A stretch of 46,656 nucleotides of DNA, from positions 1 through 46,656 of the forward strand of contig NZ_RDQM01000015.1 of NCBI RefSeq assembly GCF_003703475.1, in the 5' to 3' direction. The DNA comes from Allofranklinella schreckenbergeri. Lineage in GTDB: Bacteria; Pseudomonadota; Gammaproteobacteria; Burkholderiales; Burkholderiaceae_C. A program made the translations under genes and the position numbers. Positions 1 to 46,656 of the stretch are shown here, one piece after another. The notes under the pieces are model-generated. The model made no database searches and was not told where the DNA came from. It worked only from the letters and a program-made list of their open reading frames with translations. Positions within the stretch are counted from its first letter, which is position 1, and every line of letters begins with the position of its first letter.

Positions 1-69
1 GATCAGATAAGGGGCGACAAAGCTCCATTCTTCATCGCTGACATCACTGGGGTAAGGCTTGCGAGACAT
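1..69 (-). CDS. IS5-family transposase, N-terminal fragment (runs off window)
   Basis: Only the first 23 codons are inside the window; the gene continues past position 1. They read MSRKPYPSDVSDEEWSFVAP and three more residues. A start of the form 'M-S-R-K-x-Y-x-S-D-V-S-D-E-E-W' is typical of IS5-type DDE transposases. The ATG is at 67-69. The insertion-sequence end must lie between here and the greB stop at 124, so the element appears to have landed just behind greB. I cannot place its terminal inverted repeat. Family assignment is from memory of the N-terminal pattern. Confidence 0.7.
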   Translation of the reverse strand, partial: MSRKPYPSDVSDEEWSFVAPYLI

Positions 70-123
70 GCTGGCACTGTATCCAAGCTCAGCACCACCT
101 CTCGGAAAAGTGCATAACACGCT

Positions 124-681
124 CTAGGCTGGGGCGGGGTAGCTGACCTCCAGCACCAGCAGGTGCTGCACGCCCGCCGGAGTGCGCAGCGTGACTTCAT
201 CGCCGGTGCGGGCTTTGAGTAGCGCACGGGCCACCGGGGCGATCCAGCTGATGCGCTGTTGCAGGCTGTCGGCCTCATCGACGCCGACGATGGTGATGGT
301 GTGCTCCTGGCCCTCGTCGTCCTCATAGCGCACGGTGGCGCCGAAGAAGATTTGGTCGTTGCCGTGGTGGAGGCTGGGGTCCACCACTTGCGCGATTTCC
401 AGCCGTTTGGTCAGAAAGCGCACGCGGCGGTCGATTTCGCGCAGGCGTTTTTTGCCGTAGAGGTAGTCGCCGTTTTCCGAGCGGTCGCCATTTTTGGCGG
501 CCCAGTGCACGGTTTCGACGATTTGCGGGCGCTCGGTCTCCAGCAACTGCCGCAGCTCAGCCTGCAAGCGGGCGTAGCCAGCGGGGGTGAGGTAGTTTTT
601 CACACCCGCTGGCAGCGCGGCGGCGGGCGGTGCTTCGCCTGGGTCGGCGGGGCTGTCTTCCTTGGTGAATGCTTTGCTCAT
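124..681 (-). CDS. greB: Transcription elongation factor GreB
   Basis: This 185-residue protein rescues backtracked RNA polymerase by stimulating transcript cleavage through the secondary channel. The N-terminal coiled coil carries the family signature ENGDYLYGKKRLREID, with acidic tip residues (DRSENGD), and is followed by an FKBP-like C-terminal domain. The 'YGKKRLREID' form is the GreB rather than the GreA version. A roughly 25-residue Pro/Ala-rich leader precedes the conserved region, slightly longer than in enteric GreB. The ATG is at 679-681. It lies downstream of hpnE on the same strand, but about 200 bp containing two dispersed repeats separates them, so it probably has its own promoter. 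Confidence 0.93.
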   Translation of the reverse strand: MSKAFTKEDSPADPGEAPPAAALPAGVKNYLTPAGYARLQAELRQLLETERPQIVETVHWAAKNGDRSENGDYLYGKKRLREIDRRVRFLTKRLEIAQVVDPSLHHGNDQIFFGATVRYEDDEGQEHTITIVGVDEADSLQQRISWIAPVARALLKARTGDEVTLRTPAGVQHLLVLEVSYPAPA

Positions 682-720
682 GCGGGCGATGATAGGGCGG
701 GTTGAGGCGGCTTGCTTCCA

Positions 721-795
721 TTCTATTTCAAAGTGAATGGGGTTTGATGCCTGTCATGCCGAAACAAGGTTATTTATTTTCTTTTTGATTTGTAA
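721..795 (-). repeat. Dispersed 75-bp palindromic repeat, copy 1a
   Basis: The core CATGCCGAAACAAGG is at 755-769, in reverse orientation relative to the form TTGTTTCGGCATG. It is flanked by A/T-rich arms resembling CTATTTCAAAGTGAATG on the left and CTTTTTGATTTGTAAT on the right. It forms an inverted pair with copy 1b between the hpnE stop and the greB start. Confidence 0.8.
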
Positions 796-816
796 TATTG
801 TGCTTTGTTTATATAT

Positions 817-882
817 CAAAAGCAATAAAACCACCCTATTTCGGCATGATGGGCGTGAAGTTTGTTTTCTTCTGTTTTGCAA
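817..882 (+). repeat. Dispersed 75-bp palindromic repeat, copy 1b
   Basis: The core CCCTATTTCGGCATGATGG is at 834-852 in forward orientation. The left arm is ATCAAAAGCAATAAAA and the right arm GTTTTCTTCTGTTTTGC. It abuts the hpnE stop codon at 883-885 and faces copy 1a tail to tail. Confidence 0.75.
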
Positions 883-2352
883 TCATGCATCGGGCGTCAA
901 GGCGGCGATGGCCTGCTGGCCGCTGCGCACCGCGCCTTCCAGCGTGGCGGGGTAGGGGCCTTGCACATAGTCGCCGCACAAGGCCAGGCCCTGCCAGGCC
1001 GGATGGGGCAGCGTGGGTGGCGGGCGCTGCAAGCCCGTGGTGCAGGCGAAGGTGGCGCGCTTTTCCACGATGGTGGCCAGCGCCTGCCAGCGCAGCGGCC
1101 CCAGGCCGGGGGCGAGCAAGTGCGGCTGCGCCATCTCGTGCAGGGCTTGCTGGCAGATGGCGCGCTCCAGCGCGGGCTTGTCCAGCCGCAAGGTGCTGGC
1201 GACCCAGGCCACCACGCCCGCATCGCCGCTGAGGCGCTGGCGATCGAAGATGAATTGGGCGGGCGCATCCGCGCCGCCGAGGCTGCTGGCCAGCATGGGC
1301 CGCGCCAGCAGGGGCGCGCCCGCAGGCGGCAGAGGGCGGCCATCGGGGCTTTGCGCTTGCAGGTACACGGTGCCGATCGGCTCGTGCTGCAAGGCTTGGG
1401 CGGTGCGCACCCAGGCCAGCGCGGCTTGGGTTGCGGGGCTGGGTGCGTCGTTTACACCGTTTGCGTCGTTGGCCGTGTGGGCCAGGCTGTGCAGCAGCCG
1501 CGCCGCCTCCGGCGCAGGCGTGGCGATGGCGACGGCATCAAACGCCTCGCCCTCCACCAGCCAGCCTGTTGTCTGGCCGGGGGGGCGGGCCAGGTGCGTG
1601 ACCCGCTCGCCCAGCCGCATCTGCGCGCCGTGGCGGCGCAACCAGTCGCAGGCTGGCTCGGCCAGCAGCGCGCCCAGCGGCACGGTGGGCAGCAGTAGAT
1701 CGGCGCTGCCAGGGCCGCCATCAAAACTCTCTTGCAGCACGCGCAAAAACACCTCGGCGCTGGCGTGCTCGATGGGGGTGTTGAGGGCGGCGGTGCACAG
1801 CGGCTCGATGAGCTGCTGCACCAGCCGCGCGGGCAGGCGCTGGCACAACTGCGCCACGCTGGCCTGTGGCGCGCAGCGAAAGCCCGCCCGCTGCCAGGCG
1901 GCGAGGGTGCGCAGCAAGGCCCAGCGCTCGGCCAGCGGCCAGCCGCGGGCGCGGGCAATGCCGATGGCCCCGGCCACGCCCTGCCAGGCGGCGGGCCACC
2001 AGCGCGGCAAGGCGGGCAAGGCCAAGCCGTGGTTGCGGGTGTCGCGCAAATCCAGCGGCAGCCGCTGCAAACAGTGGGCGGGGTCTGCGCCCACGGTGCG
2101 CATCAGGGCGAGCGAGTCGCGGTAGGCCCCGATCAGGATGTGCTGGCCGTTATCCAGCGTCAGCGCCGCGCCAGTGGGCGAGCGCACTGCCACGCTGCGC
2201 GCCCGTCCGCCGGGGGTGCGGGCGGCCTCCCACACCGTGACGGCCATGCCGCGCTGGCAAGCGGCCACCGCAGCGGCCAGCCCGGCCCAGCCTGCGCCAA
2301 TCACCGCCAGCCGCTGCGGGCGCGGCGCGGTCGGGGAAAGAGAAGTGGGCAT
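883..2352 (-). CDS. hpnE: Hydroxysqualene dehydroxylase HpnE (FAD-dependent amine-oxidase family)
   Basis: HpnE reduces hydroxysqualene to squalene, the last step of the bacterial HpnCDE route feeding hopanoids or carotenoids. The N terminus holds the FAD-binding Rossmann motif VIGAGWAGLAAA at about residues 17-28, followed by the acidic strand end VWEA and the GGRARS turn typical of amine-oxidase-fold enzymes. The C terminus has the matching FAD contact LCGDYVQGPYPATLEGAVRSG. The frame is open up to a GTG at 2448, directly after the hpnD stop. I chose the ATG at 2352 because it puts the Rossmann strand near the start; ATG 2361 is also possible and no strong ribosome site decides. It is co-oriented with hpnD upstream. 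Confidence 0.85.
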   Translation of the reverse strand: MPTSLSPTAPRPQRLAVIGAGWAGLAAAVAACQRGMAVTVWEAARTPGGRARSVAVRSPTGAALTLDNGQHILIGAYRDSLALMRTVGADPAHCLQRLPLDLRDTRNHGLALPALPRWWPAAWQGVAGAIGIARARGWPLAERWALLRTLAAWQRAGFRCAPQASVAQLCQRLPARLVQQLIEPLCTAALNTPIEHASAEVFLRVLQESFDGGPGSADLLLPTVPLGALLAEPACDWLRRHGAQMRLGERVTHLARPPGQTTGWLVEGEAFDAVAIATPAPEAARLLHSLAHTANDANGVNDAPSPATQAALAWVRTAQALQHEPIGTVYLQAQSPDGRPLPPAGAPLLARPMLASSLGGADAPAQFIFDRQRLSGDAGVVAWVASTLRLDKPALERAICQQALHEMAQPHLLAPGLGPLRWQALATIVEKRATFACTTGLQRPPPTLPHPAWQGLALCGDYVQGPYPATLEGAVRSGQQAIAALTPDA

Positions 2353-2448
2353 GGCAGGCATGGGGGCGGGCAGATGGCGGGGCCGAAGTGGCGTGGGGAG
2401 GTGCAAAAAAAGCGCGGCGTACAAGGCACGGCGTACAAGGCGCGCCAC

Positions 2449-3303
2449 TCAGCGCGGCATGCGGCCCAGGGCCTGCACCTGCCAGGCCAGCCAGAGCTTG
2501 CGCAAGGGCGTGAGCTGGATGCGCTGGTGCAGCACGCGGAAGTCGCTGCGCTCGATCTCGCGCAGCAGCGTGCGGTAGATGTGGGCCATCATCAAGCCGG
2601 GTTTTTGGCTGCGGCGGTCGGCGGCGGGCAAGGCGTCCAGCGCCTGGTCGTAAAACTGCTGGGCACGCTCGGCCTGAAAACGCATCAGCGCGGTGAAGCG
2701 CTCGGAGTATTCGCGCTGGAGGATTTCATGCGCCTTGACCCCAAAGCGCTGCAACTCGTTGATGGGCAAATAAATGCGCCCGCGCATGGCGTCCTCGCCC
2801 ACGTCGCGGATGATGTTGGTCAATTGCAGCGCCAGCCCCAGCGTGTGGGCGTACTGCGTGGTCTGCGCCACATCTTCGGGGCGGCAGCCGAAAATGCACG
2901 CCGAAACCTCGCCCACCACGCCCGCCACCAAATGGCAATAGCGCCGCAGCGCGGGGAAGTCCAGATAACGCGTTTGCTGCAAATCCATCTCGCAGCCTTC
3001 GATGACGGCCAGCAGGTGCGCCGCCTCAATCCCGTAAGCCTGCGCCGCAGGCATGAAAGCCTGCATCACCGGGTGCGTGGGCTGGCCCGCGTAGGCCTGC
3101 GCCACTTCGCCGCGCCACCATTGCAGCTTGGCCGCGGCCACGCCCGCATCGCTGACTTCATCGACCACATCGTCGATTTCGCGGCAGTACACGTAAAACG
3201 CCGTAATGGCAGCGCGCCGCTGGGGCGGCAAAAAGCGAAAGGCGTAATAAAAACTGCTGCCCGATTGGGCCGCTTTTTGCTCGACGTACTGCTGTGGGGT
3301 CAT
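2449..3303 (-). CDS. hpnD: Presqualene diphosphate synthase HpnD
   Basis: HpnD joins two farnesyl diphosphates into presqualene diphosphate. The 284-residue product fits the squalene/phytoene synthase family. It has both Mg-diphosphate Asp-rich motifs, EIDDVVDE near residues 42-49 and RDVGEDAMRGRIYLP near 165-180, plus the conserved QLTNIIRD helix. The ATG at 3303 gives the usual start just before YVEQKAAQSGSSFYYAF; the frame is open upstream to 3396 without family resemblance. It is immediately followed by hpnE. The usual third partner, hpnC, is not next to it: upstream lies groEL with its terminators. Confidence 0.88.
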   Translation of the reverse strand: MTPQQYVEQKAAQSGSSFYYAFRFLPPQRRAAITAFYVYCREIDDVVDEVSDAGVAAAKLQWWRGEVAQAYAGQPTHPVMQAFMPAAQAYGIEAAHLLAVIEGCEMDLQQTRYLDFPALRRYCHLVAGVVGEVSACIFGCRPEDVAQTTQYAHTLGLALQLTNIIRDVGEDAMRGRIYLPINELQRFGVKAHEILQREYSERFTALMRFQAERAQQFYDQALDALPAADRRSQKPGLMMAHIYRTLLREIERSDFRVLHQRIQLTPLRKLWLAWQVQALGRMPR

Positions 3304-3368
3304 GGGGGGCGATTGTCCCATGTGGCGGCTCTGGGGCAGGCGTGGTTTGAGCGCGTGTGCTGCAAAGC

Positions 3369-3405
3369 AAAACCCCGGCGCAGTCATCGACCGCACCGGG
3401 GTTTT
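3369..3405 (-). terminator. Intrinsic terminator behind groEL
   Basis: A perfect 10-bp inverted repeat AAAACCCCGG (3369-3378) / CCGGGGTTTT (3396-3405) surrounds a 17-nt loop. Read on the minus strand it ends in a T run, as expected for the end of the groESL transcript. A second hairpin, AACCAGCCC (3417-3425) / GGGCTGGTT (3438-3446), lies between it and the groEL stop. Confidence 0.75.
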
Positions 3406-3466
3406 GCGAAGCTGGAACCAGCCCCCGCTTGCGCAGAGGGCTGGTTGGCGTTAGCGCATCAGCGCA

Positions 3467-5182
<1,716 letters not shown>

Positions 5183-5211
5183 TCAAGCGCCGAGGCGAAG
5201 GGATTGGCCGA

Positions 5212-5502
5212 TTACTTCTCGACGATGGCGAAGATGTCTTCTTCCTTGAGCACCAGCACTTCCTGGCCGTCCACCTTGACGGATTGGCCGCTGTACTTGC
5301 CAAACAGCACGCGATCGCCCACTTTCACATCCATTGCCAGGCGGTCGCCATCGTCATCGCGCTTGCCGGGGCCAACGGCCAGCACTTCACCTTGATCGGG
5401 CTTTTCAGCGGCGTTGTCGGGGATGACGATGCCCGAAGCTGTGGTGGTTTCGTTTTCCAGACGCTTGACGATCACGCGATCGTGCAGAGGACGCAATGCC
5501 AT
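5212..5502 (-). CDS. groES: Co-chaperonin GroES (10 kDa)
   Basis: This 96-residue cap of the GroEL chamber begins [20 protein letters not shown], a canonical GroES start. It contains the mobile-loop region [15 protein letters not shown] that docks on GroEL and the late motif [11 protein letters not shown]. It is the first gene of the groES-groEL operon; the 107-bp gap to groEL contains a small hairpin. The ATG at 5500-5502 is preceded on the mRNA by AGGAGAGAAACATC, a clear ribosome site. Confidence 0.98.
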
Positions 5503-5580
5503 GATGTTTCTCTCCTGAGAACTTGATCTCTATAGATGGGGTTGAGGGTTAAAACCGTAGGTGCGGGCGGCGCTTTTTCA

Positions 5581-5607
5581 TTAGCACTCGCCCGCAACGA
5601 GTGCTAA
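5581..5607 (-). promoter_or_regulatory. CIRCE operator (HrcA-binding site)
   Basis: TTAGCACTC (5581-5589), nine spacer bases and GAGTGCTAA (5599-5607) form a perfect 9-N9-9 CIRCE inverted repeat. HrcA represses groESL at this element until heat shock. It is about 80 bp ahead of groES, in the transcribed leader or just at the start point. Confidence 0.96.
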
Positions 5608-5635
5608 TGATAGGGCTGAAAAATGGCCTTTCAAG
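5607..5635 (-). promoter_or_regulatory. groESL promoter, sigma-32-like with overlapping sigma-70 boxes
   Basis: On the minus strand, CTTGAAA (5629-5635), 13 spacer bases and CCCTATCAT (5607-5615) match the heat-shock sigma-32 pattern CTTGAAA ... CCCCATnT well. The same bases also read as a sigma-70 promoter, TTGAAA - 16 bp - TATCAT. CIRCE begins at the last promoter base, so HrcA repression and sigma-32 activation appear to be layered on one promoter. Confidence 0.7.
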
Positions 5636-5767
5636 ATCGCCAAAACAAAAAAATGCGCCCTGCCCAGCGGGCTTGGGTGCATCTTTAAACCAACCTCATA
5701 TCGCGGGAAATATGCACTAACATGCACCAATTGCGCCCTTTTTACTGTTTTTGACGGACTTTTGCCG

Positions 5768-8503
5768 ATGACTGCTCTTGCTGCCTATTCCCGTTATTAC
5801 CAGCGCATTCAGCGCCGTTATGCCCAGGAATGGGCGCTGCTGCCGCCAGGCCAGGCCACGCGCGAGTGCATGGAGCAGGCTTTGCAAGCGCTGCTGGTGC
5901 AGCGCTCGTTGGGCGAGGCCTTGCGCATCTTGCGGCAGTTGGTGCTGGTGCGCTTGATCGAGCGCGATGTGGAGCAGGGCGCGCCCATGCAAGAGGTGGT
6001 GCACAGCATGACGGCCCTGGCCGAGCTGGCGCTCGATCACGCTTGCGCCTGGGGCCAGGCCCAATTGCAGGCGCGCTACGGCCAGCCTTGTGACGAGCAA
6101 GGCCGTCCTGTGCAATTTTGGGTGGTGGGCATGGGCAAACTGGGCGCGCGCGAGTTGAATGTCTCCAGCGACATCGACTTGATCTACGTTTATGAGCGCG
6201 AGGGCCAGACCAGCGGGCGCGACGATGGCCGTGGCGTCATCAGCAACCAGGAGTATTTCGCGCATTTGGTGCGCCACATCCAGACGCTGGTGGGCGATGC
6301 CACGGAGCACGGCTTTGTTTTCCGCATGGACTTGGCTTTGCGCCCGCACGGCAAATCGGGGCCGCCCACGATCTCGCTAGGGGCGCTGCACCAGTATTTC
6401 CTGGTGCACGGGCGCGAGTGGGAGCGCTTTGCCTGGCTGAAAAGCCGCATCGTGGCGCCGGGCAAATGCGTGCGCATGCCCGGCGTGCTCAAGCTGCGCG
6501 AGACGGTGCTGCCGTTCGTGTTCCGGCGTTATCTGGATTACGCCATCTTCGATGCCCTGCGCGATTTGCACCGCCAGATTCGCGAACACGCCAGCGCCCG
6601 CAGCGCCGGGCGGCCCGAGCGCGCCAACGATTTGAAGATTGCGCGCGGGGGCATTCGGGAAATTGAATTCATCGTGCAGTTGCTGCAAGTGGTGCGCGGC
6701 GGCAACTTCCCCGAGCTGCGCTGCCGCCCTACGCTGGAGGCGCTGGAGCGCCTGGCGCGCGCCGATTTGATGCCCGAGGCCACCGCCGCCCAATTGCAGC
6801 AGGCCTACATCTTTTTGCGCCAAAGCGAGCACCGCATCCAATACCTGGACGATCAGCAAACCCACATCCTGCCCACCCAAAGCGCCGATCTGGCCTGGCT
6901 GGCCGCCAGCATGGGCTTTGCCGATAGCGCCAGCTATTTGCAAGCGCTGGCGGCGCACCGCGAGCGCGTGGCGCAAGAGTTCGACGCCCTGCTGGGCGCC
7001 CAGCAGGGCCGCGCCGATGAGGATGAAACCTTCGTCCACGAAAACACCCACGGTCGGCGCAACCTGCAAAACGTGCCCGCCTCCTTCACGCAATTGCTGG
7101 CGCAAGTGCCGCCCGTGATGGCCGAGCACTTGCGCACACGCACCGATTTGGCGCGCTTTCAAACCCTGCGTGAAGGTGCGCGCGCGCGCGCGTTGGCGCT
7201 GCTGGCAGCCACCGGCCAGCGCCTGGCCTCGGGCGAGGCCACGCCCGAGGCCGCCACGCGGTTTTGCGACTGGATGGAATCGCTGCTGGGGCGCGAAATC
7301 TATTTCGCCTTGCTGATGGAGCGCCCCGCCATCCACGCTCGCCTGCTGCAACTGCTGGGCAGCAGCAAATGGCCGCTGCGCTATATGCACACCCACCCTG
7401 GCGTGGTGGATGAGCTGGCCAGCGGCGCCATGCTGCGCGAGCGCTTTGACCCCGAGTGGTTTCTTGACGAGCTGCAACGCCGCCGCGACAGCCTGCGCGA
7501 AACCGGCGAGGCCGACGAAGAAGCCCTGATGGACGTGCTGCGCCGCGCCCAGCATGCCGAAACCTTCCGCACCCTGGCGCGCGATGTGGACGGGCGCATC
7601 ACCGTGGAAGAAGTGGCCGATGACCTCAGCGCCTTGGCCGACACCGTGCTGCAAACCGCTTGCGCCTGGTGCTGGCCGTATTTGCGCAAGCGCCATCGTG
7701 AGGCGCCGCAATTTGCCATCATCGGTTACGGCAAGCTCGGCGGCAAAGAGCTGGGCTACGGCAGCGATCTGGACATTGTTTTCGTCTATGACGACGAGCA
7801 TGAGGACGCCCCCCAGGTCTATGCCAACCTGGTGCGCAAGCTCATCGCCTGGCTCAGCACCGCCACCGCCGAAGGCACGCTCTACGAAATCGACACCGCC
7901 TTGCGCCCCAATGGCAACTCCGGCCTGCTGGTCACCAGCTTCAAAGCCTATGCCGACTATCAGCAGCAGCGCGGCAGCAACACCGCCTGGACCTGGGAGC
8001 ACCAGGCCATGACGCGGGCGCGCTTCGTCCACGGTTGCGAGCAATTGCGCCAGCGTTTTGACGCCGTGCGCGAAGCCGTCATCTGCGCCCCGCGTGACCG
8101 CGCCGCCCTGCGCGCGGAAATCGTCGCCATGCGCGAAAAAATGCGCCACGCCCGCCCTATCGCCCCCGGCCAGTTCGATTTGAAGCACAGCCCGGGCGGC
8201 ATGATCGACATCGAATTTGCCACCCAATACCTGGTGCTGGCCCACGCGGGCGAGCACCGCCAGCTCATCCGCAACGCGGGCAACACCGCCTTGCTGCGCA
8301 TGGCCGAAGACGCTGGCCTGCTGCCCGCTGGCCTGGGCTACGCTGCCGCCGACAGCTACCGCGCCATGCGCCGCAGCCAGCACACCGCCCGGCTGGATGA
8401 ATGCCCCGCCACGCTCCCGCTGGAGCAGGCCCAGGCCCTGCAACAAGCCGGGCGGCAATTGTGGGAGGCGGTATTTGGCCCGGCGCAGCCTGAATGCCCC
8501 TGA
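5768..8503 (+). CDS. glnE: Bifunctional glutamine synthetase adenylyltransferase/adenylyl-removing enzyme GlnE
   Basis: GlnE adds AMP to and removes it from glutamine synthetase in response to PII signals. The 911-residue protein shows both nucleotidyltransferase halves: GMGKLGARELNVSSDIDLIY near residue 130 (deadenylylase half) and GYGKLGGKELGYGSDLDIVF near residue 660 (adenylylase half), each with the Gly-Ser...Asp-x-Asp metal site. Conserved stretches such as GGIREIEFIVQLLQ and the later GGMIDIEF follow the respective centres. The ATG at 5768 is preferred over a TTG two codons upstream. It is transcribed divergently from groESL. Its stop codon touches dispersed repeat copy 2. Confidence 0.96.
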   Translation: MTALAAYSRYYQRIQRRYAQEWALLPPGQATRECMEQALQALLVQRSLGEALRILRQLVLVRLIERDVEQGAPMQEVVHSMTALAELALDHACAWGQAQLQARYGQPCDEQGRPVQFWVVGMGKLGARELNVSSDIDLIYVYEREGQTSGRDDGRGVISNQEYFAHLVRHIQTLVGDATEHGFVFRMDLALRPHGKSGPPTISLGALHQYFLVHGREWERFAWLKSRIVAPGKCVRMPGVLKLRETVLPFVFRRYLDYAIFDALRDLHRQIREHASARSAGRPERANDLKIARGGIREIEFIVQLLQVVRGGNFPELRCRPTLEALERLARADLMPEATAAQLQQAYIFLRQSEHRIQYLDDQQTHILPTQSADLAWLAASMGFADSASYLQALAAHRERVAQEFDALLGAQQGRADEDETFVHENTHGRRNLQNVPASFTQLLAQVPPVMAEHLRTRTDLARFQTLREGARARALALLAATGQRLASGEATPEAATRFCDWMESLLGREIYFALLMERPAIHARLLQLLGSSKWPLRYMHTHPGVVDELASGAMLRERFDPEWFLDELQRRRDSLRETGEADEEALMDVLRRAQHAETFRTLARDVDGRITVEEVADDLSALADTVLQTACAWCWPYLRKRHREAPQFAIIGYGKLGGKELGYGSDLDIVFVYDDEHEDAPQVYANLVRKLIAWLSTATAEGTLYEIDTALRPNGNSGLLVTSFKAYADYQQQRGSNTAWTWEHQAMTRARFVHGCEQLRQRFDAVREAVICAPRDRAALRAEIVAMREKMRHARPIAPGQFDLKHSPGGMIDIEFATQYLVLAHAGEHRQLIRNAGNTALLRMAEDAGLLPAGLGYAAADSYRAMRRSQHTARLDECPATLPLEQAQALQQAGRQLWEAVFGPAQPECP

Positions 8504-8505
8504 AA

Positions 8506-8583
8506 TTGCAAATCAATAGGAAATAAAAAACCCTTGTTTTGGCATGATGTGAATAAACAAGGGTTTCCTTTGATTGCTATTTC
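8506..8583 (+). repeat. Dispersed 75-bp palindromic repeat, copy 2 (hairpin-perfect form)
   Basis: The arms AAATCAATAGGAAA and TTTCCTTTGATTGC flank the core CCCTTGTTTTGGCATGATG (8531-8549). Here the right half of the core is complementary to the left: AAACCCTTGTTT (8528-8539) pairs perfectly with AAACAAGGGTTT (8555-8566). It begins at the glnE stop and could act as its transcript end. Confidence 0.85.
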
Positions 8584-8643
8584 GGTGCGGCTTGCCGCTG
8601 CGGGTGGCTGTGCCCCCGCAGCGTGGCCGCGCCACCAGCTCAA

Positions 8644-8780
8644 TCAGGAGAACTGGAACTGCCCCGGCGCATTGAAGGGATCGACGGTCACGGCGATCTG
8701 CGACTTGGGCGGGAACTATCGCCGCGCGAAAAGGCGGGCTTGGGCATGTTGCCCGCGGTCCATGGCGCCTTCGGCCTTGA
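8644..8780 (-). pseudogene. Decayed fragment of a second clpB-like gene
   Basis: On the minus strand, bases ending at the TGA at 8644-8646 translate to [21 protein letters not shown]. This aligns with the intact ClpB C terminus [21 protein letters not shown]. Directly upstream (about 8721-8778) a shifted frame reads AGNMPKPAFSRG, matching Clp[13 protein letters not shown] from the NBD1 region. The roughly 500 codons that should separate these two pieces are gone and the frames disagree, so this is a deletion remnant rather than a gene. The bases also align directly with 9600-9660 and 11270-11320 of intact clpB, with many substitutions. It could derive from an old tandem duplication or an acquired paralogue. 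Confidence 0.75.
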
Positions 8781-8949
8781 TCGCCCGTCCCTGCTCAAAC
8801 TTGCATCAAAAAACGGCAACCCATCACAAAACGCCCGCTTACGCCTGAAAAGCGCTGTTGCACGGGCAGCCGCCGCCAGGCGGCACACTTCGGCCCTGGC
8901 GCGCGGCTGCCATGCCGCGCAGCTTCCAGCTTTTTCAAAGGAGAGATAG

Positions 8950-9465
8950 ATGCGCAACACACCCTTGGCTCACCCTACCATTAGCCGTTTGCTTGCGGGC
9001 CTGGCCCTGGCCGCGCTGGCGGCTGCAAGCGCCCATGCCGACGATCGCCGCTGCACGGGCAGCCTGGGCAGCGAGTCGATAGACGGCAATGTGCAGGTGC
9101 CCGACGGCGCGCAATGCGTCATGCGCGGCACGCAGATCGATGGCAACATCAAGTTGCAAAAAGGCGCCCGCCTGCAAGCCGAGGGCGTGCGGGTGAACGG
9201 CAACGTGCAGGCTGAAGGGCACGCCGACGTACAAGTGCGCAACAGCCAGATCGGCGGCGACATCCAGCTCAAACAAGGCGGCAGCGCCACCCTCACCGGC
9301 AACAAAGTGGACGGCGATGTGCAACTGACCAGCAACCGCGGCGCGCAGCGCGTGCAGGACAACGCGATAGACGGCAATCTGCAATGCAAATCCAACCGCC
9401 GCCAACCGCAAGGCGGCGGCAACCGCGTCGCTGGCAACAAGGAGGATCAGTGCGCCAGCCTGTAA
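8950..9465 (+). CDS. Secreted protein of (I/V)-x-G-N/D repeats, possible beta-helix
   Basis: The 171-residue product has a signal peptide (hydrophobic LLAGLALAALAAASAHA, cleavage likely after AHA). About seven short repeats follow at roughly 20-residue spacing: SIDGNVQV, QIDGNIKL, RVNGNVQA, QIGGDIQL, KVDGDVQL, AIDGNLQC and RVAGN. Such regular hydrophobic-x-Gly-Asn/Asp periods suggest a small solenoid of the bactofilin or polymer-forming kind, but I do not recognise the family. Cysteines near both ends of the mature region could form disulfides. A strong ribosome site, AAAGGAGAG, precedes the ATG. It is monocistronic, and a bidirectional terminator separates it from clpB. Confidence 0.8.
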   Translation: MRNTPLAHPTISRLLAGLALAALAAASAHADDRRCTGSLGSESIDGNVQVPDGAQCVMRGTQIDGNIKLQKGARLQAEGVRVNGNVQAEGHADVQVRNSQIGGDIQLKQGGSATLTGNKVDGDVQLTSNRGAQRVQDNAIDGNLQCKSNRRQPQGGGNRVAGNKEDQCASL

Positions 9466-9508
9466 AGCCCCGGGCTGCGCCCTGATCGGGGCTGCGGCCC
9501 CACAAGAA

Positions 9509-9543
9509 AAAACGCGTCTTCTGCCTAGCCGAAGACGCGTTTT
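9509..9543. terminator. Bidirectional intrinsic terminator
   Basis: AAAACGCGTCTTC (9509-9521) and GAAGACGCGTTTT (9531-9543) make a perfect 13-bp stem with a 9-nt loop and A/T runs on both sides. It separates the convergent secreted-repeat gene and clpB and can end transcription from either direction. Confidence 0.9.
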
Positions 9544-9590
9544 TCATGGGCGCTGCGCCAAAACGCACTGGCGCAGGCCGACAGCAGGTC

Positions 9591-12176
<2,586 letters not shown>

Positions 12177-12213
12177 GAAAAAACCCCCTTATGAATGTGT
12201 TAGATAGCCCCGC

Positions 12214-12242
12214 ACATAAGGCTGGCGGGGCGGGCATTCAAG
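12214..12242 (-). promoter_or_regulatory. Candidate sigma-32 promoter of clpB
   Basis: On the minus strand, CTTGAAT (12236-12242), 14 spacer bases and CCTTATGT (12214-12221) resemble the heat-shock consensus. It is well placed for a short clpB leader. The -10 half deviates from CCCCATnT at two positions, so this is a candidate only. Confidence 0.5.
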
Positions 12243-12307
12243 GGGGGATGCGGGCTTTTTTGCGTCGCAGGACGCAGGGCGAACGCGTTGGGGGATGGAT
12301 TTGGTAT

Positions 12308-12382
12308 TCAGATCAAAAGAAATTCAATTTCACTACCATCATGCCGAAACAAGGGTATTTTATTTCTTTTGAAATGGAATTG
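12308..12382 (-). repeat. Dispersed 75-bp palindromic repeat, copy 3 (encodes a protein C terminus)
   Basis: The core CATCATGCCGAAACAAGGG is at 12337-12355, in reverse orientation. The arms are GATCAAAAGAAATTCAATTTC and ATTTCTTTTGAAATGGAATTG. The glycosyltransferase stop codon (12360-12362) and its last residues NSIPFQKK are read from the right arm. Confidence 0.85.
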
Positions 12383-14813
12383 AATTGCCATTGGGCGTCT
12401 GCAATGCCGTCTGTAATGCTTCTTGCAAGGCCGCCCACATGCGCTGGGCGATGGCTGGCCAGTCGCCCAAGTCCACAGCGCGTTGGCGGGCGGCTTCCAC
12501 CATAGCCTGGCGCTCGGGCGCGGGCAGGTGCAGCAGGCGCTCCAGCGCGGCGGGGAAGTCTTCGATCTCGGCGGCGTGGTAGTGCTGGCCTGCTTGCAAG
12601 ATGCCACCGCGCCCGCCAAAGGGCGTGCTGAGAATGGGCAGCCCGGCGGCGGCGTATTCCAGCATCTTGAGGTTGGTGCCCGAGCCGCTGATGACGGGGT
12701 TCAGCCCCGCGTCGGCAGCAGCCAGCCAGGTGCGCAACTGCGCATCGCTGACGCGGCCCACCAGCCAGACGTTGGGCGGCGCAGGCGGCAGCGCGGGCGC
12801 GTCGCACACGCTGCCCAGCACGGCGAAGGCGATGTCGGGGCAACGGTCGGCCCATTGCAGCAGGCTGCGCAGGGCGTCGATATTGGGGCCGTGCAGGCTG
12901 CCCACGAATACGGCCAGCGCGGCGGGGGCTGCTCCGCCTTGGGGGGCGGCGCGCTCGCCCTGCGGCATGGGCAGGCCCAGGCTGGCGCGCAGCGCGGCTT
13001 TTTGCTGCGTGGTGAGCACGGGATAGCTGCCTGCGGCCACGCCATTGGGCACGACGGCGGGGCGCTGCGCGAGCTGGTAGCGCTGCTGCATGCGCTGGGC
13101 GTCCTCCTCGCTGCAGCACAGCACCACGGGGGCCTGGCGGGCGCATTCGCCTTCGACGCGGGCGATGGCGGCCAGTGTGTCTGCGGCATCGGGGTAGATG
13201 GCGGCTTTCAGGTCGGCCTCCACGTTCAGCGATTCGTAGATCACGGGGCCGTCCCAAACGGCGCGGATGGCGGGCCAGCCGTAGGGGTGGCAGGCGATGA
13301 CGGCGTCGGCATCGGCGCATTCGTGCGCAATGGCTTGCAGCCAATCGGGCGTGAGCTGGGGGTGCAGCATGGCGGCCACGTCATCGCAGGTGGCGCGCAA
13401 CTGCTGCGACAGAGCGGCGCTGGCGCGCTGGTGCTCGGCGGTGGCGGGGATGACCACTTCCGTCAACCCCGCTTGCAGGCGGCGGCGCTGCCGCGCATGG
13501 GCGGCCGTGCCCAGGCTGACGACGGTGATGTTGGCGTAGGCGCTGAGGCTGCGGTAGAGCTGTTGCATGCGCACTTGCCCGCCGTTGTGGGCCGGGTAAA
13601 TGGGGAAGGTGTTGACCACCACCAGCTTGCGCCAGGGCTGGCTGAAGGCGGCGGCCAGGCTGGGCCAGTCGATGTGCGCCACGCTGGCGGCGGCGCGGCT
13701 GGCCAGGGCGTCGCGCAGCGCATCGTCCTGCGCCAGACGGTGCATGCCTTCGGCCAGGGCGGGGATGCTGGCCTGGGTGATCCAGCCGTTTTCGCCGTGG
13801 CGCACCAGCTCGCAGACGCCGCCGCTGTCGGCGCAGGTGAGCACGGGGCGGCCCGCTTGCAGGGCTTCGAGTGTGATGAGGCCGTAGTCCTCGCGGTCGG
13901 GCACAAAGGGCACGAACAGTGCCTGCCGGTAGGCGCTGGCGATTTGTGCATCGGTCAAGCGCCCGACCAGATGGATGTTGGGCTGGTCCTGGCACAGCGC
14001 CTCCAAAGCCGGGCGTTGCGGGCCATCGCCTGCGATCACCAATGGCGCGCGCACACCTTGGCGCGCGGCTTGCTGGTAGGCCTGAATGATCCAGTCCAGC
14101 CGTTTGGGCGCATCCAGGCGGCTGGCGGTGAAGATGGCGCCGGGCGGCACCTGGGGGCAGGGGGCGCTCTCGGGCCGGGGCAAGGTGGGGTGGTGGATGA
14201 CTTCAACCTGCGCGCCAGGGGGGAAGTAGTCGGCGCGCGCACGCACGGTGGCGGAGATGGCGGCGTAGCGGCGGATGGCGGTGCGCGCCAGGCCGATGGC
14301 GTCCAGCCGGTGCACGATGGTGCGAATCAGCGGGCCAGGCAGTTGGAGCAGCGAGGGCGGTTGCAGCCCGGCGGCTGCGCGCAGCGCGTCGAGGGCGCCA
14401 AAGATGTCCTCCAGGGCGGCGCGCTGGCTGCCCGCCTGCGCCAGCGTGTGCAGCAGGGCTTGCACCTGCGGGGTGCGCTCGCCTTTGGGTATTTCGGTGG
14501 GCCAGCCCGCGGGCCAGGTGTCGTACAGGCCGCGCAGCTTGTGCTGCACGAATACGTGGTGGTCGGGGTGGGTCGCCATCCAGGCCGGGTATTTGGTGCT
14601 GATGACGCGGTCGAAATGCGTCAAATCCAGCGCGGCCCAGCGCCGGTAGCTGTCCACGATCTCCCAGAAATTGCGCTCGGGCGTGGGCAGCTTGATGAGA
14701 TCGGCTTGCACGCCAGGCTGGGCATTGAGCGCGGCAATCCAGCCAGTCCACAGGTTTTCCGCGCCGCCGATGACGAAGGGAACGGGGCTGGGCGCGATCA
14801 AGGCGATTTTCAT
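12360..14813 (-). CDS. Tandem-fusion glycosyltransferase (two GT4-like halves)
   Basis: This 817-residue protein has two GT-B glycosyltransferases in one chain. The first half (about 1-395) starts MKIALIAPSPVPFVIGGAEN and carries the GT4 donor site: TASRLDAPKRLDWIIQA, LVIAGDGPQ, HLVGRLTDAQIASAYRQA and DYGLITLEALQAGRPVL. The second half restarts with LVVVNTFPIYPAHNGGQVRM near residue 397 and has its own FVGSLHGPNID and GSGTNLKMLEYAAAGLPILST. It probably transfers sugars to a surface polysaccharide or lipid; the substrate is unknown. No other glycan genes adjoin it. The last eight residues come from a dispersed repeat. It lies on the same strand as clpB and the ABC transporter, 45 bp behind the latter. 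Confidence 0.85.
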   Translation of the reverse strand: MKIALIAPSPVPFVIGGAENLWTGWIAALNAQPGVQADLIKLPTPERNFWEIVDSYRRWAALDLTHFDRVISTKYPAWMATHPDHHVFVQHKLRGLYDTWPAGWPTEIPKGERTPQVQALLHTLAQAGSQRAALEDIFGALDALRAAAGLQPPSLLQLPGPLIRTIVHRLDAIGLARTAIRRYAAISATVRARADYFPPGAQVEVIHHPTLPRPESAPCPQVPPGAIFTASRLDAPKRLDWIIQAYQQAARQGVRAPLVIAGDGPQRPALEALCQDQPNIHLVGRLTDAQIASAYRQALFVPFVPDREDYGLITLEALQAGRPVLTCADSGGVCELVRHGENGWITQASIPALAEGMHRLAQDDALRDALASRAAASVAHIDWPSLAAAFSQPWRKLVVVNTFPIYPAHNGGQVRMQQLYRSLSAYANITVVSLGTAAHARQRRRLQAGLTEVVIPATAEHQRASAALSQQLRATCDDVAAMLHPQLTPDWLQAIAHECADADAVIACHPYGWPAIRAVWDGPVIYESLNVEADLKAAIYPDAADTLAAIARVEGECARQAPVVLCCSEEDAQRMQQRYQLAQRPAVVPNGVAAGSYPVLTTQQKAALRASLGLPMPQGERAAPQGGAAPAALAVFVGSLHGPNIDALRSLLQWADRCPDIAFAVLGSVCDAPALPPAPPNVWLVGRVSDAQLRTWLAAADAGLNPVISGSGTNLKMLEYAAAGLPILSTPFGGRGGILQAGQHYHAAEIEDFPAALERLLHLPAPERQAMVEAARQRAVDLGDWPAIAQRMWAALQEALQTALQTPNGNSIPFQKK

Positions 14814-14858
14814 GGGGCGACGGGCAAGCAGGAACAGCAGGCGCGGGCGTGGGCCGGG

Positions 14859-15656
14859 TTACAGCATTTGCTGTAAAAACGCCCGTGTGCGTTCGTGCTG
14901 GGGGCGGGCAAAAAATTCGGCCGCGGGCGCTTGCTCGATGAGCTGGCCCTGGTCCATGAACACCACACGGTTGGCCACTTCGCGCGCAAAGCCCATTTCG
15001 TGCGTGACCACCAGCATGGTCATGTGCTCTTGCGCCAGCTCGCGCATGGTGCGCAGCACTTCGACGGTCAGTTCCGGATCCAGCGCCGAAGTCGGCTCGT
15101 CAAACAGCATGATTTGCGGCTCCATCGCCAGCGCGCGGGCGATGGCCACGCGTTGCTTTTGCCCGCCGGAGAGGCGGCCGGGGTAGCTGTCGCGCTTGGC
15201 CAGCAGGCCCACTTTGGCCAGCAGCGCCTCGGCGGCGGGGATGGCTTGCTCGCGCCGCTGGCCTTTGACGGTGACGGGGGCCTCAATGATGTTTTCCAGC
15301 ACAGTCATGTGCGGAAACAGGTTGAACGACTGGAACACCATGCCCATCTTGCGGCAGATGCGGCGCACTTCGTGCTCGCTGACGTAGTGGCTGCGGCCAT
15401 CGGCGCCGGGCACGGCCAGCGCTTCGCCAGCGATGTGGATGCTGCCTTCGTCGATGGTTTCCAAATGGTTGAGGCAGCGCAAAAACGTGCTTTTGCCCGA
15501 GCCGGAAGGGCCGATCACGGCCACGACTTCGCCTTGTGCGAGATCAAGCGAAACGCCATTGAGCACACGGTGGCCGCCAAAGGATTTGCCAATGCCGCTG
15601 GCCTGGATCATCAGGCGGCGGGCAGGCGCGTGAGGCTTATGCGTCGTATCGGGCAT
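14859..15656 (-). CDS. Polar amino-acid ABC transporter, ATP-binding protein (GlnQ type)
   Basis: This cytoplasmic ATPase of an amino-acid importer has 265 residues. Walker A is GPSGSGKS, followed by the Q-loop MVFQSFNLFPHMTVLENI, signature LSGGQKQRVAIARAL, Walker B IMLFDEPTSALDPE and switch histidine VVTHEMGFA. These phrases are those of the GlnQ/HisP/ArtP subfamily. The ATG at 15656 has a ribosome site (GGAGCG) and overlaps the permease end by 20 bp, so it is translationally coupled; a second ATG at 15611 lies just before the conserved domain. The order binding protein, permease, ATPase on one strand makes a complete single-permease transporter. Confidence 0.93.
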   Translation of the reverse strand: MPDTTHKPHAPARRLMIQASGIGKSFGGHRVLNGVSLDLAQGEVVAVIGPSGSGKSTFLRCLNHLETIDEGSIHIAGEALAVPGADGRSHYVSEHEVRRICRKMGMVFQSFNLFPHMTVLENIIEAPVTVKGQRREQAIPAAEALLAKVGLLAKRDSYPGRLSGGQKQRVAIARALAMEPQIMLFDEPTSALDPELTVEVLRTMRELAQEHMTMLVVTHEMGFAREVANRVVFMDQGQLIEQAPAAEFFARPQHERTRAFLQQML

Positions 15657-16281
15657 AGTGTCGCTCCAGGCGCTGGAAGGCCCAGGTCAGGATCAAGGTC
15701 ATCAGCAGGTAGAACAGCGCCGCCACCACAAAGGCGGTGGTGTTGAAGTCGCGCTGCACGATCAGGCGCGCCGCGCGCAGCAAGTCGTTGAGCGCCAGCA
15801 CGTAGATCAAGGAGGTGTCCTTGACCAGGGTGATGGTTTCGTTGCTCATGGGCGGCAGGATATGGCGCACCATTTGCGGCAGCACGATGCGCCGCATGGT
15901 TTGGCCATAGCTCAGGCCCAGCACTTTGGCGCCCTCGTATTGGCCGCGGTCCACCGCCTGGATGCCGGCGCGGAAGATCTCCGCGAAATACGCGGCGTAA
16001 TTGAGCACAAAGGCCACCACGGCGGTGGGGAAGTCCGGCAGCGTGATGCCGATGCCCGGCAGTGCGAAATAGATGAAAAAAATCTGCAACAGCAGCGGAG
16101 TGCCGCGCATGAGCCAGATATAGCCGTTGACCAGGGCGCTCAGCGGCTTGATGCGCGAGACGCGCAGCAGCGCAAACAGCATGCCCAGCGGGATGGACAG
16201 CGCCATGGTGATGGCAAACAGCGTGAGCGTGACCTGAAAGCCCTGCCACAGCGACGGCAGCATGGAGAGGACGTAGTTCAT
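15637..16281 (-). CDS. Polar amino-acid ABC transporter, permease (HisM/GlnP type)
   Basis: The 214-residue inner-membrane permease has several hydrophobic helices. It carries the HisMQ-type EAA loop: AAYFAEIFRAGIQAVDRGQYEGAKVLGLS, then RRIVLPQMVRHILPPMSN. A homodimer would be expected because only one permease gene is present. The ATG at 16281 is preferred over an upstream TTG. The stop overlaps the ATPase start. It is separated from the binding-protein gene by 153 bp with a strong hairpin, which often lowers permease relative to binding-protein expression. Confidence 0.92.
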   Translation of the reverse strand: MNYVLSMLPSLWQGFQVTLTLFAITMALSIPLGMLFALLRVSRIKPLSALVNGYIWLMRGTPLLLQIFFIYFALPGIGITLPDFPTAVVAFVLNYAAYFAEIFRAGIQAVDRGQYEGAKVLGLSYGQTMRRIVLPQMVRHILPPMSNETITLVKDTSLIYVLALNDLLRAARLIVQRDFNTTAFVVAALFYLLMTLILTWAFQRLERHYARYDA

Positions 16282-16349
16282 CGGCAAAGAGGTTCAGCGA
16301 AAGCCAGCGCGCCGCGCCCGCGCGCAAGGGGCGCAATAACGGCAGAAAC

Positions 16350-16379
16350 GGCGCCTGCGCAGCCAGTTGCGCGGGCGCC
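16350..16379 (-). terminator. Stem-loop between binding-protein and permease genes
   Basis: GGCGCC (16350-16355) pairs with GGCGCC (16374-16379), and TGCGC with GCGCG extends the stem imperfectly. There is no T run, so this is more likely an mRNA-stabilising or attenuating hairpin 3' of the binding-protein gene than a full terminator. Confidence 0.45.
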
Positions 16380-16434
16380 GCCCTGTGGGATCGCAAAAAG
16401 AGAAAAGAAGCTGCGCGATCCAGCGCTCACCGCA

Positions 16435-17214
16435 TCACTTGATGACGCTGATGCCAAACCACTTTTCAGAGATTTTCTGCGCCGTGCCGTCTTTCTTCAT
16501 TTCGGCCAGCGTGTCGTCGATTTGCTTGAGCAGCGCATCGTCCTTGCGCAGGCCCACGCCGTAGTCTTCGGTGCCGAAGTGCTCGTCCAGCACCGTCAGC
16601 TCCTGGGCGCGCTTGGCAACGTAGTAGCGGCCCACCACTTCGTCAACGACGACGGCATCCAGGCGGCCAGTGGCCAAGTCCATCAGCGCGGTGATGTTGT
16701 CGCCAAACGTCTTGAGCTGCTTGAAGGATTTGCCTGCCGGATCCTTGGCGATGGCGTCCGTGGCGCTGCTGCCTTCCTGCGCGCCAACGACCTTGCCTGC
16801 CAGATCGGCCTTGGTCTTGATGCCCGATTTGGTGGACACCACCACGATTTGGTGGTTGGCCATGTAAGGGGCGGTAAAGCCGATGTGCTTTTTGCGCTCC
16901 TCGGTGATGGTCAGGCCGTTCCACAGCGCATCGACGCGCTTGCTATTGAGTTCAGCTTCTTTGGCGCTCCACTCGATGGGGCGGAACTCGGCCTTCAAGT
17001 TCAGGCGCTTGGCCACTTCGCGGGCCATGTCGATGTCAAAGCCCACGATTTCGTTTTTCTCGTCGCGAAACCCCATGGGCGGGAAGTTGTCGTCCAGGCC
17101 AACGACAAAGACTTTCTCCGCCGCAGCAGCAGCAGGCGCCGCAGTCTGGGCGTGGGCCGTGAGCATGGCAGCGGCGATAACGGGGGCGATCAAAAGCGTC
17201 TTGATTTTCAGCAT
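16435..17214 (-). CDS. Polar amino-acid ABC transporter, periplasmic binding protein
   Basis: This is the solute receptor of the importer, 259 residues from the ATG at 17214; a GTG five codons upstream is open. The signal peptide MLKIKTLLIAPVIAAAMLTAHAQ precedes the family-3 solute-binding fold: VGLDDNFPPMGFRDEKNEIVGFDIDMAREVAKRL, then the ligand-Arg region NGLTITEERKKHIGFTAPYM, the hinge GKVVGAQEGSSA and a late VVVDEVVGRYY. It is probably specific for a basic or polar amino acid; the ligand cannot be read from the sequence. It heads the three-gene cluster. Confidence 0.92.
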   Translation of the reverse strand: MLKIKTLLIAPVIAAAMLTAHAQTAAPAAAAAEKVFVVGLDDNFPPMGFRDEKNEIVGFDIDMAREVAKRLNLKAEFRPIEWSAKEAELNSKRVDALWNGLTITEERKKHIGFTAPYMANHQIVVVSTKSGIKTKADLAGKVVGAQEGSSATDAIAKDPAGKSFKQLKTFGDNITALMDLATGRLDAVVVDEVVGRYYVAKRAQELTVLDEHFGTEDYGVGLRKDDALLKQIDDTLAEMKKDGTAQKISEKWFGISVIK

Positions 17215-17229
17215 GGCAAGAGGGTTCAC

Positions 17230-17796
17230 GGATGGTGAAGGGTTGAACGAACCCGACAGTGTAACGGCTCAGTCACCACGCAAGCGTTTGCACAGGGGCC
17301 AAGCCCTGCGTTGGCGAGCCGTTGCGCGTGTGCGATGCGCCATACCATGAATGGCGTGCGTGTTAAGAAAGTAGTGACACTTTTTCCGGCTAGTTATGCA
17401 CACGATCAAAGGCGTTTCGCGCCAGGGCTGGCTTTGCTGCACAAACTGCCGCGCAAAGCCTTCTGTCTTAAAAACTCATCGTAACCCATTGATTTTATTT
17501 GAATGAATGGCCTTGCCTAAATTGTGTGCAAACTAACGAAACCCTTGATGCTACGGCCTTCGCACGCAGCGCCCACAGGTTTCTCCACAAACTTATCCAC
17601 AGGTTTTGGGGGTTAGTGGGTAAACCCTCGGTAAATCAAGCGGTTGCGCGCCTGGGAGGAAAAAACGGCCCGGCGATCCTGGGGATAAGGCGTCGGCCCT
17701 TGGATCAGGCGCAGGGGCGCAACAGGCCCTGCGGTATGATGCCAAGGCGTTTGGTTACGGCGCTTTTCCCACGGTTTTTTGCGTGGCGGCATATCC
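17230..17796. other. 567-bp intergenic region with DnaA-box-like sites
   Basis: No convincing gene lies here. It separates the divergent binding-protein gene and lapA and so must hold both promoters. Two exact TTATnCACA sites occur on the plus strand: TTATGCACA at 17394-17402 and TTATCCACA at 17593-17601, the second preceded by the near match TTCTCCACA at 17581-17589. A locally A/T-rich run lies at about 17487-17525. Boxes are too few and dnaA is absent, so I do not call an origin. Confidence 0.4.
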
Positions 17797-18075
17797 ATGA
17801 AATATTTTGTATGGCTGCTTCGGGCAGCCTTTTTCTTTCTGCTGTTTGCGTTCTCGCTCAACAACCGGCATGCGGTCACCGTCCATGGTTTCTGGGGCGT
17901 GCAATGGCAGGGGCCGCTGGTGCTGGCGATGTTGGTGGCATTCGCGCTAGGGTTGGCTTTGGGCTTGGCGACGGTGATTCCGCGCTGGCGACGCGGGCGC
18001 GAGCAGCCTGTGGATGAGTGGACTGCGCCAGGGCGCGCAGCGGTGCAGGGGCAGGAGTTGCAACATGGAGATTGA
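17797..18075 (+). CDS. lapA: LapA-domain membrane protein
   Basis: A 92-residue inner-membrane protein with two hydrophobic helices (WLLRAAFFFLLFAFSLNN and GPLVLAMLVAFALGLALGLATVI) around a short loop, followed by an Arg-rich cytoplasmic end. This is the LapA (YciS, DUF1049) layout; in enterics LapA works with LapB on lipopolysaccharide assembly. The ATG at 17797 begins MKYFVWLL; an in-frame ATG six codons upstream is less likely. It overlaps the lapB start by 11 bp. The ihfB gene often found just upstream in this group is absent. Confidence 0.85.
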   Translation: MKYFVWLLRAAFFFLLFAFSLNNRHAVTVHGFWGVQWQGPLVLAMLVAFALGLALGLATVIPRWRRGREQPVDEWTAPGRAAVQGQELQHGD

Positions 18076-19303
18076 GTGGAGCTGGCTGCTGCTGGGCTTG
18101 CCCATCGCGTTTGTGCTGGGGTGGCTGGCCTCGCGCATGGATTGGCGGCAAATGCGCGTGGCGCAGCGGCATTCGCCGCGCAATTACTTTCAGGGGCTGA
18201 CGTATTTGCTCAATGAGCAGCAGGACAAGGCGATTGACGTGTTTGTGCAGGCCGTCCAGTCCGACCCTGACACCATCGATTTGCACTTTGCCTTGGGCAG
18301 CCTGTTTCGCCGCCGGGGCGAGTATTTGCGGGCGGTGCGCGTGCATGAGCATTTGCTGGCCCGGGCGGATGTGCAGGCGGCCGATCGCGCCCGCGCGCAG
18401 TGGGAGCTGGCGCAGGACTTTTTGAAAGCCGGTATTTACGACCGGGCTGAGCAAGCCTTGCTGCCGCTGGAAAACAGCGACAGGCGCCAGCAGGCGCAGT
18501 TGGCCTTGCTGCATGTGTACGAGCGCATGCACGATTGGCCCAAGGCGCTGGAGCTGGCCGATCGCATCACGGCCGAAGAAGCGGCCAGCGGCGAGCCGCG
18601 CGCGGTGCGCACGGCGGGCCGCCAAATGCATTACTGGTGCGAGCAGGCCGATGAAGCCTTGCAGCGGGGCGATTTTGCGCGTGCGGCGCAACTGCTGGAG
18701 CAGGCCCAGCGCAGCGATGCCCAGAGTTTGCGCCCGGCCATTGAGCAAGTGCGCCTGGCCCTGCGGCAAGGGCAGGAGCGCCAAGCCCTGGAGCAGGTGC
18801 TGGCGTTGCTGGAGACGCGCAGCCAGGCCGCGCCCGATGTGTTGCCGCTGCTGGCGGGTTTGTTGGGCGGGCATTTCGAGCGCCTCAAGCCCGAGCGGGA
18901 TTTGCTCGAGCGCATGCATGCGCTGCTGCGCGCGCACTACGAGCAATATGCGCAAAACCCGCAGTACGGCAGCCTGGATGTGCTACTGGCGCTGGTGGCC
19001 CTGGAGCATTGCCTGGAGATGCCGCGCGCCGATTTGTGGTACGCCGAGCACCTGCGCCGACGCCCTTCGCTGGTGGCGGCGGCGCGCTGGGTGCAAAGCC
19101 AGTGCGACGATGCCCCGCTGCGCGCCTCGCTGGATGTGGCCCAGCGCCCGTGGTTGCGCTACCGCTGCATGCAATGCGGTTTTGAGGCTTCGCGCTATTT
19201 CTGGCAATGCCCGGGGTGCCAGAGTTGGGAGAGCTTTCCGCCGCAGCGGGTGGAGGAGTTGGCCGGGGCGCTGCCGGGCGCCCAACGGCCAGACAGGGGG
19301 TGA
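18065..19303 (+). CDS. lapB: Lipopolysaccharide assembly protein LapB (TPR protein)
   Basis: LapB controls LPS synthesis in enterics by acting with FtsH on LpxC. The 412-residue protein starts with one membrane helix (WSWLLLGLPIAFVLGWLAS), followed by the conserved YFQGLTYLLNEQQDKAIDVF and a run of tetratricopeptide repeats through about residue 340. It ends with a rubredoxin-like metal knuckle, CMQCGFEASRYFWQCPGCQSWES (C-x2-C...C-x2-C). The ATG at 18065 lies inside the end of lapA, so the two are coupled. It is followed by dispersed repeat copy 4. Confidence 0.93.
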   Translation: MEIEWSWLLLGLPIAFVLGWLASRMDWRQMRVAQRHSPRNYFQGLTYLLNEQQDKAIDVFVQAVQSDPDTIDLHFALGSLFRRRGEYLRAVRVHEHLLARADVQAADRARAQWELAQDFLKAGIYDRAEQALLPLENSDRRQQAQLALLHVYERMHDWPKALELADRITAEEAASGEPRAVRTAGRQMHYWCEQADEALQRGDFARAAQLLEQAQRSDAQSLRPAIEQVRLALRQGQERQALEQVLALLETRSQAAPDVLPLLAGLLGGHFERLKPERDLLERMHALLRAHYEQYAQNPQYGSLDVLLALVALEHCLEMPRADLWYAEHLRRRPSLVAAARWVQSQCDDAPLRASLDVAQRPWLRYRCMQCGFEASRYFWQCPGCQSWESFPPQRVEELAGALPGAQRPDRG

Positions 19304-19330
19304 GGTCTTGTTGCAGGCGGCTTTGGCATC

Positions 19331-19407
19331 ATTTCAATCAATGGAAAATTGATTTCAATGTATTCATGACGAAATAGGCGAATATTTTTTCCTATTGATT
19401 GGTAATG
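19331..19407 (-). repeat. Dispersed 75-bp palindromic repeat, copy 4 (degenerate core)
   Basis: The arms CAATCAATGGAAAA and TTTTTTCCTATTGATTGG are well conserved and inverted. The core TTCATGACGAAATAGGCG (19363-19380) is a diverged reverse version of the family core. It lies 28 bp behind the lapB stop. Confidence 0.75.
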
Positions 19408-19430
19408 TTGTGCAAAAAGCGCCGCTGGTT

Positions 19431-19554
19431 CTCGTCACGCCCGCGCAGGCGGGTGTCCAGTCGCGACGCTGACAGGGGCGGCGTTGCCGTTGGCCAATCC
19501 CTCACTCGTGCGCAAGAGGGAGCGCTGGATGCCCGCCTTCGCGGGCATGACGAG
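19431..19554. repeat. Inverted pair of REP-like 30-mers
   Basis: Unit A (19431-19460) reads CTCGTCACGCCCGCGCAGGC then GGGTGTCCAG. Unit B (19525-19554) is its inverted counterpart, differing at four of 30 bases. Each unit is itself a palindrome around CGCCCGC/GCGGGC. They face each other across 64 bp between convergent lapB and the DUF945 gene, the usual setting of REP/BIME elements. This family is unrelated to the A/T-rich repeats. Confidence 0.75.
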
Positions 19555-19626
19555 AGCCGCCTGCGAGACTGCGGCGCCAGTCAGCGGCCAGGTCCTGGAT
19601 TTGTCAACGTTCGAGAAAAACACGCG

Positions 19627-21069
19627 CTAACGCAGCCATTGCTCCAGCCGCGTTGGCTCAAAAGGGCGGTCGTTGAGGGTGGAAAAACCGCCTTGGTAGC
19701 GCCAGCGCGTTTCGATGAGCCTGGGCGCGCTGCCCTCGCCACGGTCGCCCGCGTTGCCCGCATTGCCCGCGTGCGTGAACCAGCCTTGCGCGATCAGCTC
19801 GCTCAGGTCGTGCAACCACGGCTCGGCCAGGGCCTGGGGGACGCGGAGGTGCACGCTGGCGTGCAGCTTGGGCAGCAGGCTGTAAGGCAGATAGGCCAGG
19901 TCGATGGCCGCCAGCGCTGGCGCGCTGACCCAGGCGCTCAGGTGCAGCGGGCCTTGCGGGGTGTGCAAATCCAGCCGCTCCAACTCCAGGCGCAGGTTGC
20001 GGGCGGCCAGTGCGGCGCTCAGCGCGTGCAGGCGCTGCTGTTGCGCCAGCGGCCATTGCGCCAGAGCGGCGGCGGGATCTTCCTGCCCGGCCCAGGCAGC
20101 CAGCAGCGGGGCGAGGTAGGGCAGCAGGCTTTCGAAGTCGGCCAGGTCAATAGGGCGCAGGGCCAGCGCCAGGGCGGCGGGGCCGGCGCTCTCCAGCCCG
20201 TCGCCCAGTGTGGCGTGCAGTGCGCCCGCTTGCGCTTGGGCCTGGAGGTACAGCGCGGGGCGTGGGGGCTGTGCGGCGTCGCTGGCGCTTGGTTGTGCGT
20301 TCAGCGTGAAGGTGAGAGCTTGCGCATGCAGCGGTGGCGGGGTGTGGGGATGGGCGCTGACGGGTTGTTGTTGCCGCAGGTGCTGCACGGTGTAGCGGCT
20401 ATGGCCCTGGCGGCGGTGTTGCAAGGGGGCTGGCCAGGTGTAATCGTCCTCGCCTTGCACGGCGCCCAGCTCCCAGGCGTGGCCCGCATGGCTTTGCCAG
20501 TGCAGGCCCTGCCATTGCAACTGGCTGTGGTAGCGGCGTGTGTGGGGGTGGATGGTTTGCGCCAGCGCCACGGCGCCAATGCGCCAGCGCCCTTGGGCAT
20601 TGGCCCATTGCCAGGTTGGGGCCGACCAGTGCAGGCGGGCTTGGCCGCGCCAGCCCAGCCGCCCTTGCAGGTGCAGGTGCAGGTGTGGCGGCGTGGCGGC
20701 GGTAGCGGCGGCATCCGCCCTCTCGGCCTGAGGCAGCGGCATATGGCTGTCCCAGCGGGCCAGCCCCAGGCTGCGCAGGCCGGGCAGGGGGCCGTGGTGG
20801 ATGTGGTGCTCGATGCGCAGAGGCTGGCCTTGGCTGCCTGGCGCCGGCCCGATGAAGGATGTGGCGCGGGCGCTGCCGATGCCGCGCTGGTAATGCAGCC
20901 GCACGGGTACGCCCCGGCGGGCGGCGTAGGCGGCCAGGTGCTCGTGCCCCGCGCGCACGTGCTGTTCGATGCGCAGGCCCACGTACCACGTCGCGCCGCC
21001 GTAGGCCAATGCGGCGACAGTGGCGAGCACCGCCACTGTGGCGGCCAAGCGCTTGGCGCTTTGGGTCAT
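19627..21069 (-). CDS. DUF945 (YdgA-like) membrane-anchored protein
   Basis: The 480-residue protein has one N-terminal signal-anchor helix (LAATVAVLATVAALAYGGATWYVG) and a large periplasmic region with the DUF945 flavour: GLRIEQHV start, HHIHHGPLP, and late LDLHTPQGPLHLS followed by a YQGGFSTLND end. The function is unknown even for well-studied members. The ATG at 21069 has a GGGGAG ribosome site. The open frame extends 62 codons further upstream, but that part is read through repeat copy 5 and is not part of the protein. It is divergent from pyrF. Confidence 0.8.
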   Translation of the reverse strand: MTQSAKRLAATVAVLATVAALAYGGATWYVGLRIEQHVRAGHEHLAAYAARRGVPVRLHYQRGIGSARATSFIGPAPGSQGQPLRIEHHIHHGPLPGLRSLGLARWDSHMPLPQAERADAAATAATPPHLHLHLQGRLGWRGQARLHWSAPTWQWANAQGRWRIGAVALAQTIHPHTRRYHSQLQWQGLHWQSHAGHAWELGAVQGEDDYTWPAPLQHRRQGHSRYTVQHLRQQQPVSAHPHTPPPLHAQALTFTLNAQPSASDAAQPPRPALYLQAQAQAGALHATLGDGLESAGPAALALALRPIDLADFESLLPYLAPLLAAWAGQEDPAAALAQWPLAQQQRLHALSAALAARNLRLELERLDLHTPQGPLHLSAWVSAPALAAIDLAYLPYSLLPKLHASVHLRVPQALAEPWLHDLSELIAQGWFTHAGNAGNAGDRGEGSAPRLIETRWRYQGGFSTLNDRPFEPTRLEQWLR

Positions 21070-21141
21070 GGCTCCCCGTCCCTTTCCTGAAAATGGCAAA
21101 CGCGGCATTGTTCCACAGCCGCAGGATGGCTGGATTTGCTT

Positions 21142-21216
21142 ATATTTTAAATCAATAGGAAACAAAAATGCCTTGTTTTGGCATGATGGTGTTTTATGTG
21201 TGTTTCCTTTAAAAAT
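21142..21216 (+). repeat. Dispersed 75-bp palindromic repeat, copy 5
   Basis: The arms AAATCAATAGGAAACAAAAA and GTGTTTCCTTTAAAAATG flank the core CCTTGTTTTGGCATGATGG (21171-21189). This is the only copy between two divergent genes (DUF945 and pyrF) rather than at a 3' end, so it lies in or near promoters. Confidence 0.85.
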
Positions 21217-21266
21217 GTAATAAAAGATGTCAAGCGCAAGGGGGATTTCTGCCACAATCGCCCCCC

Positions 21267-22136
21267 ATGAATGACTCCTCCCCCCGATCAGACGCTCCCG
21301 AAGCGCTCTCTTTCACGGCGCAACTGCGCGCCGCGGCCCAGCGCAACCAGTCCATGCTGTGCGTGGGGCTGGATCCTGAGCCTGCGCGCTTTCCCGCCCC
21401 CTGGCAGGGCGACAGCGCCCGTATTTACGATTTTTGCGCCGCCATCGTCGAGGCCACGGCCGATCTGGTGTGCGCCTTCAAGCCGCAAATCGCCTACTTC
21501 GCCGCCCACGGCGCGGAGGCGCAGTTGGAGCGCTTGATCGCCCATATCCGCCAGGCGGCCCCGGGCGTGCCGGTGATTTTGGATGCCAAGCGCGGCGATA
21601 TCGGCTCCACTGCCGAGCAGTACGCGCGCGAGGCCTTCGAGCGCTACGGCGCCGATGCCGTCACCCTCTCGCCCTTCATGGGGCGCGATTCGGTCGAGCC
21701 TTATCTGCGCTATGCAGGCAAAGGCGCGTTCTTGCTGTGCCGCACCTCCAACCCCGGCGGGGACGATTTCCAAGCCCAGCGCCTGGCGGACGTGCCCGGC
21801 CAGCCGCGCCTGTACGAGCACCTGGCGCAATTGGCGCAAGGCCCCTGGAACACCAATGGCGAGCTGGGCCTGGTGGTGGGCGCGACGTACCCGCAGGAAA
21901 TCGCTGCGGTGCGCCGCATCGCGCCGGATGTGCCTTTGCTCATCCCCGGCGTAGGCGCGCAAGGCGGCGATGCCCAGGCCACCGTGCGGGCGGGCTTTAC
22001 CGGCTGGGGCAGCGTGGCCATCAATTCCTCGCGCGCCGTGCTGTACGCCAGCGCGGGGGCCGATTTCGCGGTCGCTGCGCGCGCCCAGGCGCAGCGCACG
22101 CGCGACGAACTGGCAGCGGCTGCGCAAGGGGCGTGA
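21267..22136 (+). CDS. pyrF: Orotidine 5'-phosphate decarboxylase PyrF
   Basis: PyrF converts OMP to UMP, the last step of de novo pyrimidine synthesis. The 289-residue length and the motif order place it in the longer group-2 subfamily: [26 protein letters not shown] and the catalytic [18 protein letters not shown] with its Lys/Asp charge relay. Later LCRTSNPGG and [11 protein letters not shown] form the phosphate site. ATG 21267 is the first codon after the repeat-bearing divergent region. A 64-bp gap separates it from the diguanylate cyclase. Confidence 0.96.
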
Positions 22137-22200
22137 ACAGGCGCTCAGGGGTGCAAAGGCGTTAACCAGCGCAGACAAGCCACCAATGAGGCAGGATGTG

Positions 22201-23271
22201 ATGGCGCAGCAGGACAAGCGCCGCCAAAGGCAGGAGCAATTGCCCCGCCAGGCGTATCCGTTTCGCACCATGGGCTTTGCCTTGGGAGCGCTACCGATTG
22301 GCGTATCGCTTTTTGAGCAGCAGGCCCCGTGGCCGTTGTGGGCGCTGCTGCTCATCACCACCTTGGCGTGGCCGCCGCTGGCGCGGTACATGGCGCTGCG
22401 CGCGGCCGATCCCCACCGGCGCGAGATTGCGCATTTGCAATGGGATTCGGTCATGGCGGGCTTCTGGGCGGGGTTGATCCATTTCAATCCGCTGCCCACG
22501 GCGTTGCTGTTGGTGGCCGCCGTGGTGGATCGCGTGCGCATCGGCATTGAGGGGGTTTGGCAGCGCTCGCTGGCGTGGATTGGGCTGGGCATGGCGCTGG
22601 GCGCGGCGCTGGGCGGCTGGCGCTGGCACAGTGAAACCAGCAAGGCCATGGTGGCTGCGTGCGTGCCCTTTATCCTGATCTACTTCATTGTGGTGAATGT
22701 GAGCCACCAGCGCCTGCTGCTGCGGTTGCAAGAGAAAAACCAGCAGCTCAAAGCCCTCAGCTTGCAAGATGGGATGACGGGCTTTGCCTCCCGCCACGCT
22801 TGGGTGCGCCAAGCCAGCGCCATCCTGGAGCGGTTCAAGCAAGGCGGCTGCGGTGAGGTCGTCATGGTGATGGTGGACTTTGACCAGTTCAAGCAGATCA
22901 ACGACCGCTACGGCCATGCCGTGGGCGATGATTTGCTGATCCAGATCGCGCGCACCCTGCGTCAGGGCTTTGCCGACGCCTTGTGTGTGGGGCGGCTGGG
23001 TGGCGACGAATTTGCGCTGGTGCTCAACGGGCCGTTGCCCGAGGCTGCGCACATTGCCAACGCAGTCTGCCAGCAAGTTGCGGCGCAATCGTTTGCCAAC
23101 ATGCCAGGCTTGCGGTGCAGCATCAGTTGCGGCTTGGCCTGTGCGCATCCCCAGATGCTCTCGCTGCGCGAATGGGCGATACAAGCTGATGCCGCGATGT
23201 ACCAAGCCAAGCGCGCTGGTGGCGGGCAAATCGCCATCTGGCAGGAGGGGATGGCGGGCAGCCTGCGCTGA
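22201..23271 (+). CDS. Membrane-bound diguanylate cyclase (MASE2-like sensor + GGDEF)
   Basis: This enzyme makes the second messenger c-di-GMP from GTP. The 356-residue product has an N-terminal membrane region of about five helices resembling MASE2: RTMGFALGALPIG, then WPPLARYMALRAADPHRREI and LQWDSVMAGFWAGL. The cyclase domain has the substrate stretch DFDQFKQINDRYGHAVGDDLL and an intact GGDEF in RLGGDEFALVL. No RxxD product-inhibition site is visible just ahead of GGDEF. The ATG at 22201 has a GGCAGGA ribosome site; ATG 22186 is possible. What the membrane region senses is unknown. Confidence 0.9.
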   Translation: MAQQDKRRQRQEQLPRQAYPFRTMGFALGALPIGVSLFEQQAPWPLWALLLITTLAWPPLARYMALRAADPHRREIAHLQWDSVMAGFWAGLIHFNPLPTALLLVAAVVDRVRIGIEGVWQRSLAWIGLGMALGAALGGWRWHSETSKAMVAACVPFILIYFIVVNVSHQRLLLRLQEKNQQLKALSLQDGMTGFASRHAWVRQASAILERFKQGGCGEVVMVMVDFDQFKQINDRYGHAVGDDLLIQIARTLRQGFADALCVGRLGGDEFALVLNGPLPEAAHIANAVCQQVAAQSFANMPGLRCSISCGLACAHPQMLSLREWAIQADAAMYQAKRAGGGQIAIWQEGMAGSLR

Positions 23272-23435
23272 AATCGCTGGCTCCCCCCGCGCTTGCCAGA
23301 GCTGGTTGGGCAATAGCGGGGTTGGCGCGCATTGCGGCCCATTCATTGCCCCCATTGCGCCTCGCCTGGGGTGAAACGGGCGTATTCTGATTTGCCCCGC
23401 GCCGCCCTGTGCCGCACGGCATTGCGAGATTGTTC

Positions 23436-24683
23436 ATGTCCTCCTCCTCTTCTGCTTCTTTCTGGAAAGGCCCTGCCTGGGCATTGCCGGCGCTATTGGC
23501 GGCGCTGAGCATGCTGGGGCCGTTTTCCATCGATACGTATTTACCGGCCTTCGCAGGCATCGCCAGCGCCCTGCACGCCTCGCCCATTTACATGCAGCAA
23601 ACGCTTTCGGCGTATTTGCTCGCGTATGCCTTCATGAACCTGTTTCATGGCGCCTTGGCCGACAGTTTCGGGCGTCGCCCCGTGGTGCTTTGGGGCGTGG
23701 CAGCGTTCGGGCTGGCCTCCGTGGGCTGCGCACTGGCCCAGTCCATTGAGCAGTTGATTTTCTGCCGCGCCCTGCAGGGGCTATCGGCTGGCGCCAGCAT
23801 GGTGGTCTCGCGCGCCATCATCCGCGATGTGTTCGCGCCCGTGCAGGCACAACGGGTGATGAGCCAGGTGACGCTGTTTTTCGGCATCGCGCCCGCCATC
23901 GCCCCCATCGTGGGCGGTTGGCTTTACGCCTGGCTGGGCTGGCAAAGCATCTTCTGGTTCATGGCCTGCATGGGCGGGGGGCTGTGGTGGATCAATTGGC
24001 GCACGCTGCCGGAAACCTTGCCCCGCCAGGCGCGCCAGCCTTTTCGTTTCTGGCCGCTGCTGGCGGCCTATGGCGAATTGGGCCTGAGCGGGCGTTTTCT
24101 GCTGCTGGCGGCCACCAGCGCTGTGCCGTTCAACAGCATGTTCGTGTACATCCTGGCCGCGCCGGAATTTTTGGGCGTGCACCTTCAATTGGCGCCGACG
24201 CAATTTTTCTGGATGTTTTTGTGCACCATTGGCGGAATCATGCTCGGGGCGGTTGCCAGCGGGCGACTGGCCGACACCATGCCCCCCAAACGGCAAATCC
24301 GCACGGGCTTGCTCATCATGGCGATGGCCACGGCGCTCAACACCGCCATTGCCCTTGGCGGCTTGCGCCAGCCCGTCGTCATGATTGCGCCGCTGGGGGT
24401 GCTTGCGCTGGGATGGGCCATCATGATGCCGCCCATTACCCTGCTGGTGCTGGATCTCAACCCCCAGCGCCGGGGCCTGGCCTCCTCCCTGCAAGCCTGC
24501 ATGACCTCTGCCGTGAACGGGCTAGTGGCGGGCCTTGTGGTGCCGCTGGCCACGCAAACCCGGGCGCTGGATCCGCTGCTGGCCCTGGCGCTGGCGTCGG
24601 CCTTGTTCTGGGCCATCGGGCTGCTGGTCTGGCTGTACCTGCACGCGCGCTGGCCCGAAATTGGCCGCCACACGGCCCACTGA
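23436..24683 (+). CDS. Bcr/CflA-type drug:proton antiporter (MFS)
   Basis: This 12-helix major facilitator of 415 residues probably exports drugs or amino-acid derivatives using the proton gradient. Family marks are GPFSIDTYLPAF in helix 1, MQQTLSAYLLAYAFMNLFHGALADSFGRRPV (motif A), RALQGLSAGASMVVSRAIIRD and the antiporter motif APAIAPIVGGWL. The substrate cannot be predicted. The ATG at 23436 is used; an in-frame GTG at 23409 would add nine residues. It is flanked by short gaps with no visible operon partner. Confidence 0.9.
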   Translation: MSSSSSASFWKGPAWALPALLAALSMLGPFSIDTYLPAFAGIASALHASPIYMQQTLSAYLLAYAFMNLFHGALADSFGRRPVVLWGVAAFGLASVGCALAQSIEQLIFCRALQGLSAGASMVVSRAIIRDVFAPVQAQRVMSQVTLFFGIAPAIAPIVGGWLYAWLGWQSIFWFMACMGGGLWWINWRTLPETLPRQARQPFRFWPLLAAYGELGLSGRFLLLAATSAVPFNSMFVYILAAPEFLGVHLQLAPTQFFWMFLCTIGGIMLGAVASGRLADTMPPKRQIRTGLLIMAMATALNTAIALGGLRQPVVMIAPLGVLALGWAIMMPPITLLVLDLNPQRRGLASSLQACMTSAVNGLVAGLVVPLATQTRALDPLLALALASALFWAIGLLVWLYLHARWPEIGRHTAH

Positions 24684-24821
24684 AGGCGAGCCATTGCCGG
24701 GCCTGCTTTGCTGTGGGCTTGAGGACCACCATCCCAAGAAAAACAGGCAATTAGGCAATGGCTTGGAGTGCTGCTATATTGCGACGCCTTTGATAAAAGT
24801 CAAAAATTCTTATCCGTCGCC

Positions 24822-26708
24822 ATGCTCTACCAGATTTACGAAGCGCAACGCGCCATTTCCGAACCTTTTGCCGACTTCGCCAAGGCGTCATCCAAACTGT
24901 TCTCCAACCCCTTGTGGGCCATGTCGGAAACGCCGCTGGCCCAGCGCATCGCCGCAGGGTATGACCTGCTCTACCGCCTGGGCAAAGACTACGTCAAGCC
25001 CACCTTTGACATCAAAACCGCCGATGTGGGCGGTACGGAAGTGGCGATTCACGAACGTATCGATTTGGATTTGCCCTTTTGTGAGCTGCGCCGCTTCAAA
25101 CGCTTCTCCGACAACCCCGCCACTTTGGAGCGCATGCTCAAGCACCCTGCGGTGCTGATCGTGGCGCCGCTGTCGGGCCACTACGCGACCTTGCTGCGCG
25201 AGACGGTGCGCACCATGCTTGCGGGCCATAAGGTCTACATCACCGACTGGAAAAACGCCCGCATGGTGCCGCTGAGCGAGGGCGAATTCCACCTGGACGA
25301 CTACGTCAACTACGTGCAGCAATTCATCCGTCTGCTGCAACAAAAGCACGGCAATTGCCACGTGATGAGCGTGTGTCAGCCCACCGTACCCGTGCTGGCT
25401 GCCATCTCGCTCATGGCCAGCCGTGGTGAAAAGCTGCCGCGCTCGATGGTGATGATGGGCGGCCCGATTGATGCGCGCAAAACCCCCACCACCGTCAACG
25501 ATCTGGCCGTCAAGCGCAGTTTTGAATGGTTTGAAAACAACCTCATCTACCGCGTCCCCTACGGCTACCCCGGTGAAGGCCGCCGCGTGTACCCCGGCTT
25601 TTTGCAATACAGCGGCTTCGTGGCGATGAACCCCGACCGCCACGCCAGCAGCTATTACGATTACTTCCGCAACCTCATCCGCGGCGATGACGACGCCACG
25701 GAATTCCACCGCAAGTTCTACGACGAATACAATGCGGTGCTGGACATGGATGCGAACTACTACCTCCAGACCATCGAAACCGTGTTCCAGAAGTTCAAGC
25801 TGGTCAATGGCACCTGGGATGTGCGCAACCCCGAAGGCAAGCTTGAGCGCGTCAAGCCCGCCGATATCCGCGGCGTTGGCCTGATTACGGTGGAAGGCGA
25901 GCTGGACGATATCTCTGGCAGCGGCCAAACCGAGGCGGCGCACGGCCTGTGCAGCAACATCGCCAAGGGCGATCGCGCCCATGTGGAAGTGGAAGGTGCT
26001 GGCCACTACGGGATTTTCAGCGGCAGCCGCTGGCGCAAAGTGGTGTACCCGCAAATCCGCGACTTCATTCTGCGCTTTGAACCGTCGCAAAGCGACGCGG
26101 CCAAGGCCCCAACAACGCCCCCAAAGGCTGCTCAGACCGCCCCGGCTGCCGCCAAAGCGCCTGCTGCGGTGAAAAAAACGCCCGCCACCGCGCCCAAAGC
26201 CAAAGCTGCGAGTGCGGCTAAAACCGCTGCGAAAACGACGGCTTCAAAAACAGCCGCCTCAAAAACCACGGCCGCAAAAACAACCGCCCCCAAAGCGGCT
26301 GCGCCCCAAACAGCCGCTGCCAAAGAGGAAAAGCCCCAAACAGCGGCTCCTGAAGCCACTGCCCAAAAGGCTGCAACTCCCAAAGCTGCTGCTGCTAAAG
26401 CCGCCACACCGCAGCCTGCCGTGCAATGGCCCAGCAGCCGCGCCAAAGCCGAGCCGCAAGCCCAGGCTGAAGCCAAGCCTGCCACGGCGGCTGCCCCTGC
26501 CGCCCAGTCGGATGCCAAAGTCCAGGAGCCTGCCCCGCAAGCACCAGCCTCCGAGCGCAAAGCTGCAGAAGCCGCTCCTGCGGCGGCAACCAGCGCACCT
26601 GCGGCAGCGTCTGCGCCACAAGCTCAAGCCGCAGCTGCTGAGGCCCAGCCTGCCAGCGCTGCGCCTGCTGCAGCCAAGTTGACAGACGCCAGCGACAAAA
26701 AAGCCTGA
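24822..26708 (+). CDS. phaZ: Intracellular PHB depolymerase PhaZ with a Lys/Ala/Pro-rich C-terminal tail
   Basis: PhaZ mobilises polyhydroxybutyrate granules. The first 420 or so residues match the intracellular depolymerase of PHB-storing betaproteobacteria. The nucleophile is a cysteine (C185 in [11 protein letters not shown], the place of Ser in normal lipase boxes), with a later [12 protein letters not shown] and [13 protein letters not shown] that would supply the Asp and His. Usual length is about 400-420; this one has 628. Residues from about 421 on are a low-complexity tail of AAKTT, KAAAP and PAAA units, Lys-rich first and Glu/Pro-rich later, resembling DNA-binding tails of PhaF-type phasins. 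The rsxB-like gene begins 26 bp downstream. Confidence 0.93.
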
Positions 26709-26734
26709 GGCGCGCTGCGCAGAGGCCCGATGCC

Positions 26735-27496
26735 ATGAGTGACGATGCCGCAACCCTGGCGCGGGCCATTGACGCGGCACTGCCCCAAACGCAATGCACG
26801 CGATGCGGCTATCCTGACTGCCGCAGCTACGCGAGAGCCATTGCGTTTGAAGGCGCGGCCATCAACCAGTGCCCGCCCGGCGGCGCGGAGGGCATTGCCC
26901 GGCTGGCGGCCCTGACGGAGCAGCCCATCGTGCCGCTGAGCGCCGAGCATGGCGCAGAGAGCGTGCGGGCTGTCGCCCTCATTGACGAAAACTGGTGCAT
27001 TGGCTGCACGCTGTGCATCAAGGCCTGCCCGGTGGACGCCATCGTGGGGGCCAACAAGGCCATGCACACCATTTTGGAGGCCGATTGCACGGGCTGTGAG
27101 CTGTGCGTGCCCGTCTGCCCCGTCGATTGCATCGCCATGCAGCCCGTGACCGACACGACGGGTTGGGCGGCCTGGAGCGCGGCCCAAGCTGCCCAGGCGC
27201 TGGCGCGTTACCAACGGCGCAACGCCCGTCTGGAGAGCGCCAAAAGCCGCCAGCCTGCCCAGGCGCGCGCCCGGCGCGCCAGCGCGGCGGCTGGGGATGC
27301 CAGCGCTGCTGCGCCTGCACAAGGTTGGGCGCAAGGCGTGGCGCCCCAGGCTTCCGCCACGTCTGAGAAGGCGGTGACGGCGGTGAAGGCCGCCCCCTCC
27401 AAAGCGGCGCTGCTGGCCGCCATCATGGAAAAAGCCAGCGCCAAACGCAGCGCCCATGCCTTGGCGGCCGATGCCAAGGCCGACTCCAGCCGGTGA
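26735..27496 (+). CDS. RsxB/RnfB-like ferredoxin
   Basis: The 253-residue iron-sulfur protein starts with a four-cysteine Fe-S domain ([16 protein letters not shown] ... NQCPPGG). Two 4Fe-4S ferredoxin motifs follow, [16 protein letters not shown] and [16 protein letters not shown], at about residues 88-130. The membrane helix of true RnfB is missing, as in the soluble RsxB-like proteins of betaproteobacteria, and no other rnf genes adjoin, so the partner is unknown. The last 100 residues are Ala/Arg/Lys-rich and look disordered, echoing the tail of PhaZ just upstream. It is probably cotranscribed with phaZ. Confidence 0.88.
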
Positions 27497-27659
27497 TGTG
27501 CTGCATGGCCAAGCCAGCGCGCCAGAGGCACTGTCGATACCCCCGTTAGGTACCCGTTAGGCCCGCGCGGCTCGCCGCTTGCATATTCCCACCACGCGCG
27601 CCACGGTGACCGCGCTGCACCGACAATGGCGCCTTTGCGCTTGCACAACCAACAGCATC

Positions 27660-28517
27660 ATGAAACTCTGCCATTTCGACATCGGCCTTGACCGGCCCTT
27701 CTTCCTCATCGCCGGCCCCTGCGTGGTCGAATCCGAGCAACTGCAAATGGACGTGGCCGGGCAGTTGAAAGAAATAACCGCCGCGCTGGGCATCCCCTTC
27801 ATCTTCAAAAGCAGCTACGACAAGGCCAACCGCTCCAGCGGCGCCAGCTTTCGCGGCCCGGGCATGGAAAAAGGGCTGGAAATCCTGGCCAAGGTGAAGA
27901 AAGAACTGCAGCTGCCCGTGCTCACAGACGTGCACACCGAGGCCGAAATCCCCGCCGTGGCCGCCGTGGTGGACGTGCTGCAAACCCCCGCCTTTTTGTG
28001 CCGCCAGACCGACTTCATCCGCGCCGTGGCACAGTCGGGCAAGCCGGTGAACATTAAGAAAGGCCAGTTCCTCAGCCCGCACGACATGAAAAACGTCATC
28101 GCCAAAGCCCGCGCCGCTGCGCGCGAAGCGGGCCTGCCCGAGGACAACTTCATGGCTTGCGAGCGCGGCGCCAGCTTTGGCTACAACAACCTGGTTAGCG
28201 ACATGCGCAGCCTGGCCATCATGCGCGAGACCGGCGCGCCCGTGGTGTTCGATGCCACCCACAGCGTGCAACTGCCCGGCGGCCAAGGCACCAGCAGCGG
28301 CGGCCAGCGCGAAATGGTGCCCGTGCTGGCGCGCGCGGCGGTGGCCGTGGGCGTGGCTGGCCTGTTCATGGAAACGCACCCGGATCCGAACAACGCCCTC
28401 TCCGACGGGCCTAACGCCGTGCCGCTCAAGCACATGAGGGCGCTGCTGGAAACTCTGCTGGCGCTGGATGCGGTGACGAAGCAAAACGGTTTTCTGGAAA
28501 ACGACTTCAGCGCCTGA
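27660..28517 (+). CDS. kdsA: 3-deoxy-8-phosphooctulonate synthase KdsA
   Basis: KdsA condenses arabinose 5-phosphate with phosphoenolpyruvate to KDO 8-phosphate for the LPS inner core. The 285-residue length is typical. Signatures include [64 protein letters not shown] and the C-terminal [16 protein letters not shown]. The ATG at 27660 is chosen from family length; the frame is open upstream to 27579. pyrG and eno, frequent neighbours, are not present. Two tandem dispersed repeats follow. Confidence 0.97.
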
Positions 28518-28548
28518 AGGCCGCGCCATGGCGTGGCGGCCTCCAGGC

Positions 28549-28626
28549 ATTTTCAAATCAATAAGAAAAAATAAACCCCTGTTTCGGCAACAGGGGTGGG
28601 AAGTAATTTTTCTTTTGATGTGAAAG
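28549..28626 (+). repeat. Dispersed 75-bp palindromic repeat, copy 6 (hairpin-perfect form)
   Basis: The arms TTTTCAAATCAATAAGAAAA and TTTTTCTTTTGATGTGAAAG are inverted. The core is rebuilt into a perfect 9-bp stem, ACCCCTGTT (28575-28583) / AACAGGGGT (28589-28597), with loop TCGGC. It lies 31 bp behind the kdsA stop and may serve as its transcript end. Confidence 0.85.
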
Positions 28627-28647
28627 CAACTTGCAAGGGGTTGATTG

Positions 28648-28727
28648 CAATTTTCTCAATCAAAAGGAAATGAAACTGCCCTTTTTCGGCATATTGGGTA
28701 GAAAGTTGATTTTTCTTTGATTGGTTG
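28648..28727 (+). repeat. Dispersed 75-bp palindromic repeat, copy 7
   Basis: The arms CTCAATCAAAAGGAAATGAAA and TTTTTCTTTGATTGGTTG surround the core GCCCTTTTTCGGCATATTGGG (28678-28698). It is in tandem with copy 6, same orientation, 15 bp ahead of the convergent binding-protein stop. Confidence 0.8.
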
Positions 28728-28742
28728 CGTCAGCCCGGGCCG

Positions 28743-30269
28743 TCAGTTGGCCCAACGCAGGGCGGAGAGATCGTTGACAAACACCGGCATATCGCGCCAC
28801 AGGCCGCGCAACTCGCTGCGCGCCACCGTCACCCACTGGGGCTGGTAGAGAAAGCCGTTGACGCTGTCCTCGGCCAGCATGCGCTGGGCCTGGCCCAGCA
28901 GGCGGGCGCGCTCGGCGGGCTGCACGGCGTTGCGGATTTGCTCCCATAGATCGCGGAAGGTCTGCGAGTCGTAGCCCCAGTAGTAGGCGGGGTTGGCGTA
29001 GTTGTCCAGATCGAACGGCTCCACGTGCGAGATCATGGTCAGATCAAAGTTGTGGTTTTTGTACGTGTTGCTCAGCCACTGTGCCCATTCCACGTTTTGC
29101 AGTTGCACCTGGATGCCCACTTTGGCCAGCATGCCCGCGATGACGATGCCGCCCTGGCGTGCATAGGGCGTGGGCGGCAGCGTCATGCGCAGCTTCAGCG
29201 GCGCGCTCACGCCTGCTTCCTTGAGCAGGGCGCGGGCTTTGTCCAGGTCGTAAGGGTTGATGCCGGTGGTGTCGATGTAGCCAAAGGCGCCGGGCACGTA
29301 GTGGCTGCCAATGGGCACGCCATAGCCGTTGCCCGCGCTTTCGATCACGGCCTTGCGGTCGATGGCCGCCGCAATGGCGCGGCGCACGCGCACATCGTTG
29401 AGGGGCTTGCGGCGGTTGTTGATGGTGAGGATGGTTTTGGCGCGCGAGCCGCTGACGATGACCTGGAAAGCGGGGTTGCTCTTGAACGGCTCCAGCCCGC
29501 GCGAGGTCATGCGTGGAAAGACGTCCACATCGCCCGCCAACAAGCTGGCCACGCCGGCGGCGGGGTCGGAGATGAAGCGGAACACGGCGGTCTGGATCGG
29601 CAATTGATCGGCGCGGGGGTAGTCGTCCCAGCGCTGCAGCGTCAGCGAGGTGCCGCGCATCCAGCGCGCCAGGCGGTAGGGGCCGGTGCCCACGGGGGCA
29701 CTGGCGTTCTTGGCCACGCTTTTGGGCTCGACGATGATGGCCGTGGCCTGGCCGAGGATGAACAGCAGCTCCGGCTCGATCTCGGCGTTGGTGATGCGTA
29801 CGGTGTAGTCGTCGATGACTTGCGTGGTCAGCTTGGCAAAGACGGATTTGTCCTTGTTGGTGCTTTTGTCGGATTTGGCGCGGTCAAAGCTGAACTGCAC
29901 GGCCTTGGCGTCAAACGGCTCGCCGTTGTGAAAGCGCGCCCCGCGGCGCAGCCGGAAGGTGTAGGTGCGCAAATCGGGCGAGACATCCCAGCTCTCGGCC
30001 AGCAGCGGCATGACGCTGCCGTCGGGGTTGATCTTGGTGAGCGTCTCGTAAATGTTGTAGAGCGTGACTTCGCCCACGGCCGATGCGGCGTTGCTGGTGG
30101 GGTCCAGCCCCGAAGGCTCCAGCACCATGCCGATGGTGAGGGTGGATTTGCCGCCAGCGCCAGCCTGCACAGGCGCTCGCGCAGGCTCGGCGCCTACCGT
30201 GCCCGCAGGCACCATGCAGGCGGCCACAAGGGCCGCGCCAGAGGTCAGTACTGCTCGCCGCTTCAACAT
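28743..30269 (-). CDS. Peptide/nickel-type ABC transporter solute-binding protein
   Basis: A family-5 extracellular binding protein of 508 residues. The N terminus MLKRRAVLTSGAALVAACMVPAG has twin arginines ahead of the hydrophobic stretch, so Tat export is possible. Family features are LTIGMVLEPSGLDPTSN, YNIYETLTKINPDGSVMPLLAESW, the signature region YTFRLRRGARFHNGEPFDAKAV and the late NHNFDLTMISHVEPFD. The transported compound is probably a peptide or similar molecule. No permease or ATPase gene adjoins, so it is an orphan in this window. The ATG at 30269 with TAGGAG upstream was chosen over an extended start. Confidence 0.88.
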   Translation of the reverse strand: MLKRRAVLTSGAALVAACMVPAGTVGAEPARAPVQAGAGGKSTLTIGMVLEPSGLDPTSNAASAVGEVTLYNIYETLTKINPDGSVMPLLAESWDVSPDLRTYTFRLRRGARFHNGEPFDAKAVQFSFDRAKSDKSTNKDKSVFAKLTTQVIDDYTVRITNAEIEPELLFILGQATAIIVEPKSVAKNASAPVGTGPYRLARWMRGTSLTLQRWDDYPRADQLPIQTAVFRFISDPAAGVASLLAGDVDVFPRMTSRGLEPFKSNPAFQVIVSGSRAKTILTINNRRKPLNDVRVRRAIAAAIDRKAVIESAGNGYGVPIGSHYVPGAFGYIDTTGINPYDLDKARALLKEAGVSAPLKLRMTLPPTPYARQGGIVIAGMLAKVGIQVQLQNVEWAQWLSNTYKNHNFDLTMISHVEPFDLDNYANPAYYWGYDSQTFRDLWEQIRNAVQPAERARLLGQAQRMLAEDSVNGFLYQPQWVTVARSELRGLWRDMPVFVNDLSALRWAN

Positions 30270-30336
30270 GCGTTGGGTTCTCCTAGGGTTAAAGGGTAGG
30301 GGGCTTTCCAAAGGGCGCGCATTATTTCACGCAGAC

Positions 30337-30372
30337 AAAAAAAGCGCCTGCTGCGCAGGGGCAGCAGGCGCT
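30337..30372 (-). terminator. Intrinsic terminator of the Ala-rich lipoprotein gene
   Basis: AGCGCCTGCTG (30343-30353) and CAGCAGGCGCT (30362-30372) form a perfect 11-bp stem. The A7 run at 30337-30343 becomes the U tract on the minus-strand transcript. It lies 35 bp behind the stop codon. Confidence 0.9.
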
Positions 30373-30406
30373 GGGGCGATACGCCCTGGTTGTTGCGCTG
30401 CGGGGG

Positions 30407-31087
30407 TTACTTGGCCACGTCAGCAGCAGCGTCAAGCGCATTGCTTGGTTGCACGGCTGGCGGTACGGCTGGCTGAGCGGCGGCTTGCCCGGCAGCGGGC
30501 ATTTGCACGGGCGCAGGGGCGGCGGGCGTTTGCGCTGCGGTGGCCGCTTGTGTGGCCGCAGCAGCTTGGCTCAATGCTTTTTCGGCCTCTTCCAGCTTGG
30601 CGGCGGAGTTTTGCAGCGCATCGCCTGCTTGGCTCAGGCGCGCGCCAGCGGCTTGGGCCGCATCGGCGGCCATGCTCTTGGCCGCGCGCTCTGTGTCAGC
30701 AGCCATTTCTTTGGCCGCTTGCATGGTGTTGTCAATGGCTTGGCTGGTGGCCTGTGCAGCCTGGCTGGCCGCCTCTTTGGCGGCGTCCACCTGCTTCTCA
30801 ACCGCTTGCGCAGCGTCGTGGGCGGCTTCTTTGGCGGCATCGACGGTCTTGTCCATGGCCTGGGTGGCATCGGCTGCTGCGGCTTTTGCAGCGTTGGAGG
30901 CGTCTTCCAGCGCCTGCTTGGCGGCATCTGCTGCCGGGGTTGGCGCGGGTGTGGGGGCCGGGGTGACAGGCGCGGGGGCTACGGGGGCCGGTGTGGGCGC
31001 TGGCGCGGGTGCGGGCTCTTCCTTCTTGCCGCAAGCGACGATGAGGGTGGCGGCCAGCAGGGCGGGGGCGATGTGACGCAATGGCAT
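30407..31087 (-). CDS. Alanine-rich putative lipoprotein with repetitive amphipathic helix
   Basis: The 226-residue product starts with a lipoprotein signal (LLAATLIVAC, with lipobox Cys followed by GKKEE). A Pro/Ala linker (PAPAPTPAPVAP) follows, then about 120 residues of Ala-rich repeats of the form DAAKEAA-DAAQAVEK-QVDAAKEAA, and finally another Ala/Pro tail. The middle looks like a long amphipathic helix or coiled coil, as in LEA-like or phasin-like proteins. I do not recognise a specific family. It is plausibly an outer-membrane-anchored periplasmic spacer, inferred from composition only. ATG 31087 has an AAAGGA ribosome site. Confidence 0.75.
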   Translation of the reverse strand: MPLRHIAPALLAATLIVACGKKEEPAPAPAPTPAPVAPAPVTPAPTPAPTPAADAAKQALEDASNAAKAAAADATQAMDKTVDAAKEAAHDAAQAVEKQVDAAKEAASQAAQATSQAIDNTMQAAKEMAADTERAAKSMAADAAQAAGARLSQAGDALQNSAAKLEEAEKALSQAAAATQAATAAQTPAAPAPVQMPAAGQAAAQPAVPPAVQPSNALDAAADVAK

Positions 31088-31127
31088 GAGCAAATCCTTT
31101 CAGTGAGAAAAATCAAAGCCAAAAAAA

Positions 31128-31643
31128 TCAGAGTCCCAACGGCTGGCTGCTGAATCCGTTGACGGTGCGACTGTCCAACCATTCGCTGGCTTGCTCGCTC
31201 ACTTGCTGCACCAGTACGGGATCTGCGCCGTAAACGCCGATGAAAAACTCGGGCCGCGTGAGCCATGCGGCTTGCGTGCCTGCCAGGATGAAGCTGGGGG
31301 TGTCGCCCGCGAACTGGCGCACGACTTTGCGCCCCAGCACCAGATGATCCCAGCGCTGGCGCCAGGCGACAAAGCGCGGATGGGCGCGCACGAGGGTGTC
31401 GAACTCGTTGGCGATGAGCAGCAGTTGCCGCTGGGGATGCAGCCAGGCGCGCAGGGCATCGAGCACTTCGGTGTCGGAGAGCGGCCAGCGGGCAAAGCTG
31501 GGGTCGCACCAGACGATGCGCGGGCAGGCTTGCTGCTGCGCGGCGGCCAGGCTGCCCAGCAGCGTTTCGCGCCATTGGGCAATGCCGGTGATGGTGTGGC
31601 GCTGCTCTGGGGCAGGGGGCGCTTCGGGTGGGGTCGGTTCCAC
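31128..31643 (-). CDS. Conserved-looking hypothetical protein behind the RoxA-like gene
   Basis: I do not recognise this protein of 171 residues. It is soluble with no signal peptide. Notable stretches are RIVWCDPSFARWPLSD, LLLIANEFDTLVRAHPRF and RKVVRQFAGDTPSFILAG, which suggest an alpha/beta fold that might bind a nucleotide or metal. A GTG at 31643, two bases after the oxygenase stop and with GGAGCG upstream, is the likely start; a TTG at 31673 would overlap the oxygenase by 28 bp. Tight coupling suggests a role linked to the RoxA-like enzyme. Confidence 0.65.
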   Translation of the reverse strand: MEPTPPEAPPAPEQRHTITGIAQWRETLLGSLAAAQQQACPRIVWCDPSFARWPLSDTEVLDALRAWLHPQRQLLLIANEFDTLVRAHPRFVAWRQRWDHLVLGRKVVRQFAGDTPSFILAGTQAAWLTRPEFFIGVYGADPVLVQQVSEQASEWLDSRTVNGFSSQPLGL

Positions 31644-31645
31644 TG

Positions 31646-32824
31646 TCAGTCGCTCCGGGTGAAAAACAACCAAGCCTGCTCAGCCCAGTCTTGCAGCACT
31701 TCCTGAGCCTGCTCGCTCAGGCGGGCGGCTTGCTTGGCATCCAGGTGGCGCTGGTCGGCCAGCAGGCGCAGCAGGCGCGCGTCTTTGCCGCCCATGCGGT
31801 AGCTCTCGCCATTGATGTAGAGGTAGCGCTGGTCGTAAAGCATGCGGGTTTTGCGGTTGAGCGCCAGCGCTTGCCCCGCCGCGGGTTGGGCGGGTGCATC
31901 CGCTGCGTCGAAATCCACGCCCGGGGCAGGCTCGCTGAGGTATTCGCCCAGAATTTGCTCCAGCGCATGGGGCTGTTGCAGGCGTTGCATGGCGGCTTGG
32001 CGCGCAAAGTCCTGCAAGGCTGGGGGAATGGAGCCCGATTGAGCGGTGGCCTCCTGGCGCGGGTCGCGGTAGAGCACGCCGGGGTGCGGGTTGCTGGCGT
32101 CGGCGCATGCTTCGTCCTCGTCCAGCTCCTGCGGCTCGGCCAGGCGTTCGAGCAAGATGGTGGCCAGCTCGGCCTGCTGGGGTGAGCGAAAGCCGATGGA
32201 ATACGTCATGCAGTCGCCGCTGTGGGCAATGCCGTCGTGGGCGTAGCCCGGTGGCAGATACAGCATGTCGCCGGGCTCGAGCACCCATTCTTCTTCCGGC
32301 TCGAAATGCTCCAGGATGCGCAGCGGCACGCCTTGTTGCAGCGTCAAATCCTTTTGCCGCCCGATGCGCCAGCGCCGCTGGCCCTGGGCCTGGAGCAAAA
32401 AGACGTCGTAGCTGTCGAAGTGCGGGCCGACGCCGCCTTCCTCGCTGGCGTAGCTGATCATCAAATCATCCAACCGCGCCTGGGGGATGAAGGCAAATTG
32501 CTGCAACAGGGCGTGCGCGCCCTCATCGTGCAAATCCACGCCTTGTACCAGCACCGTCCAGCCTTTTTGCGTGCGCGGGGGCAATTGTTTGGGCGCAAAC
32601 GGGCCTTGGCGCAATTGCCAGCCCGCGCCGGTTTGCTCCACCAGCCGCGACTGCACGTCCTCCCGCGCAGCCAGGGCCAGCAGCGCCTTGGCCGATACCG
32701 GCGGCACAAAGCCGGGGATGGCCTGGCGCACCAGCAGCGGCTTGCGCTGCCAGTGCTTGCGCATGAAGCGCGCCGGGTTTAAGCCGCCCAGCAGGGCCAG
32801 GGGGGCGTCGATGGATAAAGGCAT
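31646..32824 (-). CDS. Cupin/JmjC 2-oxoglutarate oxygenase, RoxA-like ribosomal protein hydroxylase
   Basis: E. coli RoxA (YcfD) hydroxylates an arginine of ribosomal protein L16 using Fe(II), O2 and 2-oxoglutarate. This 392-residue homologue begins NPARFMRKHWQRKPLLVRQAIPGF, a typical entry. It carries the Fe site H-x-D at residues 135-137 (GPHFDSYDVFLLQ) with the distal His in LPPGYAHDGIAHSG. The C-terminal winged-helix part (RTRMLYDQRYLYINGESY-like) is present. ATG 32824 has a good GGAGG ribosome site; the frame is open 34 codons further. It is followed by the coupled hypothetical gene and is divergent from the SlyD-like gene. Confidence 0.88.
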   Translation of the reverse strand: MPLSIDAPLALLGGLNPARFMRKHWQRKPLLVRQAIPGFVPPVSAKALLALAAREDVQSRLVEQTGAGWQLRQGPFAPKQLPPRTQKGWTVLVQGVDLHDEGAHALLQQFAFIPQARLDDLMISYASEEGGVGPHFDSYDVFLLQAQGQRRWRIGRQKDLTLQQGVPLRILEHFEPEEEWVLEPGDMLYLPPGYAHDGIAHSGDCMTYSIGFRSPQQAELATILLERLAEPQELDEDEACADASNPHPGVLYRDPRQEATAQSGSIPPALQDFARQAAMQRLQQPHALEQILGEYLSEPAPGVDFDAADAPAQPAAGQALALNRKTRMLYDQRYLYINGESYRMGGKDARLLRLLADQRHLDAKQAARLSEQAQEVLQDWAEQAWLFFTRSD

Positions 32825-32879
32825 GGCAGGGAACCTCCGTAACGAAGTGGATGCGCGCAAACTGCGACAATCCGCCCCC

Positions 32880-33404
32880 ATGGAAATCATGAAGAAAACC
32901 GTAGTGGCGCTGACCTGGGTGCTCAAGGACGGCCAAGGTGAAGAACTGGATGTGTTGGAGCAGCCCGTCGAATTCTATGTGGGCGGCATCGACCTGCTGC
33001 CCAGCATCGAGCAGGCCCTGCTGGGCAAGCGCGAGGGCGAGCGCGTGGACTTGCAATTGGAGCCGCACGACGCTTTTGGCGATTACGACGAGCAACTGGT
33101 GTATCTGGAGGAGCTGGCGCTGTTCCCCGAAGGCTTGAGCGAAGGCATGGTGATTGAGGGCAGTGCCTTGCCGCCGCAGGCGCGCTCGCAGGTGGCGCCC
33201 GATGTGCTGCTGACGGTGACCGAGCTGTACCCCGAGCATGTCGTCCTCGACGGCAACCACCCCCTGGCCGGCATGGCCTTGCAACTGCACTTGCGCATCC
33301 ACAGCGCGCGCCCCTCCACGCCCGAGGAGCAGCGGCGCGGCTCTGCGGGCACAGGCTTTTTCCGCATCCTGCCGCAAGCGCCCGGCTCGGATAGCCTGCA
33401 TTGA
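32880..33404 (+). CDS. SlyD-like FKBP-type peptidyl-prolyl isomerase
   Basis: A 174-residue cis-trans isomerase and chaperone. The FKBP core is interrupted by the insert-in-flap domain: VVALTWVLKDGQGEELDVLE, then LLPSIEQALLGKREGERVDL, PHDAFGDYDEQLVYL, VLDGNHPLAGMALQLHLRI (the GNHPLAG hallmark of SlyD/FkpB). The His/Cys-rich metal-binding tail of E. coli SlyD is absent. Two in-frame starts lie three codons apart, ATG 32880 and ATG 32889. A 55-bp divergent promoter region is shared with the RoxA-like gene. Confidence 0.9.
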   Translation: MEIMKKTVVALTWVLKDGQGEELDVLEQPVEFYVGGIDLLPSIEQALLGKREGERVDLQLEPHDAFGDYDEQLVYLEELALFPEGLSEGMVIEGSALPPQARSQVAPDVLLTVTELYPEHVVLDGNHPLAGMALQLHLRIHSARPSTPEEQRRGSAGTGFFRILPQAPGSDSLH

Positions 33405-33413
33405 GGATATCTT

Positions 33414-33488
33414 CTATTTCAAAGAATAAAAAATTCCCTTGTTTCTGCAACGTGAGTATTGAATCGATTTTACTTTGAATTGAAATTC
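33414..33488 (+). repeat. Dispersed 75-bp palindromic repeat, copy 8
   Basis: The arms CTATTTCAAAGAATAAAAAA and ATTTTACTTTGAATTGAAATTC flank the core TCCCTTGTTTCTGCAACGTG (from 33435). It starts ten bases after the SlyD-like stop, between convergent genes. The core's right half is diverged. Confidence 0.8.
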
Positions 33489-33544
33489 ATGCGATGTCTG
33501 CAACGCCCCGCATTAGCGCGGGGGCGGCCATCTTGGCCAGTGCA

Positions 33545-33904
33545 TCACAGTAAGCGCGTGCCCAGCGGCACCTCTTTATCGGGCACGCACAAAGCCACAT
33601 GCCCCTGGGCATCGTGAAAGCCGGTGACCAAGCATTCGGACTGGATAGGGCCAATCTGCTTTTTCGGAAAGTTGACCACCGCCACCACCAGCCGCCCCAC
33701 CAAATCCTGCGGCTGGTAATGGTGGGTGATTTGCGCGCTGGACTTGCGCGTGCCCAGCTCGGGGCCGAAATCGACGTGGAGGATGTAGGCGGGCTTGCGC
33801 GCCTGGGGGAAAGCCTCGGCGCGGATCACGCGACCCACGCGCAATTGCACTTTGGTGAAATCGTCCCAGGTGATGCTGGGCATGGGCTGGCTGGCTTGGC
33901 TCAT
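33545..33904 (-). CDS. csaA: CsaA-type tRNA-binding-domain chaperone
   Basis: This 119-residue protein is a stand-alone EMAP/Trbp111-like OB fold; Bacillus CsaA is an export-related chaperone with tRNA-binding fold. Signature parts are ITWDDFTKVQLRVGRVIRAEAFPQARKPAYILHVDFG, the SSAQITHHYQPQDLVGR stretch and VVNFPKKQIGPIQSECLVTGF. ATG at 33904 lies after an AGGAGAG ribosome site. It lies downstream of tRNA-Lys on the same strand, separated by a terminator. Confidence 0.9.
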   Translation of the reverse strand: MSQASQPMPSITWDDFTKVQLRVGRVIRAEAFPQARKPAYILHVDFGPELGTRKSSAQITHHYQPQDLVGRLVVAVVNFPKKQIGPIQSECLVTGFHDAQGHVALCVPDKEVPLGTRLL

Positions 33905-33926
33905 CCGTCTCTCCTGCTTGCCATGG

Positions 33927-33963
33927 AAAAAGGGCTTACGCCATCGCTGACGTAAGCCCTTTT
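33927..33963 (-). terminator. Terminator behind tRNA-Lys
   Basis: AGGGCTTACG (33931-33940) and CGTAAGCCCT (33951-33960) form a perfect 10-bp stem with a 10-nt loop. The A5 run at 33927-33931 gives a U tract on the minus strand, matching the tRNA-Lys transcript end just upstream. Confidence 0.85.
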
Positions 33964-33969
33964 CTCGAT

Positions 33970-34045
33970 TGGTAGGTCGTACAAGATTCGAACTTGTGAC
34001 CAACGGATTAAAAGTCCGCTGCTCTACCAGCTGAGCTAACGACCC
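33970..34045 (-). tRNA. tRNA-Lys (anticodon UUU)
   Basis: The minus strand reads GGGTCGTTAGCTCAGCTGGT at the 5' end, the anticodon loop CTTTTAA with TTT as anticodon, the T arm GTTCGAATC and the 3' end ACGACCTACCA. All 76 positions fit a cloverleaf. The acceptor stem GGGTCGT pairs with ACGACCT (one G-U), and CCA is encoded. Confidence 0.97.
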
Positions 34046-34086
34046 GTTATCTCTCTCCAAACAGTATGAACTGCCGGAAGCCGCGC

Positions 34087-34114
34087 ATTGTAGCCTATTT
34101 TTTGGCGTCGGCAA
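34087..34114 (-). promoter_or_regulatory. Candidate promoter of tRNA-Lys
   Basis: On the minus strand TTGCCG (34109-34114), a 16-bp spacer and TACAAT (34087-34092) make a good sigma-70 promoter about 40-70 bp upstream of the tRNA. It overlaps the last codons and stop of tcdA. Confidence 0.55.
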
Positions 34115-34916
34115 CCATTTTTTCAATCACCCAGCCCGCTGCCACCATGCCAAAGGTCGCCGTCACACAAACGGACGAGCCATAACCCGCGCAATTGAGG
34201 CTGCTCTCCTGCTGCGCAGCGCAACTGGCGTGCGCGGTTTTGACCTGTTCGCGGCTGAACACGCAAGGCACGCGCATGGGTTTGCCCTGCTGGGGAAAGC
34301 CGTCGTAACGGCGCAGGCGGTAGCGCAATTGCGCCAGCAGGGGATCGTGGGTGAGCAGGCCCAAGTCCTGAACCTCCACCTTGTGCGCCTGGGTGCGCCC
34401 GCCCGCCGCGCCCACGGTAATGAATGGCTTGCCGCGCGCCACCATCAGGCTGGCGATGGCGGCTTTGGCGCGCACCTGGTCGCAGGCATCAATCACTGCA
34501 TCGATCTCCGCGCGGCCCAGCCATGTGGCGGTATTGGTTTCGTCCAGAAACTCCTCCACGCATTGCACCTGGCACAACGGGTTGATCTGGGCGATGCGCG
34601 CTTGCATGGCCTGCACCTTGGCTTGGCCCAGGGTATCGGTCAGCGCATGGATTTGGCGGTTGATGTTGGAGGCGGCGATGTGATCCAGATCGATCAGCGT
34701 GATGCGCCCGACGCCACTGCGCGCCAACGCTTCGGCGGCCCAGGAGCCGACGCCGCCAATGCCAACAACGGCCACATGGGCTGCGTGCAGCCGCGCCGCG
34801 CCCGCCACACCGTAGAGGCGTTGCAGGCCGCCGAAGCGGCGCTGCCATTGGGCGTCATCAGGCGGCAGCGCTGCCGACTGTGCCTGCGGTGCTTTCAATG
34901 CCGGACCTGCGCTCAT
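34095..34916 (-). CDS. tcdA: tRNA threonylcarbamoyladenosine dehydratase TcdA
   Basis: TcdA (CsdL) cyclises t6A37 of tRNA to ct6A using ATP. The 273-residue protein has the E1-like ThiF fold: FGGLQRLYG, the nucleotide loop VAVVGIGGVGSWAAEALARSGVG, the SNINRQIHAL crossover, DACDQVRAKAA and the late SVCVTATFGMVAAGWVI. Start ATG overlaps the cpoB stop by four bases (ATGA), so it is translated with the tolB-pal-cpoB cluster. Some clusters in this group share that placement; a mechanistic link to Tol-Pal is not known. Confidence 0.93.
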   Translation of the reverse strand: MSAGPALKAPQAQSAALPPDDAQWQRRFGGLQRLYGVAGAARLHAAHVAVVGIGGVGSWAAEALARSGVGRITLIDLDHIAASNINRQIHALTDTLGQAKVQAMQARIAQINPLCQVQCVEEFLDETNTATWLGRAEIDAVIDACDQVRAKAAIASLMVARGKPFITVGAAGGRTQAHKVEVQDLGLLTHDPLLAQLRYRLRRYDGFPQQGKPMRVPCVFSREQVKTAHASCAAQQESSLNCAGYGSSVCVTATFGMVAAGWVIEKMVADAKK

Positions 34917-35650
34917 TTGAGGCGGGTCAGGCTTTCGCGCGCTTCCTTGGCGGCGGACGAGTTGGGATAGACCTTGACGAGGTTTTGCAGGGTCTGGCGC
35001 GCACCGGCCACGTTTTTCAGCTCGATTTGCGATTTGGCAATGGCCAGCGCCGCATCGGGCGCTTGCGCGTGCTGCGGCGCTTGCTTGAGCATGGCGTTGA
35101 AGGTTTCAATGGCACGGTAGTACTCGCGCGTGGCGTACAGCGAATTGCCCAACCAGAATTGGGCCGAAGGCGCGTAGCTGCTGTCGGGGTATTGCGCAAG
35201 AAATTGCCGGAACGCATCGCGCGCGCCTTGGTATTGGCCTTTGCGCAAGTGTTCCAGCGCGGCCTCAAAAGCTTGTTGCTCGGCGGGTTGTGCGGCCGCC
35301 GATGCGGCGTCACCGCCTTGCGCGGGCTGGGCTTCAAACGCCTGAAGGCGCGATTCGGCTCGGCGCAGGTTTTGCTGCAATTCCTCGTTTTGACCGCGCA
35401 AGCTTGCCACTTCGTTGCGCAAGACGCCGATTTGCCCTTGCAGCTCCATGAGGATGGAGCGCACTTGCTGGATTTCGGCGATAGCGCCCTGGTCGGCCTT
35501 GTGCAACTGCTCAACCTGGGCGCGCAGGTCAAGGATGGCGCGCCGGGCATCGCCATCCTCAAACAAAGCGTGGGCTGCGCCAGGCAACAACAGCGCGGCC
35601 GCTGCTGCAATGGCGCCCAATGACGGTGCCGCAAATCGCTTCATGGCCAT
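34913..35650 (-). CDS. cpoB: Cell division coordinator CpoB (YbgF)
   Basis: CpoB links peptidoglycan synthesis by PBP1B with Tol-driven outer-membrane constriction. The 245-residue protein has a signal peptide (APSLGAIAAAAALLLPGAAHA), an N-terminal coiled coil (about 40-105, RAQVEQLHKADQGAIAEIQQ and onward) for trimerisation, a Gln/Ala linker and a C-terminal TPR domain (AFEAALEHLRKGQYQGARDAF onward). ATG 35650 overlaps the pal stop by one base. It ends overlapping tcdA. Confidence 0.93.
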   Translation of the reverse strand: MAMKRFAAPSLGAIAAAAALLLPGAAHALFEDGDARRAILDLRAQVEQLHKADQGAIAEIQQVRSILMELQGQIGVLRNEVASLRGQNEELQQNLRRAESRLQAFEAQPAQGGDAASAAAQPAEQQAFEAALEHLRKGQYQGARDAFRQFLAQYPDSSYAPSAQFWLGNSLYATREYYRAIETFNAMLKQAPQHAQAPDAALAIAKSQIELKNVAGARQTLQNLVKVYPNSSAAKEARESLTRLK

Positions 35651-36189
35651 CACTTGTTGTAGCGGATCTCGACGCGGCGGTTCTCCGCGTGCGCATCCTC
35701 GTTGTGGCCCATGGCTTTGGGTTTTTCCTTGCCGTAGCTGATGGCTTCAAGCTGCGCGGCGGACACGCCAATCAGCTCCAGGGTTTGCTGCACGGCTGCG
35801 GCGCGGCGCTGGCCCAGGGCCAGGTTGTATTCGCGGCCGCCACGCTCATCGGTGTGGCCTTCCAGGGCGACGGTGATGTTGCGGTTGGCGCGCATGAATT
35901 CGGCGTGCTTTTGCAGCGTGGCCTGGTATTCGGGCTTGACGACGTAGCTGTCGAAGTCGAAGTAAATCGTGTGCGAGACGTTGACAGGCCCCTGGCCCGG
36001 AAGGCTGGACATGGAAACGTCAAACCCCGGCACCGTGCTTTGCGCGCCCTGGTTGGGGTCGTAAGCGCCAGTGGGCGTGCCCGTGCCCGCCTGGGCCTGA
36101 TCGGCCAGCTGGGTTTTGGAGCTGCAACCGGCCAACGCCACGGCGGCGGCCAGCATGGAATAAGCGATGGTTTTTTTCAAAGTCAACAT
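35650..36189 (-). CDS. pal: Peptidoglycan-associated lipoprotein Pal
   Basis: Pal anchors the outer membrane to peptidoglycan and binds TolB. The 179-residue precursor has a lipobox (AAAVALAGC, Cys then SSK) and an OmpA-like C-terminal domain: IYFDFDSYVVKPEYQATLQKHAEFM, VALEGHTDERGGREYNLALGQRRA, ISYGKEKPKAMGHNEDAHAENRRVEI. The GHTDERG loop binds meso-diaminopimelate. ATG 36189 is followed by LTLKKT; ribosome site GGAGAG. It lies between tolB and cpoB. Confidence 0.97.
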   Translation of the reverse strand: MLTLKKTIAYSMLAAAVALAGCSSKTQLADQAQAGTGTPTGAYDPNQGAQSTVPGFDVSMSSLPGQGPVNVSHTIYFDFDSYVVKPEYQATLQKHAEFMRANRNITVALEGHTDERGGREYNLALGQRRAAAVQQTLELIGVSAAQLEAISYGKEKPKAMGHNEDAHAENRRVEIRYNK

Positions 36190-36272
36190 GGACCTCTCTC
36201 CTCTAAAAAGCACTTGGGTGCGTGAACTCGGCAACTCAAAAAACGCGGGCGGCGCATCGCCGACCCTTGGGA

Positions 36273-37586
36273 TTACCGCAACAGCGGCCCCCAGGCCGGC
36301 TCGCGGATTTCGCCTCCCTTGGCTGCGAGGCGCACCTTGACCTTGCCGTCAACGGTGGTGGTCATCAATGCGCTGGAGCCGCCTTGCCGCGTGGCATAGA
36401 CGATCAATTGGCTATTGGGAGCAAAGCTGGGGTGTTCATCGGCCGATGTGTCGGTCAGCGCCTGCACGCGGCCAGAGGCCAAATCCTGCACGTGCAGGCG
36501 GTAGCCGCCGGTGCGGGAGATAAAGGCCAGGTAGGCCCCATCGGGGCTGATGGACGGGGAAATGTTGTAGCCGCCAGAGAATGTGACGCGCTGCGCGCCG
36601 CCGCCAGCGGCGCCCATGCGGTAGATCTGCGGCGCGCCGCCACGGTCGCTGACGAAGTAGATGTATTGGCCGTCGGCGGAATAGACCGGCTCGGTATCGA
36701 TGCCCAGGCTTTGCATCAGGCGCCGTGGCTCGCCGCCGCCAGCGGCGATGGTGTAGAGCTGCGAGCCGCCATCGCGCGTGAGGGTGACGGCCAGGCGGCT
36801 GCCATCGGGCGCCCAGGCGGGCGCGCTGTTGGAGCCGCGAAAGTTGGCCAGCAAACGGCGCTGGCCGGTGGCCACGTTGTGGACATAGACCACGGGCTTG
36901 CGCGACTCAAACGAGACGTAGGCCAACTGGCGCCCATCAGGCGACCAGGCCGGCGAGATGATTGGCTCGGGGCTGGTCAGCGCTGCCTGGGCGTTTTCGC
37001 CATCCGAGTCGGCCACCCACAGCGAGTAGCGCCCGGCCTTGGTGACGTAGGCGATGCGGGTGGAGAAGATGCCGGGCTTGCCCATGACCTTCTCGTAAAT
37101 GAAGTCCGCAATGCGGTGTGCGGCCAGGCGCAAATCGGCGGGCGCGACGACGTAGCTTTGCCCGCCCAAGTCCTGCCCCGCATCGCCACGGGTGGTGTCC
37201 CACAGGCGAAAGCGCACTTCGTAGCGGCCATCGCCCAGGCGGGTGACGCTGCCTGCGGCGAGCCAGCTCGCCCCGCGTTGGCGCCAGACGTTCATATCCG
37301 GGCGGGCTTGCTCATCGAGCGGGATGCCGCCAGCGTCGATATTCCTGAACGAGCCGCTGCGCTCCAGATCGGCGCGGATGATGTGCGAGAGGCGCTGGGG
37401 CGACTGCTCCTCGCCGCGGAAGCTGGCGATGCCAATGGGATGTTGCGAGTTGTGCCCGGTGATAAGCACAGTGGGGCTTTGGGCCAACAGTTGCGGCGCT
37501 GCGCCCGTCGCCACAACGGCTGCCAGGGCGCTGCGGCGTGTGATCGCTGGGGTTGGCGCGCCCGGCGACAAACGATGCTGATTCAT
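36273..37586 (-). CDS. tolB: Tol-Pal periplasmic protein TolB
   Basis: TolB is the periplasmic beta-propeller that shuttles between TolA and Pal. The 437-residue protein has a leader with twin Arg (AITRRSALAAVVATGAAPQLLAQ) and an N-terminal domain (PIGIASFRGEEQSPQRLSHIIRADLERSGSF). The propeller follows with repeated SPDGRQLAYVSFES, APDGSRLAVTLTRDG, SADGQYIYFVSDRGG and SPDGAYLAFIS blades. ATG 37586 gives a normal signal peptide. tolQ, tolR and tolA, usually just upstream, are replaced here by a dispersed repeat and rluF. Confidence 0.96.
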   Translation of the reverse strand: MNQHRLSPGAPTPAITRRSALAAVVATGAAPQLLAQSPTVLITGHNSQHPIGIASFRGEEQSPQRLSHIIRADLERSGSFRNIDAGGIPLDEQARPDMNVWRQRGASWLAAGSVTRLGDGRYEVRFRLWDTTRGDAGQDLGGQSYVVAPADLRLAAHRIADFIYEKVMGKPGIFSTRIAYVTKAGRYSLWVADSDGENAQAALTSPEPIISPAWSPDGRQLAYVSFESRKPVVYVHNVATGQRRLLANFRGSNSAPAWAPDGSRLAVTLTRDGGSQLYTIAAGGGEPRRLMQSLGIDTEPVYSADGQYIYFVSDRGGAPQIYRMGAAGGGAQRVTFSGGYNISPSISPDGAYLAFISRTGGYRLHVQDLASGRVQALTDTSADEHPSFAPNSQLIVYATRQGGSSALMTTTVDGKVKVRLAAKGGEIREPAWGPLLR

Positions 37587-37738
37587 GTGTTTTCCCATTT
37601 CTGCGCGGGCCTCGGGCATGAACGCGCCCTTGCCGCACCGGGCCGGATTGTGCCCCAAAGCCACCGCCGCGCCGGCCTCGTCCGCCGCCTGCTGCGACTT
37701 GTTACCTTGTTGTGCGCCGCAATGCCTGCTCCTTCTTC

Positions 37739-37821
37739 TATTTACAAATCAAAGTAAAATAAATTCTAATGCCATCATGCCGAAATGACATTGTTTTATT
37801 TCTTTTGATTTGAAATAAAAG
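37739..37821 (-). repeat. Dispersed 75-bp palindromic repeat, copy 9
   Basis: The best-preserved arms of the family, TTTACAAATCAAAGTAAAAT and TTTCTTTTGATTTGAAATAA, are inverted. The core CATCATGCCGAAATG (37773-37787) is in reverse orientation. It ends six bases before the rluF stop codon and lies upstream of tolB. Confidence 0.88.
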
Positions 37822-37826
37822 TGTAT

Positions 37827-39290
37827 CTAAATCGCCTCATCATCGGCCAGATAGCGCCACTGGCCCTGGGGGAGCTGGCCCAGCGGCAAGCGCCCGATGC
37901 GCACGCGCTTGAGCGCCGTCACATGCAGGCCCACCAGCGCGCACATGCGGCGGATTTGCCGCTTTTTGCCCTCGCGCAGCACGAAGCGCAACTGCTCCGG
38001 GTTTTGCCAATCGACTTGTGCGGGCAGCAGCGCTTTGCCGTCCAGCTCCAAGCCGTGGCGCAGCCGCTGCAAGCCCTCGGCGGGGAAGGCCGCTTGCACG
38101 TTTTCGCTCACCTCCTCACCCGTGGGCGAGCGCCAACTCACGCGCACCAAATATTCCTTTTCAATCGTGCTGTCCTCGCCAATGATGCGCCGGGCCAGAC
38201 GGCCGTCTTGCGTGAGCAAGAGCAGGCCCGTCGAATCGATATCCAGCCGCCCCGCCGGGGCAAAGCCTTTGAGCGAGGCGGGCGCGCCGCGCCGTCCGCC
38301 ATGCGCGGGCATCCACTGGTTGGCGTGGGTGATCAGCCGCAGTGCAGGCGTGTGGCCATCCTCGGCCTGGCCGCTGACATAGCCCACCGGCTTGTGCAGC
38401 ACGATGGTGGCGCGCCGGGCCTGGCGGGCGCGGGCCAGCTCCGCCACATCCACCACATCGCCCGGCAGCACTCGCTGCCCCATTTGGGCTGGGTGCCCAT
38501 TGATGCGCACCCAGCCCTTCTCCACCCATTCATCGGCTTCGCGGCGAGAGCACCATTGGGCGTCCGCCAAATATTTGTTCAGGCGCACGCCCTGGGCTTG
38601 TTGAGGGGGGAGGGGGGTGTGCGAGGCGGTGGAGTGAGGGGCTGATGCTCCAGAGTCTGCCCGGTTCGCTCGGTTCGCCCGGCCGATTGGGCGAGGCGTT
38701 GGCGGTTGTGTTGGTGCTGCCGCCGTCTCAAAGCGCCGCGCCTGCCGTTGCGCTTGTGGGCGATCCCCCTGGTGTTGCGGCGGGCGCGACGATGCGGCGA
38801 AAGGCTGAGCGGGCCGGCCGCGCGCATCACCCGCGCGATGGCGCGCAGCGCCCGTCCGGGCATTCGGGCCGCTTGTGGGCGCGGGCCGGGCAGCGCTGCT
38901 CCCCGTGCGTGCGCCCGATCGCGCCCCTGCACTGGCGGCTCCTGCCGGGCGCTTGGGCTTGGCAGTGCGCCCGGCCGGGGAGCCACTGGCTGGCGCGCGG
39001 CCCGATGCCGGCTGCGCCGACGAGGCCGCAGACCGCGTGAATGCAGCGCGCCCCGCGCCATTGGCCGACTGGCGCCGGGCTGCCCCGCCGTTGCCGGGCT
39101 TTTGTCCGCTGTTTGGCCCTTGCTTCAACCCACCTGGGTTGGTCGCCTCCGCGCCTTTGCGCAACCGCTTGCCGCCAGGGCCAGGCCGCAAGGCGGCACG
39201 GCGAGGCTGCCGACCTGCGGCGGACTCCGCACGGGCATCTTTGGGGGGCAGGGAGAGCGTTTGGCGCTTGGGCGGGCTGGACTCGGACAT
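37827..39290 (-). CDS. rluF: 23S rRNA pseudouridine synthase, RluF-like, with a long basic N-terminal extension
   Basis: The enzyme core (about 234-487) has an S4 RNA-binding domain ([30 protein letters not shown]), then the RsuA-type catalytic motif [17 protein letters not shown] with the active Asp near residue 350. [34 protein letters not shown] and [17 protein letters not shown] follow; this ending is the RluF pattern, modifying U2604-type positions. The first 233 residues are Arg/Pro/Gly/Ala-rich and disordered, about twice the size of extensions in related RluB proteins. The stop is six bases from repeat copy 9. Confidence 0.82.
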
Positions 39291-39443
39291 GGCGAAGAGG
39301 AGCTAAACGCCCCCACAACGAGGGCGGAAAAAGCGGGGGATTATCGGCTTCTCTCTCGGGAGCAGCCTGCAAGAGCGTGTTGCGAACTTGGTGCCAGATG
39401 GCAGAGCCGCTCCCCGTGAACGAGGTGTCAAGGTTCTATTGTT

Positions 39444-39524
39444 TGTATTTCAAAGGAAAATTTTATTGCTTGTTTTGGCTTGATGATATTGAATAATATT
39501 TTCTGATGATTTGAAAAAAACATG
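39444..39524 (+). repeat. Dispersed 75-bp palindromic repeat, copy 10
   Basis: The arms GTATTTCAAAGGAAAATTTT and ATTTTCTGATGATTTGAAAA flank the core GCTTGTTTTGGCTTGATGAT (from 39468). It ends nine bases before the nrdG stop codon at 39534. Confidence 0.8.
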
Positions 39525-39533
39525 GGGCGGCGT

Positions 39534-40271
39534 TTATGCGCGCCGCAAGGTAAAGGTGGCAAAACCTGCGCCAAGCTGGGCGACATCCTCCGGCGTCAAC
39601 GACCAGGCGGGCGCACCAGGAGCGCGGCATTCCTGCAATGCCCAGTGCCGCACGCCCTGTGCACGCAAGGCGTCGGCCAAGTCCAGCAGTTGTGCCACGC
39701 CAAATAGCTGTGCATGCCATGTGGTGCGGCACTCGTAGGCTACGCCGCTGGCCAACAGTGCGCCCAGCGCCTCGAAGGCACGGGCACCGCTGCCTGGTGT
39801 GGCCGTAATGGCGTCGTATTGAGCCAGCGGCGCTTTGATGTCCAGCCCTACCCAATCGAGCTTGGGCAACAAGGCGGCCAGGCGCTCGGGGTACATGCCA
39901 GCGGTATGCAGCGCCACTTGCATGCGCAGATTGCGTACGGCCTCCACCGCCGAGCCCAGCGCTGTTTGCAAAGTAGGCTCTCCACCCGAAAAAACGACGC
40001 CATCAAGCAAGCCCTGGCGCTGGCGCAGCAAAGCATCCACCTCGGCCCAGCGATGGCGCGGTGGCGTGCCTGCCTGCAGCAGGGTGCCGTTATGGCAGTA
40101 ACCGCAGCGCCAAGGACACCCCTGGCAGAACACCACAGCAGCTAAACGGCCGGGGAAGTCAATGGTGGTAAAGGGCGTAATGCCGCCAATGCGCAAGGCA
40201 TCAGCCGTGGGGTTGGGCACGGCCTGGCTCGATGAAGAATTGGCGTTCGCGATGCTCGCCTTGCTTGCCAA
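39534..40271 (-). CDS. nrdG: Anaerobic ribonucleotide reductase activating enzyme NrdG
   Basis: NrdG uses S-adenosylmethionine and a 4Fe-4S cluster to install the glycyl radical on NrdD. The 245-residue protein begins its core with IGGITPFTTIDFPGRLAAVVFCQGCPWRCGYCHN, containing the radical-SAM triad C-x3-C-x2-C. VVFSGGEPTLQ and WVGLDIKAPLAQYD follow. The start lies 71 bp inside the separate glycyl-radical peptide gene, in another frame, so translation is coupled. The first 25 residues are Ser/Ala-rich and not conserved; a later start within them is possible. Confidence 0.92.
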   Translation of the reverse strand: MASKASIANANSSSSQAVPNPTADALRIGGITPFTTIDFPGRLAAVVFCQGCPWRCGYCHNGTLLQAGTPPRHRWAEVDALLRQRQGLLDGVVFSGGEPTLQTALGSAVEAVRNLRMQVALHTAGMYPERLAALLPKLDWVGLDIKAPLAQYDAITATPGSGARAFEALGALLASGVAYECRTTWHAQLFGVAQLLDLADALRAQGVRHWALQECRAPGAPAWSLTPEDVAQLGAGFATFTLRRA

Positions 40272-40428
40272 CGTTGAAGCTGGCTACGGGGCGGTGGTAG
40301 CCCATGACGCGAGTCCAGACTTCGCATGGCTGCCGTTCGGCATCGCTCAGTTGCACCTCGGCAGCATTGGGCGTGCGGGCATCCGGTGTGGCATTGAGAC
40401 GGGAAGAAGGGGTGGTTGGGGTTGTCAT
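40201..40428 (-). CDS. Stand-alone glycyl-radical domain of anaerobic ribonucleotide reductase (NrdD C terminus)
   Basis: This 75-residue peptide carries the part missing from the NrdD encoded upstream: ERQPCEVWTRVMGYHRPVAS and then FNVGKQGEHRERQFF. G43 in RVMGY is the predicted radical glycine. The first 30 residues are a Thr/Pro-rich linker. It has its own ribosome site (AAAGGA, 40435-40440) before ATG 40428, is 77 bp behind the nrdD stop and in another frame, so it is not a simple readthrough. It should assemble non-covalently with NrdD, like the spare-part glycyl proteins of pyruvate formate-lyase (analogy only). Confidence 0.85.
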   Translation of the reverse strand: MTTPTTPSSRLNATPDARTPNAAEVQLSDAERQPCEVWTRVMGYHRPVASFNVGKQGEHRERQFFIEPGRAQPHG

Positions 40429-40505
40429 GGTCAATCCTTTTGATGCAGCAAGGTTGAAAAAGCTTGAGAAAGCAACGGAAACAGCATGCGCGATGCGATG
40501 GCGCG

Positions 40506-42554
40506 TCAGGACACAGCCAGATCGATGCCCGCCAGGCCACTGGTGGCGGCCTGCTGCGCGCGTTTGGCTTGCAAACGCTCCTCATCGCACTTGGGGCAGT
40601 AAGCGTGCTCGCCAGCCAAGTAACCATGCACGGGGCAGATGGAGAAGGTGGGCGTGATGGTGATATAGGGCAAGCGAAAGTGCGTCAGCGCCCGCCTCAC
40701 CAGCTCGCGGCAGGCGTGGCCGCTGGAGAGGCGCTCTCCCATGTACAAGTGCAGCACCGTGCCGCCGGTGTATTTGGACTGGAGGTCTTGCTGGCGCGCC
40801 AGCGCCTCAAAAGGGTCGCTGGTCAATCCGACGGGTAGTTGGGAGGAATTGGTGTAGTACGGTTGTGCGGCTGTGCCTGCTTGCAGAATATCTGGCCAGC
40901 GTTTTTTATCTTCCTTGGCAAAGCGGTAGGTCGTGCCCTCGGCGGGCGTGGCCTCCAAGTTGTAGAGGTGGCCGGTTTCCTCCTGAAACTGCACGATGCG
41001 CTCGCGCACGTGATCCAGCAGGCGCAGTGCAAACTGGTGGCCCCATGCGCTGGTGATGTCATGTGCATCGCCAGTGAAGTTGCGCACCATTTCGTTGATG
41101 CCATTGACCCCCAGCGTGGAAAAGTGATTGCGCAACGTGCCCAGATAGCGCTTGGTGTATGGGAATAAGCCCTGATCCATCAGATGCTGAATGAGCTGGC
41201 GCTTGACCTCCAGGCTTTGCCGACCCAGCTCCAGCAGTCGGTCCAGCGCAGCCCACAGGGCGGCCTCATTGCCTGCATGCAAATACCCCAGACGTGCGCA
41301 GTTGATGGTGACGACGCCCAGGCTGCCCGTTTGTTCAGCGCTGCCAAACAAGCCGTTGCCACGCTTGAGCAGCTCGCGCACATCCAACTGCAAGCGGCAA
41401 CACATGGAGCGCACCATGTGTGGCTCCAACTCAGAATTGATGAAGTTCTGGAAGTACGGCAGGCCATATTTGGCCGTCATATCGAAAAGCAGCGCGGCGT
41501 TTTCGCTGTCCCACGGGAAATCGCGCGTGATGTTGTAAGTGGGGATGGGGAATGTGAACACACGGCCTTTGGCATCGCCCGTGGTCATCACATCAATATA
41601 TGCGCGATTGATCACGTCCATTTCCGCTTGCAGGTCGCCATAGCAAAACGGCATCTCCTGTCCGCCAATCACCGGCGTCTGGTCGCGCAAGTCCTCCGGG
41701 CAAGTCCAGTCAAACGTCAAATTGGTGAATGGCGTTTGCGTGCCCCAGCGCGAGGGTACGTTGAGGTTGTAGATCAGCTCCTGCATGCACTGGCGCACTG
41801 CCGCATAGTCCATCCGATCCTTGCGCACAAAAGGCGCCATATAGGTATCGAATGAAGAAAACGCCTGCGCCCCTGCCCACTCATTTTGCAAAGTGCCTAA
41901 AAAGTTGACGATCTGCCCCACCGCTGAGGACATGTGCTTGGCTGGGCCTGCCTCCACCTTGCCGGGCACGCCATTCAGGCCCTCGGTCAACAGCGTGCGC
42001 AACGACCAGCCAGCGCAATAGCCGCTGAGCATATCCAGATCATGGATATGCAAGTCGCCCTCGCGATGCGCTTGACCAATCTCGGGTGCATACACATGTG
42101 AGAGCCAGTAGTTGGCCGTCACCTTGCCCGCCACATTCAAAATCAGCCCCCCCAGCGAATAGCCTTGGTTGGCGTTGGCATTGACGCGCCAATCAGCACG
42201 GGTGAGGTATTCGTTAATGGAGCTTTCCACATCCACCAGCGTCTTCATGTCCACCCCCAACGCTGTATGGCGCTGACGATAGGCCCTATAGGCACGTGCT
42301 GTCACCATGTGGTTGGCCATGATCAGGCATTGCTCCACTGCATCCTGAATCTGCGCAATCGACAGTGCGCCACTGCCAAAGCGCTGTGCCAATGCCTTGA
42401 CCGTCGAATCCGTCAACCGCGCCGCTTCGTCCTCCCCAAACTCCCCGCTCACCATCCCTGCCCGCGTGATCGCCGCAAAGATGCGCGCCTTCTCAAAAGC
42501 CATGCGTTGCCCATCATGATCGATCACACTGCCGGGCATCTCGATAGTCGACAT
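40506..42554 (-). CDS. nrdD: Anaerobic ribonucleoside-triphosphate reductase NrdD, large part lacking the glycyl-radical tail
   Basis: NrdD reduces NTPs to dNTPs without oxygen. The 682-residue protein has an N-terminal ATP-cone (VIDHDGQRMAFEKARIFAAITRAGM). The class III barrel follows, with LHIHDLDMLSGYCAGWSLRTLL, NEWAGAQAFSSFDTYMAPF, TFPIPTYNITRDFPWDS, MCCRLQLDVRELLKRGNGLFGSAEQTGSLGVVTINCARLG. A zinc-site end (SICPVHGYLAGEHAYCPKCDEERL) comes last. It stops about 25 residues later without the RVxGY glycyl motif, which is supplied by the next gene. ATG 42554 has ribosome site AAGAGGAT and sits 14 bp behind an NrdR box. Confidence 0.93.
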   Translation of the reverse strand: MSTIEMPGSVIDHDGQRMAFEKARIFAAITRAGMVSGEFGEDEAARLTDSTVKALAQRFGSGALSIAQIQDAVEQCLIMANHMVTARAYRAYRQRHTALGVDMKTLVDVESSINEYLTRADWRVNANANQGYSLGGLILNVAGKVTANYWLSHVYAPEIGQAHREGDLHIHDLDMLSGYCAGWSLRTLLTEGLNGVPGKVEAGPAKHMSSAVGQIVNFLGTLQNEWAGAQAFSSFDTYMAPFVRKDRMDYAAVRQCMQELIYNLNVPSRWGTQTPFTNLTFDWTCPEDLRDQTPVIGGQEMPFCYGDLQAEMDVINRAYIDVMTTGDAKGRVFTFPIPTYNITRDFPWDSENAALLFDMTAKYGLPYFQNFINSELEPHMVRSMCCRLQLDVRELLKRGNGLFGSAEQTGSLGVVTINCARLGYLHAGNEAALWAALDRLLELGRQSLEVKRQLIQHLMDQGLFPYTKRYLGTLRNHFSTLGVNGINEMVRNFTGDAHDITSAWGHQFALRLLDHVRERIVQFQEETGHLYNLEATPAEGTTYRFAKEDKKRWPDILQAGTAAQPYYTNSSQLPVGLTSDPFEALARQQDLQSKYTGGTVLHLYMGERLSSGHACRELVRRALTHFRLPYITITPTFSICPVHGYLAGEHAYCPKCDEERLQAKRAQQAATSGLAGIDLAVS

Positions 42555-42568
42555 AAATATCCTCTTGG

Positions 42569-42616
42569 ACACTAGATGTAGTGTGCATTGTCTTTTATAA
42601 ACACTACATCTAGTAT
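42569..42616 (-). promoter_or_regulatory. Paired NrdR boxes ahead of nrdD
   Basis: ACACTAGATGTAGTGT (42569-42584) and ACACTACATCTAGTAT (42601-42616) match the NrdR palindrome acaCwAtATaTwGtgt. Their centres are 32 bp apart, about three helical turns, as usual for cooperative NrdR binding. They should repress the nrdD-nrdG operon when dATP/ATP is high. The nrdR gene itself is outside the window. Confidence 0.9.
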
Positions 42617-42621
42617 GTGAA
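42594..42621 (-). promoter_or_regulatory. Candidate nrdD promoter
   Basis: On the minus strand TTCACA (42616-42621), a 16-bp spacer and TATAAA (42594-42599) form a promoter. The upstream NrdR box fills the spacer and the other lies at the start point, so occupancy by NrdR would block it directly. No FNR-type TTGAT-N4-ATCAA site is seen. Confidence 0.6.
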
Positions 42622-42939
42622 AGATCAAAAACCACTTGATTTTTGTACCCATCCGGACAGTGCAAATGAGGGCGCTCCCTTTAGTTGGCAGTCTTTCAGC
42701 AGGTGTTCTGAGCAGCCGAAGTAACGCTCGATGGAGAGAGGTTTCGAGGCGAGGAGGGTCCCACGCAGGTAGGCAGGAGAGACAGCTACAACGCGCTGGA
42801 GAGTTGGGTCACCCATGTCTGTCGGTGGGCTATCAAGGCAAAAATGGCTTTTGTTCCCCGATATGTTCCCCGGTCTTGCTCTGGCTGCCAATATTCTTCC
42901 TTGTGCTTCCTTGCTGCGTAATGCCTTGATTTCCCAATG

Positions 42940-42972
42940 AAAAAGGCCGCCAGGTGGTCTTTCCTAGCGGCC
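42940..42972 (-). terminator. Terminator-like hairpin in the island junction
   Basis: GGCCGC (42945-42950) and GCGGCC (42967-42972), extended by AGG/CCT after one mismatch, with A5 at 42940-42944, form an intrinsic terminator for a minus-strand transcript. No recognised gene feeds it; the short frame at 43016-43168 is the only candidate. The rest of 42622-43333 shows no recognisable gene. Confidence 0.6.
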
Positions 42973-43015
42973 TCTGTACAAGGTATTGGTGGTGGTGAGG
43001 CGACGCCGCGCGCCC

Positions 43016-43168
43016 TTATACGGTTGCAATGGGCCTCAATGAGCTGCAATGTACACCGTTCGGGAGCGATTCTGCGTTTGACGATTTGGTCGCAAAAGGG
43101 CCGTTAAGCAACGCGTCAAACGCACCCAGCTTAGCTTTTTGGCAGAACGGCGCGTTCATGGTGCTCAT
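43016..43168 (-). CDS. Possible 50-residue small protein, unknown
   Basis: The minus-strand frame starts MSTMNAPFCQKAKLGAFDAL and ends LRPIATV, with stop TAA at 43016-43018. The hairpin terminator follows 44 bp later, which is the best argument that it is expressed or is the tail of a lost gene. No ribosome site precedes either ATG (43168 or 43159), and no family is recognised. A perfect 10-bp inverted repeat GCGTTTGACG (43074-43083) / CGTCAAACGC (43114-43123) lies within it. It may be an accidental frame or a remnant at an integration junction. Confidence 0.2.
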   Translation of the reverse strand: MSTMNAPFCQKAKLGAFDALLNGPFATKSSNAESLPNGVHCSSLRPIATV

Positions 43169-43333
43169 GCCAACAACAATGCCAGTCACCCGTCACTCAT
43201 CCCGAACGCCTGGAGAGCCACCTCTTTCAAACTTCGACAAGGCAGCAGGCCGAGGCGGATTTCTGCCTTGCATTGTTGAAGTCAAGTCGATACGGTAAAG
43301 TACTGTGCGTTTACGGTGGCTTCTGGAGAGGCT

Positions 43334-43750
43334 ATGGCCGGAGTCAAGACTGCCACGCTCACATTTCGTAATGCGGTGATCGACCGCGATCTGCTAGGTC
43401 GTCCCCGATGGACCGCCTTCCGCGCCGAAATTCAACGAGCCTTTGACGCTCGTCTGGTCGCGCACGGCATTGAGCCCGGTGCTTGGGAGGTCGGCGACAG
43501 CTCGGCGGATCGGTTGTTCGGCAAGGAATTATGCGTACTGGCCTGGCTCGTCGAGCAGATAGAGGGGGTTCCAGTTGCTGTGCGCAATTGGTTGGCGCCG
43601 AGCCCGGAGAAGCGCTGGCGCGCAGCGCTCAAACACGCCTTGGGCGATGTGGCGCAGAGCGAACTGCTTGCTCCTCGTGCCCGATGCGGTAAGCCTGCAC
43701 AGGAAGTTGCCTTGGTCTCATTGGGGTTGTTAGGAGGCGAAGCGCCATGA
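43334..43750 (+). CDS. DUF3780-like protein translationally coupled to darT
   Basis: This 138-residue protein has the stretch RWTAFRAEIQRAFDARLVAH, then GIEPGAWEVGDSSADRLFGKELCVLAWLVE and RNWLAPSPEKRWRAALKHAL. To my recollection this follows the C-terminal half of DUF3780, a domain found with defence genes. The usual stretch between the 'PEERWW' and 'GWRKAL' segments is missing, so it looks like a shortened version. ATG 43334 has GGAGAG a few bases upstream; the frame is closed at 43295, so it is not a visible read-on of a longer gene. Its stop TGA overlaps the darT ATG (ATGA). Function unknown; possibly a modulator of the module. Confidence 0.55.
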   Translation: MAGVKTATLTFRNAVIDRDLLGRPRWTAFRAEIQRAFDARLVAHGIEPGAWEVGDSSADRLFGKELCVLAWLVEQIEGVPVAVRNWLAPSPEKRWRAALKHALGDVAQSELLAPRARCGKPAQEVALVSLGLLGGEAP

Positions 43751-44391
43751 ACGACGTACCCCCGCAGCCGAAGATCTACCACATTGCACACGTAGATCGT
43801 CTGCCCTCCATCGTGGCAACAGGTGGCCTCTTGTCGGACGCAATGGTGCAAGCGCAGGCGCTGGGCGGAACGATGATTGGGATGAACCCCATCAAGCAGC
43901 GTCGTTTGACTGAGCTTCAGCTTGCAAGTCATCCCGGCTTGTTCGTCGGTGCCTGCGTGCCGTTTTACTTCTGCCCGCGATCCGTGATGCTTTATTTGAT
44001 CCACCGGCGCAACGCAGAGCTGGCTTACCAAGGTGGGCAAGCGTCCATCATCCACTTGCAGGCGGATTTGGGCGCAACTGTGGCCTGGGCTAATGCGCAA
44101 CGCGTGCGCTGGGCTTTCACGCTATCAAACGCTGGATCGTATTTTTTTGAAGACCGCAATGACTTGGCGCGTCTTGGTGAAATCAATTGGGTTGCGGTGC
44201 AGGCGAACAATTGGAGTGGCGGCCTGAAAGAAGGCAAACAAGCTGAGTTTCTGTTGGAGCAACATTTTCCGTGGCACCTGATCGAACGCATCGGCGTGCA
44301 CTCGGCCACGATCTATCGACAAGTTGTTAACGTCCTTCCGGCGCACGGACACCGGCCTCCGGTTGAAGTGCGCCCGGACTGGTATTACTGA
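43747..44391 (+). CDS. darT: DarT DNA ADP-ribosyltransferase toxin
   Basis: DarT uses NAD to ADP-ribosylate bases in single-stranded DNA, stopping replication and acting in phage defence. The 214-residue protein shows the family series: IYHIAHVDRLPSIVATGGLLSD (NAD-binding entry), IGMNPIKQRRLTE, VPFYFCPRSVMLYLIH (hallmark FYF-x-PRS-x-MLY) and GKQAEFLLEQHFPWHLIERI with E167 as the predicted catalytic glutamate. All key positions are intact, so it should be active. It starts inside the stop of the DUF3780-like gene and is followed 17 bp later by its antitoxin darG. Confidence 0.93.
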   Translation: MNDVPPQPKIYHIAHVDRLPSIVATGGLLSDAMVQAQALGGTMIGMNPIKQRRLTELQLASHPGLFVGACVPFYFCPRSVMLYLIHRRNAELAYQGGQASIIHLQADLGATVAWANAQRVRWAFTLSNAGSYFFEDRNDLARLGEINWVAVQANNWSGGLKEGKQAEFLLEQHFPWHLIERIGVHSATIYRQVVNVLPAHGHRPPVEVRPDWYY

Positions 44392-44408
44392 ATGAGAGGA
44401 GCACAGCC

Positions 44409-45467
44409 ATGATTGAGTACACCTCGGGCGACATCCTCCAGTGTGAGGCCGACGCACTGGTCAACACCGTCAATTGCGTCGGCGTGATGGGGCGTGGCAT
44501 CGCCTTGCAGTTCAAGAACGTCTACCCCGAAAACTTCCAGGCTTACGAGGCCGCCTGCAAACGCGATGCCGTGCAGCCTGGTCGCATGTTCGTTTTTGAG
44601 ACGGGGCAGCTCACGTTGCCGCGCTTCATCATCAACTTCCCAACCAAGCGCCACTGGCGCGGCAAGAGCCGCATTGAAGACATTGATGTGGGTCTTGTCG
44701 ATCTGGTCAATGTCATCCGCGACAAGGGCATTCGCTCCATCGCTATCCCGCCGCTGGGCGCAGGCTTGGGTGGGCTGGACTGGAAAGAGGTGCGCCCACG
44801 CATTGAGCGCGCACTGGCAGAGCTTACCGACGTACGCGTGCTGGTGTTTGAGCCCAAGGGAGCCCCGGCCAACGACAAGATGGCGCATGTGCGCGAGGCA
44901 CCCAAGATGACGGCGGGTCGCGCCGCCTTGGTCGAACTGATGCAGCGCTATCTTGGCGGCCTGCTTGACCCTTTTGTCACTCTGCTGGAAGTCCACAAGC
45001 TGATGTACTTCATGCAGGAAGCCGGCGAGCCGCTGCGACTCCAATACGTCAAGCATCACTACGGCCCTTACGCCGAGAACCTTCGGCATGTGCTGAAGGC
45101 GGTGGAAGGCCATTTGATCATGGGTTATGCCGATGGCGGCGATGAGCCAGACAAGCCGCTCACGTTGGTGCCCGGTGCGGTGGAAGACGCCAAGAAGTAT
45201 CTGGATCAGCACGACATCAGCCGCGCCCGTTTCGAGCGCGTAACTAAGCTGGTCGAGGGCTTCGAATCACCTTACGGGCTAGAACTCCTCGCCACAGTGC
45301 ATTGGGTGATAAGCCGCGAGGGGGCCACACAGCACAAGAGCGTAGAACGACAGGTCTATAACTGGAATGCACGCAAGCAGCAGTTCACCCCGCGCCAGCT
45401 TGCCATTGCCGAAGAGCGGCTACGCTCCCACGGCTGGCTGTCACCGGACGCGATTTCGACCCATTGA
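44409..45467 (+). CDS. darG: DarG antitoxin (macrodomain ADP-ribosylglycohydrolase plus toxin-binding domain)
   Basis: DarG removes ADP-ribose from DNA and also binds DarT. The 352-residue protein has an N-terminal macrodomain (1 to about 155): GDILQCEADALVNTVNCVGVMGRGIALQFKNVYP, INFPTKRHWRGKSRIEDI with K80 at the expected catalytic lysine position, and AIPPLGAGLGGLDW. The C-terminal part (about 175-345) has LLEVHKLMYFMQEAG and KHHYGPYAENLRHVL, which resembles the DUF4065/Panacea antitoxin fold. Ribosome site GAGGAG. It forms one operon with darT. Confidence 0.94.
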   Translation: MIEYTSGDILQCEADALVNTVNCVGVMGRGIALQFKNVYPENFQAYEAACKRDAVQPGRMFVFETGQLTLPRFIINFPTKRHWRGKSRIEDIDVGLVDLVNVIRDKGIRSIAIPPLGAGLGGLDWKEVRPRIERALAELTDVRVLVFEPKGAPANDKMAHVREAPKMTAGRAALVELMQRYLGGLLDPFVTLLEVHKLMYFMQEAGEPLRLQYVKHHYGPYAENLRHVLKAVEGHLIMGYADGGDEPDKPLTLVPGAVEDAKKYLDQHDISRARFERVTKLVEGFESPYGLELLATVHWVISREGATQHKSVERQVYNWNARKQQFTPRQLAIAEERLRSHGWLSPDAISTH

Positions 45468-45526
45468 GGATTCGGCAGGCAATGCACTTGCGTTGAAGGC
45501 GTCCACCTCTTTGACCGACGAGTGCC

Positions 45527-45856
45527 ATGCCCACCACCCTGGAAGTCCAATCCATGTTGACCGACCGCTACCAGACCACGGTGCCGGAAACCGTGCGTCG
45601 TGTCCTCAAGCTCGGCGAGCGCGACAAAATCCACTACACCATCCGCCCCAGCGGCGAGGTGGTGCTGACCCGAGCCAAGATGTCCGAGGGCGATGACCCG
45701 GTGCTCGGACAGTTCCTGGGCTTCCTGGCCCAGGACATGACTCGCCATCCTGAGCGCCTGCAGTTGGTGGACACAGCCCTCGTCCAGCGTCTGCAATCCC
45801 TGGTCGGCGGCGTCGAAGTCGATCTCGATGCAGCCCTGTCAGCAGACGATGAATGA
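45527..45856 (+). CDS. prlF: PrlF (SohA) antitoxin
   Basis: PrlF neutralises the ribosome-dependent RNase YhaV and represses its own operon. The 109-residue protein has an AbrB-like swapped-hairpin N terminus (LTDRYQTTVPETVRRVLKLGERDKIHYTIRPSGEVVLTRA). The helical PVLGQFLGFLAQDMTRHPERLQLVD and the acidic end VEVDLDAALSADDE are close to the E. coli protein. Its stop TGA overlaps the yhaV ATG at 45853. It appears intact although its toxin is broken. Confidence 0.93.
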   Translation: MPTTLEVQSMLTDRYQTTVPETVRRVLKLGERDKIHYTIRPSGEVVLTRAKMSEGDDPVLGQFLGFLAQDMTRHPERLQLVDTALVQRLQSLVGGVEVDLDAALSADDE

Positions 45857-46345
45857 GCACGGGCACGCCCGCACCCTTGGTCGTTCATGGTTGGACGGTC
45901 TTTGCCCATCCGCTGTTCCTTGCACAGATTGAAGCGCTGGTACAACAGGTCGAGGTCTTGAAGCAAAAGGACCCTCGGGTACGTGAAAAAGAACGCCAGC
46001 AAGCGATTGGCGGCCATCACGAAGTTGGCCTTCGAAGATCCGGCCCGACCGGAGTATCGCCAAGGCAGCACCCTTGGCGACGATCACGAGCACTGGTTCC
46101 GCGCGAAGTTCTTCCAGCAGTACCGATTGTTCTTTCGTTATCACGCGCCCAGCAAGCTGATCGTGTTCGCGTGGGTTAACGACGAGGACACCAAGCACGT
46201 CTACGAGAGCCACGACGACACCTACCGGGTGTTCCGCAAGATGCTGGAAAGTACTCATCCTCCTGACGACTGGAACCAGTTGTTGACCGCGGCTCGGGCT
46301 GAGGGGCAGCGCTTGCAGCAGTTCGCCGCTGGCGTCACGCCGTAA
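45853..46345 (+). pseudogene. yhaV: Frameshifted YhaV toxin
   Basis: The first frame (45853 to about 45978) encodes the YhaV start: VVHGWTVFAHPLFLAQIEAL, then VEVLKQKDP. The family continues only in the +1 frame from about 45980: YVKKNASKRLAAITKLAFED, RQGSTLGDDHEHWFRAKFFQ, YRLFFRYHAPSKLIVFAWVNDED, and the end FRKMLESTHPPDDWNQLL. Compared with E. coli (KDPENYQRKAATKL), the join at 45976-45990 is best explained by a 2-bp loss or 1-bp gain. The nearby A5 run also makes a sequencing error possible. As written, the ribonuclease is not produced. Confidence 0.85.
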
Positions 46346-46439
46346 GGCTTGGTTTCTGCGGTGAGGGGGAAATATGCTGTTGGTCAGGCACCAGACGTCC
46401 GGCCATTCCCCAGTTATCCCCCGTACGTTTTGAAGCCCC

Positions 46440-46656
46440 GTGCTATTGCTTTGCCTGATCCTATTCACCCTGCTCGTGTATTTTTGGCTCGCCCCAATTC
46501 GATGTCACAAGAGAGCCTCCCGGTATCGCCGCGCTCCTCTCACCCCCACCGACAGCGAAGCGGCTGCGCAAAACCAGGGGCAAGTGCGCATCGGCCAACC
46601 CAAGCCCCAGTGGGTAGTGAAAGAGGTGTTGCGTATCAAAGCCCAGATGGGCAAGC
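46440..46656 (+). CDS. DDE integrase/transposase, N-terminal fragment (runs off window)
   Basis: From GTG 46440 the frame is open to the window end (72 codons). It has an N-terminal hydrophobic helix (LLLCLILFTLLVYFWLAPI), then CHKRASRYRRAPLTPTDSEAA and QPKPQWVVKEVLRIKAQMG. To my recollection, a short membrane-like leader followed by 'SRYRxAPLTxTDS ... KPxWVxxEVLRLKA' opens a group of IS-borne integrase-core transposases. The catalytic core would lie beyond the window. It marks the right side of the toxin-antitoxin segment as mobile-element territory. Confidence 0.5.
   Translation, partial: MLLLCLILFTLLVYFWLAPIRCHKRASRYRRAPLTPTDSEAAAQNQGQVRIGQPKPQWVVKEVLRIKAQMGK

Follow-up and report, generated by a model that had tools for sequence, protein, structure and literature searches.

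A dispersed family of quasi-palindromic A/T-rich elements at gene ends of Allofranklinella schreckenbergeri: candidate transcription boundaries in place of intrinsic terminators

The genome of Allofranklinella schreckenbergeri carries a family of dispersed, nearly symmetrical units of ~80 bp, in which A/T-rich inverted arms flank an asymmetric TTTnGGCAT core, and which lie at the 3' ends of transcription units, with exceptions in divergent gaps. The reading that we favour, and to which we give an even chance, is that these quasi-palindromic cassettes dispersed in a common ancestor of this genome and its sister species, went to fixation, and today act as orientation-independent transcription boundaries that have replaced intrinsic terminators; copies would stop or trim transcription arriving from either side. 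In this narrow clade the family can be observed once it has reached hundreds of gene ends, at a stage when selection can be measured for each base; close relatives have canonical terminators that are depleted where the family sits. Both patterns make a genome-wide takeover of termination by a repeat directly testable. Palindromic repeats of this scattered kind tend to be treated as selfish or loosely functional, and the present family points to a boundary recognised by sequence, with a putative factor.

The window, i.e. the whole stretch of 46,656 nucleotides that was analysed, had been described in an earlier note as containing eleven palindromes of one design. An element was found at 11/11 of these places (family sequence profile R1; E 1.3e-19 to 8.1e-11), matches that follow by construction because 36 copies, the eleven among them, had been used to build the profile. 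Apart from the profile, the 20-base core given in the note occurs five times in the window with up to three mismatches, versus 0.01 expected from dinucleotide shuffles, and once exactly (12336–12355). For the 13-mer TTTYGGCATGATG the genome has 98 occurrences, versus 0 for the reversed control. The arms and the presence of both orientations agree with the description in the note, and the copies do appear as A/T-rich dips in a window of 63.8% G+C. The arms form terminal inverted repeats, being inverted copies of each other over ~15 positions with a 1-bp shift.

Copy 1 (720–797, minus strand; 59.4 bits against R1) and copy 2 (808–883, plus; 60.2 bits) share the gap between an amine-oxidase gene (883–2448, minus) and greB (124–681, minus), both assigned by Pfam; copy 2 adjoins the stop of the amine-oxidase gene and copy 1 is inverted relative to it. 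Copy 3 (8504–8581, plus; 65.3 bits) starts right behind the stop of glnE (5762–8503, plus; Pfam GlnE) and contains an inner hairpin, CCCTTGTTT...AAACAAGGG, with fold z-scores of −4.5 and −5.0. Copy 4 (12305–12379, minus; 69.0 bits) overlaps the final ~20 bases of a glycosyltransferase gene (12360–14813, minus) and lies upstream of clpB (9591–12176, minus). Three convergent gaps hold four further copies: copy 5 (19331–19406, minus; 54.9 bits), ~27 bp past the stop of a lapB-like gene (18014–19303, plus; Pfam Zn_ribbon_LapB and TPR); copy 7 (28550–28626, plus; 62.8 bits), ~32 bp past the stop of a DAHP-synthase gene (27579–28517, plus) and with an inner hairpin, CCCCTGTTTCGGCAACAGGGG, in its fold; copy 8 (28651–28726, plus; 62.5 bits) in the same gap, where a solute-binding-protein gene (28743–30311, minus) has its stop ~16 bp away; and copy 9 (33411–33488, plus; 47.0 bits), ~6 bp past the stop of a gene (32487–33404, plus) with a weak FKBP_C match of 21.0 bits, slightly under the cut-off of 21.1. 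Copy 6 (21143–21215, plus; 55.1 bits) is the sole window copy in a divergent gap, between a DUF945 gene on the minus strand and a pyrF-like gene on the plus strand. Copy 10 (37740–37817, minus; 60.2 bits) lies ~9 bp past the stop of a pseudouridine-synthase gene (37827–39290, minus) and upstream of tolB, and copy 11 (39442–39518, plus; 40.7 bits) ~15 bp past the stop of a radical-SAM gene (39534–40271, minus) that adjoins an NRDD reductase gene.

A scan beyond the window, proposed earlier with an absence of further copies as the outcome that would speak against a family, returned many. In 447 kb sampled from this genome 107 copies were found, so that the density first estimated at one per ~4 kb is kept in the larger sample (~1 per 4.2 kb); extrapolation to the genome of 2.82 Mb gives ~670 copies. 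The sister species has 199 copies in 790 kb sampled, the other eight congeners have 0–4 each, and no copies were found outside the genus among 399 family and 399 order genomes. The family is lineage-specific, confined among these genomes to a narrow Comamonadaceae clade. Copies are mostly solitary, with 4.6% of spacings below 500 bp. One element gave no match at E 0.01 in phage and plasmid collections, and one strict pattern gave none in viral contigs. At the gathering threshold Rfam returned tRNA only; at a lax threshold MIR7504 was placed over copies 1 and 2 with 29.6 bits (gathering threshold 83). A description of the family was not found in the searched literature on repeats, terminators, uptake sequences and roadblocks, in which the core and arm strings matched a single ciliate paper.

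Gene and terminator calls were made with simple scripts written for this analysis. By these calls, tandem gaps hold a copy in 72 of 183 cases in this genome and 111 of 294 in the sister, and convergent gaps in 19/35 and 53/81; usually there is one copy per gap. The median distance to the upstream stop is 16 bp (sister 19.5 bp) and that to the next start 99 bp (70 bp), with 10th percentiles to the next start of 19 and 16 bp; some copies thus leave scant promoter room, an observation that runs against the boundary reading. The same holds for the divergent gaps, 7/44 and 17/95 of which hold copies though no transcript ends there.

Orientation is random with respect to genes, 95 of the 187 tandem copies being sense and 92 antisense. 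A role of replication polarity is unsupported: orientation matched local GC skew in a ratio of 72 to 65 (137 copies), a weak proxy because more called genes fall on the supposed lagging strand than on the other (251 versus 214), and 57 of 130 neighbouring copies share their orientation. Random orientation on both measures, together with the copy in about one sixth of divergent gaps and a conservation mainly of sequence rather than pairing (see below), would also suit a chromosome-organisation site of the BIME type, at which a nucleoid or topology factor (gyrase-like, IHF-like or other) binds arms and core. Termination would then be incidental, and the 3'-end position would reflect supercoil build-up or the tolerance of such sites. 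We regard this as possible, though somewhat unlikely: the spacing of copies is no more regular than random gap choice (CV 0.804; simulated 0.73–0.97), and such a site alone leaves unaccounted for both the fewer canonical terminators at copies and the terminator hairpins in some of them.

High density and a conserved asymmetric core would also be expected of the DNA uptake sequence of a natural-transformation system, and in other bacteria such sequences, when paired, can form terminators. We nevertheless consider this explanation extremely improbable here, as copy midpoints lie inside called genes in 0/107 and 2/199 cases, the arms are conserved besides the core, and core-like matches without an element are rare (236 inside elements and 5 outside, with 2 in the reversed control). 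For Pasteurellaceae and Neisseria, PMC2346458 describes uptake motifs that are distributed within genes.

Substitutions were compared in 75 orthologous copy pairs of this genome and its sister. Of the core positions (0–2 and 4–8) 22/600 had changed (3.7%) and of the arms 130/2025 (6.4%), versus 260/1050 in the 3' spacer (24.8%; p 5e-33 for the core and 8e-45 for the arms); in the flanks the figure was 749/4500 (17%). Purifying selection thus acts on arms and core. What is conserved is mainly sequence, not pairing, which supports the protein-binding site suggested in the note, as a candidate. Single changes at paired positions mostly break the pair (225 broken, 123 kept versus 100.6 kept expected), which tells against the boundary reading, as does the scarcity of covariation between the arms. 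Conserved RNA structure was rejected as a rule of the family: RNAalifold on 36 copies returned no pair, column-wise mutual information between the arms is nil, and in clean-register copies base-pair covariation is seen at 1/26 symmetric pairs (−27/39, p 8e-5); a second pair (−18/30, p 5e-4) mixes G-C with A-A. The two halves of a copy fold 1.9 kcal/mol better with each other than with swapped halves, a real if modest preference, which counts in favour of the boundary reading and points to structure mattering in a minority of copies.

This uneven decay bears on a further explanation, that of a fossil MITE family without function, left by a single burst of a non-autonomous transposon and now decaying, with best survival behind genes. 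Correia elements, which are MITEs, are likewise short, non-coding and present in many copies with inverted ends, and inverted ends, high copy number and restriction to one small clade fit such a history. So does a segment, 94–96% identical to that of the distant congener G007, in which this genome has a copy and G007 none, with a gap that itself does not align. Non-coding sequence makes up 19% in each of the two species, compared with 11%, 12% and 17% in samples of G007 (13.8% in a larger sample), G002 and G005, a comparison that is mixed because the G001 sample stands at 35%. A dead element would be expected to decay evenly over core, arms and spacer, however, and no target-site duplication was found in 305 copies: flanking k-mers of 2–9 did not clearly exceed shuffled pairing, the best of 5,408 combinations being a 3-mer in 16/305 copies versus 4.4 expected. 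All copies in aligned blocks (40/40 and 75/75) occupy positions common to both sisters, and no clear movement between them was seen in the aligned part; one strong copy of the sister falls between aligned blocks. Three comparisons with G007 gave no clean empty site. We therefore think a functionless fossil improbable. The MITE-like origin raised earlier may still fit, in that such a burst may describe how the family arose whichever function it has. The family differs from MITEs such as Correia elements in its position-specific selection, in the target-site duplications that were looked for and not found, and in showing no clear polymorphic insertion between the sisters. As to an insertion sequence that might share the arms, isolated arm matches outside elements, counted in part of both genomes, number 21 per arm, against 27 and 75 in reversed controls.

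The terminators at gene ends also speak for the boundary reading. At orthologous ends in congeners a canonical terminator was found at 22/35 element ends, 22/36 wide-gap ends without a copy and 4/32 operon-internal ends (shuffled controls 6, 6 and 5); at the same ends in the own genome the counts are 13/35, 25/36 and 5/32. Over all ends of this genome, canonical terminators were scored at 30/120 element ends versus 74/126 without a copy, and in the sister at 87/213 versus 119/220 (41% vs 54%, p 0.007), a weaker difference than here. In these comparisons the gap-length filter was applied to the comparison class and not to the element class. Element ends in the sister still exceed operon-internal ones (43/182), which, like the weaker difference there, counts against the boundary reading. 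Canonical terminators are thus fewer where copies sit. Rho loss was rejected as a cause, with a full-length rho match in this genome and a partial one in the sister assembly, which is 80% complete.

The terminator cassette proposed in the note accordingly survives as a boundary at gene 3' ends, the reading favoured here, and not as a set of canonical intrinsic terminators, for which few copies score: 7% of the 187 tandem copies on the sense strand and 9% on the opposite one. Neither score nor energy prefers the sense strand; among copies whose core runs opposite to the gene (92), folding is better on the strand opposite to the sense strand (p 0.01). This lack of a sense-strand preference also tells against a stabiliser or processing hairpin in the mRNA 3' UTR, which would not terminate. 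Copies do lie directly behind stops, and on each strand the A/T arms could pair into a stem that is long but weak, with own halves folding better than swapped; we judge this alternative hardly likely, since it leaves the fewer canonical terminators unexplained as well.

Among known repeats, REP/BIME elements resemble the family in being dispersed, extragenic imperfect palindromes with hundreds of copies, a number of which more than 100 were seen here. They have been linked to protein binding and Rho-dependent termination (PMC2817692). The family differs in its 80-bp length, A/T-rich arms, mostly solitary copies and conserved asymmetric core, and its logo shows no GTAG/GTGG beside a G+C-rich palindrome. 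An origin through REP-associated tyrosine transposases is unsupported, with 0 matches to PF01797 in this genome and the sister (80% complete), so that the REP-like reading holds for life-style only. Betaproteobacterial repeat elements (BRE; PMC3110155) are 75–91 bp at full length, usually intergenic, and reported in Betaproteobacteria including Comamonadaceae, with no genome in the table exceeding 29 copies, some in coding sequence and at times in tandem arrays. Length and intergenic placement are thus similar to those of the family; number and placement within genomes differ, a comparison made on published description and not on sequence.

As to mechanism, the boundary reading would have two layers. 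In the first, the inverted A/T arms and core would be recognised by sequence, through a DNA- or RNA-binding factor or through polymerase pausing in A/T tracts; a sequence-reading factor is possible given the low share of canonical scores without sense-strand bias. Its most specific form, a lineage-specific roadblock protein that binds the TTTnGGCAT core together with its two inverted arms behind several hundred genes, halts polymerase from either side and has replaced the hairpin terminators of the ancestor, we consider unlikely. A plain terminator needs no conserved asymmetric core, an observation that counts against the boundary reading. In the second layer, an inner hairpin in a minority of copies would add ordinary intrinsic termination. 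Bidirectional intrinsic terminators share the order of A-tract, inner hairpin and T-tract on both strands, and the hairpin-core variants look like them; the family is unlike them in that its arms and core show conservation of the sequence itself and a G+C stem at the T-tract is present in few copies (7–9%). Most copies are without a G+C-rich hairpin directly before the T-tract. Of the minority of variants that by eye do have this appearance, L126:3846, L085:1318 and L113:4846 keep the arms with a G+C hairpin inside, and L075:1434 and L074:16607 have the hairpin built around the GGC of the core.

The element defines a family that is real, large, lineage-specific and under selection. All eleven copies were found at the positions reported in the earlier note, and its claim that they lie in both orientations was borne out. 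In a sequence logo from a 446,656-bp sample of the genome of the window (G000), the element extends from about −35 to +46 relative to the core and consists, in order, of a W-rich edge, the arm ACAAATCAAAARGAAA, an A-tract, a variable spacer with CC, the core, a variable spacer, the arm TTTTCCTTTTGATTTG and a W-rich edge. The core is TTTCGGCATGATGG, with position 3 variable, and the arms are inverted copies of each other, the G pair being offset by one base. A stop codon lies at most 35 bp from nine of the eleven window copies; copy 1 is the second one in its gap and copy 6 (21143–21215) sits in a divergent gap. The neighboring genes were checked with Pfam, except on the right side of copy 3; the gene that precedes copy 9 gave only a sub-threshold FKBP match.

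The G000 genome (2,822,117 bp) contains 98 occurrences of the core 13-mer (reversed control, 0). A whole-genome profile search gave at least 151 matches (best 150 of 1,731 candidates scored; weakest shown E 5e-14), which is a lower bound. The 446,656-bp sample contained 117 profile matches, of which 107 were used after removal of seven opposite-strand duplicates of listed copies and three weak partials. A weight matrix trained on these again found 107 copies, although the set was not identical, and none in the reversed sequence. The same matrix found 199 copies in 789,685 bp of the sister species (G008), and enlarging the G000 sample by seven stretches gave 137 in 586,656 bp. By extrapolation, the G000 genome holds about 660–680 copies.

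Among ten genomes of the genus (E 0.001), G000 and G008 each had at least 150 matches (best 150 candidates each), G007 four, G002 and G009 one each, and five genomes none. A scan of 399 genomes of the family returned matches in G000 and G007 alone (E 1e-7; best 11 candidates scored per genome), and the core 13-mer occurs 0–5 times in each of the other 398. G000 was the sole match among 399 genomes of the order (E 1e-6). In 798,240 bp of congener stretches the weight matrix gave three hits, all within two G007 stretches that had been picked for holding copies.

Genes were called with a purpose-written gene finder and gaps of at least 60 bp were counted. Copy midpoints fell inside called genes in 0 of 107 cases in G000 and 2 of 199 in G008. 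Copies were present in 72/183 tandem, 19/35 convergent and 7/44 divergent gaps of G000 (G008: 111/294, 53/81 and 17/95), with a single copy in 93 of 98 and 173 of 181 occupied gaps, respectively. Tandem-gap copies lay a median of 16 bp (G008, 19.5 bp) from the upstream stop and 99 bp (G008, 70 bp) from the next start. Independent occupancy of about 40% of 3′ ends predicts arithmetically that 64% of convergent gaps carry a copy, close to what was observed; the copies in divergent gaps are the exception. The core of tandem copies points with the gene in 38 + 57 cases and against it in 37 + 55 (G000 + G008), an earlier G000 count from the profile list being 39 and 36.

Aligned blocks of G000 and G008 are 81–98% identical, mostly 91–97%. 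Within about 142 kb of such blocks, 40 of 40 G000 weight-matrix copies had an equally oriented counterpart in G008. Two G008 copies in these spans were unmatched: a weak one, whose G000 partner exists as a profile match, and a strong one (L116:15125, 97 bits) that falls in the interval separating two aligned blocks, a region in which several hundred bases differ between the genomes. When further stretches and 37 short loci were added, 75 copies lay within aligned blocks with both flanks; none was missing from G008, one partner being below threshold (16.6 bits). There was thus no sign, within the aligned part, of movement since the two species split. Changes between the 75 pairs numbered 22/600 in the core, 130/2025 in the arms and 15/300 in the A-tract, and 90/300 in the 5′ spacer, 260/1050 in the 3′ spacer, 32/75 at core position 3, 65/300 at core positions 9–12, and 435/2475 and 314/2025 in the flanks. 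They concentrate outside the motifs, and choosing copies by G000 score should inflate rather than deflate differences at motif positions; the arms and core are thus under purifying selection.

RNAalifold returned no consensus pair for the copies, and mutual information between the arms was nil (305 copies); the 161 clean-register copies show base-pair covariation at one symmetric pair of positions. Copies fold better than column-permuted sequences by 4.4 kcal/mol (2.8–2.9 in the clean-register subset) and better with their own than with swapped halves by 1.9 kcal/mol, 60–61% of copies beating their own swaps. Single-sided changes between G000 and G008 break a pair in 225 cases and keep it in 123 (100.6 expected), and pairing is retained in 23 of 48 double changes. 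We interpret these results as recognition by sequence in the majority of copies and genuine hairpin selection in a minority, which, judged by eye, includes copies with arms but a central G+C hairpin and copies with a hairpin built around the GGC of the core.

Canonical terminators were scored by our own simple rule (stem ≤−8 kcal/mol plus T-tail). They were present at 30/120 ends with a copy, 74/126 wide-gap ends without one and 27/99 operon-internal ends in G000 (G008: 87/213, 119/220 and 43/182); an initial count of at most 110 ends per class gave 27% with versus 63% without a copy, and 38% versus 58% (shuffled, 9–21%). The most informative comparison is with congeners: in stretches of G001, G002, G005 and G007, orthologues of copy-bearing ends (of G000 or G008) had a canonical terminator in 22/35 cases (shuffled, 6), those of wide-gap ends without a copy in 22/36 (shuffled, 6) and those of operon-internal ends in 4/32 (shuffled, 5). 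Scored in their own genome, these three classes of ends gave 13/35, 25/36 and 5/32, the first two differing at p 0.009. Copies thus sit at true unit ends, where canonical terminators have tended to be lost. Of 187 tandem copies, only 7% themselves qualify as canonical terminators on the sense and 9% on the opposite strand, and there is no bias toward the sense strand in either score or energy, which counts against plain intrinsic termination. The element is most likely a transcription boundary, at which we infer termination, and a successor of intrinsic terminators; it may perhaps act by sequence recognition, via a putative factor. Its life-style is similar to that of REP/BIME, but it fails their defining tests (PMC2817692).

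In G007, two adjacent matches at 120.9 kb of contig C18 lie in DNA 94% identical to G000, versus 66–92% for blocks in stretches L151–L153; judged by this difference, the site with both copies was probably gained by horizontal transfer. The C18 copy at 81.5 kb gave no alignment with any G000 or G008 DNA compared, and the fourth match is partial (44 bp). One difference from G007 is known: in a segment 94–96% identical between the two, G000 carries a copy inside 126 bases that do not align, against 37 bases in G007. Two G007 segments, C18 ~119–128 kb (L149) and C12 ~70.5–73.5 kb (L150), are mostly 91–97% identical to G000 or G008, other sampled blocks being mostly below this; the former has element copies and the latter is without a copy that G000 has.

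About 20 bp past copy 5 lies a separate G+C-rich intergenic repeat of ~205 bp (19425–19630), for which 520 kb of G007 gave 12 matches, and the stretches searched gave no second one for G000 and none for G008; the orthologous G008 site holds a short unrelated sequence. Synteny of G008:C91 with the window ends near 39346 though the contig itself runs on; the window's final 7 kb (39347–46656) may thus be a variable segment. A 15-bp imperfect tandem repeat (26223–26299) lies within a called gene (24768–26708, + strand). Two near-palindromic ACACTACATCTAGTAT-type boxes (42537–42670), which we take to resemble NrdR boxes, lie upstream of the gene for the anaerobic ribonucleotide reductase (40506–42665, − strand).
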